Source: Lachnospiraceae bacterium (GTDB lineage Bacteria; Bacillota; Clostridia; Lachnospirales; Lachnospiraceae). Taken from it: a DNA stretch of 64,000 bases. Positions 1 through 64,000 of the stretch are shown here, piece after piece. Both the position numbers and the translations under genes were made by a program. Position 1 is the first letter of the stretch, and every line of letters starts with the position of its first letter. A model generated the notes under the pieces. It saw only the letters and a list, made by a program, of their open reading frames with translations. It had not been told where the DNA came from and ran no database searches. The stretch spans positions 59,548 to 123,547 of the forward strand of contig JAFQZU010000001.1 of NCBI GenBank assembly GCA_017405805.1, read 5' to 3'.

Positions 1-433
1 GAACGGTTTCCTCCGGGGCCGGCTCTTCCGGTGCTGACTCTTCCGGCGCAGTCTCTTCCGTCCCTGTCTCCGCGGTGTCCTCCGGAATCGTTTCTTCCGG
101 ATCGGTCTCCTCCGGGACCGTCTCCTGAGGAAGGGCTTCCCCCTGACCGCTGTCACCGCTTTCCGGCACTGTTTCTGCAATTTCCGACCCGGAATCCTCC
201 GCAAGGTCGGTGCTGTTCTCCTGCACAGGCGCTTCTTCGGGGAACGCGGCTGCGCCGCTCGTTCCTGTCTCCGGCTGCATCACATCCTGCCCGGCGCCGG
301 TCTCACTCTCCTCCGCCGCAAAAGCCCGGGACGCAAAAAGACCCCCACTCTCCGCAATCGCATTTCCGGAAAGTGAGATGATCATTATAAATGCTAAAAT
401 AAAACTTATCGCACGATATCCCGGCTTCTTCAT
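1..433 (-). CDS. Secreted acidic Pro/Glu/Thr-rich protein, N-terminal part only
   Basis: The minus strand opens with ATG at 433 and stays open to the window edge (144 codons, no stop). The first 30 or so residues look like a signal peptide: MKKPGYRAI, then a hydrophobic stretch, then an Ala-rich region ending AFAAEES. The rest is low-complexity and rich in Glu, Pro, Thr and Ser, with repeated PEE(T/S) units typical of wall-spanning linkers. The folded part lies outside the window. It is the next gene after pilO in the direction of transcription, separated by palindromic element copy 1, so it may be an extracellular partner of the pilus; that is inference. The function is not recognised. Confidence 0.6.
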   Translation of the reverse strand, partial: MKKPGYRAISFILAFIMIISLSGNAIAESGGLFASRAFAAEESETGAGQDVMQPETGTSGAAAFPEEAPVQENSTDLAEDSGSEIAETVPESGDSGQGEALPQETVPEETDPEETIPEDTAETGTEETAPEESAPEEPAPEETV

Positions 434-538
434 TTCTGACTCCTGCTAAGCCAATATCAAATCTTTATCGCTTCTATCTGCAGACTGACTGCACGCCCGC
501 GCATGTACTTAAACACCTTTGGGACTGTCTGCACGTTT

Positions 539-636
539 GCGCATGTACATAAGTAACCGCAGGGCCTTTTCACGCCCATAGGGGCGTGAACGAGCGAGTT
601 TAGGCGAGCGTGCCCAAGGTACTTATGTACATGCGC
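539..636. repeat. Palindromic element PE copy 1
   Basis: Outer arms 539-555 and 620-636 are a perfect 17-bp inverted repeat. Between them lies the core shared with the other copies, beginning CCGCAGGGCC and ending GGCGAGCGTGCCCAAGG. An internal hairpin at 571-588 pairs CACGCCC with GGGCGTG around ATAG. A degenerate extra copy of the left arm, with its preceding GACTG, lies at about 486-520. The element fills the gap between pilO and the next minus-strand gene. Confidence 0.85.
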
Positions 637-642
637 GGACTT

Positions 643-1245
643 TCATTCTCCCTGTTCCGTCTGCGCACTATCCTCCGGCAGCCCCGCATCCGGCTTCCCG
701 CCGACCATGGTCTCAAAGAACGTAGCGGTCACATTGGCCGTGACATAGGACTCCTTTTCATTTCTGGTCGTCTGGCACTTCATCTCCGTCACAAGGCACC
801 GCTCTTTGCTGCTGCAGAGCTGCTCGATGACGCTCCGCATGGCGCTGTAATCCTGGGTCCGGAATTTGAGCGTGAAGTTGCGGCGGATCTGCTCGTTGCT
901 CCTTGTCACGTCAGAGAACTCGATGGTGTAATCCAGCGTATCCGCCAGGATATCGTTGAGCAGCGCGATCTCCGCCCTGCTGTTGTTGTAGCTCTCCATC
1001 CTGGACAGGGAGCCGCTCCCCTTGATCTCGTCGATCTCGTTCTGCAGGCGCTCGAGGTTTTTGGCCTTTATTTTGACGGCGTCCAGCTCTGTCTGGAGGG
1101 CCTGGCTCTCTGCGCGGGCGGAGGCGATCGAAGTGCGCACCGGCCGGTCCACAAACTGATAGTACACGAGCGCTACCAGAATGACGGACAGCACGAGCAA
1201 CAGAATTTTTTCCAAACGGGTGAAATCCCGGCTCCAGATCTTCAT
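643..1245 (-). CDS. PilO-like type IV pilus inner-membrane assembly protein
   Basis: 200 residues. A short cytoplasmic start (MKIWSRDF) is followed by one membrane segment at about 14-30, a coiled-coil stretch at about 35-75 (repeated Glu/Lys/Leu heptads), and a C-terminal periplasm-type domain. PilO-family proteins pair with PilN and couple the cytoplasmic PilM ring to the pilus machine. Size, topology and position directly after pilM-pilN support this; sequence identity in the family is low, so order is the main argument. The start overlaps the pilN stop by 4 bp, with GGAGGT upstream. The last 20 residues are a Gln/Glu/Asp-rich tail. Confidence 0.75.
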   Translation of the reverse strand: MKIWSRDFTRLEKILLLVLSVILVALVYYQFVDRPVRTSIASARAESQALQTELDAVKIKAKNLERLQNEIDEIKGSGSLSRMESYNNSRAEIALLNDILADTLDYTIEFSDVTRSNEQIRRNFTLKFRTQDYSAMRSVIEQLCSSKERCLVTEMKCQTTRNEKESYVTANVTATFFETMVGGKPDAGLPEDSAQTEQGE

Positions 1246-1901
1246 TTGCCTTCCACCTCCGTTTCATTCTGCAGATAGACCGTGATGTTGGCACGCACGA
1301 CGTTATCGCCGTAGACGGCGGCCGACGAAGAATTGACGCGCTGAATATCCTCCTTGGTGGCCGTCGTGACCGTGCACGTGTTCACAATAGGATATTCCTC
1401 CAGTCTCCGCGCCATCTGGTTGATCTCCTGCAGATCCCTGCCGGCGACAGTCAGTATGAGCGTATTTCCGGTCACGGACCAGGAAATCTCGTTCTCCGTG
1501 TTCTCCGTCTCCCGCTGGATCATGTTGATAATGCGCGCGCGGTCCACCAGCGAGAGCTCCTCCTGGGTCATTCCGGCATACGTATAATGGGCGTATTCCT
1601 CTTCCAGCCCGCCAAAACCGGCAATCTTCGCGTACTCTGCCTCCAGCTCTCTCTCAAGCGCGTGCATCTCACTGTTCGCGCGGGACATTGCCGCGAGTCG
1701 GTCAATGACCAGAAACTTACTGAAGAGGCCCGCCACCAGTATGATCAGGGCAATGCCTAGCGCCGCGAGCTTGGGATCGATCCGCTCGACGCCGATCTGC
1801 GCGAGGTTGATCGTGCGCTTGGAGGGCATTTTGCCGCGTGAAAGGGCGCCGCCGCCCCCCTGTTTTTTCTTCCGGCTGAACTTTAAACCTGCCACTTTCA
1901 T
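1242..1901 (-). CDS. PilN-like type IV pilus assembly protein
   Basis: 219 residues. The protein has a basic cytoplasmic N-terminus (KFSRKKKQ, then a Gly-rich run), a membrane segment near residues 48-68, a short coiled coil, and a C-terminal domain with alternating strands. In the family, the PilN N-terminus binds PilM and the C-terminal domain pairs with PilO. The start overlaps the end of pilM by 4 bp (ATGA-type coupling) and has GGAGGT 1-2 bases upstream of the usual spacing. Translational coupling of pilM, pilN and pilO fits a stoichiometric complex. Confidence 0.75.
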   Translation of the reverse strand: MKVAGLKFSRKKKQGGGGALSRGKMPSKRTINLAQIGVERIDPKLAALGIALIILVAGLFSKFLVIDRLAAMSRANSEMHALERELEAEYAKIAGFGGLEEEYAHYTYAGMTQEELSLVDRARIINMIQRETENTENEISWSVTGNTLILTVAGRDLQEINQMARRLEEYPIVNTCTVTTATKEDIQRVNSSSAAVYGDNVVRANITVYLQNETEVEGK

Positions 1902-2938
1902 ACCTCCATTGCCATTCCGATCGCCTGTACGAAGCTGTTGCAGTCCTCGATCTCCTCACCGCCCGGCACCAGTTCGCTCGCCGGATAAACGTCCAGATCC
2001 AGCGAATCCCGGATGGTCTCCCGCAGAGGCTCAATGACCGCCCCTCCGCCGCACAGCCACATATCCGTGATATGACTGTCCGGATTGCTGTAGCGGTAGA
2101 AATTCAGGACCCGCATCAGCTCCATCGCGATGCTGCTGTATGCGGTCTGACACTCCGCGCGGCTCTGGCAGCCTTCGTAGTTCGTCATAAGGTACGTGTG
2201 AGCGAGATGGATATCCACGCTGAATGCATCCGCGAGCACCTCGTCCAGCATGGAGAGCCCGATATCCAGTACACGCGTGAAAATATACCGGTCCCCCTTA
2301 TACATATGCATCCGGATCGCCTGATACCCCAGGTCCAGGATGCAGAATTCCTCTTCCTTGTTTCCCGTCTTCTCCTGGTGCATCCGGATCAGCTGTATGT
2401 AGGAGCAGATCGAGGGTGCCGCCTTCTCCAGCTTCATGCCGGCCTTCCGCAGGATCCCGCGCGTCTCCTCCATATAGGACTTCGGTACGCTGACCGCCAG
2501 AAGCTCCATCTTAGGTGCCTCTTCCGCCTCCTCGCCTTCCCCGGCTGCGGAACTTTTGCCGGAAGCCGTTTTTTTGGGCAGCTCTGACAGCAACGCATAG
2601 TCGAAAAGATACTCCCTGATCTCTCCGGTTATGTAGTCCCGGAACTCGAAGGGCAGGTTGTAGACCAGCTGCTCTTCTGTCATCACCGGCATGACCACGT
2701 TCTTGACGAAAACGGCTTCATCCGGGATCACGAAGGCCGCCGCCCCTGTCCTGATGCCGTTTTCCTTCATGGTCGTCCGGATCATTTCTCCCATCGATTC
2801 ATCGGAGACGATGTGCCCGTCGCGTACCATATTTTTGGGCATGGGGACGGAGACCGCCTCCAGTACCTCACGGCCCTGCACCAGGGCCAGTTTCATGTTG
2901 TCATAGCCGATATCCACGCCAAGGATCGTCTTCGCCAT
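1898..2938 (-). CDS. pilM: PilM actin-like type IV pilus assembly ATPase
   Basis: 346 residues. The N-terminus has the actin-fold phosphate-1 motif (VDIGYDNMKLA, about residues 7-17). A second nucleotide-binding segment is near 197 (ILDLGYQAIRM), and a C-terminal glycine motif (WLCGGGAVIEPL) is near 293. This is the FtsA/PilM fold. PilM is the cytoplasmic platform that binds PilN and communicates with the PilB/PilT motors. An acidic, Ala/Glu/Lys-rich insert at about 120-140 is probably a surface loop. It lies 22 bp downstream of the prepilin peptidase and is translationally coupled to pilN. Confidence 0.88.
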   Translation of the reverse strand: MAKTILGVDIGYDNMKLALVQGREVLEAVSVPMPKNMVRDGHIVSDESMGEMIRTTMKENGIRTGAAAFVIPDEAVFVKNVVMPVMTEEQLVYNLPFEFRDYITGEIREYLFDYALLSELPKKTASGKSSAAGEGEEAEEAPKMELLAVSVPKSYMEETRGILRKAGMKLEKAAPSICSYIQLIRMHQEKTGNKEEEFCILDLGYQAIRMHMYKGDRYIFTRVLDIGLSMLDEVLADAFSVDIHLAHTYLMTNYEGCQSRAECQTAYSSIAMELMRVLNFYRYSNPDSHITDMWLCGGGAVIEPLRETIRDSLDLDVYPASELVPGGEEIEDCNSFVQAIGMAMEV

Positions 2939-2959
2939 AGTTACCCCCTTAAAAAGGCC

Positions 2960-3805
2960 TTATAATCCGAGCAGGCCAATATACCAGTTCACGAGCGGCT
3001 CCCCGAACAGGAGCATCAGTCCGGCCGCCAGCGAAATGGACGGGCCGAAGGGGAATGCTTTGCCGCCGGTTTCCGTTTCGCTGTCCTGATCCGTTCCGTT
3101 GTCCTGTTTTTTCTCTCCGCGGCTGCCTCTGCGCGCCGCAAAGACGATCAATCCGAATACACACGCCAGCATCAGCGCAAACAGTGTGCCCACCATTCCA
3201 AGATATAAACCCACGACCGCCAGAAGCTTCACGTCGCCGCCGCCCAGGCTCTCCCGCCCCAGCACCTTATCCAGCACGTTGGAGATGAGCAGTACGCCCC
3301 CGCCGTAAACCACGGCGGCCAGCACATGCAGCGCCGTATCGGGCCAGCTGACAAAGGTAAAGGGCATGGCTGCCACCCACGCCAAAACATTGACCACATG
3401 GCACCCATCCGGGATCTCGCAGATCTCCAGATCCACCAGCGACAGGCAGAACAGGCAGCACAGAAATATATAATTGCGCAGGCACAGCACCGTCAGATCG
3501 AACCGCAAGAGGCAGGCCACCGTCACACAGGCAAATCCCAGCTCTGTCAGCGGGTACCGTATGGAAATCTTCTGCCCGCATCCCTTACACTTACCGCCCT
3601 GGATCACCCAGCTCAACACCGGGATCAGCTCCAAAGGCCCCAGCACATGCCCGCAGTTGGGGCAATGGCTTCTTCCCTTCAAAAACGACTCGCCGTGAGC
3701 AATCCGCCATGCCGCGCAGTTGAGAAAGGATCCCATCACCGCGCCGAATATGGCGGCGAGGACGGTGAAAAAAATGAGCATGGGTTTGTATTCGTAAAGT
3801 GACAT
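2960..3805 (-). CDS. pilD: Type IV prepilin peptidase / N-methyltransferase (PilD)
   Basis: 281 residues. This membrane aspartyl protease trims prepilin leaders and methylates the new N-terminus. Visible motifs are GSFLNCAAWR at about 25-35, two CxxC pairs (CPNCGH and CKGCGQ) forming the zinc site of the methyltransferase domain, and the two catalytic aspartates in the contexts LVDLEICEIPD and GGGDVKLLA. Several hydrophobic helices follow. A charged cytoplasmic loop (RRGSRGEKKQDNG...) breaks the last helices, which is longer than usual. It presumably processes the pilin at 5356-5745. Copy 2 of the palindromic element lies just upstream of its start. Confidence 0.93.
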   Translation of the reverse strand: MSLYEYKPMLIFFTVLAAIFGAVMGSFLNCAAWRIAHGESFLKGRSHCPNCGHVLGPLELIPVLSWVIQGGKCKGCGQKISIRYPLTELGFACVTVACLLRFDLTVLCLRNYIFLCCLFCLSLVDLEICEIPDGCHVVNVLAWVAAMPFTFVSWPDTALHVLAAVVYGGGVLLISNVLDKVLGRESLGGGDVKLLAVVGLYLGMVGTLFALMLACVFGLIVFAARRGSRGEKKQDNGTDQDSETETGGKAFPFGPSISLAAGLMLLFGEPLVNWYIGLLGL

Positions 3806-3825
3806 ATTATAGTTCCCCGGGACTG

Positions 3826-3923
3826 TATCGAAGAAATAAGTACCTTGGGCACGCTCGCCTATACTCGCTCGTTCCCGCCCCTATGGGCGGGAAAAGGCCC
3901 TGCGGTTACTTATATCTTCGATA
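3826..3923. repeat. Palindromic element PE copy 2
   Basis: Outer arms 3826-3842 and 3907-3923 match as an inverted repeat in 16 of 17 positions. Their sequence (TATCGAAG...) is unrelated at its outer end to the arms of copies 1, 3 and 4. The core is in the opposite orientation to copies 1 and 3. The internal hairpin is CCCGCCC / GGGCGGG, a C:G pair where other copies have A:T at the foot of the stem, so base pairing is preserved. It sits directly upstream of pilD. Confidence 0.85.
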
Positions 3924-4369
3924 TGCCCTAGCTGCTTTATAATTATTCTTTCCTGTGGGTGCGTTTCGGGCCTTTGGGGGCATCTGCCGGCTCTTTGAAG
4001 GCATCTTTAGGGCATCTGCCGGCTCTTTGGGTCAAAATGGCCAGGATTGTGGTTTAAGTGCCAAACAGAAAATCAAAATATCATGTTTATTCAGCCGTAA
4101 TATTGATATTCAGCTTCAATTTGGGCTGTTTAAAGGTTTTTTTGACGGTTAGTGCCAAAACAAAACGCTTTTTCGCCTCTTTCTTTTGGCACTTAAGCTT
4201 CAATAAAGCCCTTTTGGACCCAAACCCGGAAAAGTCCCTCCGGGCCCAAACCCGGAAAAGCCCCTCCGAGCCTAATCCCGGAAAAGTCCCTCCGGACCCA
4301 ATCCAAGAAAAATCCCTCCGGACCCAATCCCGGAAAAGCCCCTCTTCAAAGAAGGACGAATACCACAAA
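3924..4369. other. Gene-free interval between pilD and the pilin-like gene
   Basis: No credible gene is visible. The stretch holds a direct repeat of an 18-mer beginning GCATCTGCCGG (3980-3997 and 4012-4029), two AGTGCCAAA motifs (near 4058 and 4151) with an inverted TTTGGCACT near 4185, and a five-unit minisatellite at 4215-4344. The open frames across it are created by the repeats. It lies between the stop of the pilin-like gene (4370) and element copy 2, so it would be a long 3' or 5' untranslated stretch of the pilus transcript. Confidence 0.6.
4215..4344. repeat. Five-unit 26-bp tandem repeat
   Basis: Units start at 4215, 4241, 4267, 4293 and 4319 and are about 75-90% alike. The common unit has CGGACCCAATCCCGG followed by AAAAG and a (T/C)CCCTC end. 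The 26-bp period is not a multiple of three, so the repeat is not selected as a peptide repeat. Each unit contains a CCGG-centred short palindrome. Tandem copies of this kind usually vary in number between strains. Confidence 0.9.
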
Positions 4370-5098
4370 TCAGTACCGGTCCCCATACGCCGACCCTGTC
4401 CAGGCATCGCGCACTCTCCATCTGGCGTTGTACTCCTCGTTCGCAAAACAAAGGTACCCGACTTCGCCCTCCGAAACGCCGGTCCCCTGAAAGGCTCCAT
4501 AACCCTCCAGTCCGTAGTACACGACCGTGCCCAAATCTTCATATCCCTGCGTCGTGCCGGTCCCTCTGCGGAGCTTTACCTCTTCCGGGACCAGTTCGCA
4601 GGTAAGCGGTTCCCCGTTCAGCTCCACGGTCACACTCTTAGGAAAAGGATTGCCGCCGAGCTTCTCATAGCGCACCTTCTCCCGCACCTGCCGCAGCACA
4701 TAGGACGCGTTCAGCCTCGTCCGCTCCGCGTGGTCCGAATCGTGCATGCCGCAGACCGCCTTCCACTCGCCGTCCTTCTGCTTAAGAAAGTAGACCGTCC
4801 CGCCCGAAGGGCAGTACCCGTCTCTTCCCGGCAGAATAGAGACCAGCTCTTTTGACGCCTTGTCCAGTGAAACTGCTTCCCCTCTCTCGAGATACTCCAC
4901 CACCAGCGCCCCGTTCACGACCCGCAGGGAGTCCGTGCACGCCAGCCACTCTGCATGGTACCGGTACTTCTTGTAGGCGGGGATCAGCGCCAGCACCAGC
5001 AGCACGGCACACAGTATCAGCAAAACTACATGGATCCACGCCAGGCCTCTCTCGCTATGAAGTTTTGATCCCACACGCTTCCGCATCCTTTTCTCCAA
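4370..5098 (-). CDS. Pilin-like protein with an atypical N-terminal helix
   Basis: 242 residues. A basic leader (KRMRKRVGSKLHSERG) precedes a hydrophobic helix of about 22 residues (LAWIHVVLLILC...), then KKYRYHAEW and a globular C-terminal domain. The shape is that of a type IV minor pilin: Gly before the helix and a hydrophobic N-terminal alpha-helix. Position +5 after the Gly is His rather than the conserved Glu, so PilD processing is not certain. The tail has paired Cys/Gly/Trp-rich motifs. It follows the major pilin, from which a terminator separates it. It could alternatively be an uncleaved membrane-anchored pilus-associated protein. Confidence 0.65.
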   Translation of the reverse strand: MEKRMRKRVGSKLHSERGLAWIHVVLLILCAVLLVLALIPAYKKYRYHAEWLACTDSLRVVNGALVVEYLERGEAVSLDKASKELVSILPGRDGYCPSGGTVYFLKQKDGEWKAVCGMHDSDHAERTRLNASYVLRQVREKVRYEKLGGNPFPKSVTVELNGEPLTCELVPEEVKLRRGTGTTQGYEDLGTVVYYGLEGYGAFQGTGVSEGEVGYLCFANEEYNARWRVRDAWTGSAYGDRY

Positions 5099-5164
5099 AA
5101 CTGGTTCTGCCGCCGCCTGTGATCCCTTTTTTCATACGCCAAAATTCTGCAGACATAAAACAAC

Positions 5165-5189
5165 GCCAAAAACCTGGCGCGCCGCCAGG
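5165..5189 (-). terminator. Probable intrinsic terminator after the major pilin gene
   Basis: On the minus strand a perfect 7-bp stem CCTGGCG / CGCCAGG (5183-5189 and 5173-5179) with a 3-nt loop is followed by TTTTTGG. It lies 170 bp after the pilin stop and just before the pilin-like gene, so most transcripts from the pilin promoter would end here. Confidence 0.6.
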
Positions 5190-5355
5190 CCTTCAACACT
5201 CTTTTACGCCTACAGGCTTTTTGTTTTGAAGCGGGGCTCCGCTCCGCTAGCTTGAGGGAGCCCCAACGCATCTTTCGTCAAGATATTTCCGGGATCGCCA
5301 TCTCCCTTTTTCCCGGTGAAGAAGGAGGTGGTGCTGCAATCAATATCTTTGTTTG

Positions 5356-5745
5356 TTAAGGTGTCGTACTGTTATTGAGGAAACTGGTCTTTGCTTCTTT
5401 TCCATCAATTAAGACCTTACTCGAGCCATCATACGAAACGGTTGTAGCCGTCGTGGAATTAATTTCACTAATCTTTACGCCTGCAATATCTTCGATGCCC
5501 TTGTTCTGCCAATCAGCAACTTTCTGCTTCTTCTCAATAGTAGCAGTAACAGCTGTCGTCGGATTCTCTAAAGCCGCTGCAACAACCTCCGCATATGCAG
5601 AACGAATGTTGGCAGCATCAGTAGACTCACGGCTGTTCTCCAACTGGTTCGTAAACACCGGAATAGCAATAGCAACAAGCACTGCGATGATCGCCACAAC
5701 GATCAACAGCTCAGCAAGTGTAAAACCTTTACGATTCTTCTTCAT
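5356..5745 (-). CDS. pilA: Type IV major prepilin
   Basis: 129 residues. The leader is short and basic (MKKNRKG), followed by the class III signal FTLAELLIVV: cleavage after Gly, Phe at +1 and the conserved Glu at +5. A hydrophobic helix runs to about residue 32, then a Thr/Ala/Lys-rich globular domain. No disulfide cysteines are present, unlike many Gram-negative pilins. The ribosome binding site AAAGGAG lies 8 bases before the ATG. It has its own long structured leader and a terminator after it, consistent with much higher expression than the assembly genes. Confidence 0.93.
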   Translation of the reverse strand: MKKNRKGFTLAELLIVVAIIAVLVAIAIPVFTNQLENSRESTDAANIRSAYAEVVAAALENPTTAVTATIEKKQKVADWQNKGIEDIAGVKISEINSTTATTVSYDGSSKVLIDGKEAKTSFLNNSTTP

Positions 5746-5782
5746 TTTTTTTGTCTCCTTTCAATGAGATATATAATGTACG

Positions 5783-5880
5783 GCGCTCCGGGAAGCGCGG
5801 TGCATGCTTTTCACGCCGGCTAGGTCGGCGGGAAAACCGTATCCGTGACGCTTTCCCTTTGCTTTTCTGATACCATCATA
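5783..5880 (-). promoter_or_regulatory. Structured 5' leader of the major pilin mRNA
   Basis: Reading on the minus strand towards the pilin start, three stem-loops follow one another: GGGAAA / TTTCCC with inner CGT / ACG (5830-5857), CGCCG / CGGCG (5814-5830) and GCGCT / AGCGC (5783-5798). A TATGAT -10-like hexamer lies upstream near 5876. The spacing to the ribosome binding site is about 30 nt. I checked for the c-di-GMP-I (GEMM) signature and did not find it. The hairpins may stabilise an abundant mRNA or be regulatory. Confidence 0.45.
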
Positions 5881-5975
5881 ACAGAAAAACATCAAGCAAA
5901 GCGTCAAAAGCCAATCCTTTAATCGGCTTTTTTGACTTTTTTCTTTGACTCACACAACTTTTCCCCTGCCGGGGC

Positions 5976-6256
5976 TGCCTAAACGCTGCGCTTGTATGTA
6001 AGTCCCCTTAAGACTGCCTCCATGCCGGCACTTCTATATAAATACCCTGGGGACTGCCTCCATGCCAGTGCTTGTATATAAGTAACCGCAGGGCCTTTTC
6101 ACGCCCATAGGGGCGTGAACGAGCGAGTTTAGGCGAGCGTGCCCAAGGTACTTATATACAAGCACTGGCTTCAACCGCCTTTCTCCAAGGTACTTATATA
6201 TAATCGCCGGCCTCAACCGCCCTTCTCCAGAGTACTTATATAAGCGCCGGCCTCAC
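5976..6256. repeat. Palindromic element PE copy 3 with nested outer arms
   Basis: The central element has perfect 21-bp arms at 6064-6084 and 6149-6169 around the standard core (internal hairpin 6100-6117). Outside these are two further arm-like units on each side: left at about 5990-6003 and 6024-6046, right at about 6190-6211 and 6231-6252. They recur every 42-46 bp and carry the TA(C)TTATATA / TATATAAGTA motif in inverted sense. The outermost right unit runs into the pilC stop codon. Confidence 0.8.
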
Positions 6257-7476
6257 ATACTGTTGTACATGGTAAACATGGCCATATACATAGAAATTAC
6301 GATAAACCCGGCGATCACCGCCAGCACACACAGAATAGCCGGCTCCAGCTTCGCCAGCGCATCCGCCGTCGCCTGCTCCAGCTCCGAGTCGTAGTAGGCG
6401 GCGATGGTGTTCAGTGTTTTTTCGAGTTCGCCGGTCTCCTCGCCGACCGTGTTCATATCCACCAGGATGTCCGGCAGACACTCGGCTTCGCGAAGGCTCG
6501 CGCCCAGGGTCTCGCCCTCCTCGAGTTTGCCGGCTATTTTGCCGACCGACTGTCCGACATAATAGTTATCCATCACCTTAGCCGTGATCGACACCGCCTT
6601 GGAGATGGGCAGGCCCGCCTCCAGCATCATAGCCATGGTGTTGGCGTACTGGCTCGCTGCGTTCAGCCGGGCGATATTGCCGAGGATGGGCAGCCGCAGC
6701 TGCAGCTTGGCCAGATTGATCCGCCCCTCCTCCGTGTTGCCGTAAAGCTTGATGATCAGGATGATCGCGGCGATGATCCCGAGCATCAGCATCCAGTACC
6801 GCTTGAAGAAATTGGAGATGGCGATCAGCGCTTTGGTCATGCCCGGAAGTTCCGCGCCCAGCTCCTCGAACGTCGCGGTGAAAGTCGGAACGACCTTGAC
6901 CATGAGCACGATCACGACCACCACGGCGATAATAAGAACAAACGTGGGGTAGATCATCGCGCCGCGAACCTTGGCCTTGGTTTTGGACTGCTTTTCGTAG
7001 TGGCGGCTCATGGACTCGAAGGACCGGTCCAGAGCGCCCGATTCCTCGCCGGCATGGATGGTCTCGATAAACGTCGGAGGCAGGAGTTTCTCCCCTCTCT
7101 CGGCAAAACTGGCCGACAGCGACCGCCCCGACTCCACGTCGCTGGCCACCTTCTTAAGCATTTTCCTGAGGGGGCGGTTGGTCGTTTTGTCGGCGATGAG
7201 CTCGACCGTTCTCCCGATGGGCACGCCCGACTTCAGAATGATGGCGAACTGGCTGCACATCAAAGTGAAGGCCTTGATGTCCAGCTTATTGCCGCCGATC
7301 TCCATATTCAAAAAGCCGGTATCGTCCGCATCCTTATCCTTGACCGGTGTCAGCTTCAAGACGATATCGCAGGTCTCGCGGATCCGCTCGGCGGCGTCAA
7401 ATTCATTGAAGCCCTCGATGATGCCTGAAACCTTTTCTCCGCTCTTGGAAACCGCGGAATATTTGTAAGTTACCAT
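6253..7476 (-). CDS. pilC: PilC/GspF-type pilus inner-membrane platform protein
   Basis: 407 residues with two repeated GspF domains. Each half carries the family signature (first half near 135-150, FIETIHAGEESGALD; second half near 325-340, DMNTVGEETGELEKTL) and hydrophobic helices at about 170-190, 220-245 and 375-400. PilC is the membrane platform turned by the PilB and PilT motors. The N-terminus (VTYKYSAVSKSGEKVSG) is typical. GGAGGAG precedes the ATG by 10 bases. It is separated from pilT by element copy 4 and from the pilin by copy 3. Confidence 0.93.
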   Translation of the reverse strand: MVTYKYSAVSKSGEKVSGIIEGFNEFDAAERIRETCDIVLKLTPVKDKDADDTGFLNMEIGGNKLDIKAFTLMCSQFAIILKSGVPIGRTVELIADKTTNRPLRKMLKKVASDVESGRSLSASFAERGEKLLPPTFIETIHAGEESGALDRSFESMSRHYEKQSKTKAKVRGAMIYPTFVLIIAVVVVIVLMVKVVPTFTATFEELGAELPGMTKALIAISNFFKRYWMLMLGIIAAIILIIKLYGNTEEGRINLAKLQLRLPILGNIARLNAASQYANTMAMMLEAGLPISKAVSITAKVMDNYYVGQSVGKIAGKLEEGETLGASLREAECLPDILVDMNTVGEETGELEKTLNTIAAYYDSELEQATADALAKLEPAILCVLAVIAGFIVISMYMAMFTMYNSM

Positions 7477-7494
7477 ACAGGATCACTCCTCCAC

Positions 7495-7602
7495 TGCCGG
7501 CACTTGTATATAAGTGCCTTGGGCACGCTCGCCTAAACTCGCTCGTTCACGCTCCTATGAGCGTGAAAAGGCCCTGCGGTCACTTATATACAAGTGCCGG
7601 CA
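7495..7602. repeat. Palindromic element PE copy 4
   Basis: Outer arms 7495-7516 and 7581-7602 are a perfect 22-bp inverted repeat. The internal hairpin at 7548-7565 is CACGCTC / GAGCGTG around CTAT, so it differs from copy 1 by a paired C:G to T:A exchange. The element occupies almost the whole gap between the pilT stop (7610) and the pilC ribosome binding site. Confidence 0.88.
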
Positions 7603-7609
7603 TATATAA

Positions 7610-8656
7610 TCACATCGAATGCTTCTTGACGTATTCTGCATCCTTGGCATAATGCAGCGCCACATTTCTCTCGACCACCTTCATCTTGACCAGCCGCGCC
7701 AGCGCCTGATCCATGGTCTGCCCGCCTATGGCCGCGCTCGTCGCCACCGCATTGACGATCTGTGGCGTATTGCCGCTGCGGATGAGGTTCCGGATCGCGT
7801 CCGTCACCACCATCATCTCGCAGGCCAGCGCGCGTCCGCCGCCCTTTTTGGGGACCAGCTGCTGCGTGAGGACCGCTTCCAGACACATGGACAGCTGCAG
7901 CCGGATCTGGGTCTGCAGCCCTTCCGGGAAGACCTGTACGATACGGTCTACGGAGTCCGCGGCGCTCCCAGTGTGGAGCGTGCCGAAGACCAGATGGCCG
8001 GTCTCCGCCGCCGTGATGGCGGTCTCGATGGTGTCGCGGTCGCGCATCTCGCCGATCAGGATGACATTCGGGTCTTCGCGCAGACTGGCGCGCAGCCCGT
8101 CGGAAAAGCTTCTGGTATCCTTGCCCACCTCCCGCTGATTGATGGCGCAGAGATCAGGTTTGTAAACATATTCCACCGGATCTTCCAGGGTCACGATGTG
8201 ATCCTTCCGGGTGTGGTTGATTCGGTCAAGGAGGGCTGCCAGGGTGGTCGATTTGCCCGAACCGGTTTCGCCCGTCACCAGCACGATCCCTTTATGGAGC
8301 TGCGTGAGCTGCATTACGGCAGGCGGCAGTCCCAGCGTCTCCAGCTGCGGGATGGTCTCCCGCAGGAGCCTCAGCGCCACTGACGGCACTCCCTGCTGCC
8401 GAAAAATATGAATTCTGCAGCGATTGTCGGCAATCGTCTCCGCCGAGTCCAGCTCGCCCACCTCTTCGTAGGTGTCGTACTCTCTGCCCGCCAGCTCTCT
8501 GGCATAAGCGACGCAGTCCTCCTTCGTGAGCGGAACCTGCGTCATATTCTCCAGCTGGCCGCTCAGGCGGTATTTCGGAGGCAGACCGCAGATCAGATGA
8601 ATATCGGAGGCGCCTTCGTTTTTGGCTCGCTCCACAAGCTGCTCTATTGTAAACAT
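7610..8656 (-). CDS. pilT: PilT twitching-motility retraction ATPase
   Basis: 348 residues. The hexameric secretion-type ATPase fold shows Walker A (GETGSGKST), the Asp box and Walker B region (LIGEMRDRDTIETA), and the His box (FGTLHTGSAADS). The N-terminus matches PilT rather than PilB (ASDIHLICGLPPKYRLSG). PilT disassembles pilin to retract the pilus. The start is set at the ATG at 8656, 7 bases after AGGAGG; a GTG two codons upstream is in frame but overlaps the ribosome binding site. Presence of PilT means the system is a retractable pilus, not a type II-like secreton. Confidence 0.93.
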   Translation of the reverse strand: MFTIEQLVERAKNEGASDIHLICGLPPKYRLSGQLENMTQVPLTKEDCVAYARELAGREYDTYEEVGELDSAETIADNRCRIHIFRQQGVPSVALRLLRETIPQLETLGLPPAVMQLTQLHKGIVLVTGETGSGKSTTLAALLDRINHTRKDHIVTLEDPVEYVYKPDLCAINQREVGKDTRSFSDGLRASLREDPNVILIGEMRDRDTIETAITAAETGHLVFGTLHTGSAADSVDRIVQVFPEGLQTQIRLQLSMCLEAVLTQQLVPKKGGGRALACEMMVVTDAIRNLIRSGNTPQIVNAVATSAAIGGQTMDQALARLVKMKVVERNVALHYAKDAEYVKKHSM

Positions 8657-9012
8657 GTGCACTCCTCCTGCTCCGCTTTGCCGGCGCTTACTTTTTCCTG
8701 CCTCACGCTATACCGCTGCTTACTTTTTCCGGTCTCATGCTATTTGGGCTAAAACAGCTGATTTCCTGCCTCCGGTGCCAATCACCAATGACTTTTTCCC
8801 GTCAAAATTTGGCACTCACCTTCTATCTGTCTCCAAAAAAGCCCAAATATCGAGGAATTCCTTTTATTTAGTATAAAATTGATCGAAATCTCAATTTTGC
8901 CTTTGGCACTTTTTCTAAAAACTGACGCTCTGAGCCCAAGCCGTCAAATCAAGAATCTCTTCAACTGTCATCCCCGCCCGTACTTATATACAAGCGCGGG
9001 CACCAAAAAACC
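8657..9012. other. Gene-free interval between pilB and pilT with a solitary element arm
   Basis: No gene is seen. A lone arm of the palindromic element family lies at 8980-9001: TACTTATATACAAGC is identical to the right arm of copy 3, without any core. It begins 12 bp after the pilB stop in the direction of transcription. Two TTTGGCACT motifs occur near 8809 and 8901, each close to a CGTCA or TGACG pentamer; the same 9-mer occurs in the interval before pilD. Confidence 0.6.
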
Positions 9013-10761
9013 TCAATCCGCCTCATTGATGACGCGATTGACTTCCTCCACCGTCGTCGTTCCTTCCAGCACCAGACGCAGCGCGTTCTCCCGCAGCGTC
9101 ACGAAATCCGAACCGGCCCCGGAAAGCACCTTGTCCAGCTGCGCCCGTCCGGCTCCGGACGAGATCAGGTTCCGGAGCTCGCGGTCGATGACCAGGATCT
9201 CAAAGACCGCCGTTCTCCCCTTATAGCCGGAATTGTAGCACTCGGGGCATCCCTCTCCGCGGTACAGCATGCGTTTGGGATAGGGCTGCAGCCCGAGGTC
9301 CGCCAGCTCCTCTGCCGTTGCCTCGTACTGCACCTTGCAGGCGGGGCAGATCCGGCGCACGAGACGCTGGGACACGACGCCCTTGAGCGCGCTGCCGATC
9401 AGATAGGGTTCTACCCCGATATCTACCAGACGCTCGATGGTTCCGGGCGCGTCGTTGGTATGAATGGTCGACAGAACGACATGCCCCGTAATGGCTGCAC
9501 GCATGGCGATCTCCGCCGTCTCGCCGTCGCGGATCTCGCCGACCGCGATGACATCGGGATCCTGGCGCAGGATGGCGCGCAGGCCCGAGGCGAACGTCAT
9601 GCCCGTCTTTTCGTTGATCTGGACCTGATTGACGCCGTCGACATTGTACTCGACCGGATCCTCGAGCGTGACCAGGTTGACCTCGGGCGTGTTGAGCTCG
9701 TTGATCATGGCGTACATGGTCGAAGATTTACCGGAACCGGTCGGACCCACGATGAGCAGCACGCCGTTTTTCATGCGGATCAGCCGCTTGTACTTCTCCA
9801 GGTCATCGCCGGTCAGGCCGATCGTCGCCGTGCTGACATTTCCGCCGGCCTTATCGAGCAGGCGGAGCACGATCTTCTCGCCGTAAACCGTCGGCAGCGT
9901 CGAAACACGCAGATCAATGACCTTGTCCCGCACATTGATATTAAAACGCCCGTCCTGCGGAATGCGGCGCTCGGCGATATTCAGGCCGCTCATGATCTTG
10001 ATTCGGGACAGAACCGACGCCTGCAGCTCCTTGGGGATCGTCAGGATCTCATGCAGCACGCCGTCGATCCGCATCCTGATCTTCAGGTCCTTCTCGCAGG
10101 GCTCGACGTGGATATCGCTGGCCCGCTCGTTGACGGCACGCTCGATGACAGAGTTGACCAGCCGGATCGTGGGCGCGCTGTTGGCGGCGTCCTCGCCGAT
10201 CTTATTGGCGGCAAAAGCTGCCTCCACCGCGGCCGCGGTATCCCCCTTGGCCGCCGCTTCCCGCCGCATCTCTTCGATCGCCTTGGCGGCGCCTTCGTTT
10301 CCGTACAGAAGCTGGATCGCGCGCTCTACCGCCGAAGCGGTCGCCACCATGGGCACCACCCTCTTGTGGACGGCCTTGCGGACCTCCTCAATGGCGTAAA
10401 AATTCAGCGGATCCTGCATGGCAAGATACAGCTCGTCGCGGACAACCCGCACCGGTACGACATTGTACTGCTTCGCGATATTCTTGGGGACCACCTGGGC
10501 CAGCTCCGTCGGGATCATCTCCTTCGTCAGATCCACGAACTCGATGCCCAGCTGCATCTGCAGCGCCTCGATCAGGTCGCCCTCCGTGATAAAACCGTGC
10601 TCCAGAAGGACCGTCCCCAGTCGCTTGTTGGTGCCCTTCTGCAGGGCGATTCCCTCGTCCAGCTGCTCCTGCGTGAGGAGCCCTGCCGCTATCAGGATCT
10701 CGCCCAGACGGAGATAATTTCTGCCGCCTGCGGGCTTTGCTTTTTTTTCCAATATAGCCAT
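9013..10761 (-). CDS. pilB: PilB/GspE-type pilus extension ATPase
   Basis: 582 residues. The N-terminal MshEN-type domain (about 10-160, LRLGEILIAAGLLTQEQLDE) is the kind that binds c-di-GMP in some relatives. It is followed by the secretion ATPase core: Walker A (GPTGSGKSS, near 337), Walker B (VIAVGEIRDGETAEIAM, near 400) and the His box (LSTIHTNDAPG). A zinc-type four-cysteine motif follows (CPAC, CPEC, near 465-505). PilB powers pilus extension. It is the first pilus gene after a clear promoter and lies next to the large c-di-GMP protein. Confidence 0.94.
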   Translation of the reverse strand: MAILEKKAKPAGGRNYLRLGEILIAAGLLTQEQLDEGIALQKGTNKRLGTVLLEHGFITEGDLIEALQMQLGIEFVDLTKEMIPTELAQVVPKNIAKQYNVVPVRVVRDELYLAMQDPLNFYAIEEVRKAVHKRVVPMVATASAVERAIQLLYGNEGAAKAIEEMRREAAAKGDTAAAVEAAFAANKIGEDAANSAPTIRLVNSVIERAVNERASDIHVEPCEKDLKIRMRIDGVLHEILTIPKELQASVLSRIKIMSGLNIAERRIPQDGRFNINVRDKVIDLRVSTLPTVYGEKIVLRLLDKAGGNVSTATIGLTGDDLEKYKRLIRMKNGVLLIVGPTGSGKSSTMYAMINELNTPEVNLVTLEDPVEYNVDGVNQVQINEKTGMTFASGLRAILRQDPDVIAVGEIRDGETAEIAMRAAITGHVVLSTIHTNDAPGTIERLVDIGVEPYLIGSALKGVVSQRLVRRICPACKVQYEATAEELADLGLQPYPKRMLYRGEGCPECYNSGYKGRTAVFEILVIDRELRNLISSGAGRAQLDKVLSGAGSDFVTLRENALRLVLEGTTTVEEVNRVINEAD

Positions 10762-10823
10762 ATCTGTTCTTCCCCGAATAGGATAAACTGCGGTCTCTGA
10801 GGGTGAAATCCCACCCCATGTTA

Positions 10824-10853
10824 ATTATAAAACATTTCTCTACCGAACAACAA
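10824..10853 (-). promoter_or_regulatory. Probable sigma-A promoter of the pilus operon
   Basis: On the minus strand TTGTTG (10848-10853) and a perfect TATAAT (10824-10829) are separated by 18 bp. They lie about 60 bp before the pilB ATG and after the stop of the upstream gene at 10894. A small GGGTG / CACCC hairpin follows in the leader. Confidence 0.6.
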
Positions 10854-10893
10854 TATCTGTGGGTAGATCCGTAAAAAAATCTTAATAATTATT

Positions 10894-13800
10894 CTACACT
10901 TTTCGTATTCCAATTACGATGTGATGATCATCGCTTCCCCTCGTCCGGATCGTCTGCAGGCAGCAGGGCACTTCCGCGCCTTCCTCCACTCTGTTGAAGG
11001 AGATCTCTTCGGCATCCCCCCGGCCGAGCCACCGGATCATATTCTCCTTGCGCAGAGCCTCCTTCATCGCGGAGAGGTCCGCGGCCGCCACCTGCGACAG
11101 GATCTTATCCCGGGCATCCCGGTAGAAATTGTCTCCTCCGGGGCGGATCTGCAGCGCTCCGTCCGGTCCGATATAGAACTCCAGATAGAAGTCCGTGACG
11201 GTGTCCACGTAGAAGATGTTCTCGAAATCGCCGGTCAGTGCGTTGGACAGGTTCATGTACGTCTTGCGGATGACGGGGATCCGCTCCACGCTCTCTCCCT
11301 TCCGCTCGATCAGGAAGGGTTCGAATTCCTCCACGGGAAGAGGTTTCGAGAAATAGTAGCCCTGGATGAGGTCGCAGCCCATGGCTTTCAGTACCTGGTA
11401 CTGCTCCTTTGTCTCGACGCCCTCTGCCACCACCGGCACCTGCAGATAGTCGGCTATATCGATGATCAGTTCGATCATCCGCACATCCTTCGTCTCGCCA
11501 AAAGCACTGCGGACGAAGGTCATATCCAGCTTGAGCGCGTCGATGGGCAGATTGGCCAGCATGCCCAGGGAGGAGTAGCCGCTGCCGAAGTCGTCCATCT
11601 CGATACGGAAGCCCATTCCCACGCCGCGCAGCTCTCTCGCGGTGGAGATGACCTGCTCGGAATCACCGGTATAGGCCGATTCGGTCAGTTCCAGAATGAT
11701 GTCATCCGGCGACAGTCCGAATTCGGAGAGAATATCCATGAAGACGCTCTTGATGTCCGGCATGAGCATATCGATCCTGGAGACGTTCACCGAGATCGGG
11801 ACGCTGAAGCCCAGCGTGTCCTTCCATCTGCGGATCTGTGCCGCCGTCTCGTGCCACACATATTTGTCGAGTTCCAGCACAAGGCCGTTGTCCTCCAGAA
11901 GAGGGATGAAAAAGCCGGGACTGATCATGCCCAGCTCGGGATGATCCCAGCGCACGAGCGCTTCCGCACTGGCCAGAACCGGCTTTTCCTGCCGGATATC
12001 GAATTTGGGCTGGAACCACACCTTGAACCGTTTCTGTTCGATCGATGTGTGGAAATCCTCCAGAAGGCGCTCCTTGTAGACAGAGAGTTTTCCCATCTCG
12101 TCGTCGTACACGCCGACGCCGTTGGAAAAACTGCCGCGGACCGAGTCAGAGGCAGTTTTGGCGCGGTCAAAACGGCGCTCGATGTCGAGCCGCTTGTCCA
12201 CGTCCGAATATACGCCCAGGCGCAGGCGCACGCGGTTTGTACTGCCGTCCTCTGCCGTGATGTCAAGTGAGGTCTTCTCGAGCACCTCCGCATAATCCTC
12301 TCTGTGCGGGCAGTAAATGAGGAAGGTGTCAGCTCCCTTGTGGCAGCCGACGCCGCCGATCTCGCGGGCGATCTGCCTGACGCGCTCGCCGATGCGGCGA
12401 AGGACCGTGTCTCCGTAGCTCTTGCCGAACCGCTCGTTGATCAGGTGGAAGCGGTTGATGTCGAGCACGACCGCGTCCATGGACATATCTTCGTAGTGCT
12501 GGTCAAACATATGCACGTAGCGGTAGAAATAGTCGATATTGAGAAGGTGCGTCAGGCTGTCGCGCTCCGTGGACCGGATGATGCCCCTCGTTTCGGAAAG
12601 TTCGATGCAGCGGTCGACGCGCGCCTTGACGACCTCCCAGATGGGATAGGGCTTGGGAATGAAATCCATGGCGCCGAGCTTTAAGCACTCAAGCTCCGCA
12701 TTCTGGTCCGCTGTCAGGACAATGACCGGAATGGCGTGCAGCGCCGGATCGTTGTTCATAACCTGGAGGATCTCGCGGCCGTTCATTTTCGGCATGACCA
12801 GATCCAGAAGGACAAGGGCGATGTCGTCCTTGCGGGAGTGGATGGTGCGCATGGCCTCCTCGCCGTTTTCCGCATAGATCACGTCAAAACGGTCCCCCAG
12901 CACACTTCCCAGAAGCTCTCTGTTCACCGCCTCGTCCTCAGCGATCAGAACATGCCTGCGGATATTGATGATCCGGTCCTCCGGCAGCAGATCCTGCATA
13001 CCGGCTTTGCGCTCCTCTTCCTTGTCGGACTCGTCGTCCCTTGTGACGGCGCCCAGGCTCTTCAGGAGCTTTTTCTCGTCGTACATGCGCTCGTCGGCTC
13101 TCTGGAAGACGTCGTGCATGTTATTGTCATGTCCCTCGATAAATTCGGCGAGACCGCCCGAGACGACCGCCTCGTTCTGTCCGATGTGCTCGACGGAGCG
13201 GTCATGCAGCGTGACCATGAGCTCCTGCCGGATGCTGTAATCCCTGCCCGTAAGGATTGCGACGAATTCGTCTCCGCCCACACGGAAGACCGGGGAGTGT
13301 CGGAAGATGTCGCAGACCATCGTACAGGCCTTGCGGATGTACTCGTCGCCTGCCTTGTGACCCAGGGTGTCGTTGATCTTTTTGAGGCCGTTCACGTCGC
13401 AGACCACGACCGCGAATTCCTGTTTCTCCCCCTCCTTGATGGAGGCGTCGATCTCCTGTTCCCGGACCAGGAAGGCATGTTTGCTGCGTACGCCGGTCAT
13501 GGGATCCCGGTTGGCCAGGTTCTCGCTCTCCCTGGTGCGCCGGTTCATATAGGAATGGTTGGTAAGCATTACGATCAGCGCAAATCCGAACATGCCGATG
13601 GCCATGATCATCGTCCTGGTATTGGAGGACTCCAGGTCTTCCAGAAGATGAAGGACATACTGCTCATCCTGCAGCTTGTCGGCGGCCTGTCCTGCCGCAT
13701 CCGTATAGTACTGCTCCACTGTGGCGAACATATTCTCGTAGCTCGACAGCATGGTCTGCCGCATCCAGATGAGGGATATGATCAGGACCAGAGCCAGGAG

Positions 13801-15225
13801 CGCCACCCAGACGCTGATGGATGAGCCGAATCGTTTCTTCTTGTCCCGCTGCAGGATCGCGCGGAAGTACAAAAATCCCAGACCGCTCCACACGATGAAC
13901 ATGAAGTAAGTCTCCGTGGCCAGAGACCCCTTCGTGACCAGATTGGGCAGCAGGAAATAAGCGCCTAGGGCGATCATGATGACAAGGCCGGCGCGGGCGG
14001 TCCATAGCTCCTGCTGGTCTTCTCTTTTTTTGGCGACAGACGCTGCGCATGCCGTCACAAATCCATAGATCAGCACCGCCCCGATGGTCGTCACATCCAC
14101 GATCCAGCCGATCGCCGTGCGCCCGATAAAGGGGATGAACACGGAACAGAGGGCGACCAGCATCACCGCGTTGGAGGGGACGCCCTGCTCACTGATCTGC
14201 GCAAATCTTCCGGGCAGGATCTTGTCCTTTGCCATTGCATAAAACAGCCTGCTCAGGGAAGTGAAATTGCCGATCAGACTCGTGATCACAAGTGCGAGCA
14301 GAGAAAGCATCAAAAGCAGTACGCCCGCATCCCCCAGATATACATTCGCGGCGTAAAAAGCCGGCAGTGCCTCGATCCCGCTCAGGCTGTCCAGATTCCG
14401 TATGTATTCCAGCCAGCTGCTGAACTGGGCGGGGTAAGCCGTGACAGATAAGAGCGTTACGAAAATATAGAGCAGAACCGTCGAGATCACCGAAACGACC
14501 AGGATCCTGTGGATTTTCGTATGAGGGAAAGAGAACTCCTCCACGGAGTGCGAAATACTTTCGAAGCCGATGAAGGCCCAGGGGGAGATGACCGCGATCT
14601 TCAGGACCTGGGATATGGCCGAATAATCGGGCACGAAGGCGGGACTCAGAGAGGTGCGATGCCCAAGGATTCCGAAAACAAAACCGATTACGATACCGGC
14701 CGAAAAAAGAACCGCGAGGGCCGTCATGATCCTGTAAGTCCATTTCCGGCTGCGGGAGCACAAAAAAGCGACCGCAAAAAGCGCCGCCATGGAGAGGAGC
14801 GCTTCCCCGAAATAGACGTCGTATCCAAAAATCGTATACATTTTTCCGACGCTGAAGACGCCCCCCAAAAAGATCCTGCCGAAGAGGGGGAGCGAAGTGG
14901 CGTTTGCCCACAGCATGGCGAAGTAGGTCATGGCTACAAACCACGCAATGAGGAAACCCTGGTCATAACCGAAGGTCTCGCGGGCGTAAACGTAAGCGCC
15001 GCCGGCATCCGGATAATTCATCATCATGTAGGCGTAGCTGCGGCTGATCAGCAGCATGACGGCAGTACCGATCAGCAGGCCGAGTACGCTGCCCAAAGGA
15101 CCCGCCTGCACCAGATAGGTGCTGCTGGTGACGACCAGTGATCCCCATCCGACGCTGGTACCGATCGAAAGGGCCCAAGCTGTGATGGGTGATATATGCC
15201 GCCTGAAAGATTTTTCCGTATTCAT
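10894..15225 (-). CDS. Amino-acid-permease / GGDEF / receiver / GGDEF / EAL fusion protein
   Basis: 1443 residues. Residues 1-465 are an APC-superfamily permease with about 12 membrane helices. Two further helices (about 470-490 and 537-557) flank an outward loop. GGDEF 1 (560-728) keeps VGGDEF at 649-654 and looks active, without an RxxD I-site. The receiver (758-875) keeps phospho-acceptor Asp808, Thr838 and Lys858. GGDEF 2 (885-1045) has HKGADTF instead of the signature, so it is probably inactive. EAL (1058-1305) keeps EALVRW, Asn1147, Glu1179, Asp1211-1212, Lys1232, Glu1268 and Gln1288. A PAS-like domain of about 120 residues ends the protein. It probably couples a transported or sensed solute to c-di-GMP; that is inference. 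Confidence 0.88.
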   Translation of the reverse strand: MNTEKSFRRHISPITAWALSIGTSVGWGSLVVTSSTYLVQAGPLGSVLGLLIGTAVMLLISRSYAYMMMNYPDAGGAYVYARETFGYDQGFLIAWFVAMTYFAMLWANATSLPLFGRIFLGGVFSVGKMYTIFGYDVYFGEALLSMAALFAVAFLCSRSRKWTYRIMTALAVLFSAGIVIGFVFGILGHRTSLSPAFVPDYSAISQVLKIAVISPWAFIGFESISHSVEEFSFPHTKIHRILVVSVISTVLLYIFVTLLSVTAYPAQFSSWLEYIRNLDSLSGIEALPAFYAANVYLGDAGVLLLMLSLLALVITSLIGNFTSLSRLFYAMAKDKILPGRFAQISEQGVPSNAVMLVALCSVFIPFIGRTAIGWIVDVTTIGAVLIYGFVTACAASVAKKREDQQELWTARAGLVIMIALGAYFLLPNLVTKGSLATETYFMFIVWSGLGFLYFRAILQRDKKKRFGSSISVWVALLALVLIISLIWMRQTMLSSYENMFATVEQYYTDAAGQAADKLQDEQYVLHLLEDLESSNTRTMIMAIGMFGFALIVMLTNHSYMNRRTRESENLANRDPMTGVRSKHAFLVREQEIDASIKEGEKQEFAVVVCDVNGLKKINDTLGHKAGDEYIRKACTMVCDIFRHSPVFRVGGDEFVAILTGRDYSIRQELMVTLHDRSVEHIGQNEAVVSGGLAEFIEGHDNNMHDVFQRADERMYDEKKLLKSLGAVTRDDESDKEEERKAGMQDLLPEDRIINIRRHVLIAEDEAVNRELLGSVLGDRFDVIYAENGEEAMRTIHSRKDDIALVLLDLVMPKMNGREILQVMNNDPALHAIPVIVLTADQNAELECLKLGAMDFIPKPYPIWEVVKARVDRCIELSETRGIIRSTERDSLTHLLNIDYFYRYVHMFDQHYEDMSMDAVVLDINRFHLINERFGKSYGDTVLRRIGERVRQIAREIGGVGCHKGADTFLIYCPHREDYAEVLEKTSLDITAEDGSTNRVRLRLGVYSDVDKRLDIERRFDRAKTASDSVRGSFSNGVGVYDDEMGKLSVYKERLLEDFHTSIEQKRFKVWFQPKFDIRQEKPVLASAEALVRWDHPELGMISPGFFIPLLEDNGLVLELDKYVWHETAAQIRRWKDTLGFSVPISVNVSRIDMLMPDIKSVFMDILSEFGLSPDDIILELTESAYTGDSEQVISTARELRGVGMGFRIEMDDFGSGYSSLGMLANLPIDALKLDMTFVRSAFGETKDVRMIELIIDIADYLQVPVVAEGVETKEQYQVLKAMGCDLIQGYYFSKPLPVEEFEPFLIERKGESVERIPVIRKTYMNLSNALTGDFENIFYVDTVTDFYLEFYIGPDGALQIRPGGDNFYRDARDKILSQVAAADLSAMKEALRKENMIRWLGRGDAEEISFNRVEEGAEVPCCLQTIRTRGSDDHHIVIGIRKV

Positions 15226-15408
15226 ACTGTTTCCCCGGTCTGCATTAGTACAATTGCCGCCTTTTGCCCCATATTATCAATAATCTATATATAAATTTAC
15301 CATATAATCTGCAGTCATGCAAAAAAATGAACTACCAAGACGTGACGCCTTTCAACAGGCAGAGACGGACGATGACCGGGATGAGGATTTTGACGATCCG
15401 GAATCCCC

Positions 15409-16740
15409 TCACATATATCCGTAGCGGACGCGATTTGCCCACAAGAGCCCGGCCGTCACCAGAAGCGACAGTAACTCCGCCGCCACGATGGCGATCCACA
15501 CGCCCGTGATCCCGAAAAAGCGGGGCAGCAGAAGGACCGCGCCCGTCTGGAAGACCCACAGCCGCACGAAAGAGATGACTGCCGAGAGCAGCCCGTTGTT
15601 GAGGGCCGTAAAGAAGCCCGACCCGAAGATATTGAACCCCATTGCCAGGAAGGAAATCGCGTAGATCCGCATGGCGCCGACCGTCATCTGCAAGAGCGCC
15701 TCGTCGTACCCGGCAAAAATCATGGCCAACGGAACCGCGAACAGCTCGGAAAACAGCAGCATGACCACGGATACGGCGCAGGTCAGCACAAGGCTCCTCC
15801 GAAACAGGTTTGAGAGTTCGCCCCTGTTTTCGGCGCCGTAATGGAAGCCCACGACCGGTTCCAGGCCCATGGTATAGCCCAGAAACACCGCCGCGAAGAT
15901 AAAATTGGTATACATGATGATCCCGTACGCCGCGACTCCGTTCTGGCCGGCATAGTGCATCAGCTGAAAGTTATAGATCATGCTGATGAAGGACATGGAG
16001 AGATCGCTCATCAGCTCCGAAAAACCGTTGGTGACGGTGCGCACGATATACTCCGCCTTGAGGCCGGGACGGCCCAGTCGCAGCAGGGAGTCATTTTTGC
16101 GGGCAAAATAGATGAGCGGAACGCCGCCGCCCACAAATTCACCGATCACGGTCGCTGCCGCGGCGCCGCCGATGCCCGTGTGCAGAACGCCCATAAAGAG
16201 TCCGTCCAGCACCATGTTGGTCAGGCCTGCGGCAACGGTCACCTGAAATCCGGTCTGCGGCCGCTCCGCGGTGATCATAAAACTGTGAAAGGCGGATTGC
16301 AGCATATAGAGCGGCAGGCTGATCATGCTGATCCGGGTGTACACAAGGCAGTACGGAAGCATCTGCGGCGTGGCCCCCAGAAAGAGCGCTACCTTTTCGG
16401 CATAAAAATAGCCCCCGATCCCGAGAACGGCCCCCAGCCCTATGAGCAGATATATAAGCAGCGAGAAAATCTCGTTCGCTTTCTTCTTCTCTCCCATCCC
16501 CAGCGTCATGGCGACGAGCGCGCTGCCGCCCGTCCCGAACATGAAGCCGACGGTAGAGAGGATCATGATGAAGGGCATGATCAGGTTCATAGCGGAAAAA
16601 GCCGTGCCCCCCACAAAATTGGACACAAAAAACCCGTCCACGATGCCGTAGATCGAGGTAAAGATCATCATGCCGATGGAAGGCAGGGTAAAGCGGATCA
16701 GCCGCCCATATGTAAAATGGTCTGATAATCGAATTTCCAT
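15409..16740 (-). CDS. MATE-family multidrug/solute efflux protein
   Basis: 443 residues with about 12 hydrophobic helices in two similar halves, typical of MATE cation-coupled exporters. Examples are the LPSIGMMIFTSIYGIVDGFF start and the GYTMGLEPVVGFHYGAENRG motif at the start of the second half. The substrate cannot be told from sequence. The ATG at 16740 is chosen; TTG codons four codons upstream are possible, and no clear ribosome binding site decides it. It follows the HD/fRMsr fusion gene with a gap of about 30 bp, probably in the same transcript. Confidence 0.88.
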   Translation of the reverse strand: MEIRLSDHFTYGRLIRFTLPSIGMMIFTSIYGIVDGFFVSNFVGGTAFSAMNLIMPFIMILSTVGFMFGTGGSALVAMTLGMGEKKKANEIFSLLIYLLIGLGAVLGIGGYFYAEKVALFLGATPQMLPYCLVYTRISMISLPLYMLQSAFHSFMITAERPQTGFQVTVAAGLTNMVLDGLFMGVLHTGIGGAAAATVIGEFVGGGVPLIYFARKNDSLLRLGRPGLKAEYIVRTVTNGFSELMSDLSMSFISMIYNFQLMHYAGQNGVAAYGIIMYTNFIFAAVFLGYTMGLEPVVGFHYGAENRGELSNLFRRSLVLTCAVSVVMLLFSELFAVPLAMIFAGYDEALLQMTVGAMRIYAISFLAMGFNIFGSGFFTALNNGLLSAVISFVRLWVFQTGAVLLLPRFFGITGVWIAIVAAELLSLLVTAGLLWANRVRYGYM

Positions 16741-16771
16741 CACTGTCAACAATATCTGCAGGGACTGACCG

Positions 16772-17860
16772 TCACTTCTTTCGGGTCTCCAGACTTCTCA
16801 CAAAAACCTCCAATCCTTCCCTGTCATCTTCCGTAAACCGCCCCTTGAGCGGACTGTCAATATCCAATACTCCCGTCACGATCCCGTTTTTGTCGTGGAA
16901 CGGAACCACGATCTCCGAATTCGAGGCGCTGTCGCAGGCGATGTGCCCGGGAAAAAGATGCACGTCCGGCACCAGCTGCGTCCGGTCCTCTTTGGCCGCC
17001 GTCCCGCATACGCCTTTGCCCCACGGAATGCGGATGCAGGCCGGTTTCCCCTGAAAGGGGCCCAGCACGAGCTCCGGCTCTCCGTTCTCCGGCTTCGACT
17101 CTCCGTTCTCCGGCTCTCTCCGCAGATAAAAGCCCGCCCAGTTCACGTCTGCCATGGCGTCCTTGAGGAGCGCCGACGCATTGGCAAGGAGCGGCACAAG
17201 AGACGGCTCCGCCTCCGCAAACGCCTTCGCCTGTTCTGCGAGGAGCGTGTAATCCGGCAGGGGCCGCTCCGCGATGCGGGTTTTTATCGCATCTTCTCCG
17301 GCGCCGTCCCCGCTTTCCCGAAGCTTCCCGTAATACAGCCGGAACATCTCCAGATACTCCTCTTCCACCTCCGCAAAGGGCCGGAAACGGTAGTCCGGGA
17401 CAACGTGAAAATACGGGTCCACCTCACTCTGCTCATTGTGAAGGAGCTCCTTCAGGTCATAAAAGAGCGCGCCGTCGTCGATCTCCTTGACCTTGCGCCG
17501 CTCCTCCTTAGTGAGGGGAGCGCCCAGGTAGCGGTCATAGATCATGGCAAGCAGGCGGTCTTCATGTTCGCGATACCCCTTCAGCTTATCCTTATAGGGC
17601 CTTGGCACATCCGAGAGATAGCACTCACTGGCGTCGTGCAGAAGGCAGGCCAGGACCAGCCGGTCCGGCCATTCTCTCGCTGCGGCCTCCCTCGCGCAGA
17701 GGATGCAGTGCTGCGCCACGGACCAGAAAGTTGATACGTGTCCGTTCCCCCTGCAGAGCACGGAGAGCGCGTGGGCGATATCCTCGATTTTGATCCCTTC
17801 GGGATCCGGATCCGCCGGATAGAAGCGGATTCCCGTATAGGTCGTTATATATTCCTGCAT
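16772..17860 (-). CDS. HD-domain nucleotidase fused to free-methionine-(R)-sulfoxide reductase
   Basis: 362 residues. Residues 1-170 are a YfbR-type HD phosphohydrolase: QHCIL (His51) and LLHDASECYLSDVPRP (His75-Asp76) supply the metal ligands, and a later acidic helix includes EIDDGAL. Residues about 205-360 are an fRMsr/YebR-type GAF domain with the three redox cysteines in ACIRIP, GVCGTA and HIACDS, plus SNSEIVVPF. fRMsr reduces free methionine-R-sulfoxide. A duplicated PENGE(S/P) insert sits in the second domain. Each half is complete. AGGTG precedes the ATG. The joining of nucleotide clean-up with oxidised-methionine repair is unusual. Confidence 0.85.
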   Translation of the reverse strand: MQEYITTYTGIRFYPADPDPEGIKIEDIAHALSVLCRGNGHVSTFWSVAQHCILCAREAAAREWPDRLVLACLLHDASECYLSDVPRPYKDKLKGYREHEDRLLAMIYDRYLGAPLTKEERRKVKEIDDGALFYDLKELLHNEQSEVDPYFHVVPDYRFRPFAEVEEEYLEMFRLYYGKLRESGDGAGEDAIKTRIAERPLPDYTLLAEQAKAFAEAEPSLVPLLANASALLKDAMADVNWAGFYLRREPENGESKPENGEPELVLGPFQGKPACIRIPWGKGVCGTAAKEDRTQLVPDVHLFPGHIACDSASNSEIVVPFHDKNGIVTGVLDIDSPLKGRFTEDDREGLEVFVRSLETRKK

Positions 17861-17957
17861 TGCGAATCACACCTTTGCCTGTTATAGTTTAGTAGATCCT
17901 CGGTACCCTATATGCTATCACTGTTTCTCAGTACTTGTCACCGTTAGGGAGAAAAAA

Positions 17958-18470
17958 ATGAATCGATCCAATACAAGAAAAATCGCCGTCACAGCCATGC
18001 TGGCCGCCCTGGCCGTCGTCGGCTCCACCATTTCCTTTCCCGTCTTCGGGTCCAAATGCGCACCGGTACAGCACCTTGTAAACGTGCTCTGCGCCGTCTT
18101 TCTGGGACCCTGGTACGGGCTGGCGGCCGCTTTTGTAGCGAGCCTGATCCGAAACCTTCTGGGCCTGGGCACCTTGCTCGCCTTTCCGGGCAGCATGTGC
18201 GGCGCCTTCCTCTCGGGCTGGCTCTATAAAAGACTGCAGACATTGCCCGCAGCATACGCCGGCGAAGTGTTCGGCACGGCAGTGATCGGCGGCATCCTGG
18301 CGTACCCCGTCGCCAGCCTCGTTATGGGCAATGCGGGCGCGGCGCTGTTTACTTTTGTAGTACCCTTCCTGATCAGCACGGCGGGCGGAACGATCATCGC
18401 GATGATCGTCATGACCGTGATGAAGCAGACGGGTGTCCTGGGAATGATGAAAGAGCAGCTGGAGAACTGA
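17958..18470 (+). CDS. thiW: ThiW, membrane component for thiazole uptake
   Basis: 170 residues, largely hydrophobic, with about five membrane helices. The N-terminus (KIAVTAMLAALAVVGSTISFP) and the VFGSKCAPVQHLVNVLCAVFLGPWYG motif are typical of ThiW, a substrate-binding ECF subunit for hydroxyethylthiazole. It uses a shared energising module encoded elsewhere. It is followed 44 bp later by thiM, which phosphorylates the imported thiazole. GGGAG lies 7-11 bases before the ATG. I looked for a TPP riboswitch in the short upstream gap and did not see one. Confidence 0.88.
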   Translation: MNRSNTRKIAVTAMLAALAVVGSTISFPVFGSKCAPVQHLVNVLCAVFLGPWYGLAAAFVASLIRNLLGLGTLLAFPGSMCGAFLSGWLYKRLQTLPAAYAGEVFGTAVIGGILAYPVASLVMGNAGAALFTFVVPFLISTAGGTIIAMIVMTVMKQTGVLGMMKEQLEN

Positions 18471-18514
18471 CAGACAAAACATGGATCGCTGAAAACTCGG
18501 CGAAGAGACGGAAT

Positions 18515-19306
18515 ATGAGCACAGAATGCTATTTGACAGATCTTTTGGAGAGAAAAGCGGCGATATCCGATTATCTTAGCCGCATCGGATCAAAACGCCC
18601 CGTCGTGCAGTGCATCACCAATATCGTGACCGTGAATGACTGCGCGAACGCGCTTCTGGCCATCGGTGCATCGCCGACCATGGCCCACCATCCGCAGGAG
18701 ATGGAGGATTTTGCCGCCATCTGCGACGCCCTCGTCTGCAACCTGGGCGCCACGGAATCGCTGGAGGCGATGGGTTGGGCCATAGAACTGGCCGCAGAAC
18801 GCCGCCATCCCGTTGTGCTAGACCCGGTGGGCAGCGCGGGATCCCCCTTCAGACGGGAGCAGTGCATGGCGCTGCTGCATAAAGGAAACATCACCTGTAT
18901 CCGCGGAAATGCGGCCGAGATCCGGGCGCTGGCGCTGCACGCCAATACGGGACGGGGCGTGGACGACTTCGAGGACCGGCCTTCTGCGGAATGGGTCTCC
19001 CTTTTGGCCGCCGAGACGGACACCATCGTAATCGCCTCCGGCGAGACCGACTATGTCGGAGACGGAAAGCAGGTGCTCTCCGTCACGGGAGGGTCTCCCA
19101 TGATGGGAAGGATCACCGGTTCCGGCTGTATGCTCAGTGCTCTTTTGGGGGCCTTTTTATCGGTGGAATGCTCTTTGCAAAGCGCGGCGGTCTGCTGCGC
19201 CATGATGAAGGACTGCGGGGAGCAGGCACAGAAGTGGACGCGGGAAGCAGCGAGGGGGACGGGGACGTTTCATATTGCGCTGCTGGATGCGCTGTCTGTG
19301 CAATAA
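18515..19306 (+). CDS. thiM: Hydroxyethylthiazole kinase
   Basis: 263 residues, the usual length. ThiM phosphorylates 4-methyl-5-(2-hydroxyethyl)thiazole with ATP, salvaging the thiazole half of thiamine. Motifs are VQCITNIVTVNDCANALLA near 30, VVLDPVGSAGSPFR near 95, the NAAEI motif, and the active-site region GSGCMLSALLGAF near 198 with the catalytic Cys. It is paired with thiW as an uptake-salvage unit. Palindromic element copy 5 follows within 40 bp. Confidence 0.93.
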   Translation: MSTECYLTDLLERKAAISDYLSRIGSKRPVVQCITNIVTVNDCANALLAIGASPTMAHHPQEMEDFAAICDALVCNLGATESLEAMGWAIELAAERRHPVVLDPVGSAGSPFRREQCMALLHKGNITCIRGNAAEIRALALHANTGRGVDDFEDRPSAEWVSLLAAETDTIVIASGETDYVGDGKQVLSVTGGSPMMGRITGSGCMLSALLGAFLSVECSLQSAAVCCAMMKDCGEQAQKWTREAARGTGTFHIALLDALSVQ

Positions 19307-19342
19307 ATTGTCACCGCAATGAGATGTAGTAAGAGCCATATA

Positions 19343-19417
19343 TAGTTTCCTTGGGCACGCTCGCCTATGCTCGCTCGTTCACGGGCCTATGCCCGTGAAA
19401 AGGCCCTGCGGAAACTA
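19343..19417. repeat. Palindromic element PE copy 5, arms truncated
   Basis: The core is complete, but the inverted outer arms are only 8 bp (19343-19350 and 19410-19417). The internal hairpin is CACGGGC / GCCCGTG around CTAT, a fourth paired variant of the stem. Sequence right of the element is glycosyltransferase debris, which suggests a deletion or rearrangement cut the arms. Confidence 0.8.
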
Positions 19418-19819
19418 ATTAACGCGTATTGTGTGATTCCTTTCTTTCTTATACTGCTGTTCTCGCTTACTGCTCTGAAAAAAAACTTCGGGACAATCGC
19501 AGCCCTGGTCACTGTTACAATGATGTCCCTGATGAGCGCCCCGGTCGTCTACAACGTGGAGGCGAGGATGTATTCTCTGGCAGCGCTGTTTGTGCTGCTC
19601 TCCTTTTATTATCTGCACAAAATACTGTGCTGCAGTCAGAAAAAGGACTGGATCCTTTTTGCCGCTGCAGGAAACACCAAATTGAATTTTTGGCAGCTGA
19701 CAAAGTATGCGATCGGCGGCTTACAGCTCTTATGCCTCGGAATTATGGGACAGTATATTGCGAAGACGTATCTGGAAGTGAAAAAGCGGCCGCACTATAT
19801 CATTCGTGAGCATAGTTAA
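19415..19819 (+). pseudogene. Fused remnants of two glycosyltransferase genes
   Basis: One open frame joins two unrelated fragments. The first (about 19430-19670, PVVYNVEARMYSLAALF and KDWILFAAAG) is an internal piece of a GT39-type membrane mannosyltransferase, broken just before its conserved TH(Y) loop. The second (about 19680-19819, QLLCLGIMGQYIAKTYLEVK then RPHYIIRE) is the C-terminal end of a GtrB/DPM1-type glycosyltransferase. The frame has no start of its own, beginning inside the palindromic element. It is the scar of a deletion in a surface-polysaccharide cluster. Confidence 0.75.
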
Positions 19820-19864
19820 GTATCACCGTTAATTGTAGTTTTTCACGCTTTCTTCTTGCCATAG

Positions 19865-19939
19865 CAGTAAAGAACCAGTAAAATAATACAGACAGTAAAA
19901 TACCAGTAAAGAATCAGTAATAATAATGAGGCCAGTAAA
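19865..19939. repeat. Six phased CAGTAAa direct repeats upstream of the ATPase gene
   Basis: CAGTAA starts at 19865, 19876, 19893, 19904, 19915 and 19933, that is at steps of 11, 17, 11, 11 and 18 bp. Most copies are CCAGTAAA. The cluster ends 19 bp before the start codon at 19958. Repeats one helical turn apart suggest several protein subunits binding one face of the DNA, either as an operator or as iterons. Confidence 0.7.
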
Positions 19940-19957
19940 ACAACCGGAGAGATTAAA

Positions 19958-21004
19958 ATGTCAAATCCTTATACATTAGTATTTGGGCAGCCGCCCTTGG
20001 AGCTGATCGCCCGCACAGCCCAGGCAGAGCGTATAATAAGCGAGTTTTCTCAGGATCACCCTGCAAACTGCATAAACTTGATCACCGGAATAAGAGGAAG
20101 CGGTAAGACTGTATTTATTACGCAAATTACAGGCAAACTTGGCATGCAGGATAGATGGATCATTGTTAACCTTAATGCACAGAGAGATCTGCTGGTCAGT
20201 CTTGCCTCCAAATTATGCAGCAACCGCATACTGAATCAGATCTTTACAGAAGCAGAAATCAATCTCCAGGCATTCGGAATAGGCTTCAGCATAAAAGGCG
20301 CTCCTATTATTACAGACATAGAGGAAGCTTTGATCCGAATGCTGAAAAGCTTAAAAAAACACGGAAAACGCATTTTAATCACGATTGATGAAGTTACAAA
20401 TACCCGGGACATGCGAATATTTACCAGTGCCTTTCAGATTTTTCTGAGAGAAGATCTTCCTGTCTTTCTTCTGATGACAGGTCTCTTTAAGCACATTGAC
20501 AGTTTGCGGAATGCCGAAGGCATGACTTTCCTTGAGAGAGCCCCAAGAACGGTTTTATCGCCGTTGAACTATACTGAAATTGTAAAAAAATATTCTGAAA
20601 CACTGCATATCGAACAGGATATTGCTACACGTTTAGCCTCCGAAACAAAAGGATATGCCTTCGCTTTCCAGGTAATCGGCTACTTTTTATGGGAGCACCC
20701 GTCGGATATCCCGCGTGCCTTAAAAGATGCAAAAGAGTATCTGTATGAATTTGCCTATCGTAAAATATGGTCAGAGCTTTCAAGGAAAGATAAAGCGGTC
20801 GTAATCGGAATTGCAGGGTCTGCCACCGGAGAAATACAACAGATTCGAAATATCCTTGGTTATTCGACTAATCAGTTCAATCCATACAGGGACCGCCTTA
20901 TTAAAGCTGGTATTATAAACGGCGATACCCCTGGATTTGTAGCTTTTTCGCTGCCCTGGTTTGGAGACTTTGCACAATACATGGAACTTACCGGCACCAT
21001 GTAA
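19958..21004 (+). CDS. Lone AAA/STAND-like ATPase with C-terminal winged helix
   Basis: 348 residues. An N-terminal segment (PPLELIARTAQAERIISEF) precedes Walker A (GIRGSGKTV, near 46-54), Walker B (ILITIDEVTN, near 145) and a sensor-type segment. The C-terminal part (from about 270: LSRKDKAVVIGIA, then IRNILGYS..FNPYRDRLIKAGII) looks like a winged helix-turn-helix. The architecture resembles Orc1/Cdc6-like and archaeal-type ATPases common as orphan genes in Clostridia; their function is generally not known. Base composition is more AT-rich than the neighbours, suggesting transfer. GGAGAG precedes the ATG. Confidence 0.7.
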   Translation: MSNPYTLVFGQPPLELIARTAQAERIISEFSQDHPANCINLITGIRGSGKTVFITQITGKLGMQDRWIIVNLNAQRDLLVSLASKLCSNRILNQIFTEAEINLQAFGIGFSIKGAPIITDIEEALIRMLKSLKKHGKRILITIDEVTNTRDMRIFTSAFQIFLREDLPVFLLMTGLFKHIDSLRNAEGMTFLERAPRTVLSPLNYTEIVKKYSETLHIEQDIATRLASETKGYAFAFQVIGYFLWEHPSDIPRALKDAKEYLYEFAYRKIWSELSRKDKAVVIGIAGSATGEIQQIRNILGYSTNQFNPYRDRLIKAGIINGDTPGFVAFSLPWFGDFAQYMELTGTM

Positions 21005-21029
21005 AAAAATACATGCCGGCATTTAACAA

Positions 21030-22055
21030 ATGAGCCCTCAAATGAAAAACAAAAAACCTCTGATCGTCGTCCCGGCCGGAGACCCCGCCGGCGTCGGCCC
21101 CGAGATCATCGCCAAAGCCTGCGCGCTTGAAAAAGTAACAAACGCGGAAAAAGTCGTCGTGATCGGTGACAGGCACGTCATGGAGAAGGCCATCGCAATT
21201 ACCCGTGCGGACCTGCGGATCCACACGGTCGACCGTCCTGAGGACGGAATATACCGCCCCGGCGTCCTGAATCTGATCGATCTGGACAACATCGACCAGG
21301 CCTCCTTCCGATTCGGTGAAGTGCAGGCCATGTGCGGCAAAGCCGCTTATGCCTATATCGAAAAGAGTATTGCGCTGGCCATGCAGAAAGAAGTCGACGC
21401 GGTTGCCACCACGCCGATCAACAAGGAGGCGCTGCGCGCCGCAGGGGTTCCTTTTATCGGGCATACAGAGATCTTCGGCGCACTGACGGGCACGCTGGAA
21501 CCGCTCACTATGTTCGAGACCAACGGTCTTCGGATTTTCTTTCTGACAAGGCATAAATCCCTGCGCGATATGCTGGAAGACATTACGAAAGAGAATATCA
21601 AAAAATGTGTAAAAGAGTGCCTTGCGGCACTGGCGCGCCTTGGCGTCACAGAAGGGACCATGGCGGTCGCCGGGCTCAATCCGCACTGCGGTGAGCACGG
21701 ACTCTTCGGATGGGAAGAGGTCAATGAGATCGAACCGGCGGTAAAGGAACTGCAGGCGGAAGGATATCCGGTCGCCGGCCCCATCGGGGCTGATTCCGTA
21801 TTCCATCTGGCAGCGATCGGACGCTATAACAGCGTCCTGTCTCTCTACCATGATCAGGGGCATATTGCGGCCAAGACCCTGGATTTTGAGCGGACCATCT
21901 CCGTCACGAACAATATGCCCATTCTGAGAACCTCGGTCGATCACGGGACCGCATTCGACATAGCCGGAACGGGCGCTGCCAGCGAAGTCAGCATGGCGGA
22001 GGCGATCCTTCTTGCCGCCAAATATGCGCCTTATTTCATGCTTTCTTCTAAGTAA
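21030..22055 (+). CDS. PdxA-family 4-phospho-hydroxy-acid dehydrogenase
   Basis: 341 residues. The PdxA fold motifs are present: VPAGDPAGVGPEI at the start, a metal-binding His in GHTEIF near 138, LNPHCGEHGLFG near 215 and the second His site SLYHDQGHIAAK near 274. PdxA oxidises 4-phosphohydroxythreonine in vitamin B6 synthesis, whereas PdxA2 relatives act on D-threonate or D-erythronate 4-phosphate in sugar-acid catabolism. The adjacent decayed sigma-54 activator fits a catabolic role. No B6 genes are nearby. The start is uncertain: ATG at 21030 or 21042, neither with a clear ribosome binding site. Confidence 0.82.
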   Translation: MSPQMKNKKPLIVVPAGDPAGVGPEIIAKACALEKVTNAEKVVVIGDRHVMEKAIAITRADLRIHTVDRPEDGIYRPGVLNLIDLDNIDQASFRFGEVQAMCGKAAYAYIEKSIALAMQKEVDAVATTPINKEALRAAGVPFIGHTEIFGALTGTLEPLTMFETNGLRIFFLTRHKSLRDMLEDITKENIKKCVKECLAALARLGVTEGTMAVAGLNPHCGEHGLFGWEEVNEIEPAVKELQAEGYPVAGPIGADSVFHLAAIGRYNSVLSLYHDQGHIAAKTLDFERTISVTNNMPILRTSVDHGTAFDIAGTGAASEVSMAEAILLAAKYAPYFMLSSK

Positions 22056-22217
22056 ATACTCAAAATCATGCCGTGGTCAGAGACCAGGACGCCGTCCTTG
22101 ACCACATATGCGCAAGGGCGGTTGAAGATGTCAAAGCCTATTACCTTCTCCCCGGTGTAGGAACCGCCTGCGGGCATAACTCGCGTATTGTCTCCCTTTT
22201 TCCTTATTTATCCCTTT

Positions 22218-22412
22218 CGGCCGTGTCATGCAGAGATCACGCTGAGCGAAACAGCCAAGGAATGTCTTCTGCTCCACTCCTGGCCAGGTAATATTCGTGA
22301 ACTTCAGAACGTCCTCTCCAGTGCCTGCGCCATGTGCGACGGCAATATGATTCAACCGGACAATCTGCCACAGCAGATCGCCCGGTTCGCACAAGGCACA
22401 AAAACAGATATA
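22218..22412 (+). pseudogene. Remnant of a sigma-54-dependent activator
   Basis: A frame on the plus strand encodes ITLSETAKECLLLHSWPGNI followed by RELQNVLSSACAMC and a DNLPQQI end. This is the C-terminal end of the AAA+ domain of a sigma-54 activator (compare SWPGNVRELRN in the intact gene at 23873). No Walker motifs, GAFTGA loop or Fis-type helix-turn-helix remain. It probably once regulated the adjacent PdxA-family gene. The preceding stretch 22056-22217 carries a further unassigned frame and may be debris of a sugar-acid gene. Confidence 0.75.
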
Positions 22413-22425
22413 AATAAGAGTGTGA

Positions 22426-23607
22426 TCAGATCATTTCCAGAACGACCGTGACGCCCATGCCGCCGCCTGCGCACAGGCCTGCGACGCCGTAGTGTCCGCC
22501 CCTGCGCTTCAGCTCATGCAAAAGCGTGACGACGAGTCTCGCGCCGGAAGCGCCGACGGGATGGCCGAGGGAGATGCCGCTTCCGTTGACATTCAGCTTG
22601 TCCGTATCGATTCCAAGCTCCTGCTGGCACGCGCAGCACTGCGCCGCAAAGGCCTCGTTGATCTCAAAGAGATCGATGTCGGCGATCGAAAGGCCCGCCT
22701 TGGCCAGTGCCTCCTTCGTGGAACTGATCGGTCCGATTCCCATGACCTCGGGATCCACGCCGGTCGTGGATACGGAGAGAATCCTCGCAAAGACAGGCGC
22801 TCCGAGCTCCTTCGCTTTGTCCTCCTGCATGAGAAGAACGCCTGCCGCCGCGTCATTCATGCCGCTGGCATTGCCTGCCGTGACCGTTCCGCCCTCCTTG
22901 AAGACCGGCTTTAATTTGGCGAGCGCTTCCATGGAGGCGTCGCGGCGGGGATACTCGTCCGTATCAAAGGTTACGGTTCCCTTTCTTCCGGAGATTGAGA
23001 TCGGCACGATTTCCTCCTTAAAGCGCCCTTCGTCGATGGCGCGGACGGCGCGCTGCTGGGAGCGGAGTGCCATCTCGTCCTGCATCTGACGGGTGATGCC
23101 GTAGCGCTCCGCGACGTTTTCCGCGGTGATTCCCATCGCGGGGCCCACGCCGAGATTCGTCAGGGAGTCCCACATGGAATCGCGGAGTTCCATGTGACCG
23201 AATTTCTTTCCGTATCTCGCATCAAAAACCATATGCGGCGCAGTGCTCATAGAATCGGCACCGCCAGCCATGATGCACTCTGCCTCGCCGGCCTTGATCT
23301 GGTAGTAGCCCAGCTGGATCGCGGAGAGGGAAGAGGTGCAGTTGCGGTGGATCGTGATGCCGGGGACCGACGTGGGAAGGCCTGCCTTGACCGCTGCGAC
23401 GCGGGCAAGATTGTTCTCCAGATAGGTCCTCTGGTAATTGCAGCCCCAAATCACGTCGCCGATGATCGAGGGATCGATTTTTCCGCGGCGGACGAGCTCC
23501 TGCATGACAGGGATGCTCAGATCCAGAGAAGTCAGGGATTTGAACTGCCCGCCGATTGTGCCGATCGGAGTGCGGCATGCTGCGGTGATGACAACTTGAT
23601 TGCTCAT
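22426..23607 (-). CDS. thlA: Acetyl-CoA acetyltransferase (thiolase)
   Basis: 393 residues, the normal length for this enzyme, which joins two acetyl-CoA to acetoacetyl-CoA in the butyrate pathway or works in reverse in degradation. Motifs are the acylated Cys in HRNCTSSLSA near 88, NEAFAAQ near 345, GHPVGASGAR near 375, and the second Cys in CAGGGMG near 383. The start at 23607 is fixed by AAAGGAGG and by family alignment (MSNQVVITAACRTPIG). A longer upstream frame exists but crosses the promoter. The canonical sigma-54 promoter upstream indicates it is a regulated copy, not the housekeeping one. Confidence 0.93.
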   Translation of the reverse strand: MSNQVVITAACRTPIGTIGGQFKSLTSLDLSIPVMQELVRRGKIDPSIIGDVIWGCNYQRTYLENNLARVAAVKAGLPTSVPGITIHRNCTSSLSAIQLGYYQIKAGEAECIMAGGADSMSTAPHMVFDARYGKKFGHMELRDSMWDSLTNLGVGPAMGITAENVAERYGITRQMQDEMALRSQQRAVRAIDEGRFKEEIVPISISGRKGTVTFDTDEYPRRDASMEALAKLKPVFKEGGTVTAGNASGMNDAAAGVLLMQEDKAKELGAPVFARILSVSTTGVDPEVMGIGPISSTKEALAKAGLSIADIDLFEINEAFAAQCCACQQELGIDTDKLNVNGSGISLGHPVGASGARLVVTLLHELKRRGGHYGVAGLCAGGGMGVTVVLEMI

Positions 23608-23624
23608 ACGTTTTACCTCCTTTG

Positions 23625-23642
23625 CGAAGCGCAAGCGCTTCG
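23625..23642. terminator. Perfect hairpin with T-run in the thiolase leader
   Basis: CGAAGCGC / GCGCTTCG with a 2-nt loop, followed on the plus strand by TTTTTT (23643-23648). On the plus strand this is a textbook intrinsic terminator, though no plus-strand gene ends here. In the thiolase mRNA it is a stem-loop directly next to the AAAGGAGG ribosome binding site. It may block antisense read-through, protect the 5' end, or affect translation. Confidence 0.6.
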
Positions 23643-23674
23643 TTTTTTGTTGCTTGATGTATACCATATAGCAT

Positions 23675-23691
23675 AGCAATTTACGTGCCAA
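23675..23691 (-). promoter_or_regulatory. Sigma-54 (-24/-12) promoter of the thiolase gene
   Basis: On the minus strand TTGGCACG, then TAAA, then TTGCT: exact -24 and -12 elements with the required spacing. Transcription would begin near 23663, leaving a leader of about 55 nt. The divergent gene at 23873 is a sigma-54 activator. Confidence 0.88.
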
Positions 23692-23692
23692 A

Positions 23693-23792
23693 CCATATAA
23701 TTGCCAAAAATAACCATTATATGGAATGTAATTCAAAAATATGGCACAGTTTGTATCCTTTTGATGTAACATATTGTATAATTGAGTTACAT
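23693..23792. promoter_or_regulatory. Candidate upstream activator sites (two inverted repeats)
   Basis: A perfect 9-bp inverted repeat CCATATAAT / ATTATATGG (23693-23701, 23716-23724) and a 7-bp one ATGTAAC / GTTACAT (23764-23770, 23786-23792) lie about 30-60 and 100-130 bp upstream of the predicted start site. Enhancer sites for sigma-54 activators are usually palindromes at 80-150 bp, so the second is the better candidate. Confidence 0.5.
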
Positions 23793-23872
23793 TTTGAGAA
23801 CGAATCTGCTAAGAGCCATCTGATTTCAGAACACGGACAAAAAACGCAGGACGTTCTTACGCGGAGGAAACT

Positions 23873-25924
23873 ATGAACATCACACAGGCCGATTTTCAGC
23901 AGAAGATGCGCACGGCAAGAAATAAGTATCTGACGGAAGGCGTGTGCGACGTCATCGTCAGGGAAGAGATAAAGACCGCATGGGACAGATGTATAGAGAT
24001 GGGTGTGGATCCCGGCAGAAGAACGCCGAAGCGGATGACGGACTGCAGAGAGATACAGGGGAGACTGGAGAAGAACCGGGATCTTCTGGAGATCAGCGGC
24101 CCCGCAGTCGACTATCTGTACACCTCTCTGCAGGATGCCAGGGTCTTTGTGGCCGTGAGCGATGCGGAAGGGTGGCTTTTGCAGGTCTCCGGCGATACCA
24201 CGGCGATCGACCCGGCGCAGAACATTCTGTACACCTCCTGGAATGAGGCGGACATGGGAAACAACCCCATCGGCACCTCCCTGTACGAAAAAAAGCCCTG
24301 TCATGTATACGGCTACGAGCATATCTGCAAGTTCCCGCAGAAATTCTCCGGCGTCGGCGCACCGATCCGGGACCCGCTGGGGGATATCATCGGGGCGATT
24401 TCTATGACACATGTCGCCCTGGATTTCCAGCCGCACACGCTGGCGATGATTGTTATGACCGCCTACGCCATCGAGCAGCAGCTGGCGCAGAAGGAATCAC
24501 ACATCCAGACGGAGGCGGCCCTGCGAAGGACGGACGCGATCATCAATACCGTCTCAGACGGCTTTATTGTGACCGGGAGCGACGGGACAATCAAGATGAT
24601 CAACCGGGCACTGCTGGAGATGACCGGTTCGGAGGCCGGGAGTTATGTAGGACATTACATAGGAAAATTTCTCCGGGAGGACCTCATCAGAGACGCGGTC
24701 CGGTCGCGTTCCCCGTTCAAAGACTATGTCACTTCCCTCCGCACGGAGATGAAAGTGTATCCCTGCTCAGTCTCCCACCATGTGATCGCACAGGATATTA
24801 CGAACGAGTCACTCTTTGTCATCACGGAGATGGCGCACATCGAGAAGCTGGCGGATCAGTTAAAGACAAGGCAGAAGCTGCACAAATTCAGTGATCTTGT
24901 CGTCGAGGACGTCCAGTCGAAGAGCCTGATCGAGCGGGCGAAGGTCTTTGCCGCAAGCGACGCGAATATCCTGATCACCGGTGAGAGCGGCACGGGAAAA
25001 GATGTCCTGGCGCAGGCGATCCACCTTGCAAGCTCCCGTTACAAGGGGACCTTCATGCCCATCGACTGCGGTGCCATCCAGAAGGAACTCTTCATGAGCG
25101 AACTGTTCGGATATGAGAAAGGCGCGTTTACCGGCGGCAAAAAGGAGGGGGAGATCGGAAAGCTGCAGGCTGCGGACGGAGGTACCGTCTTTCTCGATGA
25201 GATCGGCGAGATGCCGCTGGACGTGCAGCCGGTCCTTCTCAGGGCACTGGAGCAGCACGTGATCACCCGCGTCGGCGGAAAGGAGATGATTCCGATCGAC
25301 GTGCGCGTGATCGCGGCGACAAACAGAGATCTCAACAAAGAGGTGAAGGAAGGAAGATTTCGACAGGATCTGTACTACCGGCTGAATATTTTTTCCCTGC
25401 ATCAGATTTCCCTCCGGGAGAGGCCGGATGACATCCTTCCGTTGGCGGAACAGTTTGTAGCGCAGATGAACAGCATCTACGAAAAATCGATCCGAGGATT
25501 TTCACCGGAAATGGAGCAGATCCTGAAGGCATACAGCTGGCCGGGAAACGTCAGGGAACTGCGGAACTGTATCGAGCGGCTCGTAGTCTTCACGGTGGGC
25601 GGCGTAATCACGAGCGATATTCTGGAGCGCTCCGGAAATGCGTATATCATGGAATCCCTGCCTGAGGATGCGCCTTTGTCCGAACTGAGGGAACGTCCGC
25701 ATCCTCCTGCAGGTGAAGAGCACATATCTCCGGCACCTGCCGCCGCACTCCCCGTATTTTCTCCCGCCGTATCTGCGCAGCAGACAGAATACGAGCGTGA
25801 AAAGGAGGACCTGCTCCGGGCGCTGACGGAGCAGCACTGGAATATAACGAGGACAAGCGAGGCACTTGGAATCACCAGAGTGACTGTATATCGGAAAATG
25901 AAAAAATTCGGGATCCGGAAATGA
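23873..25924 (+). CDS. Sigma-54-dependent transcriptional activator (AcoR-like)
   Basis: 683 residues. The N-terminal GAF-like sensor (about 80-210, including WNEADMGNNPIGTSL) is followed by a PAS domain (about 225-330) and an AAA+ domain with Walker A (GESGTGKDVLAQ), Walker B (GGTVFLDEIGEMP) and SWPGNVRELRN. A Pro/Ala-rich linker leads to a Fis-type helix-turn-helix (TRTSEALGITRVTVYRKMKK). The sigma-54 contact loop reads GAFTGG instead of GAFTGA. It is divergent from the thiolase gene, whose sigma-54 promoter it presumably drives. The effector is unknown; the AcoR-like N-terminus suggests a small metabolite. Confidence 0.9.
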   Translation: MNITQADFQQKMRTARNKYLTEGVCDVIVREEIKTAWDRCIEMGVDPGRRTPKRMTDCREIQGRLEKNRDLLEISGPAVDYLYTSLQDARVFVAVSDAEGWLLQVSGDTTAIDPAQNILYTSWNEADMGNNPIGTSLYEKKPCHVYGYEHICKFPQKFSGVGAPIRDPLGDIIGAISMTHVALDFQPHTLAMIVMTAYAIEQQLAQKESHIQTEAALRRTDAIINTVSDGFIVTGSDGTIKMINRALLEMTGSEAGSYVGHYIGKFLREDLIRDAVRSRSPFKDYVTSLRTEMKVYPCSVSHHVIAQDITNESLFVITEMAHIEKLADQLKTRQKLHKFSDLVVEDVQSKSLIERAKVFAASDANILITGESGTGKDVLAQAIHLASSRYKGTFMPIDCGAIQKELFMSELFGYEKGAFTGGKKEGEIGKLQAADGGTVFLDEIGEMPLDVQPVLLRALEQHVITRVGGKEMIPIDVRVIAATNRDLNKEVKEGRFRQDLYYRLNIFSLHQISLRERPDDILPLAEQFVAQMNSIYEKSIRGFSPEMEQILKAYSWPGNVRELRNCIERLVVFTVGGVITSDILERSGNAYIMESLPEDAPLSELRERPHPPAGEEHISPAPAAALPVFSPAVSAQQTEYEREKEDLLRALTEQHWNITRTSEALGITRVTVYRKMKKFGIRK

Positions 25925-25946
25925 TCTTTTTACGTTACGAAACATC

Positions 25947-25966
25947 TTTAAGGTTTCTCTAAGGTT
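25947..25966 (+). promoter_or_regulatory. PhoB/OmpR-type direct repeat before the VTC operon
   Basis: TTTAAGGTT at 25947-25955 and TCTAAGGTT at 25958-25966 repeat with an 11-bp offset, the layout bound by OmpR-family response regulators. A possible -10 (TAGTAT) follows near 25980. No response regulator gene is in the window. The leader after it has a GACCGCC / GGCGGTTC hairpin near 26028-26045. Confidence 0.5.
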
Positions 25967-26067
25967 CAATTGCTAAAAATAGTATCGTAAACGGCAGACG
26001 GGTCCGGACGGACGCGCTGCGAAGCGGGACCGCCAAGGCGGTTCTGTATCGAACCGAGGTGAGTTTT

Positions 26068-26745
26068 TTGGATATTCATTACAGACATGAGTGGAAGCAC
26101 GAGATCAACCGTGCGGATATGTTCGCACTGCGTGCCAGGCTGCGCGCCGTCGCAAGGCCGGATCCGCACGCGGAGGGCGGCCGGTACCTGATACGGAGCC
26201 TGTATTTTGACAATCTCAGCGACAAAGCGCTGCGGGAGAAGATCGACGGCGTCAACATGCGCGAGAAGTTCCGGATCCGCTACTACAACGACGATCTCTC
26301 GTTCATCCGGCTCGAGAAGAAGTCCAAGCGGAACGGTCTCGGGACAAAATACATGGCGACGCTCACAGCGCTGCAGGTGCAGCAGATCCTGGACGGGGAC
26401 ATCGGTTTTATGTTGGAATCCGGCGACCCGCTCCTAAAGGAGCTGTACGTCAAAATGCGGTACCAGGGCCTCATGCCCCGCACCATCGTCGACTACACAC
26501 GGGAGCCGTTCGTCTTCGACGCCGGCAACGTGCGGGTGACGCTGGATTACGACATCCGGACGAGTCTTCACTGCAGGATGTTCCTGGATCCGAAGAATGT
26601 GACCATCCCCGCCGGCGACGCGCCGGCTATCTTAGAGGTCAAGTGGGACGCCTACCTGCCCTCGGTCATCCGGGACGCTGTACAGCTCCCGGGCAGGCGG
26701 GAGAGCGCGTTTTCCAAGTATGCGCAGTGCAGGATCTACGGGTAG
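26068..26745 (+). CDS. VTC-domain polyphosphate polymerase-like protein
   Basis: 225 residues. The VTC tunnel-fold motifs are present: RHEWKHEI at the start, YLIRSLYFDN, RIRYYND, the basic FIRLEKKSKRNGLG and the closing acidic LEVKWDAYLP. In eukaryotes this domain makes polyphosphate from ATP. In bacteria it usually sits beside DUF4956 and a cell-surface protein, as here, where its job is unproven. A TTG start at 26068 is chosen because GAGGTGAG lies 6 bases upstream; a GTG at 26059 overlaps that site. Confidence 0.85.
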   Translation: MDIHYRHEWKHEINRADMFALRARLRAVARPDPHAEGGRYLIRSLYFDNLSDKALREKIDGVNMREKFRIRYYNDDLSFIRLEKKSKRNGLGTKYMATLTALQVQQILDGDIGFMLESGDPLLKELYVKMRYQGLMPRTIVDYTREPFVFDAGNVRVTLDYDIRTSLHCRMFLDPKNVTIPAGDAPAILEVKWDAYLPSVIRDAVQLPGRRESAFSKYAQCRIYG

Positions 26746-26810
26746 GAGTCAGTTTCCGACCGGCAGATCTTTTTAACGGAACCTTATTAAATCGACAGGA
26801 GGAATACACC

Positions 26811-27482
26811 TTGACTTTCAGCGATATCTTCAAATCAAGCTTTCTGGAAAATGTAACGGCCGTGACGGTTCTCGACATGGTCCTGGCCCTCGGGCTTGCC
26901 TTTGCCCTCGGACTGTTCATCTTCTTCATCTATAAAAAGACTTATGCGGGGGTGATGTACTCGTCGAGTTTCGGCGTGACACTGGTCGCCCTGACGATGA
27001 TCACCACACTTGTGATACTGGCAGTCACTTCCAACGTCGTGCTCTCCCTCGGCATGGTCGGCGCGCTGTCCATCGTCCGTTTCCGGACGGCGATCAAGGA
27101 GCCGATGGACATCGCCTTCCTCTTCTGGTCGATCGCTGCCGGCATCGTTCTCGCCGCGGGGATGATCCCGCTGGCAGTCTTCGGGAGCGTTCTGATCGGT
27201 GTGGTGCTCCTCGTTTTTGCCAATCACAAGGACATGTCCAACCCGTATATCGTCGTGCTGGACGTGGACGGAAATGACAGTGAGAAGGCGGCGATCGAGT
27301 TCCTGAACAGCCATGTAAAGCGCTGCACCGTCAAAAGCAAGACAGCCCGCAAGGGCTCCGTCGAGCTCAATCTCGAGATCCGGCTGAAGGAGGACAACAC
27401 GGACTTCGTCAATGCGCTGGCAGATATGAACGGCGTGCACAGCGCGGTGCTGGTGAGCTACAACGGCGATTACATGGGCTGA
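26811..27482 (+). CDS. DUF4956 membrane protein
   Basis: 223 residues. Hydrophobic helices at about 18-40, 50-75 and 95-140 precede a soluble C-terminal domain of about 75 residues (YIVVLDVDGNDSEKAAIEFL). The GALSIVRFRTAIKEPMDIAFLFW motif is diagnostic of DUF4956. The function is not established; the family co-occurs with VTC-domain proteins, which suggests a shared membrane complex. The TTG start at 26811 has AGGAGG 9 bases upstream; no ATG would retain the first helix. Confidence 0.85.
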   Translation: MTFSDIFKSSFLENVTAVTVLDMVLALGLAFALGLFIFFIYKKTYAGVMYSSSFGVTLVALTMITTLVILAVTSNVVLSLGMVGALSIVRFRTAIKEPMDIAFLFWSIAAGIVLAAGMIPLAVFGSVLIGVVLLVFANHKDMSNPYIVVLDVDGNDSEKAAIEFLNSHVKRCTVKSKTARKGSVELNLEIRLKEDNTDFVNALADMNGVHSAVLVSYNGDYMG

Positions 27483-27572
27483 TAAAGAAATATGCAGACA
27501 GTGGCTCAGTGACATGGTCCTCAGCCGCTGTGAATGGACAGAAAGAGACAAATAGAAAAAGGAGAACAGACA

Positions 27573-29591
27573 TTGTCTACGCATAAGAGAATAGACATCA
27601 TCTGCATCGCCGTGACAGTGTTGGCTCTGCTCATCACAGCGCTGTTCATGAACGGCGAGGCACTGGGAATAGAGGCGGTCGTCGACGACGACGCGGAGAG
27701 AAACAGCGGAAACCAGTATTTTACCGAGAACGATAAGGACGGTGACTGGAGCACGGACGGAGCGTGTGTGATCACCCTCACAGGCGACGGCGCGGAGATC
27801 TCCGGGAGCGGCGCCTACTATAATGACGGCAGCGTCACGATCAAAAACGCGGGAAAATACGTGCTCTCCGGAGAACTCACGGACGGAAGCATCATTGTAA
27901 ATACGCACAATACCTCCAAGGTCTGGATCCTTCTGGACGGCGTCACGATTGACTGTGAGGACGATGCCTGCCTGATCGTCGACCAGGCGGACAAGGTCTT
28001 CGTGACACTGGAAGAGGGTTCCGAGAACTCAATGACAAGCAGCAGCACCTATTCGTCGGAGGCTCTCAGCGACAACACAGGCGGTGTGATCTTTTCCCAT
28101 GATGACCTGACGATCAATGGCAGCGGTTCTCTCACGATCACCGGATCCTACAAGCACGGAATCGATGCCAACGACAGCCTGGTGATCACCGGCGGCACGA
28201 TCTCCATAACGTGTCCGGAAGACGGCCTGCATGCCAACGACCAGCTCTGCATCATGGACGCCGACATTACGATCGCGGCAGGCGACGACGGGATCCACAC
28301 GGACACTTCCTTCTACATGGCCAGCGGATCTGTCACGATCACGGAGTGTTACGAAGGAATTGAGGCGGTCACGATCGATGTGGACGGTGGGGACATCACG
28401 CTGTATCCCACGGATGACGGCATGAATGCCAACGGAGGCAGTTCGGACATGTTCGGCGGCTTCGGTGGCATGCAGGGCACGGGGACAGCACCGGAGGCAG
28501 GGAAAAATACCACTTCAGAAGACACTAATACCTCAGCTGCAGACGATAATGCCTCTACAGCAGACAATAACGCAGCTGCAGACGATAATGCCGCAACAGC
28601 AGATTATAATGCCGCAGCAGCAGATGATAATGCTGCAGACGGCGGAATGGAAGACGAGACATATATCCGCATCAACGGCGGAACTGTCACAATCATCAAT
28701 GAAAACGGCAGAGATGCGGATGGGCTCGACTCCAACGGCAGCATCTATATCGGCGGCGGGACCATCCTGATCAGCCTCTCCGGCTCCGGCGGCAACTGCG
28801 CGCTGGACTACGGCACAGAGAGCGGCGGGGAACTGGTCGTGACCGGCGGCACGCTCGTCGCCTGCGGAGACTCCTCCATGGCAGAGGCATTCTCCGACAC
28901 CTGCACGCAGTGCGCGGTCCTTTACAACCTGGATGAAACGGCAGCGGCAGGAACGGCGTTTACTGTGACCGACGCGTCCGGTGCGGTCCTTCTCAGCTAT
29001 GCGCCGGCAGCAAGCTATTCCTCCGTCGCATTCAGCTGCCCGGAGATGACGGTCGGAGATACCTATACGGTTTCCACCGGGGAAGCCACGACGGAATGCA
29101 CGCTGGAGAGTACGGCGACCACGCTGGGCAGTTCCTCCGGAATGATGGGCGGCATGAACGGTATGAACGGCATGGGCGGCATGGATCACGGTGAAATGCA
29201 TAGTGAAGAAGATTTCTCAGAGAATAGCGCTTTTGAGTCCTCGGACAACACTTCTGAGTCCTCGGAAGACAACAGGGAAAATTGGCGCGGCAGAGGACCC
29301 GGCAGAGGAAACCGCCCGCAGGACGGCAATTTTGAAGAAGGTGCAGAGATGCCTGGGCCGCCGGCCGACAGAGAAGCGGACGAAGAGGAAATTTCCTTTA
29401 CCGGAGATGAAACGACTGCGATGAAGCATGATCAAAGCCAAATGCCCGGACAGGAAGCCTCGGAAGATACAGCCGTCGCTGCAAAGACAGACGTACGGGA
29501 TCTGTCTGCAGATACATGGATCCTCCTGGGCGCATCCCTTGCAGTATTGATCGCCGGAATCGCGGCGGCCGTCCGGTTCAGACGAAACTGA
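27573..29591 (+). CDS. Secreted carbohydrate-binding protein (Cthe_2159-like)
   Basis: 672 residues from the TTG at 27573, which follows AAAGGAG by 9 bases; an ATG at 27534 lacks a ribosome binding site. After a signal-like helix the protein carries a repeated beta-helix of the Cthe_2159 type (GKYVLSGELTDGSI, HGIDANDSLVITGGTI, DGLHANDQL, DGIHTDTSFYM), a family reported to bind acidic plant polysaccharides. An Asp/Asn/Ala repeat (about 320-360) and a Gly/Met-rich segment (GMMGGMNGMNGMGGM) interrupt it. A C-terminal helix plus RFRRN anchors it in the membrane. With VTC and DUF4956 it forms a recurrent Clostridia operon. Confidence 0.78.
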   Translation: MSTHKRIDIICIAVTVLALLITALFMNGEALGIEAVVDDDAERNSGNQYFTENDKDGDWSTDGACVITLTGDGAEISGSGAYYNDGSVTIKNAGKYVLSGELTDGSIIVNTHNTSKVWILLDGVTIDCEDDACLIVDQADKVFVTLEEGSENSMTSSSTYSSEALSDNTGGVIFSHDDLTINGSGSLTITGSYKHGIDANDSLVITGGTISITCPEDGLHANDQLCIMDADITIAAGDDGIHTDTSFYMASGSVTITECYEGIEAVTIDVDGGDITLYPTDDGMNANGGSSDMFGGFGGMQGTGTAPEAGKNTTSEDTNTSAADDNASTADNNAAADDNAATADYNAAAADDNAADGGMEDETYIRINGGTVTIINENGRDADGLDSNGSIYIGGGTILISLSGSGGNCALDYGTESGGELVVTGGTLVACGDSSMAEAFSDTCTQCAVLYNLDETAAAGTAFTVTDASGAVLLSYAPAASYSSVAFSCPEMTVGDTYTVSTGEATTECTLESTATTLGSSSGMMGGMNGMNGMGGMDHGEMHSEEDFSENSAFESSDNTSESSEDNRENWRGRGPGRGNRPQDGNFEEGAEMPGPPADREADEEEISFTGDETTAMKHDQSQMPGQEASEDTAVAAKTDVRDLSADTWILLGASLAVLIAGIAAAVRFRRN

Positions 29592-29641
29592 CCGCTTTCG
29601 AAAAGTGCTGATTAATAACAGGAAATGGGGCTGTTGCAATT

Positions 29642-29695
29642 GGGGCTGTCGCACTAAGAAATGATTCTTAGGGCGGCGCCCTTTTGACACAGCCT
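29642..29695. repeat. Small inverted-repeat element with terminator-like hairpins
   Basis: GGGCTGTC (from 29643) and GACACAGCC (29686-29694) form imperfect inverted ends. Inside are CTAAGAA / TTCTTAG (29654-29671) and GGGC / GCCC followed by TTTT (29671-29685). A GGGGCTGTTGCAATT copy of the left end lies just before. It looks like a miniature insertion-sequence remnant and may serve as the terminator for the operon ending at 29591. Confidence 0.45.
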
Positions 29696-29730
29696 GTGCC
29701 CGCAGGGCATGAAAGACATGAATGAAATAC

Positions 29731-31308
29731 TTATCCGATCTCGCAAGCCACCTTCGCAGCCAGCTCCGCATTGTTGATCAGGAACGCCTTCTGTGACTCC
29801 ACACTCCTGTCGCCCAGATATTCCTTGATTCTCCCCATCATATAGCCCGTGATGGCCTTACCCATGACATTGTTCTTCTGAACGTCCTCCGCGGCCTTCT
29901 CCACCGCCTCCCGCGTCCTGTTCGCATCGATCTCAAAGGCCGCCGGAATCGGATTGACCACCAGTACGCCGCCCGGAATGTTCATATTCTTCTTGATCTT
30001 CATGACATCCGCGAGCTCCCGCGGTGTATCCATCCGGTAAGTGAGGCGGAACCCGCTGCCGCGCACCATATACTCCGGCATCTGGTCCGTTCCGTAGCCG
30101 ATGACCGGAACGCCGGCCGTCTCCAGATATTCCATTGTCAATGAGAGATCCAGGATCGGCTTTGTGCCGGAACATACGACCATGACGGGATTTCTTGCGA
30201 CCGACTCCAGATCCGTGGAGATATCCATCGTCTTCTCGGCACCGATCTGCGCACCGCCGATTCCGCTCCCGCAGGCGACCGGAATGCCCGCCAGCGCGGC
30301 GACCTGCACGGCGGCGGCGATGGTCATCACGCCGTCCGTCTTTTTGGCGAGCAGAATCGGAATATCGCGCGCGGAGGCCTTGAAAATAGAACCTCTCCTC
30401 TGCTCGAGATAGTAGATCTCATCGTCATTCAGGCCGATGTGCACCTGTCCCCTGATGATCGCCGCAAAAGCCGGAACCGCTCCGTTCTCACGCACGGTAT
30501 TGCGCATCCGGAAGGCGAATTCCGCAATGCCCGGATAGATCATTCCGCCAAAAGTCGCCGCACTCTCGATCACGACGACCGGCTTTCCCTCCTCCATGGC
30601 CTTCTTAACTTCCCTCGAGAAGACGATGAACTCCTGTCCTTCCTCCTCCTGCGGCGCATCGCTCTTCTCCCAGGCGGACGCCTCCTCATGAATGACGGAA
30701 AACGTGTCCACAAAATTCATCCAGGCCCGGATGTCATAGCGAATGTCGGGCGTCGCTACGAGATCACCCTCATCGGAAAAGAGATAGCTGGAGGAAGGCA
30801 CCCAGGCAGGTTCTGCGTTCGGATCTTCTTCCTTCTCATGCCATCCCGGTTCCTCGAGACACTCCGTCTCTACGCCGAACCAGCCGTTCGCAAAGATATA
30901 AATTCCGGTCACTCTCTCCTGCCTTCCGGCCACCGCCGCGTCGATGCTGAAGGACAGGTTTTTCTCATTCTCGAGAAACCGCGCGACGAGATTGGCGGCG
31001 TCCTGTTCCGAGAGCCCCATTTTGCTGAGGTGCTCCGAAGTGAAGGCCAGTGTGAGGCCGCTCAGGATGACATTTTCGCCGCTGTCCAGGATCATCATGA
31101 TTCTGGCAAAAAAGGTCCTGTCCTCTAAAAGTGCCAGAAGCACATCCGCCGGCAGATAGCAGGCGTCGCCGGAACATTGCACGAGATCCGCATACTGCTC
31201 CTGCAGATCAAAAGACGCCATCTCTATCATTTCCCGCGCCTCAAAAGGCATTTCCATCACGTCCCCGGCTATGTACTTACTGTAAAAATCAGAATTGATC
31301 ATCCCCAT
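29731..31308 (-). CDS. PsuG-like pseudouridine-5'-phosphate glycosidase with an extra N-terminal domain
   Basis: 525 residues from the ATG at 31308, preceded by AAGGGGGGTG. Residues from about 235 to the end match PsuG, which cleaves pseudouridine 5'-phosphate to uracil and ribose 5-phosphate: EVKKAMEEGKPVVVIES (active-site Glu), VRENGAVPAF, TMDISTDL (Asp), VVCSGTKPILD (Schiff-base Lys), LEYLETAGVPVIGY. The usual LESTxxxHGMPYP is changed to IESAATFGGMIYP. The first 230 residues are an acidic domain I do not recognise. No pseudouridine kinase (psuK) or transporter is adjacent. A terminator separates it from gyrA, so it has its own promoter. Confidence 0.7.
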   Translation of the reverse strand: MGMINSDFYSKYIAGDVMEMPFEAREMIEMASFDLQEQYADLVQCSGDACYLPADVLLALLEDRTFFARIMMILDSGENVILSGLTLAFTSEHLSKMGLSEQDAANLVARFLENEKNLSFSIDAAVAGRQERVTGIYIFANGWFGVETECLEEPGWHEKEEDPNAEPAWVPSSSYLFSDEGDLVATPDIRYDIRAWMNFVDTFSVIHEEASAWEKSDAPQEEEGQEFIVFSREVKKAMEEGKPVVVIESAATFGGMIYPGIAEFAFRMRNTVRENGAVPAFAAIIRGQVHIGLNDDEIYYLEQRRGSIFKASARDIPILLAKKTDGVMTIAAAVQVAALAGIPVACGSGIGGAQIGAEKTMDISTDLESVARNPVMVVCSGTKPILDLSLTMEYLETAGVPVIGYGTDQMPEYMVRGSGFRLTYRMDTPRELADVMKIKKNMNIPGGVLVVNPIPAAFEIDANRTREAVEKAAEDVQKNNVMGKAITGYMMGRIKEYLGDRSVESQKAFLINNAELAAKVACEIG

Positions 31309-31360
31309 GGTAACACCCCCCTTACTGCACCCCATGAAATAATAAAACCAAAAGACTATT

Positions 31361-31420
31361 AAAAAACCATATCCCGGAAATGCAATATTTAAAACTCTAT
31401 GCATATTCCGGAATATGGTT
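31361..31420 (-). terminator. Intrinsic terminator of gyrA
   Basis: On the minus strand AACCATATTCCGGAA (31406-31420) pairs with TTCCGGGATATGGTT (31365-31379) apart from one mismatch, around a 26-nt loop, and is followed by TTTTT. It begins 24 bp after the gyrA stop. Confidence 0.8.
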
Positions 31421-31443
31421 CGATTCCTTGCCTGGATGTATTT

Positions 31444-33966
31444 TTAATTCTGGTCTTCTTTTATTGTGTTTTCTTCCGCGTCTGTGTCGTTCCCGGCGAA
31501 CTCCTCGCCCTCTTCTCCGCTGTCCCGCACCTTGGCGATCTGTACGACCTTTGCGCCGTCGTTCAGATTCATAAGCTTGACGCCCGATGCATAGCGGCCG
31601 TTGGTACTGACGTCGCAGGCACGGATCTGAATAATGATTCCGTCAGAATTGATCATCATGATCTCATGCTCGTCGGTCACGGCCTTGACGCCTACCAGGT
31701 ACCCTGTTTTTTCGGTGATCCTGTAGGATTTGAGTCCGTAGCCGCCCCGCTTCTGCATCCTGAACTCGGACAGGGGCGTCCTCTTTCCGATGCCGTTCTC
31801 CGACACAAGAAGCAGCGAATCGCCCTGTGAGCTGATCTGCATACCGATCACGGCGTCGCCTTCACGGAGCTTGATGCCGTATACGCCGGTGGCACTGCGG
31901 CCCATCTTCCTGACCTCCGTCTCCATAAAGTGGATGCACATGCCCATACGGGTCACCAAGAAAATCTCGTCCTTGCTGTTGGTCTGTTTGACCTCGATCA
32001 GCTCGTCGTCCTCCCGAAGGTGGATCGCGTTGATGCCCTTCTTATTGATGTTGGCAAAGTCCGTGATGGCCGTCTTCTTTATGATGCCGCTTCTCGTGAC
32101 CATGAAAAGATTGTTGTTCTCGTCATAGTGAAGGAGCGGTATGATGGCCGTCACCTTTTCGCCCGGATTGAGTTCCAGAAGATTGATAATGGCCGTTCCC
32201 CTGGAGGTCCTTCCGGACTCCGGAATCTTATAGGCCTTCATCTTGTAGACCCGCCCCTTATTCGTAAAGAACAGGATAAAATCATGGGTCCTGGTCATCA
32301 GAAGGTCTTCGATATAGTCATTTTCCAGCTTCTGCATGCCCTTGATCCCGCGGCCGCCGCGGTTCTGGACCTTGAAGTTGTCCACCGTCATGCGCTTGAT
32401 ATAGCCGAGAGACGTCATGGCAATGACTGTATTGACGTTCGGAATAAGATCCTCTGCCTCGATCTCCGAGATAAAAGTCTCGATGCGGCTGCGCCGGTCA
32501 TCGCCGAAGCGGTCGGCAATATCGTTCATCTCTTTGCGGATCACCGCAAGGAGCTTTTTCTCATCCGCAAGGATCCCCTTCAGTTCCTCGATCCTTCGAA
32601 GGAGTTCCTCGTGTTCGTTCTCCAGCTTCTCTCTTTCCAGACCTGTCAGAGCCCGCAGACGCATGTCCACGATCGCCTGGGACTGTACGTCGTCCAGTCC
32701 GAAGCGCTCCGTCAGGCGGTTTCTCGCCTCCTGGACGTTCGCGCTCTCCCGGATGATCTGCACCACCTCGTCGATGTTGTCCAGGGCGATCAGCAGACCC
32801 TGCAGGATGTGATCCCTCTCTTCCGCCTTGCCGAGGTCATACTTGGTCCTTCTTGTGACCACGTCCTCCTGGTGGCGGAGATAGTGGAGCAGCATATCCA
32901 GGATATTCATGATCTTGGGCTGATTGTTTACCAGCGCAAGCATGGTAATACCGAAGGTATCCTGAAGCTGCGTGTGTTTAAAAAGATGATTGAGAACAAT
33001 GTTCGGATTGGCGTCATGCCGCAGCTCGATCACGACGCGCATGCCCTCTCTGTCGGACTCGTCCCGCAGATCCGTGATACCCTCTACCTTCTTGTTCTTG
33101 ACCAGCTCTGCGATCTTGAGGATCAGATTGGCCTTGTTGACAAGATAAGGGAGCTCTGTAACCACGATCCTGCTCTTGCCGTTGCCCATCTGTTCAATGT
33201 CGGTGACGGCCCTTGTGATCACTTTCCCGCGCCCCGTCCGGTATGCCTCCGTGGCGCCGGCGGTGCCCATGATAATGCCGCCCGTAGGAAAATCGGGCGC
33301 CTTGATGATCGACAGCACCTCCTCGATGGAAGTATCTCTGTCCTCTTCGATCCGATTGTCGATGATCTTCGTGACAGCGGCCACCACTTCCCGCAGATTG
33401 TGCGGGGGGATGTTCGTCGCCATACCGACCGCGATGCCGGTCGTTCCGTTCACCAGTAAATTCGGGAACCGGCAGGGAAGGACCGAAGGTTCTTTCTCCG
33501 TCTCATCGAAGTTCGGAACAAATTCCACGGTATTCTTGCCGATATCCGCAAGCATTTCCATGGAGATCTTAGTCAGTCTGGCCTCGGTATAACGCATGGC
33601 CGCTGCGCCGTCGCCGTCCACACTGCCGAAATTTCCGTGTCCGTCGACCAGGGTATAGCGCATGGACCAGGGCTGGGCCATATTGACCAGAGAGCCGTAG
33701 ATGGAGCTGTCTCCGTGGGGGTGATACTTACCCATGGTATCGCCGACGATACGGGCACATTTTCTGTGCGGCTTGTCAGGACTGTTGCCCAGCTCCGACA
33801 TCGCATACAGAATGCGGCGCTGCACAGGCTTTAATCCGTCTCTTACGTCGGGAAGTGCTCTGGACGCGATCACGCTCATCGCATAGTCGATGTAGGAATT
33901 CTCCATTGTCTTCTGGAGATCCACATCCTGTATTCTGTCAAAAATCTTATCGTCCATTCTTTCCAC
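31444..33966 (-). CDS. gyrA: DNA gyrase subunit A
   Basis: 840 residues. The N-terminal breakage-reunion domain carries the catalytic Tyr in [11 protein letters not shown] and the quinolone-resistance region ([19 protein letters not shown]). A long coiled-coil arm follows, and the C-terminal beta-pinwheel begins at about 490 with a GyrA box (QNRGGRG) that enables DNA wrapping and supercoiling. The tail is acidic. With gyrB directly upstream it forms the gyrase pair at the origin. Ser in the GDSS position is the usual quinolone-sensitive residue. Confidence 0.98.
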
Positions 33967-33985
33967 CAGTTCTGCTTATAATAAC

Positions 33986-37071
<3,086 letters not shown>

Positions 37072-37078
37072 TGATTAA

Positions 37079-37288
37079 TTAAGCGGTGTGCACCGTAAAC
37101 TCTTTGCCGCCCGCGGAAAAAGTATCCCCCTCCCGGAGCTTCTTTCCCCTGCGCGTCTCTACTGCGCCGTTCACGAGGACTTTTCCCTCCTCGATCATGA
37201 TCTTCGCCTCGACGCCCGAGCCGGTAACGCCGGCCAGCTTGAGCGCCTGTCCGAGCTTTATAAACTCATCCCTTATAGTCAGTTCCAT
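37079..37288 (-). CDS. yaaA: S4-domain RNA-binding protein YaaA
   Basis: 69 residues, essentially one S4 RNA-binding fold: FIKLGQALKLAGVTGSGVEA then MIEEGKVLVNG, VETRRGKKLREGD and a closing strand. It is the small S4 protein that sits between dnaN and recF in Firmicutes. AGGAGGA lies upstream of the ATG. Its role is thought to be in ribosome-related binding but is not established. Confidence 0.9.
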   Translation of the reverse strand: MELTIRDEFIKLGQALKLAGVTGSGVEAKIMIEEGKVLVNGAVETRRGKKLREGDTFSAGGKEFTVHTA

Positions 37289-37343
37289 AATGCGATTCTT
37301 CCTCCTGCGGCTCTGCCCCCGTAATGCTTCTTCAGGCTTCTTT

Positions 37344-38450
37344 TCAGTCGATCGTGATGAAGTTGACCGGAAGGATCAGATAGCAGTACTTGTCCTCCGC
37401 ATCCCGGATAAAGCAGGGCGCCTTGGGACTGATCAGATGGATCGTAACTTCCTCGTCGTCGATCGCACGCAGCGCATCGATCAGGAACTTGGGATTGAAA
37501 CCGATGTTCATGTCGATTCCGTCCTTGGTGATGTCGATCACTTCGTTCATGCTTCCCAAGGAAGTGTTGATCCGCAGCTCCATATACTCCTCGCCGATCA
37601 TCAGGATGATCGGTTTTTTGTCCTCTTCCTTGACGAGGAGCGTCGCGCGGTCGATACAGCTGAGGAATTCCTTTCTCTGTACCGTGACGCGGCTCTGGTA
37701 ATTGGTGGAAAGCATCTTGTCGATCCGGTAGTACTCGCCGTCCAGAAGTCTCGACACCACGATGGTATCGTCGAACTCAAAGAGAGCGTGCTTGTCGGTA
37801 AAAGAGATACTGACAGTCTTCTCGGTATCGCCGGAAAGGATCTTGCTGATCTCGCTGAGCGTCTTGCCGGGAATGATCACCTTCCTGTCCTCATAGGAGC
37901 TGCCAAGCTCCACGTTACGGATGGCGATCCGATGGCCGTCCAGCGCCACCATGCGCAGATGGTTGTCGCGGATCTCCAGAAGTTCACCGGTCATCATCCC
38001 GTTGTTCTCGTTGGGAGAGATCGAGAAAATAGTCCTGTTGATCAGATCCCGGAGCGTGAACTGAGAAAGCGTGATCTCATTTTTCTTCTCGATTTCCGGC
38101 AGATAGGCAAAGTCCGCGCCGTCTCTTCCGAGAATGGTAAATTTGGCCTTTTCGCATGTGATCGTGATCTTTTCCCCGTCCGTGACGATGGTCACGTCGT
38201 TGTCGGGAAGCTTGCGGATGATACCCGAAAAGATCTGTGCGTCCACAGCGATAATGCCGCGATCCGCGATCAGACCCGGCACGGTCGTCTGGATACCGAG
38301 TTCCATGTCATTGGCGATCAGGCGGATATCCGTCCCGGACGCATCGATCAGGATGCACTCCAGGATCGACATGGTCGTCTTGCTGGGGACCGCTTTGGAG
38401 ACGATCTGAATTCCCTGTGCCAGATAAGATTTCGCAATTCGTAATTCCAT
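37344..38450 (-). CDS. dnaN: DNA polymerase III beta sliding clamp
   Basis: 368 residues in three clamp domains, ending PVNFITID with the usual C-terminal strand. Examples of conserved segments are GIQIVSKAVPSKTTMSILEC at the N-terminus and LEIRDNHLRMVALDGHRIA near 165. The ATG at 38450 is chosen because AAAGGA precedes it and the family starts there; the longer frame would run through origin DnaA boxes. Confidence 0.97.
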   Translation of the reverse strand: MELRIAKSYLAQGIQIVSKAVPSKTTMSILECILIDASGTDIRLIANDMELGIQTTVPGLIADRGIIAVDAQIFSGIIRKLPDNDVTIVTDGEKITITCEKAKFTILGRDGADFAYLPEIEKKNEITLSQFTLRDLINRTIFSISPNENNGMMTGELLEIRDNHLRMVALDGHRIAIRNVELGSSYEDRKVIIPGKTLSEISKILSGDTEKTVSISFTDKHALFEFDDTIVVSRLLDGEYYRIDKMLSTNYQSRVTVQRKEFLSCIDRATLLVKEEDKKPIILMIGEEYMELRINTSLGSMNEVIDITKDGIDMNIGFNPKFLIDALRAIDDEEVTIHLISPKAPCFIRDAEDKYCYLILPVNFITID

Positions 38451-38737
38451 AAATGATGCATTCCTTTCCACTCCCGCTGTCGTGTGGACACTTATCCACA
38501 CCGCAGCTGCTCACCGGCGGGACGTGTGCCGGTCAAGGGCGGGAGCCTGCAAAGCAAAGTAAAGAATCGTAGTTATAGTAGTAGGGGCTGTCGAAATGTG
38601 GACAGTTAAAATTATTATACTGTTTTTGGGGCATAAATACAATTCGGGGAGGTGTACAAGGGTGTGATTTTGCTGTGAAAAAAAGGATTTCTTTCCACAC
38701 TCTTCCACACCGTCCGGCGCCCTTTTGCGGCAGCTGG
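38451..38737. other. oriC: Origin sub-region between dnaA and dnaN
   Basis: The gap contains an exact DnaA box TTATCCACA at 38492-38500, TGTGGACA-type inverted boxes at about 38483 and 38596, and several TTCCACAC motifs near 38690-38710. An AT-rich stretch (around 38605-38640) could be the unwinding element. A second box cluster lies upstream of dnaA, as in the bipartite origin of Bacillus subtilis. Confidence 0.75.
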
Positions 38738-40126
38738 TCAGCCGGGAAGGCCGAGCTTCCTGAGTATAATATTGATATTTCCCTGCATTTCCTCATTATT
38801 CACAAGGTTTTCCTTGATGTTTTCCACACCGTGGATCACCGTGGAGTGGTCTTTTCTGCCTATAAAGCGGGCGATATCCTTGAGCGTCATGTCCGTATAG
38901 GTCCGAAGGAGATACATGATCACATGCCTGGGGACAACGATCTCATTGTCCTTTTTCTTGGAGAGGATACTCGCGGTACGCACGCCGTAGTGCTCACAGA
39001 CCGCGCTCATGATGCGGTCCGGCGTGATCTGCCCTCCCTTGTCGTGATAGACCATGTCCTTGAGCGCCTCCCTGGCGTTCTCGAGGTTCAGTTCCACGTT
39101 GTTGAGCTTTGAGAACATAATGATCTTGTTGACGGCGCCTTCCAGTTCACGGACGTTGGACTTTATATTGGTAGCGATGTACTCCAGCACGTCGTTTCCG
39201 AAGGTCGCGCCGGTGGATTCTACGTTCTTGCGAAGGATCGCCATGCGCGTCTCGTAGCTGGGCGGCTGGATATCCGCGATCAGGCCCCATTCGAAACGGG
39301 AGCGGAACCGCTCGTCCAGCGTCTCCATCTCTTTTGGCGGACGGTCGGAGGAAATGACGATCTGTTTGCCCGACTGGTGGAGCTCATTGAAGGTGTGGAA
39401 AAACTCCTCCTGCGTCGACTCTTTTCCTATTATAAATTGTATGTCATCCAAAAGCAGGACATCCACGGTCCTGTACTTGTCGCGGACCCTGGCCATGGAG
39501 GAGGCGTTGCCGCTTCGGATCGATTCGATCACGTCAGTCGTGAACTGCTCGGAGGTGACGTAAAGGACCCTGGTGTGCGGGCTGACTTCCAGTATGTAGT
39601 TGCCGATGGACTGCATCAGGTGTGTCTTTCCCAGTCCCGATCCGCCGTACAGAAACAGGGGATTGTAGGTGTTGCCGGGGGATTCGGCCACGGCAAGACA
39701 CGCCGACTGGGCAAAATAGTTGTTGCTGCCGACGATAAAGGTGTCAAAATTGTAGCGCGGATTGAGGTGCGCGTTCTCCAGCATAACGCGGTTTACCTGC
39801 GCGTCCGGTGCCGGAACGGGCACGGCAGGATCGGTGCGGACGTCGTCCAGCACAAACTCCACCTCATAATCTTCCCCGAGCAGTTCGGAGATCGTGATCA
39901 TGAAGAGGACCTGATAATTTTCCGTTATATAGGTAAGCATCATGGGTTTTCCGTTGGGAATGCGGATCCGGACGAGGTTGTTCTGGATGTCTGCGATCTC
40001 CAGCTTCTCGATCCAGGTCTTGTAAGATGCGTTGGAGAGACGGTATTCCACGCGGATGTGCTCTTTGATCTTCTGCCAGTTGTCGCGAATGATCTCGTTG
40101 TGGGGGGTTACTGTAACATTTTCCAT
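38738..40126 (-). CDS. dnaA: Chromosomal replication initiator DnaA
   Basis: 462 residues. Domain I spans about 1-85, a short linker follows, and the AAA+ domain has Walker A (GGSGLGKTHLMQ, near 165), Walker B (VLLLDDIQFI) and sensor motifs. The C-terminal helix-turn-helix contains GRKDHSTVIHGVENI, which reads DnaA boxes. It is followed by dnaN on the same strand and flanked by DnaA-box clusters. AGGGA precedes the ATG. Confidence 0.98.
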   Translation of the reverse strand: MENVTVTPHNEIIRDNWQKIKEHIRVEYRLSNASYKTWIEKLEIADIQNNLVRIRIPNGKPMMLTYITENYQVLFMITISELLGEDYEVEFVLDDVRTDPAVPVPAPDAQVNRVMLENAHLNPRYNFDTFIVGSNNYFAQSACLAVAESPGNTYNPLFLYGGSGLGKTHLMQSIGNYILEVSPHTRVLYVTSEQFTTDVIESIRSGNASSMARVRDKYRTVDVLLLDDIQFIIGKESTQEEFFHTFNELHQSGKQIVISSDRPPKEMETLDERFRSRFEWGLIADIQPPSYETRMAILRKNVESTGATFGNDVLEYIATNIKSNVRELEGAVNKIIMFSKLNNVELNLENAREALKDMVYHDKGGQITPDRIMSAVCEHYGVRTASILSKKKDNEIVVPRHVIMYLLRTYTDMTLKDIARFIGRKDHSTVIHGVENIKENLVNNEEMQGNINIILRKLGLPG

Positions 40127-40548
40127 AGTTTACTATCCCTGTTTTGGTTAAAAGTTATTGATGAATAAGGCGTTTTTGGGCATTCTGCCCATATTATGTC
40201 TATACTACAGTAATCTTAATATAAATGTAAAAAATCTTCAAATTCCCGGATTATATTCTTAAAAAGTGAAGAATGTGGAAAGAAATGTTGATAAATAATT
40301 TTTTGCCGGTTATTCCCATTTGCAAACTGCATCTGCACACAGTGAAAAAACACTTGAAAATGAGCGATTCGGGCCCATTGTGAATAAGCTTATCCACATG
40401 TTTTCCACAATCTGTGGACAGTGAACAGGTGAAAGTGACCAATGTGGATAAATCGGGATACACTACATGTTGTCCAAAAAAATTTATTTTTTCAAGATGT
40501 AGAAACGCCAAAAAGCCTTTAAAAGCGCGGTTTTCTGACATTTTTTGC
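40127..40548. other. oriC: Origin sub-region between rpmH and dnaA
   Basis: DnaA boxes TTATCCACA at 40390-40398, TTTTCCACA at 40401-40409, and TGTGGATAA (reverse) at 40443-40451, plus a weaker TGTGGACAG between them. The flanking DNA from 40200 to 40310 is strongly AT-rich. Genes diverge from here: dnaA to gyrA leftwards, rpmH to parB rightwards. The dnaA promoter must also lie here, but no single hexamer pair stands out. Confidence 0.8.
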
Positions 40549-40577
40549 TTGACGGGAATATTAAAAATCAATATAAT
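40549..40577 (+). promoter_or_regulatory. Promoter of rpmH
   Basis: TTGACG (40549-40554) and a perfect TATAAT (40572-40577) are separated by 17 bp, about 75 bp before the rpmH start. It is the strongest promoter-like sequence in the origin region. Confidence 0.85.
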
Positions 40578-40650
40578 AAGAATGCTGTTCGCCACACACA
40601 GGCAGCATTTGGCAATGTGAAAACAATCTTGAACAAGGAGGATCGTATAA

Positions 40651-40788
40651 ATGGCAAAGATGACATATCAGCCCAAGAAGAGACAGCGCGCCAAAGTGCA
40701 CGGATTCAGATCCAGAATGAGCACTCCCGGCGGCAGAAAGGTACTCGCAGCCAGAAGAGCAAAGGGCAGAAAAAAATTGACAGTCTGA
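40651..40788 (+). CDS. rpmH: Ribosomal protein L34
   Basis: 45 residues, very basic: [19 protein letters not shown], then [20 protein letters not shown] and a KKLTV end. This is the standard L34 of the large ribosomal subunit. AAGGAGG lies 9 bases before the ATG. It opens the rpmH-rnpA-yidD-yidC-jag-mnmE-mnmG-rsmG block. Confidence 0.97.
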
Positions 40789-40856
40789 CAATTGATGGAT
40801 AAGCCGCAGCAATGTGGCTTTTTCTTTTATAACTTTACGAAGATAGAGAGGTTAAT

Positions 40857-41204
40857 TTGAAATCTTGGGAATCTCTGAAAAAACAGCAGGATTTCAGGAA
40901 TTGCTACCGCAGCGGCAGATCGTACGCTAACAGATATCTGGTCCTTTATGTGTGTGGAAACGGTAAGGAAGGGAACCGGATCGGCATCTCCGTGAGCAAG
41001 AAGGTAGGCAACAGCGTCGTCAGGCACAGAGTCACAAGACTCATCAGAGAAAGTTATCGGCTGCATCAGCAGGAGTTCAATAGTGGTTTGGACATGGTAG
41101 TCGTGGCGCGGGCCGGGGCCGCAGAGGCCGCTTATCATGAGATAAGGGACGCGCTCCTGCATCTGGCGAGGAAATCCGGCATTCGGAAAGAGGAATCTGA
41201 ATGA
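40857..41204 (+). CDS. rnpA: Ribonuclease P protein component
   Basis: 115 residues. The RNase P protein helps the catalytic RNA trim tRNA 5' leaders. Typical features are F(R) near the start ([20 protein letters not shown]), the RNR-like basic helix [20 protein letters not shown] then RLIRESYR, and the closing helix. It starts with TTG at 40857, with GAGAGG upstream; no ATG would preserve the family N-terminus. It overlaps yidD by 4 bp. Confidence 0.93.
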
Positions 41205-41410
41205 AGACAGTGATGATCATGATGATCAAATGGTATCAGAGGTATATCTCACCTCTCAAGAGCACAAAATGCCCGTATATTCCCACCTGCTCCCAGTACG
41301 GTCTGGAGGCGGTCGAAAAGTACGGAGCACTGAAGGGAGGATTGCTGGCTCTGTGGAGAATTCTGCGCTGTAATCCTTTTTCCCACGGGGGATATGATCC
41401 CGTACCCTAA
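41201..41410 (+). CDS. yidD: Membrane protein insertion efficiency factor YidD
   Basis: 69 residues: [20 protein letters not shown], then [19 protein letters not shown] and a [13 protein letters not shown] end. These are the invariant Cys and motif residues of the YidD/HlyA family. It helps YidC-dependent insertion in an unclear way. The start overlaps the rnpA stop (ATGA), and it lies 38 bp before yidC. Confidence 0.95.
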
Positions 41411-41448
41411 AATCTTAGTGTAGAAAAACACTGGAACGGAGTAATTCA

Positions 41449-42738
41449 ATGGTTTTAACACAAAACAGCGGCGCCATCCTCGGACCTGTAGCAAGATTTC
41501 TGGGAATGGTCATGAACGGCATATTCTATGTCCTGAACCAGATCGGCATTCCCAACACCGGGCTTGCCATTATCATCATGACGATCCTGATCTATATGGC
41601 TCTTCTTCCCCTGACGATCCGTCAGCAGAAGTTCTCCAAATTATCGAGGAAGATGCAGCCTGAGATCAACAAGATCCAGAAGAAATATGCGGGAAGAAGG
41701 GACCAGACGTCCCAGATGCGCATGAATGAGGAGATTCAGGCCGTATATAAAAAGTATGGCGTAAACGCTACTGGCAGCTGCATCCAGCTGCTGATTCAGA
41801 TGCCTATCCTTCTCGGTATGTACAGGGTCTTTTATAACATTCCCGCATATGTACCGATGGTCAAGGAAGCATTTTTCCCTCTGGTAGACAATCTGATCAA
41901 GGTGGATCCCGCCGGTGAGTACCTGCAGACATTCAGTGCAGCGAACCAGTTTGCCAGACAGTTTGAAAACGAGAGCTTTACGACCGGCGTGACCACATAC
42001 GTGCAGAACACCTTTATTGACGTACTCAATAAGTTCTCCACGGCTGACTGGGGGACGCTGGGCGAGCATTTCAGCAATCTTCAGTCCGATATCTCCAATA
42101 CGGTCAGCAAGCTTTCCCAGTACAACAGTTTTCTCGGACTGAACATCTCGAATTCGCCTTCGTCCATGCTGCAGTCCGCAATGAGCAGCGGCAAGTACTA
42201 TATGATCATTATCGCGCTGCTGATTCCTTTCCTTGCTGCCTTTACCCAGTGGCTGAACGTCAAGCTCATGCCCACCGGAAATGAAAACAGCAAAGATCAG
42301 GCCTCAACCATGATGAAGTCCATGAACATCTACATGCCCATCATGTCGGCCGTCTTCTGCTTCACTCTCCCTTCCGGTATGGGTATCTACTGGATCGCCG
42401 GTGCCGTGATCCGCAGCGTGCAGCAGGTCCTCATCAATAAGCACATCGACAAGATGGATATTGATGCGATGGTCGAGAAGAATGTCGAGAAGAACAAGGC
42501 CAAGGAAGAAAAGAGCGCTCCCAGGAGAAGCAATTCTGCCGGCAGTATCAGTACCAGCGCAGGCATGAGGGGCCGCGGCAGCGTCCGCAATGACAAGTAC
42601 GCGACAAAACTGAGCCAGGAAAAGGAAGATCAGGTCGCGGCAATGAGAGAGAGCCGCAGGAATATGAACTTTAAGCCGGACAGCCTGTCTGCCCGCGTGA
42701 AGCTCGTTGACGACTACAACGACTCAGGAAAGCGTTGA
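41449..42738 (+). CDS. yidC: Membrane protein insertase YidC/OxaA
   Basis: 429 residues. The Oxa1 core has about five helices: one near 10-45 and others near 115, 245, 285 and 320. The QQKFSKLSRKMQPEINKIQK coiled coil and the MPILLGMYRVFYNIP segment are characteristic. A long loop (about 145-240) between the first core helices and a charged, Ser/Arg-rich C-terminal tail are seen. It inserts proteins in the membrane with or without SecYEG. The gene overlaps or abuts jag. Confidence 0.93.
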   Translation: MVLTQNSGAILGPVARFLGMVMNGIFYVLNQIGIPNTGLAIIIMTILIYMALLPLTIRQQKFSKLSRKMQPEINKIQKKYAGRRDQTSQMRMNEEIQAVYKKYGVNATGSCIQLLIQMPILLGMYRVFYNIPAYVPMVKEAFFPLVDNLIKVDPAGEYLQTFSAANQFARQFENESFTTGVTTYVQNTFIDVLNKFSTADWGTLGEHFSNLQSDISNTVSKLSQYNSFLGLNISNSPSSMLQSAMSSGKYYMIIIALLIPFLAAFTQWLNVKLMPTGNENSKDQASTMMKSMNIYMPIMSAVFCFTLPSGMGIYWIAGAVIRSVQQVLINKHIDKMDIDAMVEKNVEKNKAKEEKSAPRRSNSAGSISTSAGMRGRGSVRNDKYATKLSQEKEDQVAAMRESRRNMNFKPDSLSARVKLVDDYNDSGKR

Positions 42739-42758
42739 AATACAGAAAGGAACTAAAG

Positions 42759-43787
42759 ATGTCTCAGTTTATAGAGATCACCGATAAAACAGTGGACGAA
42801 GCGATCACGACCGCCTGCAGGAAGTTGGGCGTGACCAGCAGCAAGCTCGAATTCGAGATCATTCAGAGGGAAAAGGCAGGTTTTCTCGGAATCGGCGCAA
42901 AGCCCGCCATCATCAAGGCCAGGATCAAGGATACCTCCAACCACACCCAGGAGATCCTGGACAAGGTCATGGAAAAGGCCGAGAAGAAGATTGAAAAAGA
43001 AGCTTCTGCCACTGACAAAAAAAGTGCAGTAAAAGAGGAAAAGCCCGCACCTGCTGCCCCCGCTGCTTCCGTTGCCCCCGCTGCGCCTGACGCACCCGCG
43101 AAGGAAGAACAGGGGGAGGAGAAGAGAGAGCATCGCAGAAGGAACAGAAAAGGCAGAAGAAGCGGCCGTAAAGAAGGGTTTGCGGAAGGCAGCGAGAAGG
43201 CTCCCCGCGCGGACAGAGCTGCAGCCGGGGAACAGGCACAGGTCTCCGAAGAAGAAAAGAGTGCCCGTCCCGCACAGGAGCCACGCAAGAAGCCTGCCGT
43301 CGTTCCCCAGCTGACACAGGAACAGATCGATGAGATCAAGCAGAAGGCGCATGCATTCCTGATGGATGTTTTTGGCGCCATGAATATGGAAGTGGAGATC
43401 AAAGAGGACTATAACAGCGAAAAGGGCCTTCTTATGATCAATATCGAGGGAGACGATATGGGCATCCTCATCGGAAAGAGAGGCCAGACCCTCGATTCTC
43501 TCCAGTATCTCGTATCCCTGATCGTCAACAAGGGCATCGATGGATATATCCATGTCAAGGCTGACACGGAAAACTACAGGGAGAGAAGGAAGAAAACACT
43601 GGAAAATCTTGCCCGGAACATCGCTTTCAAGGTAAAGAAGACCAGACGCCCCGTCGCGCTGGAGCCCATGAATCCTTATGAGAGAAGGATCATCCACTCC
43701 GCCCTGCAGGGAGATAAGTTCGTGACAACATACAGTGAGGGTGAAGAGCCCAACCGCAAAGTCATCGTCACACTTAAAAAACAGTAA
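42759..43787 (+). CDS. jag: KH/R3H RNA-binding protein Jag (KhpB)
   Basis: 342 residues. The Jag_N domain (SQFIEITDKTVDEAITTACR) is followed by a variable, highly charged Ala/Pro/Glu/Arg linker (about 75-190). A KH domain follows (MNMEVEIKEDYNSEKGLLMI then GILIGKRGQTLDSLQYL), and then an R3H domain (ENLARNIAFKVKKTRRPVA then LEPMNPYERRIIHSALQ). The protein binds RNA and affects cell-wall growth in Firmicutes. The linker is longer than in Bacillus. The ATG at 42759 has AGAAAGGA upstream. Confidence 0.94.
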   Translation: MSQFIEITDKTVDEAITTACRKLGVTSSKLEFEIIQREKAGFLGIGAKPAIIKARIKDTSNHTQEILDKVMEKAEKKIEKEASATDKKSAVKEEKPAPAAPAASVAPAAPDAPAKEEQGEEKREHRRRNRKGRRSGRKEGFAEGSEKAPRADRAAAGEQAQVSEEEKSARPAQEPRKKPAVVPQLTQEQIDEIKQKAHAFLMDVFGAMNMEVEIKEDYNSEKGLLMINIEGDDMGILIGKRGQTLDSLQYLVSLIVNKGIDGYIHVKADTENYRERRKKTLENLARNIAFKVKKTRRPVALEPMNPYERRIIHSALQGDKFVTTYSEGEEPNRKVIVTLKKQ

Positions 43788-43805
43788 TCAAATAGGATAT
43801 CGCTG

Positions 43806-43846
43806 CAGGGGGTCTGCCGCGCTTTGAGGGGCGCGTGGACCCCCTG
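43806..43846 (+). terminator. Strong hairpin between jag and mnmE
   Basis: CAGGGGGTC (43806-43814) pairs with GACCCCCTG (43838-43846), with an inner CCGCGC / GCGCG(T) stem. Only a short T run follows (ATTTT after 7 bases), so termination may be partial. It ends 24 bp before the mnmE start. Confidence 0.6.
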
Positions 43847-43870
43847 TGTCGTATTTTGGCGGGAGGATCT

Positions 43871-45328
43871 ATGGCACTGACGTACGACAGACCGGTCAAT
43901 GACACCATTGCCGCGATCGCTACAGCGATGTCCCCGGCGGGGATCGGGATCATCCGGATCAGCGGTCCCGGGGCGCCGCGGATCGCATCGGCAGTTTTTG
44001 AGACAATTCACAGGGAAAAGATCGACCCGGACAGGTGGGAGCCCGGCCGGATCCGGTACGGATATATCGTGCGGGGCGGGGAGATTCTGGACGAGGTGAT
44101 GGTCTCTTATTTTCGCGCGCCCCACAGCTATACCACGGAAGATACGATAGAGATCAATACGCACGGCGGCATGCTGCTCATGCAGCAGATCCTTGATCTG
44201 GTCCTGAAAAAAGGGGCCCGCATGGCGGAGCCCGGCGAGTTCACAAAGCGCGCCTTTCTGGGCGGCAGAATTGACCTTGCCAGGGCCGAAGCGGTCATGG
44301 ACCTGATCTCCGCAAGTTCGGATTTTGCCCGCAGATCCTCCATCGAGCAGCTCTCCGGCAAGGTGTCCGCAGAAGTAAAAAAACTCAGGGAGACCATACT
44401 GTACGAAACCGCCTTTATCGAATCCGCCCTGGATGATCCGGACAGCTACGATCTGGAGGATTACCCCCCTCATCTGGAAGAAGTCTGTGCCCGGATCGAG
44501 GAAAGGCTCACTTCTCTTCTCTCCTACGCCGAGGAAGGAAAGATCCTGAAGGAAGGCATCAGGACCGTTATCGTCGGCAAGCCCAACGCCGGAAAATCCT
44601 CTTTATTGAATACCCTGGCCGGAGAAGAGCGCGCCATTGTGACCGATGTGGCGGGTACGACCAGGGATACCCTCAGCGAGACCGTAAGAGTAGGCGGCGT
44701 CCTTTTGCAGCTCACTGATACGGCAGGGATCCGGAATACGGAGGACCGCGTGGAACAGATCGGCGTCTTAAGAGCGCGCAAGGCCCTGCAGGATGCGGAC
44801 CTGATCCTGTTTATGATCGACGGAGCCGGCGACCTGTCCGAAGAGGATCTCTCCATCGCGGAGATGGTTTCTTCCCGGATTGGGGAAGGGAGCCACTGCG
44901 TTGTCCTTCTGAATAAGTCCGATCTGGAGCAGAAAACGGAAAAACAGGCAGTTATTAATCTATTTACAGAAATATATAAGCAAAATAACGTTTATAAACA
45001 GAGAGAGCTTCCGGAGACAGTCTACTGCTCTCTCCTGTCCGGCGAGGGCGTGGAGGATCTGAGCAAGGTCATCCGGGATCTCTTTCACACCGGAAGGATC
45101 GAGGAAAAAAACGAGATCTTCCTCTCTTCTGCCAGGCACAGGGAAGCTGTCAGGGAAGCAAGAGAAGCCATTCGGCTTGTGCGCGCCAGTATCCGCGACG
45201 GCATGAGTGAAGAATTCTTTACGATCGATCTGATGAGCGCTTATACTTCTCTCGGAAAGATCCTGGGAGAGGCGGTCGAAGACGATCTGGTCGAAGAGAT
45301 CTTTTCAAAGTTTTGTATGGGAAAGTGA
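43871..45328 (+). CDS. mnmE: tRNA modification GTPase MnmE
   Basis: 485 residues. The N-terminal tetrahydrofolate-binding domain (DTIAAIATAMSPAGIGIIRI) and helical domain surround a G domain: G1 GKPNAGKSSLLN, G2 around TTRDT, G3 DTAGIR and G4 NKSD. The C-terminal FCMGK contains the conserved Cys. With MnmG it makes 5-carboxymethylaminomethyl-U34. The ATG at 43871 follows GGGAGG; an upstream frame is not family-like. It is 10 bp from mnmG. Confidence 0.96.
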   Translation: MALTYDRPVNDTIAAIATAMSPAGIGIIRISGPGAPRIASAVFETIHREKIDPDRWEPGRIRYGYIVRGGEILDEVMVSYFRAPHSYTTEDTIEINTHGGMLLMQQILDLVLKKGARMAEPGEFTKRAFLGGRIDLARAEAVMDLISASSDFARRSSIEQLSGKVSAEVKKLRETILYETAFIESALDDPDSYDLEDYPPHLEEVCARIEERLTSLLSYAEEGKILKEGIRTVIVGKPNAGKSSLLNTLAGEERAIVTDVAGTTRDTLSETVRVGGVLLQLTDTAGIRNTEDRVEQIGVLRARKALQDADLILFMIDGAGDLSEEDLSIAEMVSSRIGEGSHCVVLLNKSDLEQKTEKQAVINLFTEIYKQNNVYKQRELPETVYCSLLSGEGVEDLSKVIRDLFHTGRIEEKNEIFLSSARHREAVREAREAIRLVRASIRDGMSEEFFTIDLMSAYTSLGKILGEAVEDDLVEEIFSKFCMGK

Positions 45329-45338
45329 CGAGAATACT

Positions 45339-47273
45339 ATGGAATACAGAGTGAAAACAGATGTCTGCGTCATCGGTGCGGGCCATGCGGGATGTGAGGC
45401 CGCCCTGGCCTGCAGCCGCCTCGGGCTGAACACGGTCATCTTTACGATGAACACGGACAGCATAGCCATGATGCCCTGCAATCCGCACATCGGCGGCTCC
45501 TCCAAGGGGCATCTGGTCCGGGAGATCGACGCGCTGGGCGGCGAGATGGGCAAGAACATCGACAAAACATTTATCCAGTCCAAAATGCTCAACGTCTCCA
45601 AGGGACCTGCCGTCCACTCTCTGCGGGCCCAGGCTGACAAGGCCGAATACTCCAAAGAGATGCGGATGGTCCTGGAGAATCAGGAACACCTGACCATCCG
45701 ACAGGCGGAAGTGACGGATATCCTCGCCGAAAAGACGGCCGAAAATGACGATCTGTCCGAAGCGGCATACAGGATCACCGGCGTCCGGATCGCAACCGGA
45801 ACCGTGTATGAATGCCGCGCCGCGATCATATGCACCGGCACTTACCTCAACGCCCGATGCCTTGTGGGAGAATCCATCACCGAAACAGGCCCCGGCGGCA
45901 TGCAGCGCTCCACCTTCCTGCGGGAGGCCATGGACCGGCTCGGCATTCCAATCCGCCGTTTCAAAGCCGGAACACCTGCCAGAATGGACGGCCGTACGCT
46001 GGATTACTCCAAGATGAAGATCCAGGAGGGAGACAAAGAGGTCATCCCTTTTTCCTATTCCACTGACCCCGCCACGGTCCAGATCGAGCAGATGCCCTGC
46101 TACCTGACGTATACCAATCAGGAGACCCATGACATCATCCGGGCCAACCTGGACCGCTCGCCCATCTATGCCGGGATCATCGAGGGAACAGGTCCCCGCT
46201 ACTGCCCTTCCATTGAGGACAAGGTGGTAAAGTTCGGGGAGAAGAACAGGCACCATGTTTTTGTCGAGCCGGAAGGAAGGTATACCAATCAGGTCTATAT
46301 CGACGGAATGTCCTCTTCCATGCCGGACGATGTCCAGCAGAGGATGTACCGCACCGTTCCCGGCCTGGAGAACTGCGTGATCGTCAAAAACGCCTACGCC
46401 ATAGAATACGACTGCATCGACGCCAACCAGCTCCGCCTGACCCTGGAGACCAGACGGGTCAGCGGTCTGTACTGCGCCGGCCAGTTCAACGGCAGCAGCG
46501 GCTACGAGGAGGCAGCTGCCCAGGGCCTGATCGCCGGGATCAACGCCTCCATGCAGATCATGGGAAAGGAACCGCTTGTCCTGAAGCGGTCGGAGGCTTA
46601 TATCGGCGTCCTGATCGACGATCTGGTCACCAAGAACAACCTGGAGCCCTACCGCATGATGACCTCCCGTGCGGAATACCGTCTCCTCCTTCGCCAGGAC
46701 AACGCGGATCTTCGTCTTCGTCATTACGGCTACCGCGTCGGCCTGATCACACAGGAACAATATGACCATGTGTGTGAGAAACAGCGCCTGATCGATGAGG
46801 AGATTGCCCGTCTTAAGAGCATCCGGATCGGCGCCGCGCAAAAAAACCAGACTTACCTCAAGGAACACGGCTCCGCCCCCCTGGGCACGGCCTGCTCCCT
46901 TGCGGAACTTCTCTGCCGCCCCGAGCTGGGCTATGAGAGCATCGCCGGCCTCGACCCGGACCGCCCTGCCCTGCCCGGAGAAGTGACCAGGCAGGTGGAG
47001 ATCAATATCCGGTATGAGGGATACATAGCCAGACAGAGACGCCAGGTCGAACAGTTTGAAAAGATGGAGAACCGCAGGATCCCCGAAAGCATCGATTACG
47101 ACGACGTGTCCAGCCTTCGTCTGGAAGCCAGGCAGAAGCTCAAGAAGTTCCGTCCTGCCTCCATCGGTCAGGCATCACGTCTGTCCGGGGTGACGCCGGC
47201 GGATGTGGCGGTGCTGCTGGTATATCTGGAGAAATTTCGCACAAGATTTAAACCCAACCAGACAGAAAAATGA
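45339..47273 (+). CDS. mnmG: tRNA wobble-uridine modification FAD enzyme MnmG
   Basis: 644 residues. The FAD-binding N-terminus GAGHAGCEAALACSR is followed by the MnmG signature IGGSSKGHLVREIDALGGEM and GTYLNARCLVGES. The helical C-terminal domain ends with RPASIGQASRLSGVTPADVA, which binds MnmE. It is encoded directly after its partner mnmE. It forms the C5 modification of U34 in tRNAs reading NNA/NNG codons. Confidence 0.97.
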   Translation: MEYRVKTDVCVIGAGHAGCEAALACSRLGLNTVIFTMNTDSIAMMPCNPHIGGSSKGHLVREIDALGGEMGKNIDKTFIQSKMLNVSKGPAVHSLRAQADKAEYSKEMRMVLENQEHLTIRQAEVTDILAEKTAENDDLSEAAYRITGVRIATGTVYECRAAIICTGTYLNARCLVGESITETGPGGMQRSTFLREAMDRLGIPIRRFKAGTPARMDGRTLDYSKMKIQEGDKEVIPFSYSTDPATVQIEQMPCYLTYTNQETHDIIRANLDRSPIYAGIIEGTGPRYCPSIEDKVVKFGEKNRHHVFVEPEGRYTNQVYIDGMSSSMPDDVQQRMYRTVPGLENCVIVKNAYAIEYDCIDANQLRLTLETRRVSGLYCAGQFNGSSGYEEAAAQGLIAGINASMQIMGKEPLVLKRSEAYIGVLIDDLVTKNNLEPYRMMTSRAEYRLLLRQDNADLRLRHYGYRVGLITQEQYDHVCEKQRLIDEEIARLKSIRIGAAQKNQTYLKEHGSAPLGTACSLAELLCRPELGYESIAGLDPDRPALPGEVTRQVEINIRYEGYIARQRRQVEQFEKMENRRIPESIDYDDVSSLRLEARQKLKKFRPASIGQASRLSGVTPADVAVLLVYLEKFRTRFKPNQTEK

Positions 47274-47434
47274 TTAGAGTGCTCGTGAAGTTTCGCTAAG
47301 CCTCTCTCCCCGCAAAGAGAACCTAAGCTCAACTAACACTCGTGCAAAAGATCGTTTTTCCGGCTGGCTGCGCTTATAATATTCAATATGACCCATATCA
47401 TTAAAAGAAGAATTGATATAGATAGGATTTGTGT

Positions 47435-48166
47435 ATGGATTTCGTGGAAGATAAACTTACAGTTGGTTTGAAGGAATTGGGGCTGGAAGCGGGAAATCGC
47501 GAACTGGAGATGCTGCGCGGTTTCTATGAGAACCTGATCGAGTGGAACAAAGTCATGAATCTGACGGCCATTACAGACAGGGAAGAAGTCTATGAAAAGC
47601 ATTTTCTGGACAGCCTTTCAATGCAGAAGGCTCTGCCGGCGGATTTTGACGGGAAAGGAATGAAGCTGATCGACGTCGGGACCGGCGCCGGTTTTCCGGG
47701 CATGCCCATTGCCATCTTCTATCCGGCGCTGCAGGTCACACTGATGGACTCCCTCAACAAAAGAACGCGCTTTCTTCAGGATACTGTGGAAAAACTCCAC
47801 CTTACCAATGTGGAGGTCATTCATTCCAGGGCTGAGGATCTGGCCAGAAATCCCGCTTACAGGGAACAATTTGATCTGTGCGCTTCCCGCGCCGTGGCCA
47901 ATCTTGCTACCCTCTCGGAATACTGCCTGCCTTTCATTAAAACAAATGGACTCTTTATCTCTTATAAGGCGGAAAAAGGTGAGGCAGAGCTGGAAGAAGG
48001 AAAAAAGGCAATCGCAGTATTGGGAGGAAAAGCGGAGAAGACGGTCTCGTTTCTGCTGCCGGGGACAGATTATGGAAGGATTCTGATTCCGATTCGAAAG
48101 ATTAAGAGTACTCCGAAGAGGTTTCCGAGGAAGGCGGGGGTGCCGTCGAAAGAACCAATTAGATGA
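47435..48166 (+). CDS. rsmG: 16S rRNA (guanine-N7) methyltransferase RsmG
   Basis: 243 residues. The SAM-binding motif I reads IDVGTGAGFPGMPIAI near 74-90, followed by MDSLNKRTRFLQ and SRAVANLATL. RsmG methylates G527 of 16S rRNA. The start is set at the ATG at 47435 (ATAGGA 7 bases upstream). The basic tail (RKIKSTPKRFPRKAG) is typical. A gap of about 160 bp separates it from mnmG. A degenerate parS-like sequence overlaps its stop codon region. Confidence 0.94.
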   Translation: MDFVEDKLTVGLKELGLEAGNRELEMLRGFYENLIEWNKVMNLTAITDREEVYEKHFLDSLSMQKALPADFDGKGMKLIDVGTGAGFPGMPIAIFYPALQVTLMDSLNKRTRFLQDTVEKLHLTNVEVIHSRAEDLARNPAYREQFDLCASRAVANLATLSEYCLPFIKTNGLFISYKAEKGEAELEEGKKAIAVLGGKAEKTVSFLLPGTDYGRILIPIRKIKSTPKRFPRKAGVPSKEPIR

Positions 48167-48182
48167 TGTATCATGTGAAACA
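48167..48182. promoter_or_regulatory. Degenerate parS-like site
   Basis: TGTATCATGTGAAACA differs from the exact parS sequence at two positions, and so is not a perfect palindrome. It begins right after the rsmG stop codon. It may be a weak ParB site or a decayed one. Confidence 0.5.
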
Positions 48183-48197
48183 ATAATAAATTGAGGT

Positions 48198-48432
48198 GGT
48201 AAAAAGGACAGCCTCCCAAAATATATAAGCACCTAGGGCACGCTCGCCTAAACTCGCTCGTTCACGCTCCTATGAGCGTGAAAAGAAAATCAGCAAGTAT
48301 TAAATACTTGGTGGCGAAAAGGACAGCCTCCCAAAATATATAAGCACCTTGGGCACGCTCGCCTAAACTCGCTCAATTCACGCTCCTATGAGCGTGAAAA
48401 GGCCCTGCGGTTGCTTATATATTTTGGGAGGC
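48198..48432. repeat. Palindromic element PE copies 6 and 7 in tandem
   Basis: Two copies lie in direct repeat with the same 20-bp lead-in (GGTGG..AAAAGGACAGCCTCCC). Copy 7 is complete, with perfect 21-bp arms at 48326-48346 and 48412-48432. Copy 6 (from 48211) has an identical left arm but stops after the internal hairpin near 48284, where its right arm is missing. Copy 7 has an extra base in the conserved GCTCGTTCAC stretch. The unit was evidently duplicated and then partly deleted. Confidence 0.85.
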
Positions 48433-48485
48433 TTGGTTTTAGCAAAAGTTACTATTTATGATTTTTCTATCAGAGTGATCTATAG

Positions 48486-48501
48486 TGTTTCACGTGAAAC
48501 A
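48486..48501. promoter_or_regulatory. parS: parS centromere site 1
   Basis: TGTTTCACGTGAAACA is a perfect 16-bp palindrome identical to the Bacillus-type parS consensus bound by ParB/Spo0J. It lies about 400 bp upstream of parA and forms the left end of a long inverted repeat. Confidence 0.96.
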
Positions 48502-48815
48502 ATACAAAGTGTATTGGATGGCAAAGAATTGAAAAGTGGCACAATGAAAACGAGATCTGTCGGAGGTAAGTCTTTTATGAATGAGCCTTAGTCGACCTAG
48601 ATCGTTTTCCGGCAGCGGCGAGGTCGCGAGCCCGCGGCTCCCGCGGGTTCGCGTGGAGGGGTGTTTGAGCCTTCCGATCATCAGAGCGGAAGGCGAGTTC
48701 CCGACTTGCCTCGCCGATGACGGGAAAGGATCGTAGAGAGACAAGGCGAAATCAACAGATCTTACCTCTGACAGATCTCGTACCTATAATTCTTCAAGCT
48801 CTCTCAATACTATAT

Positions 48816-48831
48816 TGTTTCACGTGAAACA
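48816..48831. promoter_or_regulatory. parS: parS centromere site 2
   Basis: A second exact TGTTTCACGTGAAACA, 66 bp upstream of the parA start, forming the right end of the inverted repeat. ParB binding here could also affect parAB transcription. Confidence 0.96.
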
Positions 48832-48896
48832 TAATCTGTGCTATAGTATAAAAAGCATAGAAAATACCTTTCCAGCCACCAACCGAGGTTATATAA

Positions 48897-49679
48897 ATGG
48901 GCAAAATCATCGCAATCGCCAACCAAAAAGGCGGCGTCGGCAAAACCACAACATCCATCAATCTCTCCGCAGCTCTGGCACAGCGCGGCAAACGGATCCT
49001 TGTGATCGATATTGATCCCCAGGGCAACTGCACCAGCGGTTTCGGCATTGACAAAAACGAACCCGAGAATACTGCATATGAGTTGCTTTTGGACGACTGT
49101 ACCATAAAGGAATGTATTTTGAAGACCGCCTACGAAAATCTGGATCTCATTCCATCCAACATCAATCTGGCTGCGGCGGAAATCGAACTGATCGGTATTA
49201 GCCGCAAAGAATTTATTCTGCGCGATGCACTGGACTATGTGCGGGATGACTATGACTTTATCATTATGGACTGTCCGCCTTCCTTGAATGTTCTGACGGT
49301 CAATGCGATGACGGCAGCGGATTCGGTAATTGTTCCGATTCAGTGTGAGTATTATGCGCTGGAAGGTCTGAGCCAGCTGATCCATACGATCAATCTGGTT
49401 AGGGAAAGGCTGAACAGAAAGCTTGATATCGAGGGAATCGTGTTTACCATGTATGACGCTCGCACTAATCTGTCGGCGCAGGTGGTGGAGAATGTAAAGG
49501 AGCATGTGGAACAGCATATTTACGAGACCATTATTCCCAGGAATGTGAGACTGGCAGAGGCACCAAGCTATGGGGAGCCCATCACGGCCTACGACAGCCG
49601 GTCGTCCGGCGCTGCCGCATATTTGGCACTGGCGGATGAGATTCTGGCAGAATCAAACGGGAAAAGCGATACAGATTGA
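48897..49679 (+). CDS. parA: Chromosome-partitioning ATPase ParA (Soj)
   Basis: 260 residues. The deviant Walker A motif KGGVGKTTTSINLSAAL is at about 10-26, Walker A' is in VIDIDPQGN, and Walker B is in DFIIMDCPPSL. The length and chromosomal setting next to parB and parS indicate the Soj type, which acts with ParB in origin segregation and modulates DnaA. GAGGT precedes the ATG. It is 25 bp from parB. Confidence 0.96.
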   Translation: MGKIIAIANQKGGVGKTTTSINLSAALAQRGKRILVIDIDPQGNCTSGFGIDKNEPENTAYELLLDDCTIKECILKTAYENLDLIPSNINLAAAEIELIGISRKEFILRDALDYVRDDYDFIIMDCPPSLNVLTVNAMTAADSVIVPIQCEYYALEGLSQLIHTINLVRERLNRKLDIEGIVFTMYDARTNLSAQVVENVKEHVEQHIYETIIPRNVRLAEAPSYGEPITAYDSRSSGAAAYLALADEILAESNGKSDTD

Positions 49680-49704
49680 GAGGGGAACAGAACGGAGGAA
49701 ATAA

Positions 49705-50811
49705 ATGGCCAGAAAACAAAGAGGTCTCGGCAGAGGTCTCGATGCTTTAATTCCGAGAAGAGAAGAAATTGAGAAGGAATTTGCCCGGATCAGTCAAAGC
49801 AGTTCCGAGGTGTTTTTCTCTGAGGATTTCGCGGAAGAGAATCCCGAAACCGAGCAGCCGGAAATGCAACAGGTAAAACAGCAGGAAAAGCAGCTGGAAA
49901 AGATGGGAAAAGAGTCCGAGTCTGAGCATCAGACAAGGGGACTGGGAAAGGTGGAAAAGGAACCCGAAGCCGAGGGAAAAGCGTCCGGTTCCGGGGTGAA
50001 GACCGTGCGGATTTCGGAGATTGAGCCGAATCGGGGGCAGCCGAGGAGGTATTTTGACGAGGAGGCGCTGCAGGAGCTGGCCGATTCGATTGGAAAGTAC
50101 GGGATATTACAGCCAATTCTGGTGCAGGACCGCGGCGATCACTATGAGATTATTGCCGGTGAGAGGCGCTGGCGGGCGGCGATGAAGGCAGGGGTCACGG
50201 AAGTGCCCGTGATCGTGCGCAGGGATGATGAGAAGAAGATCCTGGAGATGTCCCTGATCGAGAATATACAGAGGGAGAACCTTAATCCGGTCGAAGAGGC
50301 GATGGCGTACCGCGAGCTCATGGAGGAGTACGGACTGACGCAGGAGGAAGTGGCAGGAAGGATCTCAAAGAGCCGTTCCGCCGTGGCGAATATACTGCGT
50401 CTTCTGAAGCTGGACGAGCGGGTGCAGAAAATGCTGGCGGAAGGCAGTCTTACCATGGGACATGCCCGTGCGCTGGTTCCGCTTGAGAGCGGGGATGAGC
50501 AGTATGAAATTGCCGTGCAGATCGCGGAGAACAATCTCAGTGTGAGGGATGCGGAGAAACTGATCCGCCGGATGCAGAACAATGCCCTGAAAAAGGATGG
50601 CGCGGAGAAAAACCAAGCGGAGAAGAACCAGGAGGGAATGGACCGCGAGGAGGAAAGCCTGCAGCTGATCTACAGAAATATTGAGGAGAGGCTGTGTCAG
50701 AAGCTGGGAACCAAGGTTTCCATCAAGGACGGGAAAAAAGGCACGGGAAAACTGCTGATCGAGTTTTACAGTTACGAGGATCTGGAGAAAGTCATCGATA
50801 AACTGTCATAA
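49705..50811 (+). CDS. parB: Chromosome-partitioning CTP-dependent DNA clamp ParB (Spo0J)
   Basis: 368 residues, longer than the usual 280-300. The N-terminal RKQRGLGRGLDALIPRR is followed by a Glu/Gln/Lys-rich linker (about 30-100) that accounts for the extra length. The CTP-binding domain has GERRWRAAMKAG and LIENIQRENLNPVEEA. The helix-turn-helix (GRISKSRSAVANILRLLKL) reads parS. The C-terminal dimerisation domain ends SYEDLEKVIDKL. Its targets are the exact parS sites at 48486 and 48816. Confidence 0.96.
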   Translation: MARKQRGLGRGLDALIPRREEIEKEFARISQSSSEVFFSEDFAEENPETEQPEMQQVKQQEKQLEKMGKESESEHQTRGLGKVEKEPEAEGKASGSGVKTVRISEIEPNRGQPRRYFDEEALQELADSIGKYGILQPILVQDRGDHYEIIAGERRWRAAMKAGVTEVPVIVRRDDEKKILEMSLIENIQRENLNPVEEAMAYRELMEEYGLTQEEVAGRISKSRSAVANILRLLKLDERVQKMLAEGSLTMGHARALVPLESGDEQYEIAVQIAENNLSVRDAEKLIRRMQNNALKKDGAEKNQAEKNQEGMDREEESLQLIYRNIEERLCQKLGTKVSIKDGKKGTGKLLIEFYSYEDLEKVIDKLS

Positions 50812-50873
50812 TTGTGTTACAATGCAACAGACCGGGAGACCGGAACAGGTAAAAACAGGAGGTACTGAGCGTA

Positions 50874-52163
50874 ATGATCGATATCAGATTTTTGAGAGAA
50901 AATCCGGAGGTCGTCAGGGAGAACATCCGCAAGAAATTCCAGGATGATAAGCTTCCCCTTGTCGATGAAGTGATCGAATATGATGAGAAGAGCCGCTCCG
51001 CACAGGTGGAAGCGGATAATCTGCGCGCCGAGAAGAATAAGATTTCCAAGCAGATCGGTGCACTGATGGCACAGGGAAAGAAGGAAGAAGCCCAGGCGGT
51101 CCGCCAGAAGGTTGCGGACAGCGGCAAGCGCATTGCTGAGCTGGATGCCATTAAGAAGGAGGCAGATGAGATCGTCCGCAAGGATATGATGCTGATCCCG
51201 CAGATCATCGATCCGTCCGTTCCGATCGGTCCCGATGATTCCTGCAACGTGGAGATCCAGAAGTACGGCGATCCCGTGGTGCCGGATTTCGAGATCCCGT
51301 ATCACACGCAGATCATGGAGACGTTTGACGGGATCGACCTGGACAGCGCGGGCAGAGTGGCCGGCAACGGCTTCTATTATCTGATGGGGGATATCGCAAG
51401 GCTTCACTCCTCCGTTCTTTCCTATGCAAGGGATTTCATGATCGGTAAGGGCTTCAACTATCATCTGCCGCCCTTTATGATCCGCAGCAATGTGGTGACG
51501 GGCGTCATGAGTTTTGCCGAGATGGACGCCATGATGTACAAGATCGAGGGCGAGGATCTGTATCTGATCGGTACGTCCGAGCACTCCATGATCGGCAAGT
51601 TCATTGACCAGATCATTCCCGAGGAGAAGCTGCCGCAGACGCTGACCAGCTACTCCCCCTGCTTCAGAAAAGAGAAGGGAGCCCACGGCATCGAGGAGAG
51701 GGGCGTTTACAGGATCCACCAGTTCGAGAAGCAGGAGATGATCGTAGTATGTAAGCCCGAGGAGTCCATGGAGTGGTATGACAAGCTCTGGTCCTACACG
51801 GTCGAGCTCTTCCGCAGCATGGATATTCCTGTAAGAACACTGGAATGCTGCTCCGGTGATCTGGCCGATCTCAAGGTCAAATCCTGCGACGTGGAGGCGT
51901 GGTCTCCCAGACAGAAGAAATACTTCGAAGTCGGCAGCTGCTCCAATCTGGGCGATGCACAGGCCAGACGTCTGCGGATCCGCGTGAAAGGGGCGGACGG
52001 CGAGAAATATCTGGCGCACACGCTCAACAACACCGTGGTGGCATCTCCCCGCATGCTGATCGCATTTTTGGAGAACAATCTCAGGGAAGACGGCTCTGTG
52101 GCGATCCCGAAGGTACTGCAGCCTTATATGGGTGGCATGACGGAGCTTCGTCCGGGTAAATAA
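50874..52163 (+). CDS. serS: Seryl-tRNA synthetase
   Basis: 429 residues. The N-terminal long coiled-coil arm (about 30-100) binds the tRNA-Ser variable arm. The class II core has motif 2 (SPCFRKEKGAHG, then RGVYRIHQFEKQEM) and motif 3 (NTVVASPRMLIAFLENN). AGGAGG precedes the ATG. I saw no T-box leader in the 62-bp gap from parB. Confidence 0.97.
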   Translation: MIDIRFLRENPEVVRENIRKKFQDDKLPLVDEVIEYDEKSRSAQVEADNLRAEKNKISKQIGALMAQGKKEEAQAVRQKVADSGKRIAELDAIKKEADEIVRKDMMLIPQIIDPSVPIGPDDSCNVEIQKYGDPVVPDFEIPYHTQIMETFDGIDLDSAGRVAGNGFYYLMGDIARLHSSVLSYARDFMIGKGFNYHLPPFMIRSNVVTGVMSFAEMDAMMYKIEGEDLYLIGTSEHSMIGKFIDQIIPEEKLPQTLTSYSPCFRKEKGAHGIEERGVYRIHQFEKQEMIVVCKPEESMEWYDKLWSYTVELFRSMDIPVRTLECCSGDLADLKVKSCDVEAWSPRQKKYFEVGSCSNLGDAQARRLRIRVKGADGEKYLAHTLNNTVVASPRMLIAFLENNLREDGSVAIPKVLQPYMGGMTELRPGK

Positions 52164-52166
52164 TCC

Positions 52167-53078
52167 GTGCATAAATATTTTCGCGCCATCGGTTATTCTG
52201 AGCCGATGAAGATCATAGACCGGTACAATTTAATAGATGATGTCCTGAGCAAGGCGCAGAGCCGTTCCTTTATCACCAGTGAGGAAGACGAGGAATATAT
52301 GATGGCGGAACTCCGCTATGACCTCGGCGAGGGGTACGGGATCTGTGCCTCCGGAATTATCAGTGAGGACGAGGAGTTCCTCTGCGAGGCGCTGTATCCT
52401 TTTTATCTGGGCAGCGGCGTCAGCTCCATAGAGGAGGTGAGCGTGGAGGAGAAGATCGAGGGAAATGTCTATGCGGGCGTCATAGATGACCTGAACGTCG
52501 GCACGACCCTGATCTTTCATCTTCTCAATTCCGTGGAATTTCTCAAATCCGGATGCAGGCAGGTAGATCCTATTCCCGGATCCACGGCGATCCTGTCCGC
52601 GCTGAGCGTTGAGGGAACGGTCATGCTGCCGATCCAGAAGACGGAGCAGGAGAGGCAGGAGATCCGGAACCGGAGCAGACAGCGCAAGAAGCTGATGGGA
52701 AAAGCCCGCAGCGGGGACGAGAACGCCATGCAGGATCTGTCCGTGCAGGACATGGAAATCTACGCTTCCGTAATGGATAAACTTCAGTACGACGACGTGT
52801 ATACGCTGGTAGATTCCTATTTTATGCCGACCGGCGCGGAATGTGATCTTTATTCCGTCATGGGGGAGATCGTGCAATGCCGCATGACACAGAATCCGGT
52901 CACGCTGGAGAAGGTATGGCTCCTGACGATTTCCTGCAATGAGCTGCGTTTTGACGTGTGCATCAATCAGCTGGACCTGTTCGGAGATCCGGCGCCCGGG
53001 AGAAGATTTAAGGGCATTATCTGGATGCAGGGAATCCTGCAGCTGCCGTATTACGAAAACAAAGTAGATAATAAATAG
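52167..53078 (+). CDS. DUF3881-like protein of unknown function
   Basis: 303 residues starting with GTG 3 bp after the serS stop, so it is probably translationally coupled. The N-terminus HKYFRAIGYSEPMKIIDRY and acidic, mostly alpha/beta body without membrane helices resemble the DUF3881 family known from Lachnospiraceae. A basic helical segment (RNRSRQRKKLMGKARSGDEN) sits at about 170-190. The C-terminal FKGIIWMQGILQLPYYE is a distinctive closing motif. No catalytic motif is evident. A strong terminator follows directly. Confidence 0.6.
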   Translation: MHKYFRAIGYSEPMKIIDRYNLIDDVLSKAQSRSFITSEEDEEYMMAELRYDLGEGYGICASGIISEDEEFLCEALYPFYLGSGVSSIEEVSVEEKIEGNVYAGVIDDLNVGTTLIFHLLNSVEFLKSGCRQVDPIPGSTAILSALSVEGTVMLPIQKTEQERQEIRNRSRQRKKLMGKARSGDENAMQDLSVQDMEIYASVMDKLQYDDVYTLVDSYFMPTGAECDLYSVMGEIVQCRMTQNPVTLEKVWLLTISCNELRFDVCINQLDLFGDPAPGRRFKGIIWMQGILQLPYYENKVDNK

Positions 53079-53083
53079 GGAAA

Positions 53084-53128
53084 GATCAGCCGATTGCAGG
53101 TTTACCTGCGCGGCTGGTCTTTTTTTTG
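53084..53128 (+). terminator. Intrinsic terminator closing the parA-serS block
   Basis: GATCAGCCG (53084-53092) pairs with CGGCTGGTC (53111-53119) through a G:T pair, with an inner GCAGGT / ACCTGC stem, and is followed by eight or more T residues. Confidence 0.92.
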
Positions 53129-53218
53129 CGCAAAACACACCGGCGGAGTTAGTCATTTTTAACAGTTTTACACGACAAACTTTCCGGTTTTATTAGGCAA
53201 ACTGTCAATAGATATAAA

Positions 53219-53261
53219 ATTATAAAAATTTTATAATCTAAAAGGTTAATGTTTACTAACC
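53219..53261 (+). promoter_or_regulatory. Palindromes in the feo promoter region
   Basis: ATTATAAAAATTTTATAAT (53219-53237) is a perfect palindrome around one base and includes a TATAAT -10 hexamer. GGTTAATGTTTACTAACC (53244-53261) is an interrupted palindrome with GGTTA / TAACC ends, directly before the GGAGG of feoA. Its shape resembles DtxR/IdeR-type metal-repressor operators, which would fit iron control; that is inference. Confidence 0.5.
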
Positions 53262-53274
53262 ATGGAGGTATATT

Positions 53275-53487
53275 ATGATGCCAATTACATTAGGAGAGAC
53301 AGGCAGAGAATACGGTATCGTAAAGATCGGCGGAAACGATACGGCAAGAGCACACTTGCAGAATCTTGGCTTTGTTCCCGGCGCAAAGGTGACGCTTGTC
53401 AGCAATATTGACGGCAACACCATCTTAAATGTAAAGAATGTGCGAATCGCGCTGGGCGAGCAGCTCGCGCGGAAAATCTTCGTATAA
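53275..53487 (+). CDS. feoA: FeoA-type iron transport accessory protein 1
   Basis: 70 residues forming an SH3-like FeoA fold: ITLGETGREYGIVKIGGNDT, then RAHLQNLGFVPGAKVTLVSN and VKNVRIALGEQLARKIFV. FeoA supports FeoB-dependent ferrous iron uptake, probably by binding it. It is the first gene of a feoA-feoA-feoB operon. GGAGG precedes the ATG. Two separate FeoA genes are common in Clostridia. Confidence 0.9.
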   Translation: MMPITLGETGREYGIVKIGGNDTARAHLQNLGFVPGAKVTLVSNIDGNTILNVKNVRIALGEQLARKIFV

Positions 53488-53526
53488 ATGGAAGTTCGTG
53501 CATAAAAAAGAGGAGGACAGAAAAGA

Positions 53527-53751
53527 GTGAGAACTTTAAAGGATGCGAAAGTCGGAGAGACCGTCAAGGTGGTAAAGCTCCACGGCGAAGGAGCGATCAA
53601 ACGCCGCATTATGGACATGGGGATCACAAAGGGCTGTGAGATATATGTCCGCAAGGTGGCGCCTCTGGGAGATCCCGTAGAGATTAACGTCAGAGGATAT
53701 GAGCTGTCCGTCCGCAAGGCGGACGCCGCTATGGTGGAACTGGAAAACTGA
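53527..53751 (+). CDS. feoA: FeoA-type iron transport accessory protein 2
   Basis: 74 residues, starting with GTG after AGGAGG. The FeoA fold is clear: GETVKVVKLHGEGAIKRRIM, then DMGITKGCEIYVRKVAPLGD and ELSVRKADAAMVELEN. It is more like the standard FeoA than the first copy, which lacks the MDMGIT-type helix. It is 44 bp from feoB. Confidence 0.92.
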   Translation: MRTLKDAKVGETVKVVKLHGEGAIKRRIMDMGITKGCEIYVRKVAPLGDPVEINVRGYELSVRKADAAMVELEN

Positions 53752-53795
53752 TCGAAGATCCGATCGATAAATAAAAAAGAGGAAAAGAGAAGACT

Positions 53796-55976
53796 ATGAG
53801 TATAAGAATAGCGCTTGCAGGCAATCCGAACAGCGGTAAATCCACCTTGTTCAATGCACTGACCGGTTCCAACCAGTACGTGGGAAACTGGCCCGGCGTC
53901 ACGGTGGAGAAGAAAGAAGGCAAACTGAAGGGGCACAGTGATATCGTCGTCACGGACCTTCCCGGCATTTATTCCCTTTCGCCCTACACACTGGAAGAAG
54001 TGGTGGCGAGAAACTATCTGATCCAGGAACTGCCCGACGCGATCCTGAACATCGTGGATGCGACGAATCTGGAGAGAAACCTCTATCTCACGACACAGCT
54101 GGTTGAGCTCGGCATCCCGGTGGTTATCGCGCTCAACATGATGGACATCATTCAGAAGAACGGCGACACCATCAACGTCAAGGAACTGGAGAAGTCCCTC
54201 GGCTGTAAGATCGTGCAGATCTCCGCTCTGAAGGGTACGGGGATCGACGAGGCCGTGAACGCGGTCATCGACGCCGCCAAAAATACGAAGACCGTGCCCA
54301 AGCACAGTTTTTCCGGTCCCGTGGAGCACGCCATCGCCCACATCGAGGAGGCGACGGAAGGAAAGTTCCCCGAGGCACAGCAGCACTGGTATGCCATCAA
54401 GATCTTTGAGAGAGATGACAGGGTCGTCAATCAGCTCAATCTGTCTCCCGAAGTAAAGGAGCATATCGAGGCGGATATCGTCGCTGCGGAAAAAGAGCTG
54501 GATGACGACGCGGAATCGCTGATCACCAATGACCGCTACAATTACATCGGCGAGATCCTTAAAGGTTCCTACAAGAAGAAGAAAGCGGGTGAGCTCACCC
54601 TTTCCGATAAGATCGACCGCATCGTGACCAACCGTGTCCTGGCACTGCCGATCTTTGTCGTGGTCATGTTCATTGTCTACTACGTCTCTGTCACGACAGT
54701 AGGTACGATCGTGACGGACTGGACCAACGATGTTTTTGTCGGGGAATTCCTGCAGGGCAATATCGCTGCTTTCCTTGAGAACATGGGCGTAGCCGGATGG
54801 CTTTCAAGTCTTATTGTTGACGGTATCGTCGGCGGTGTCGGCGCAGTCCTTGGCTTCGTGCCGCAGATCCTGGTCCTGTTCTTCTTCCTGGCATTCCTGG
54901 AAGGCTGCGGCTACATGGCCCGTATCGCTTTCATCATGGACAGGCTGTTCCGCAGATTTGGTCTTTCCGGCAAATCCTTCATCCCTATGATGATCGGTAC
55001 CGGCTGCGGTATTCCCGGCGTCATGGCTTCGAGGACCATCGAGAATGAGCGCGACCGTCGTATGACCATCATGACGACGACCTTTATTCCCTGCGGGGCA
55101 AAGCTTCCGATCATCGCTCTGATCGCGGGTGCTTTCTTCCCCGGAAGAGAAGCGATCGTCTCGACGTCCGCTTATTTTATCGGCGTTGCGGCAATCATCA
55201 TCTCTGGTATAATGCTTAAGAAGACAAAGATGTTTGCGGGCGATCCCGCTCCCTTCGTCATGGAGCTCCCCGCATACCATCTGCCCACGCTCGGCAGCAT
55301 CCTCCGCTCTATGTGGGAGCGCGGATGGTCCTTCATCAAGAAGGCCGGTACCATCATCCTGCTGTCCACCATCGTGATCTGGTTCCTGCAGAGCTTCAGT
55401 TTCACCGGCGGCTTCCATATGATCGAGGATGTGGTGGCGGAGAACGACACGTCGATCCTTGCCAGAATTGGTCAGGCGATCGGCTGGATCTTCTGGCCCC
55501 TCGGATGGAATGTTAACGGCGAAGGCTGGAAAGCGGCAGTTGCAGCAGTTACCGGTCTTGTGGCCAAAGAGAATGTCGTTGCGACTTACGGCGTACTGTA
55601 CGGCTTTGAAGAAGTTGCCGAGGCAGGCGACGAGATCTGGGGAAGCTTTGCGGCGTCCTTCGGCAGAAGCGGCCTGATCGCGTACTCCTTCCTGGTCTTC
55701 AACCTTCTGTGCGCACCCTGCTTTGCTGCAATCGGTGCCATCAGACGTGAGATGAACAATGCCAAGTGGACATGGTTTGCCATCTGCTATCAGTGCCTGT
55801 TCGCTTATGCGGTCTCCCTGATCATCTATCAGGTCGGCAGCGCTCTGACAGGGCAGATCCATCCGATCGGACTGATCGCGGCACTGATCGTACTCGCGGC
55901 GATCATCTATCAGCTGTTCAAACCTTACAAGGAGTCGCAGAAGTTCACTTCTGCAGTAAAGGTGGCAAAAGCCTGA
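53796..55976 (+). CDS. feoB: Ferrous iron transporter FeoB
   Basis: 726 residues. The N-terminal G domain has G1 GNPNSGKSTLFNAL, G3 DLPGIYSLSPY and G4 NMMD. A helical spacer leads to two Gate domains with the membrane cysteine motifs GTGCGIPGVMASR and FIPCGAKLPI, and LLCAPCFAAIG near the end. It imports Fe2+. The last 15 residues are basic. Two feoA genes precede and a cysteine-rich accessory gene follows in the same direction. Confidence 0.97.
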   Translation: MSIRIALAGNPNSGKSTLFNALTGSNQYVGNWPGVTVEKKEGKLKGHSDIVVTDLPGIYSLSPYTLEEVVARNYLIQELPDAILNIVDATNLERNLYLTTQLVELGIPVVIALNMMDIIQKNGDTINVKELEKSLGCKIVQISALKGTGIDEAVNAVIDAAKNTKTVPKHSFSGPVEHAIAHIEEATEGKFPEAQQHWYAIKIFERDDRVVNQLNLSPEVKEHIEADIVAAEKELDDDAESLITNDRYNYIGEILKGSYKKKKAGELTLSDKIDRIVTNRVLALPIFVVVMFIVYYVSVTTVGTIVTDWTNDVFVGEFLQGNIAAFLENMGVAGWLSSLIVDGIVGGVGAVLGFVPQILVLFFFLAFLEGCGYMARIAFIMDRLFRRFGLSGKSFIPMMIGTGCGIPGVMASRTIENERDRRMTIMTTTFIPCGAKLPIIALIAGAFFPGREAIVSTSAYFIGVAAIIISGIMLKKTKMFAGDPAPFVMELPAYHLPTLGSILRSMWERGWSFIKKAGTIILLSTIVIWFLQSFSFTGGFHMIEDVVAENDTSILARIGQAIGWIFWPLGWNVNGEGWKAAVAAVTGLVAKENVVATYGVLYGFEEVAEAGDEIWGSFAASFGRSGLIAYSFLVFNLLCAPCFAAIGAIRREMNNAKWTWFAICYQCLFAYAVSLIIYQVGSALTGQIHPIGLIAALIVLAAIIYQLFKPYKESQKFTSAVKVAKA

Positions 55977-55986
55977 TTGGAAAAAA

Positions 55987-56349
55987 ATGGGAAATATCAT
56001 AGTAATCGCGATCCTGGCAGTGGTAATTGTTTTTGCGCTCCGCTCTTCAAAGAAACATATGAAGGGGCAGGGCGGCTGCTGCGGCGGATCAGAAGATATC
56101 CATATCGAGCAGGAGAAGAAAAAACTGGACGGCCCGGTGATCGCTACAAGGATCATGCATATTGAAGGCATGCACTGCGAGCACTGCAAAGACACAGTGG
56201 AGCGGGCCATAGGCCGTATACAGGGGGCTGCAGCAGAAGTGGATCTCGGCAGAAAAATTGCCGTGGTCTCACTGGACCGCCCCGTCCCGGACGATCAACT
56301 GATCACGGCTGTGACACTGATGGATTATAAGGTGACTTCTGTGGAATGA
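55987..56349 (+). CDS. FeoB-associated cysteine-rich membrane segment fused to an HMA metal-binding domain
   Basis: 120 residues. An N-terminal membrane helix (GNIIVIAILAVVIVFALRSS) followed by a GQGGCCGG cysteine motif resembles the FeoB-associated Cys-rich family. From about 50 it is a heavy-metal-associated domain with GMHCEHC, the paired-cysteine metal site, and the beta-alpha-beta-beta-alpha-beta layout. It lies 10 bp after feoB. The fusion suggests a membrane-tethered metallochaperone for the iron system, though HMA domains usually carry copper or zinc. Confidence 0.82.
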   Translation: MGNIIVIAILAVVIVFALRSSKKHMKGQGGCCGGSEDIHIEQEKKKLDGPVIATRIMHIEGMHCEHCKDTVERAIGRIQGAAAEVDLGRKIAVVSLDRPVPDDQLITAVTLMDYKVTSVE

Positions 56350-56354
56350 CAAAT

Positions 56355-56392
56355 AAAAAGGCGATCAGGCAGCTGCCTGCATCGCCTTTTTT
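56355..56392. terminator. Bidirectional terminator between convergent genes
   Basis: AAAAAGGCGAT / ATCGCCTTTTTT with a palindromic CAGGCAG / CTGCCTG top. It serves the plus-strand gene ending at 56349 and the minus-strand gene whose last codons and stop (56365-56367) are inside the hairpin. Confidence 0.9.
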
Positions 56393-56835
56393 GCACTGTT
56401 TTCTTCGACGACCATACAGGAAATCCCTGCTTTTTCCAAGCGATGCAGGGCACCGGGGCCGATCCCGCGGCAGATCACCGTCCTGACACGGCACCTTCTC
56501 AGAAGGTCGATCTTCTCAGCGGTGCCGCCCAGCCCGGCAGAGGAGATCTGCGTACCCAGGATCTCATGATCCTTGATAAAGCCGATCATAAAAGTATCCG
56601 TCTGTTCAAAGTTGACGCATTCCGAATACCGGCTGCATACGGCCACTGCCTCGCTGCTGAGCATCTTCATTTTCCTGCGGGTCTCCTCCACGGTTTTCCG
56701 GTCTACGCCCGAACTGCATCCGCCCGAACAGCCGCTGCAGTTCCCGCTGCAGCTCCCGCCTCCTTTGATCAGGGAGCGGACGGACAGCACGACGACGGCC
56801 GCGATCACGAGGATCAGGATAATATTGATGAGCAT
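56365..56835 (-). CDS. Membrane-anchored Cys-rich protein with a NifX/NifB-type domain
   Basis: 156 residues from the ATG at 56835 (AAAGGA upstream). One membrane helix (about 3-22) is followed by a FeoB-associated-type cysteine cluster (SCSGNCSGCSGGCSSG). The C-terminal domain from about 55 resembles the dinitrogenase iron-molybdenum cofactor family (MIGFIKDHEILGTQISSAGL, then GGTAEKIDLLRRCRVRTVIC and GPGALHRLEKAGI). Such domains bind iron-sulfur or other metal clusters. It faces the feo operon convergently and shares its membrane-Cys module with the gene at 55987. The function is unproven. Confidence 0.75.
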   Translation of the reverse strand: MLINIILILVIAAVVVLSVRSLIKGGGSCSGNCSGCSGGCSSGVDRKTVEETRRKMKMLSSEAVAVCSRYSECVNFEQTDTFMIGFIKDHEILGTQISSAGLGGTAEKIDLLRRCRVRTVICRGIGPGALHRLEKAGISCMVVEENSAKKAMQAAA

Positions 56836-56999
56836 TTCAGTTCCTTTCTCACATATCCTAAAGACCAAGTTAAATTTTGCTAACTATAGCATATAAACCT
56901 GCAGAATGCAACGATAATCACATTGTGCCCAATTGTATTCTGTGGTAAAATTCTCAAACGGCTGTCATAGCCGCTTTTTGGCATGGATGGAGAGAAGAG

Positions 57000-58745
57000 A
57001 TGAAGCTGATCAGACGTTTTATACCTTACTATAAGCCCTATCTGGGCGTTTTTTTCATGGATCTGTTATGCGCGACGATCCTGTCGGCCATTGACCTGGC
57101 CTTCCCGCAGCTGCTGCGGTTTCTCCGGGAAACTCTTTTTGCGCAGAGTCCGGAAAAGATCATGGCAGGGCTTTTCAAACTGGGCGTCCTGCTGCTGGTC
57201 ATGTATACGGTGCGCTGCCTGTGCCGGTGGTACGTCACATACGAAGGACACATTATGGGCGCCAAAATGGAGGCCGGCATGCGCGCAGACCTCTTCGAAC
57301 AGTTCGAGCGCTTTTCCTTCTCCTACTATGATCGCAACAACACCGGCGAGATGATGGCAAAACTGGTATCGGACCTCTTCGACCTGTCGGAGCTGGCCCA
57401 TCACGGTCCCGAGAATCTGTTCATCTCCCTCATCAAGATTATCGGTTCCTTCGTCCTGCTGATGCGGATCAATGTGCCGATGACTTTGCTCCTGGCCCTG
57501 GTCGTGGTTTGCATGGCCGCGTTCTCTTATTTCCAGAATGGAAGAATGCGGGCGACTTTTGCGGACAATCGCCGTAAGATCGCCGGGATCAACGTTTCGC
57601 TCCAGGATACGCTGGGCGGCATCCGGGTGGTGAAATCTTTTGCCGGGGAGGAGATCGAGAAGGATAAGTTTGACCGGAGCAATCAGGCGTTTCTGGTCTC
57701 CAAACGGGCAAATTACCGTCAGATGGCTTTATTTCATGCCGGCAACAGCTTCTTTGAGGGAATGCTCTATGTCACAGTCCTGACGGCAGGAGGTTATTTT
57801 ATCGCGAAAGGAACCCTGACAGGAGAAGACCTGGCGGTCTACGCCCTGTATATCAGCGTTTTTACCGGCCCCATTAACGTGCTGATCGAGTTTACGGAGA
57901 TGCTGCAAAAGGGCTTGTCCGGCTTTGAGCGCTTCCTTGAAGTGATGGATACAATGCCCTCGATCGTGGATGCGCCGGATGCAAAGAATCTTGGCGCGGA
58001 CGGCCCGGTGCGCGGCGTGATCGATTACGAGGACGTATCATTTTCTTATGAGAATGAGAACGAAGCGGAGAAGGTGCTCAGTCATGTGAATATCCATTTG
58101 AACGCCGGCTCCAATGTGGCCCTCGTGGGACCTTCGGGCGGCGGCAAAACAACGCTCTGCTCACTTCTTCCCCGCTTTTACGACGTGACCGGCGGCAGCG
58201 TAAAGGTAGACGGACACGACGTCCGGACGCTGACGCAGAAATCCCTTCGCAATGCCATTGGCATCGTACAGCAGGATGTCTATCTTTTTGCCGGATCTGT
58301 GCTCGATAATATTGCTTACGGAAAGCCGGACGCAACGATAGAGGAGATACGGGAGGCCGCCAAAAAAGCCGCCATCCACGACTTCATTATGTCCCTGCCG
58401 GATGGATACGATACCTACGTCGGAGAGCGCGGCGCAAGACTATCCGGCGGCCAGAAGCAGCGAATTGCCATTGCCAGAGTCTTCCTCAAGAACCCGCCCA
58501 TCCTGATTCTGGACGAGGCGACAAGCGCCCTGGACAATGAGAGCGAGCGCTATATACAGGAGAGCCTTGATCTTCTCGCCAAGGGACGCACAACGATCAC
58601 GGTGGCGCACAGACTCTCGACCATCCGCAATGCAGACGAGATCATCGTCGTCGGTTCGGACGGCATTACTGAGCGGGGCGACCACAGGACGCTTCTGGAA
58701 AAGGGCGGGCTCTATGCAGAATACTGGAATATGCAGTATACGTAA
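57000..58745 (+). CDS. ABC exporter, fused membrane and ATPase domains
   Basis: 581 residues. Six membrane helices (about 1-320) precede the nucleotide-binding domain: Walker A GPSGGGKTTLCSLLPRFYD, Q-loop in GIVQQDVYLFAGS, signature LSGGQKQRIAIARVFLKNPP, Walker B ILILDEATSALD and H-loop TVAHRLSTI. It is an MsbA/LmrA-type half-transporter acting as a homodimer. Substrate is unknown. There is no regulator or partner beside it. A GGCT / AGCC hairpin with a T run lies just before, near 56972-56988. Confidence 0.93.
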   Translation: MKLIRRFIPYYKPYLGVFFMDLLCATILSAIDLAFPQLLRFLRETLFAQSPEKIMAGLFKLGVLLLVMYTVRCLCRWYVTYEGHIMGAKMEAGMRADLFEQFERFSFSYYDRNNTGEMMAKLVSDLFDLSELAHHGPENLFISLIKIIGSFVLLMRINVPMTLLLALVVVCMAAFSYFQNGRMRATFADNRRKIAGINVSLQDTLGGIRVVKSFAGEEIEKDKFDRSNQAFLVSKRANYRQMALFHAGNSFFEGMLYVTVLTAGGYFIAKGTLTGEDLAVYALYISVFTGPINVLIEFTEMLQKGLSGFERFLEVMDTMPSIVDAPDAKNLGADGPVRGVIDYEDVSFSYENENEAEKVLSHVNIHLNAGSNVALVGPSGGGKTTLCSLLPRFYDVTGGSVKVDGHDVRTLTQKSLRNAIGIVQQDVYLFAGSVLDNIAYGKPDATIEEIREAAKKAAIHDFIMSLPDGYDTYVGERGARLSGGQKQRIAIARVFLKNPPILILDEATSALDNESERYIQESLDLLAKGRTTITVAHRLSTIRNADEIIVVGSDGITERGDHRTLLEKGGLYAEYWNMQYT

Positions 58746-58779
58746 AGTTGCCGACTTGCTCCCGGATCGCCCCATACTC

Positions 58780-58831
58780 TTGTCAAATCGAAAAAATCAT
58801 GTATAATAGATATGTTCCGCATATGCGGAAC
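58780..58831 (+). promoter_or_regulatory. Promoter and palindrome before the split tRNA
   Basis: TTGTCA (58780-58785) and TATAAT (58802-58807), spaced by 16 bp, form a strong promoter for the tRNA at 58838. GTTCCGCATATGCGGAAC (58814-58831) is a perfect 18-bp palindrome lying between the promoter and the tRNA, in the transcribed leader. Confidence 0.8.
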
Positions 58832-58837
58832 AAAGAT

Positions 58838-58877
58838 GTCTGCGTAGCTCAGTTGGATAGAGCGACCGCCTCCTAAG
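58838..58877 (+). pseudogene. 5' half of a tRNA-Arg(CCT) gene
   Basis: The acceptor 5' strand GTCTGCG, D arm (GCTC...GAGC), anticodon 5' strand ACCGC and loop CTCCTAA are present, followed by G. The sequence then becomes unrelated DNA. The matching 3' strand (GCGGT) and acceptor strand CGCAGAC do not occur downstream in this window, so the gene is interrupted here. This is the left junction of an inserted element, with the break right after the anticodon loop. Confidence 0.85.
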
Positions 58878-59105
58878 AAAATATCGAACATGCGGCAGAA
58901 AAAATTTGTCCGCTCGATTTTCAGGGGGTAAAATGACAGAGGAAAAATCTAATAAAGTCGCGTGTTCCATAACACTACAAACGACAATATTAGAAATTTC
59001 TAAAAAACGTCTAAAACGTCTAATGAAAAATGGACGATTTGGAGCCCGGGGAGCCCGAACCCGAAAGGCCGGAAAGCCTTGAAAATACGGGAAAAAACCA
59101 CATAC

Positions 59106-59179
59106 GTTTCTGTAGCTCAGCAGGATAGAGCGTCCGCCTCCTAAGCGGAAGGTCGTGGGTTCGAATCCCGCCAGGAACG
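59106..59179 (+). tRNA. tRNA-Arg(CCT), complete
   Basis: The acceptor GTTTCTG pairs with CAGGAAC, the D stem GCTC with GAGC, the anticodon stem TCCGC with GCGGA around loop CTCCTAA (anticodon CCT), and the T arm GTGGG with CCCGC around TTCGAAT. The discriminator is G and no CCA is encoded. It differs from the half gene at 58838 in acceptor and anticodon stems, so it is a separate gene that lies within the inserted element. It shares the CCGCCTCCTAAG stretch with the interrupted gene. Confidence 0.92.
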
Positions 59180-59733
59180 CTAATTTGGAGGGCGGGGACC
59201 GAAAAAATCGGTTCCCGCTTCTTCTATCTCACAAGACGATTTCCGTCTAAAATCCCCCTCTACATATTAGCTGGAATCTAAAATTTCGCCGATTCTTCTA
59301 ACGAGCCGATTTTTACCCGATTTCCGGGGTTCCGGTTCAACGAAGGCGTTTATTGTGCTGATCACGCGAGCGCACCGGTGATAATCCGCGATTATTAGAG
59401 ATCATTTCTCGCAAATGCCTGAAAAACGGGCCTTTTCCTATTCGTTTTGATTTTTCATCCCATAGACAGGGTTCCTCCCATTTCCATCTTCAGTCCGTTT
59501 CAGGCACAGATTCCGGCTAATATTTCTTCATTTTCATTGAACTTCGTGCTTGGAAATATTAGTTCTTCTAAAAGCACCCGCCCCGTATTGAACCTCCGTA
59601 CATAGCTCGTTTCCGATCTGCAGCCGCAGTAACGTAACGGGCTTTTTCTTTTGGACTTTTAAGAAGATGGGAGTCGCGCGCGCACCGCGTCCGCAAGCTC
59701 CTCGCGCACCGCGTACGGAAATGGAGGTATCAG
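59180..59733. other. Gene-free left end of the integrative element
   Basis: No gene is recognised. The region and the DNA just before it (58940-59040) carry many TCTAA/TTAGA motifs, including CGTCTAAAACGTCTAA near 59008 and (C/A)(G/A)TCTAAAAT near 59247 and 59277. CGCGCACCGCGT is repeated at 59679-59690 and 59703-59714, and a TAAT / ATTA palindrome sits near 59385. Such repeats could be integrase arm sites or a transfer origin; nothing here proves which. Confidence 0.45.
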
Positions 59734-60060
59734 ATGAGAACAAGACAGAAATTGCAGAGAAAAACCATTATGATCGACGGCATCCGCTATTACGCAGATC
59801 GGCCGCATGACTGCAGGAAATGCTTCTTCTGGAAGAACCGGAAGGTCGGCTGCACGCTCGGCAAGGAGAACTGCTACTATCTGGCAGAGACCGTGAAGAC
59901 CGAGCAGGAAAAGAAATGTGAAAACTGTCCCTATGCCAAAGGTCAGCCCTGTGTCACGGCGAGCTGCTATAAGGATCTGGAGCATTGGCTTCAGGAACGC
60001 CGGGCCAGAGCCGTGAAGCGGATGATAAAGGAAGAAAGGAGTTCAGCCTATGTCGGATAA
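59734..60060 (+). CDS. Small cysteine-rich element protein
   Basis: 108 residues. Cysteine pairs (CRKC, GCTLGKENC, CENC, CVTASC) spread over about 27-80 suggest one or two zinc sites, followed by a basic helix (RRARAVKRMIKEER). It resembles the small zinc-finger proteins found at the ends of conjugative elements next to RepA. GGAGG precedes the ATG. The stop overlaps the next gene by 11 bp. No specific family is recognised. Confidence 0.65.
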   Translation: MRTRQKLQRKTIMIDGIRYYADRPHDCRKCFFWKNRKVGCTLGKENCYYLAETVKTEQEKKCENCPYAKGQPCVTASCYKDLEHWLQERRARAVKRMIKEERSSAYVG

Positions 60061-60295
60061 AGATCTGCAGAGGTATCGTCACTATGAATCGATGATTAAG
60101 AAAGCACGGAAAAAAGGGATCGGCGAGAAGCCGCCCAGCTGTGCGAAATGCCAGTATTATCAGCCGGATTTCAAGTACAGGAAATGCCTGTATGCCAGAT
60201 GTCCTTACCAGAGGGATACGGAGATCTTTCGCAAGAGGCCGCTGAAGAAGGACAAGATTCCGGGACCGGAGGTGGTGAAGATGGATGATGTATGA
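60050..60295 (+). CDS. Small cysteine-rich element protein, second copy type
   Basis: 81 residues. A basic N-terminus (RYRHYESMIKKARKKG) is followed by CAKCQYYQPD and CLYARCPYQ, a possible four-cysteine zinc site like that of the previous gene, and a basic tail. It overlaps both neighbours, so the three genes 59734-61172 are translated as one unit. AAAGGAG precedes the ATG. The two small proteins may be diverged relatives. Confidence 0.65.
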   Translation: MSDKDLQRYRHYESMIKKARKKGIGEKPPSCAKCQYYQPDFKYRKCLYARCPYQRDTEIFRKRPLKKDKIPGPEVVKMDDV

Positions 60296-61172
60296 CTACT
60301 TTTACGGTTCCCAGTCGGATCAGTTTGCTTTTTACCGAATTCCGAAGGTGCTTTTTACCGAAGAGCGATTCAAGGCACTTTCTACCGATGCCAAAGTGCT
60401 CTACGGGATCCTATTGGACCGCATGAACCTGTCCGCCAGGAATGGATGGATCGATAAAAAGGGCCGCGTGTATATCATATTCACTACGGAAGAGATTATG
60501 GAAGCAATGGGGTGTGCCAATCAAAAGGCAACACGGTTACTTTCGGAGCTTGAAAAGGACATCGGCCTGATCGAACGCAAACGGCAAGGCCTGGGAAAGC
60601 CGAACCTGATCTATGTAAAGAACTTTATTGTCCGTGGAAATCTTCAGGAATCACATTTCTTGAATCATGAAAATCATGATTCTGGAGGTGTGAAAATCAC
60701 AGATCAAGAATCATGGAAATCACAAGGTAATAATACTGATAAGAATAATAATGAGATGAGTGATACTGATCTTTTCTTTTCCTCAGACAGCAGATCAGAA
60801 GAGATGAGAACGAGAGCCTCCTATGAGGAATATTTCAGAGATGCTCTTGAGATCGATTTTCTGAAGCAGAACAATCCGGGTGAGCGGGATACTCTGGACG
60901 GCATTTTGGATCTGATCGTGGATACCTGCTGTGCCAACAAGCCATGGATCCTGATCAGCGGAGACAAGAAGCCGATTGAAGTGGTGAAAAGCAGGTTCAT
61001 GAAGCTTAATTCCAGCCATATCGAGTATGTCCTGAAGTGCCTGTCCGATAATACGACCCGGATCCGGAACGTGAATCAGTATCTGCTTGCCACTCTGTTC
61101 AATGCTACAACGACGATCAGCCCTTATTACCGGTCCTGGGTGAACAATGACATGGCTAACGGCCTTGTGTAG
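60285..61172 (+). CDS. repA: RepA_N-type replication initiator
   Basis: 295 residues. The first 115 residues match the replication initiator A N-terminal domain: FAFYRIPKVLFTEERFKALS, KVLYGILLDRMNLS, GRVYIIFTTEEIMEAMGCAN then QKATRLLSELEKDIGLIERK. This winged-helix part binds the origin in RepA_N plasmids. The centre (about 120-175) is low-complexity (Asn/Asp/Ser) and coded by repeat-rich DNA. The C-terminal part is a helical domain. It indicates that the element can replicate, at least after excision. It is followed 14 bp later by parA. Confidence 0.82.
   Translation: MMYDYFYGSQSDQFAFYRIPKVLFTEERFKALSTDAKVLYGILLDRMNLSARNGWIDKKGRVYIIFTTEEIMEAMGCANQKATRLLSELEKDIGLIERKRQGLGKPNLIYVKNFIVRGNLQESHFLNHENHDSGGVKITDQESWKSQGNNTDKNNNEMSDTDLFFSSDSRSEEMRTRASYEEYFRDALEIDFLKQNNPGERDTLDGILDLIVDTCCANKPWILISGDKKPIEVVKSRFMKLNSSHIEYVLKCLSDNTTRIRNVNQYLLATLFNATTTISPYYRSWVNNDMANGLV
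60662..60682. repeat. Palindrome and related repeats inside the repA gene
   Basis: GAATCATGA / TCATGATTC around AAA is perfect over 21 bp. Related AATCA(T/C) motifs occur at about 60648-60654, 60696 and 60708-60722, so the cluster spans 60645-60725. It lies between the DNA-binding domain and C-terminal domain codons, the place where RepA_N plasmids keep their origin. Confidence 0.7.
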
Positions 61173-61186
61173 GAGGTGATGCAAAA

Positions 61187-62014
61187 ATGCCAAATAAAGC
61201 GACGGTCCTTTGCTGCGGAAACCAGAAAGGCGGCGTCGGAAAGACTTTTACAGCGGAGAATCTGGGTGTCGGCCTGGCGCAGGAAGGGAAAAAGGTGCTT
61301 CTCGTGGACATGGATCCGCAGGCCTCCCTTACCATCAGTCTTGGCCATCCGAGGCCGGATGAGCTGCCGGTTACGATCTCCGATATGATGCAGAAGGTAA
61401 TCATGGATGAGGAAATACAGCCCCATGAGGGAATCCTTACTCATCCGGAAGGCGTGGATCTGATGCCGGCGAGCATTTCCCTGTCCGGTCTGGAGGTCTC
61501 TCTGGTCAATGCCATGAGCCGTGAATCCATTCTGAAGCAGTATTTAGAGCCGTTAAAGAAAAACTATGATTTTATTATTCTGGACTGCATGCCGTCCCTT
61601 GGTATGCTGACAGTCAATGCTCTGGCGGCTTCCGACCAGCTGATCGTCCCTGTCCAGTCCCAGTACCTGTCTGCCAAAGGTCTGGAGCAGCTGCTTCAGA
61701 CGGTCAATAAAGTGAAGCGGCAGATCAATCCAAAGCTGCGGATCGAAGGAATCCTTCTGACGATGGTTGATGTAAGGACCAATAATGCCAAAGAGATTGC
61801 CAGTCTGATCCGTGAAACGTACGGCAGCCGGTTGAAGGTATTTGATGTCGAGATCCCGAGATCTGTCCGGGCGGCGGAGATCAGCGCAGAGGGTAAGAGT
61901 ATCTTCGCCCACGATCCCGGCGGAAAGGTGGCCGCGGCTTACAAAAAACTGACGAAGGAGGTGATCCGCGATGCCGAAAAAAGGCGCAAACATCAGCTTG
62001 AGCAGCTACGATGA
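61187..62014 (+). CDS. ParA-family partition ATPase of the element
   Basis: 275 residues. The deviant Walker A motif GNQKGGVGKTFTAENLGVGL is at about 10-29, with LVDMDPQASLTISLG and Walker B DFIILDCMPSL. It is distinct from the chromosomal ParA at 48897, so it belongs to the element. AGGAGGTGATG precedes the ATG. It overlaps the element parB by 44 bp. Confidence 0.92.
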   Translation: MPNKATVLCCGNQKGGVGKTFTAENLGVGLAQEGKKVLLVDMDPQASLTISLGHPRPDELPVTISDMMQKVIMDEEIQPHEGILTHPEGVDLMPASISLSGLEVSLVNAMSRESILKQYLEPLKKNYDFIILDCMPSLGMLTVNALAASDQLIVPVQSQYLSAKGLEQLLQTVNKVKRQINPKLRIEGILLTMVDVRTNNAKEIASLIRETYGSRLKVFDVEIPRSVRAAEISAEGKSIFAHDPGGKVAAAYKKLTKEVIRDAEKRRKHQLEQLR

Positions 62015-62906
62015 CATTTTTGAAACGGATGAAAGCCGCGCGGACGCCCAGCTGGAGCGGGTTCAGAAGATCCCGATCAGTGAACTGGTGCCCTTTAAGG
62101 ACCATCCCTTCAAGGTGATGGATGATGAGGCGATGCTGAGAACCACAGAAAGCATTGCTCAGTACGGTGTTCTAACACCGCTGATCGCAAGGCCGCTGGA
62201 AGATGGAACCTATGAGATCATCTCCGGTCACCGCAGAGTCCATGCAGCACAGGTAGCAGGCCTCACTGAAGTGCCAGTTATTGTCCGGGATATGGATGAT
62301 GACGCTGCAACCGTGCTGATGGTCGATTCCAACCTGCAGAGAGAGCATATTCTGCCGAGTGAGCGGGCATTTGCTTATAAGATGAAAATGGAGGCTATCG
62401 GGAGACAAGGCGCGAGAACTGATTTGACTTGTGGCCAAGTTGGCCACAGGTCGACGGGTGTCAAAACAAGAGATTTAATTGCGGAACAATCTGGAGATAG
62501 CGCAAGGAATATCCAGCGCTATATCCGCCTCACCTATCTGATCCCCGAACTCCTTGACTTTGTCGATGAAAAGAAGATCTCCTTCAACCCGGCAGTCGAG
62601 CTCTCCTACCTGAAGCCCACCGAGCAGGAAATGTTCCTGTCCGTCATGGACTGGTCGCAGAACGCACCTTCTCTTTCCCAAGCACAGCGCCTGAAGAAAC
62701 TCAGTCAGGACGGGAAACTCACCCCGGACGCCATGCGCGAGATCATGAACGAAGTCAAAAAGGGTGATCTGGAGCGAGTGACCTTCCGCAACGAGACTCT
62801 TCGGAAGTATTTTCCCCGTTCCTATACCGCGCAGCAGATGCAGGACCAGATCATTAAGCTTCTGGAACAATGGCAGAAGCGAAAACAGAGGGACCAGGAA
62901 CGGTAA
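61971..62906 (+). CDS. ParB-family partition protein of the element
   Basis: 311 residues. The ParB domain has ISELVPFKDHPFKVMDDEA, ISGHRRVHAAQ and MVDSNLQREHILPSERA. The helix-turn-helix part reads LIAEQSGDSARNIQRYIRLT. A basic C-terminal tail (EQWQKRKQRDQER) follows. AAGGAGGTGATCC precedes the ATG within the end of parA. A perfect palindrome lies inside its coding sequence (62430-62448). Confidence 0.92.
   Translation: MPKKGANISLSSYDDIFETDESRADAQLERVQKIPISELVPFKDHPFKVMDDEAMLRTTESIAQYGVLTPLIARPLEDGTYEIISGHRRVHAAQVAGLTEVPVIVRDMDDDAATVLMVDSNLQREHILPSERAFAYKMKMEAIGRQGARTDLTCGQVGHRSTGVKTRDLIAEQSGDSARNIQRYIRLTYLIPELLDFVDEKKISFNPAVELSYLKPTEQEMFLSVMDWSQNAPSLSQAQRLKKLSQDGKLTPDAMREIMNEVKKGDLERVTFRNETLRKYFPRSYTAQQMQDQIIKLLEQWQKRKQRDQER
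62430..62448. repeat. Palindrome inside the element parB
   Basis: TGTGGCCAA / TTGGCCACA around a single G: nine perfect base pairs. It lies in a poorly conserved loop of the protein (GQVGHRS), so selection may act on the DNA. Candidate centromere-like or regulatory site of the element. Confidence 0.5.
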
Positions 62907-62922
62907 AGGGACTCTTAATGCA

Positions 62923-62988
62923 TTTCACCGCCTGTATTTTGCCACTTACCGTAAATGCTGAGACAAGCTTTTCAATATCATGTATGAT
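62923..62988 (+). promoter_or_regulatory. Candidate LytTR operator and promoter
   Basis: TTTCACCG (62923-62930) and ACTTACCG (62944-62951) are direct repeats with a 21-bp offset, the arrangement bound by LytTR dimers. A -10-like TATGAT lies at 62983-62988 with no good -35, as expected for an activated promoter. It sits between parB and the LytTR gene. Confidence 0.55.
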
Positions 62989-63022
62989 GACATCATCAAA
63001 GAGAAAGAAAGGGGGCTGGGGC

Positions 63023-63460
63023 ATGAAGGTAAGTGTAGATATCTCTGCTGAATACAAAGAGCCGTATGCAGTGATCTATACTGACAAGGTAACAGATGAG
63101 ATCCAGCGAATGATCGATATATTCAGCACAAGTGAAACACCCATAACTGCCTTGCAGAATGAAGAAGATCTGATCGTTCTGCAGCCTAAGGAAATATTCA
63201 TGGTCCGGGTAGAGGACGGCGACACGATTATTTATGGAGAGAAGAATAAATATCGTTCGCGAAAAAGACTCTATGAGATCGGCCAGCAATTAGGAAAACA
63301 GTTTATGCAGATATCCAAAACAACACTGATCAATCTGTCTTATATGGACAGTATAGAGCCCGGATTCAGCGGAACGCTTTTATTGAAGATGAAGAACGGC
63401 TGTAAAGATTATGTGTCGAGGAAATATTTGCCGGAGTTCAAAAAAAATCTCGGATTATAG
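63023..63460 (+). CDS. LytTR-domain transcription regulator
   Basis: 145 residues from the ATG at 63023. A short N-terminal domain (about 1-45) without a receiver is followed by a LytTR DNA-binding domain: VLQPKEIFMVRVEDGDTIIY, then SRKRLYEIGQQLGKQFMQIS and KTTLINLSYMDSIEPGFSGT. It pairs with a DUF3021 membrane protein 12 bp downstream; in such pairs the membrane protein is thought to restrain the regulator. It is probably autoregulated through the repeats upstream. Confidence 0.9.
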   Translation: MKVSVDISAEYKEPYAVIYTDKVTDEIQRMIDIFSTSETPITALQNEEDLIVLQPKEIFMVRVEDGDTIIYGEKNKYRSRKRLYEIGQQLGKQFMQISKTTLINLSYMDSIEPGFSGTLLLKMKNGCKDYVSRKYLPEFKKNLGL

Positions 63461-63472
63461 GAGGCGAAAGCA

Positions 63473-63907
63473 ATGAGAGAAACCGTCAAAGATCTTGTAA
63501 AAAGTTCAGTTATAAGTATTGGTATGGCCATGACAATATTCTGTCTGGTCGGAGTGGTGTTCGATGTCGGTTACAAAGGAAATTTCAGTCTGGATGATTA
63601 TCGTTTTACAAAGATGGTTATCGGATGTGTCCTGGTAGGACTGGGATTCGGACTTCCCACGATCGTATACAGAAAAGATAATCTTCCAATGCCGATCAGA
63701 GTGATCATTCATATGGGGATCGGATGCGTGGTTTATACGATTATTGCTTATGCCGTCGGATGGATCGGCGGTTCGGCCACGATCGGACAGGGTATCCTTA
63801 TTGCGGCAATACAGCTTGCTGTAGCATTTTTAATCTGGTTCCTGTTCATGAAACATTATCGCGCAGAGGCGAAAAGAATGAATGACAGGATACAGGCAAT
63901 GAAATAA
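63473..63907 (+). CDS. DUF3021 membrane protein, partner of the LytTR regulator
   Basis: 144 residues with four membrane helices (about 12-32, 43-62, 75-95 and 105-125) and a basic C-terminal tail (KHYRAEAKRMNDRIQAMK), typical of DUF3021. GGAGG precedes the ATG. With the LytTR gene it forms a two-gene module that probably senses a membrane signal; the ligand is unknown. Confidence 0.88.
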   Translation: MRETVKDLVKSSVISIGMAMTIFCLVGVVFDVGYKGNFSLDDYRFTKMVIGCVLVGLGFGLPTIVYRKDNLPMPIRVIIHMGIGCVVYTIIAYAVGWIGGSATIGQGILIAAIQLAVAFLIWFLFMKHYRAEAKRMNDRIQAMK

Positions 63908-63924
63908 AATCCAGGCAGAAAGAG

Positions 63925-63953
63925 AACATCGGTTATATGACCGGTGTTTTCTT
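63925..63953 (+). terminator. Terminator after the LytTR/DUF3021 module
   Basis: AACATCGGT (63925-63933) pairs with ACCGGTGTT (63940-63948) through a G:T pair, followed by TTCTTT. It ends the module 20 bp after the stop. The final 47 bases of the window hold no recognisable feature. Confidence 0.7.
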
Positions 63954-64000
63954 TAACCATGAAATCAGAATCATGTAAATGCAGACAGACGTTCTCCATG

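Follow-up and report, generated by a model that had tools for sequence, protein, structure and literature searches.

We consider it somewhat probable that the hairpin-forming elements of the 64,000-nucleotide window (the whole stretch of DNA analysed) are members of a short, non-coding, MITE/REP-like repeat family of one Lachnospiraceae genus, which would have spread as mobile DNA while its arms were kept matching by template switching. About 48 copies are dispersed over intergenic places of the home genome, a Lachnospiraceae bacterium assembly of 2.05 Mb that is 84% complete, and adjoin a gene 3' end at every locus examined; all are built on one design, a conserved apex (CC-TT-GGRC ... GYCC-NGC-GG) flanked by copy-specific arms. 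How long hairpins of this kind originate, and how perfect pairing persists while the sequence changes, is an open question on which such a family bears.

All seven palindromes that a sequence-only reading had listed in the window were recovered in place; of the two core strings it held to be common to them, every copy carries the first without change, and all but 48211–48284 carry the second. A covariance model run with filters off scored the seven at 46–118 bits (E 4e-28 to 2e-9), four of them being among the eight copies on which it was trained; the next matches were opposite-strand readings of these palindromes (E 0.0016–0.22), and the first match at any other place had an E of 0.08. Five copies are full hairpins with one bulged base in the arms: copy 1 (539–636, minus strand, arms of 19 bp without mismatch, apex about 557–619), copy 2 (3826–3923, plus strand, one A.A mismatch, apex about 3843–3905), copy 3 (6064–6169, minus strand, 23 bp without mismatch, apex about 6086–6148), copy 4 (7495–7602, plus strand, 24 bp without mismatch, apex about 7517–7579), and copy 7 (48326–48432, plus strand, 24 bp without mismatch, apex about 48347–48410). 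Copy 4 occupies most of the gap separating a T2SSF-like from a T2SSE-like gene. Copy 5 (19343–19417, plus strand) has an intact apex and pairs over only 8 bp, beyond which its right arm is unrelated, and copy 6 (48211–48284, plus strand) is a truncated tandem duplicate with a left arm and apex and no right arm. Further half-units flank some copies, all on the minus strand: a second, diverged right arm with linker adjoins copy 1 (about 491–538), and beyond copy 3 lie two more right half-units forming outer levels (about 5988–6063) and two more left ones (about 6170–6252), the two groups being partly pairable. These half-units, together with the gene 3'-end bias described below and some 40 more genome copies, are additions to the sequence-only reading.

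That reading had noted that both sides of the terminal stem change together (CACGCCC/GGGCGTG, CCCGCCC/GGGCGGG, CACGCTC/GAGCGTG, CACGGGC/GCCCGTG) and that the arms are perfect in four of the five full-armed copies, and both observations hold, the sole mismatch being the A.A of 3826–3923. As a one-base bulge lies near the apex in all five, "perfect" applies to the distal arm. Across eight copies (seven distinct), 11 of 31 pairs have changed on both sides, no pair has changed on a single side, and 216 of 217 cells are paired. In 500 shuffles not one of the five covariation measures was ever reached. A genome-wide search for uncompensated arm changes, which the same reading had proposed, also left the covariation standing. 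Among 21 copies chosen by their apex pattern and not by their arms (all counted, unmerged), own arms paired at a mean of -33.4 kcal/mol vs -17.1 for arms swapped between copies; the own arm was the best partner in 17 of the 21, and none of 20,000 permutations equalled the observed pairing.

Covariation by itself does not prove a functional RNA, a caution that this family offers. Watson-Crick pairs make up 432 of the 438 arm pairs in the 21 apex-selected copies, with no G.T, two A.C, and four others; in a set of 42 elements, found partly by the pairing-aware model and limited to those within the apex patterns used, the figure is 771 of 785, with one G.T, five A.C, and eight others, although 12 of the 18 positions show all four pair types. 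For both counts arm ends were trimmed where pairing stops and lost arms were counted only up to the break; in the larger set, elements identical in the apex and inner 12 bases were merged (the L009 copy thus fell into L008), and the mis-anchored L048 copy, read in L045, contributed no pairs. The best fit places a one-base bulge within the first four arm positions in 23 of the 42, and the distal arms are nearly perfect. By comparison, 37 other hairpins adjoining T runs had 68 non-Watson-Crick pairs among 547 (29 G.T, 21 A.C, 18 other; Fisher p 2e-15 against the 42 elements), although these controls have shorter loops, some were read on both strands or lie within genes, and their G.T pairs exceed A.C only weakly.

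Nearly complete absence of wobble pairs in the face of covariation points to DNA-level templating, that is, polymerase template switching between the arms, over slow compensation at the RNA level. The arms are more perfect than RNA-level selection gives and their compensated changes appear to lack a wobble stage, as is characteristic of an inverted repeat corrected by template switching, an event that we infer. Copies would spread as mobile DNA; a nascent strand would then fold back on the apex-proximal pairs, copy the opposite arm or the flank, and switch back, so that the DNA polymerase might keep the arms matching, extend them, and sometimes duplicate them. Such fold-back switching would explain distal arms rewritten as complements with no wobble intermediates, the uncorrected bulges beside the apex, and the tandem half-units of one arm. 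In its favour, the left arm in 10 hand-picked arrays differs from the apex-adjacent right arm at 0–2 positions and from outer units at 1–12 (one tie). That inverted repeats gain in perfection through template switching is established in Escherichia coli (PMC7202029) and has been proposed for RNA stems (PMC8794818). Of the two options offered by the sequence-only reading, selection for a folded strand or its templated maintenance, which was the right pair to consider, the data thus favour templated maintenance at the DNA level. Against templating, the low mismatch could instead reflect young arms, and among second-level half-units pairing within the level beats pairing across levels in only six of 10 loci. 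The apex is also conserved above the arms, which suggests that something may select it too and which templating alone leaves unexplained; part of this conservation is there by construction, since the copies were found by their apex. The loose apex pattern by itself is not enriched in the home genome (33 matches vs 33 with a reversed control), and eight matches that the model had not hit were retained on account of their arms, among them L214 and L216 with a truncated right arm and L213, whose arms pair poorly.

Mobility is likely because the apex is dispersed here and also sits inside target-duplicated MITEs of sister species. Matches occurred in at least 6 of the 62 genomes of the genus and in none of any other genus sampled; one scan scored no more than 10 candidates in each of 397 genomes and the others applied stricter filters, so that weak relatives may be missed. 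The genus includes two named records, RUG375 and RUG12566, which account for 11 of the 23 loci found by a pattern scan of a genome-contig collection; another 11, in Bradyrhizobium, Streptomyces, and others, were taken as chance, and one, L095 from an uncultured bacterium, has arms that do not pair. The apex pattern had no match in viral contigs. In the sister species G027 (RUG375), G008 (RUG12566), and G010 the apex lies within ordinary MITEs: a similar apex (CCTTGGGCACGCTC ... AAGGCCCTTCGG in G027 and G008) forms part of an inner palindrome in dispersed copies, which differ from the home elements in having outer terminal repeats of their own (like GATGTTGAGGTCAAAAGG / GATGTAAAGGTCAAAAGG; shared by G027 and G008, with a variant form in G010) and target duplications, present in 38 of 42 two-ended copies (26 of 7 bp, 10 of 8 bp, and two of 9 bp). 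As an exact pattern this outer repeat is absent from the home genome, where no target duplication was clear by eye in 38 sets of flanks, and where 39 distinct arms among the 42 elements leave no terminal inverted repeat common to all copies of the kind expected of a MITE. Five 3-kb loci around one-sided ends contained no second end at transposon distance that would mark an autonomous element. The gap syntenic to that of 7495–7602 lacks the element in two genomes (G463 and G470), at about 70% identity and with no clean empty site readable.

An unlikely alternative is a functional RNA in 3' untranslated regions (an mRNA stabiliser, RNase processing site, or terminator) whose stems are kept by compensatory mutation under selection on the RNA. 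A gene 3' end adjoins all 38 loci examined (no more than 176 nt away for 35 of them, the other three distances being 448, 712, and 975 nt), 15 of them between convergent genes and none between divergent ones, while the window gaps of at least 30 nt comprise 28 tandem, five divergent, and three convergent cases; the loci were drawn from 40 model hits, leaving out one fragment and one opposite-strand duplicate, and contexts derive from a simple purpose-made gene caller. The sense orientation is the commoner in tandem contexts (17 vs 6, p 0.035), the unpaired apex bases are alike between apex-selected copies while the paired ones covary, and both strands fold strongly (z -7 to -10). However, the orientation bias is weak, and four window copies lie within or at the end of a minus-strand gene run, five genes of which match type II secretion or pilin families. 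On neither strand do the arms of the five full hairpins of the window lead straight into a T5 run; some copies elsewhere in the home genome do have T runs. A terminator scan of window positions 1–9100, restricted to loops of 3–8 to which the whole hairpin is invisible, returned 13 calls against 8.3 expected, including two weak five-pair calls inside copy 2. Bacillus cereus terminators maintained at the RNA level have 4.02% G-U pairs, their main intermediate (PMC5381666), whereas here G.T pairs number 0/438 and 1/785 and one-sided pairs are lacking; for an RNA of opposite sense the A.C pairs would count as G.U and still amount to 5/785. The processed RNA element suggested earlier is therefore disfavoured, by the near absence of G.T and by distal matching that coexists with persistent apex-proximal bulges. 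The family, unrecognised in the sequence-only reading, likewise has no Rfam match: at gathering score the window yields only a tRNA, and with E up to 1 seven element loci give only mir-729 and Ysr283, far under that score.

Rather doubtful, too, is a single-stranded DNA hairpin that some transposase or recombinase recognises, as in REPINs with RAYT or integron attC sites, in which pairing would be selected as DNA and the apex would be the recognition part. The covariation includes next to no G.T or A.C pairs whichever strand is read, as expected of a DNA hairpin, and the recurring apex bases and bulges and the dispersed copies agree with it; compensatory changes are also seen in REPIN hairpins (PMC3116915). 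Nevertheless, the home genome, at 84% completeness, has no match to the Y1 transposase domain (PF01797), found in all six other genomes of the genus searched, and the sister copies carry the 7–9 bp duplications described above. HUH enzymes are not known to make target duplications.

Improbable is a reading in which the apex suffices by itself as a fold-back primer that inserts near gene ends, writes its arms from flanking DNA in reverse complement, and grows outward level by level into nested hairpins, which would make it a mobile element producing its own inverted repeats from host flanks. Most improbable is an apex module inserting into pre-existing hairpins whose arms belong to the target, for which speak the widely different distal arms, the nested levels, and L218, the one apparent hairpin-in-hairpin case (an element enclosed by a longer hairpin, with a T tract after it), and against which stand half-unit linker motifs that lie next to apex elements, unlike three other weak pattern hits (C36, C14, and C39), and a recognisable arm consensus in the 42 elements (positions 1, 2, and 7 near-invariant, 8–9 almost all A/T), by which the arms look homologous. 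Of the mobile palindrome targeting hairpins proposed earlier, the mobile part is likely while the targeting is not established, arms being largely homologous between copies, although the nested copies and L218 leave room for it.

Lineage-restricted, foldable intergenic repeats of about 100–170 bp include bcr1 of Bacillus cereus, ERIC, and the modular BOX. The present repeats resemble them by description in being lineage-restricted, intergenic, and foldable, and probably form a new family; the literature offered no match to the family's sequence strings, and we know of no nested left and right half-units of this kind. The bcr elements differ in being linked to a TTTAT motif (PMC6542083). REPINs and REP-BIMEs with RAYT are likewise dispersed intergenic hairpins with compensatory stem changes, but their REP ends on the outside are constant and their interior varies (PMC3116915), the reverse of the present family with its conserved apex and variable outer arms. 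A RAYT-driven system in the home genome was rejected given these variable outer ends, the conserved apex, and the lack of a Y1 transposase. The closest process is quasipalindrome correction by template switching, through which arms turn more perfectly complementary and which has been proposed to maintain hairpins; the accounts consulted describe it at single reporter sites or RNA genes, whereas here a single genome offers dozens of cases side by side, a large natural sample for weighing RNA selection against DNA templating.

All seven copies of the palindromic element named in the sequence-only reading were recovered in the window by string check and by a covariance model trained on eight copies from the genome, of which four lie in the window (E 4e-28 to 2e-9), the next matches being to the opposite strand of the same palindromes and then, at E 0.08, to the first other place. 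Of the two core strings that had been described as shared, the first is matched exactly by every copy and the second by six. Arm pairing stops after 8 bp in the copy at 19343-19417, and the copy at 48326-48432 is accompanied by a truncated tandem duplicate of itself at 48211-48284. A lone right-arm-like sequence of the family (GTACTTATATACAAGCGCGGGC) lies at 8975-9002, without an apex, and 26-base tandem repeats (GGAAAAGTCCCTCCGGACCCAATCC-like) occupy 4205-4344, between the copies at 3826-3923 and 6064-6169.

Across the home genome (40 contigs totalling 2,051,514 bases; completeness 84%), the exact apex pattern gave 21 matches, against none for the reversed control, and the covariance model gave 40 at E <= 0.001, including one opposite-strand duplicate and one fragment. 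Eight more loci with related apexes were recognised from pattern plus arms, and there is one additional locus (L150). The proposed search of the genome and related Lachnospiraceae for the core thus yields about 48 home copies in total, and matches in six of the 62 genomes of the genus. Apex subtypes share a common plan of CC/GG arm ends, an internal loop of TT opposite NGC, a short GGRC/GYCC stem and a variable tip, a constancy that is partly by construction because the apex was the means of finding copies. In the tip stem of 24 subtype-A apexes, 180 of 186 pairs are Watson-Crick (no G.T, four A.C, two other).

Left arms pair much better with their own right arm than with that of another copy. 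Among the 21 pattern copies, which were chosen without regard to arms, mean pairing energy was -33.4 kcal/mol with the own arm versus -17.1 when swapped; the own arm was the best partner in 17, and the own-arm energy sum was reached by none of 20,000 permutations. Their arm pairs are Watson-Crick in 432 of 438 cases (no G.T, two A.C, four other). A larger set of 42 elements (39 distinct arms), many of them detected with a model whose score favours pairing, gave 771 of 785 (one G.T, five A.C, eight other), with all four Watson-Crick pair types seen at 12 of arm positions 3-20. Arm changes in the eight-copy alignment (seven distinct) were compensated, with 11 pairs changed on both sides and none on one side only.

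The control consisted of 37 other hairpins beside T runs, from these and related loci, with G.T and A.C defined alike. There, 68 of 547 pairs were non-Watson-Crick (29 G.T, 21 A.C, 18 other), which differs from the 42 elements at p 2e-15 for all such pairs and 7e-11 for G.T (Fisher). In published B. cereus terminators, G-U makes up 4.02% of pairs and is the main intermediate (PMC5381666). Arms that pair almost perfectly, show high sequence turnover and contain hardly any wobble pairs therefore point to copying or selection at the DNA level rather than to RNA-level compensation. A functional RNA on the opposite strand would turn the five A.C pairs into wobble pairs, yet these are only 0.6%.

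As regards DNA-level copying, the best fit has a single bulged base among arm positions 1-4 in 23 of the 42 elements, while distal arms are almost perfect. The internal loop beside the apex is retained in the elements read, except at one locus (L048) with fully paired CC/GG there, although this constancy is partly by construction, since the search patterns require the loop. Fold-back priming at the apex would leave the primer region as it is and rewrite the distal arm, and thus predicts the observed layout. The arms are most simply explained by template switching, a proposed templating event.

Outside the hairpin, several copies have additional left or right half-units (an arm plus linker), which are nested or one-sided. 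Across ten arrays picked by hand, the left arm differs from the innermost right arm by 0-2 and from those further out by 1-12 (one tie). Arms of the second level pair better within their locus (-24.4) than with other loci (-15.9; 0 of 20,000 permutations), but pairing within a level is better than pairing between levels at only 6 of the 10 loci, so the outer levels are partly decayed duplicates and there is no strict nested code. Linker motifs adjoin apex elements, except for three matches at 2 mismatches, and the patterns miss more divergent linkers; one of the three (C39) lies 1.3 kb from an element.

A neighbouring gene 3' end was found at all 38 loci examined, within 176 nt at 35 and at 448, 712 and 975 nt at three. 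Convergent sites are favoured and divergent ones avoided, since the loci comprise 17 element-sense tandem, 15 convergent, six antisense and no divergent contexts, compared with 28 tandem, five divergent and three convergent among window gaps of at least 30 nt (same gene caller). Four window copies lie in, or end, a minus-strand gene run, five genes of which match type II secretion/pilin families (T2SSM, A24 peptidase, N_methyl, T2SSF, T2SSE), an arrangement that argues against the copies being plain terminators; the terminator scan is blind to hairpins with loops over 8. Two copies share the gap between gidB-like and ParA-like genes with TGTTTCACGTGAAACA (48486-48501), the parS consensus, so this part of the window probably lies close to the replication origin. 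A set of degenerate, perhaps coding repeats (AATGCCGCAGCAGCAGAT-like) with a spacing of 18-21 bases is found at 28506-28646.

With shallow scoring, a scan of the family (397 genomes, 334 genera) gave matches in the home genome alone, and 24 genomes from other families of the order gave none. In three sister species (G027 or RUG375, G008 or RUG12566, and G010) the apex is part of MITEs that have many internal deletions and are bounded by terminal repeats like GATGTTGAGGTCAAAAGG / GATGTAAAGGTCAAAAGG. Of the 42 copies with both ends, 38 show a target duplication of 7-9 bp and four show none. An exact match to this terminal repeat is absent from the home genome. One MITE copy (L123, G027:C135:46200-46700) lacks the right terminal repeat, yet has an apparent 8-bp target duplication (AATATGAT, by eye), an odd combination for a cut-and-paste element. 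A Y1 transposase domain was not found in the home genome (84% complete) and is present in all six other genus genomes searched; the 38 Y1 matches of one relative (G463), many of equal score, represent an IS200-like expansion that the home genome lacks. Of the two options offered by the sequence-only reading, a mobile palindrome or a processed RNA, the scarcity of wobble pairs disfavours RNA-level compensation, and the apex in sister-species MITEs suggests dispersal of the family as mobile DNA; mobility, like any host benefit, is inferred.

Rfam, where a known RNA family might have appeared, held no match. A literature search by sequence string and topic, mostly outside subscription journals, did not find the family and brought up bcr1, REPIN and other repeats. 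The elements are a new MITE/REP-like hairpin repeat family, so far known from one genus only.
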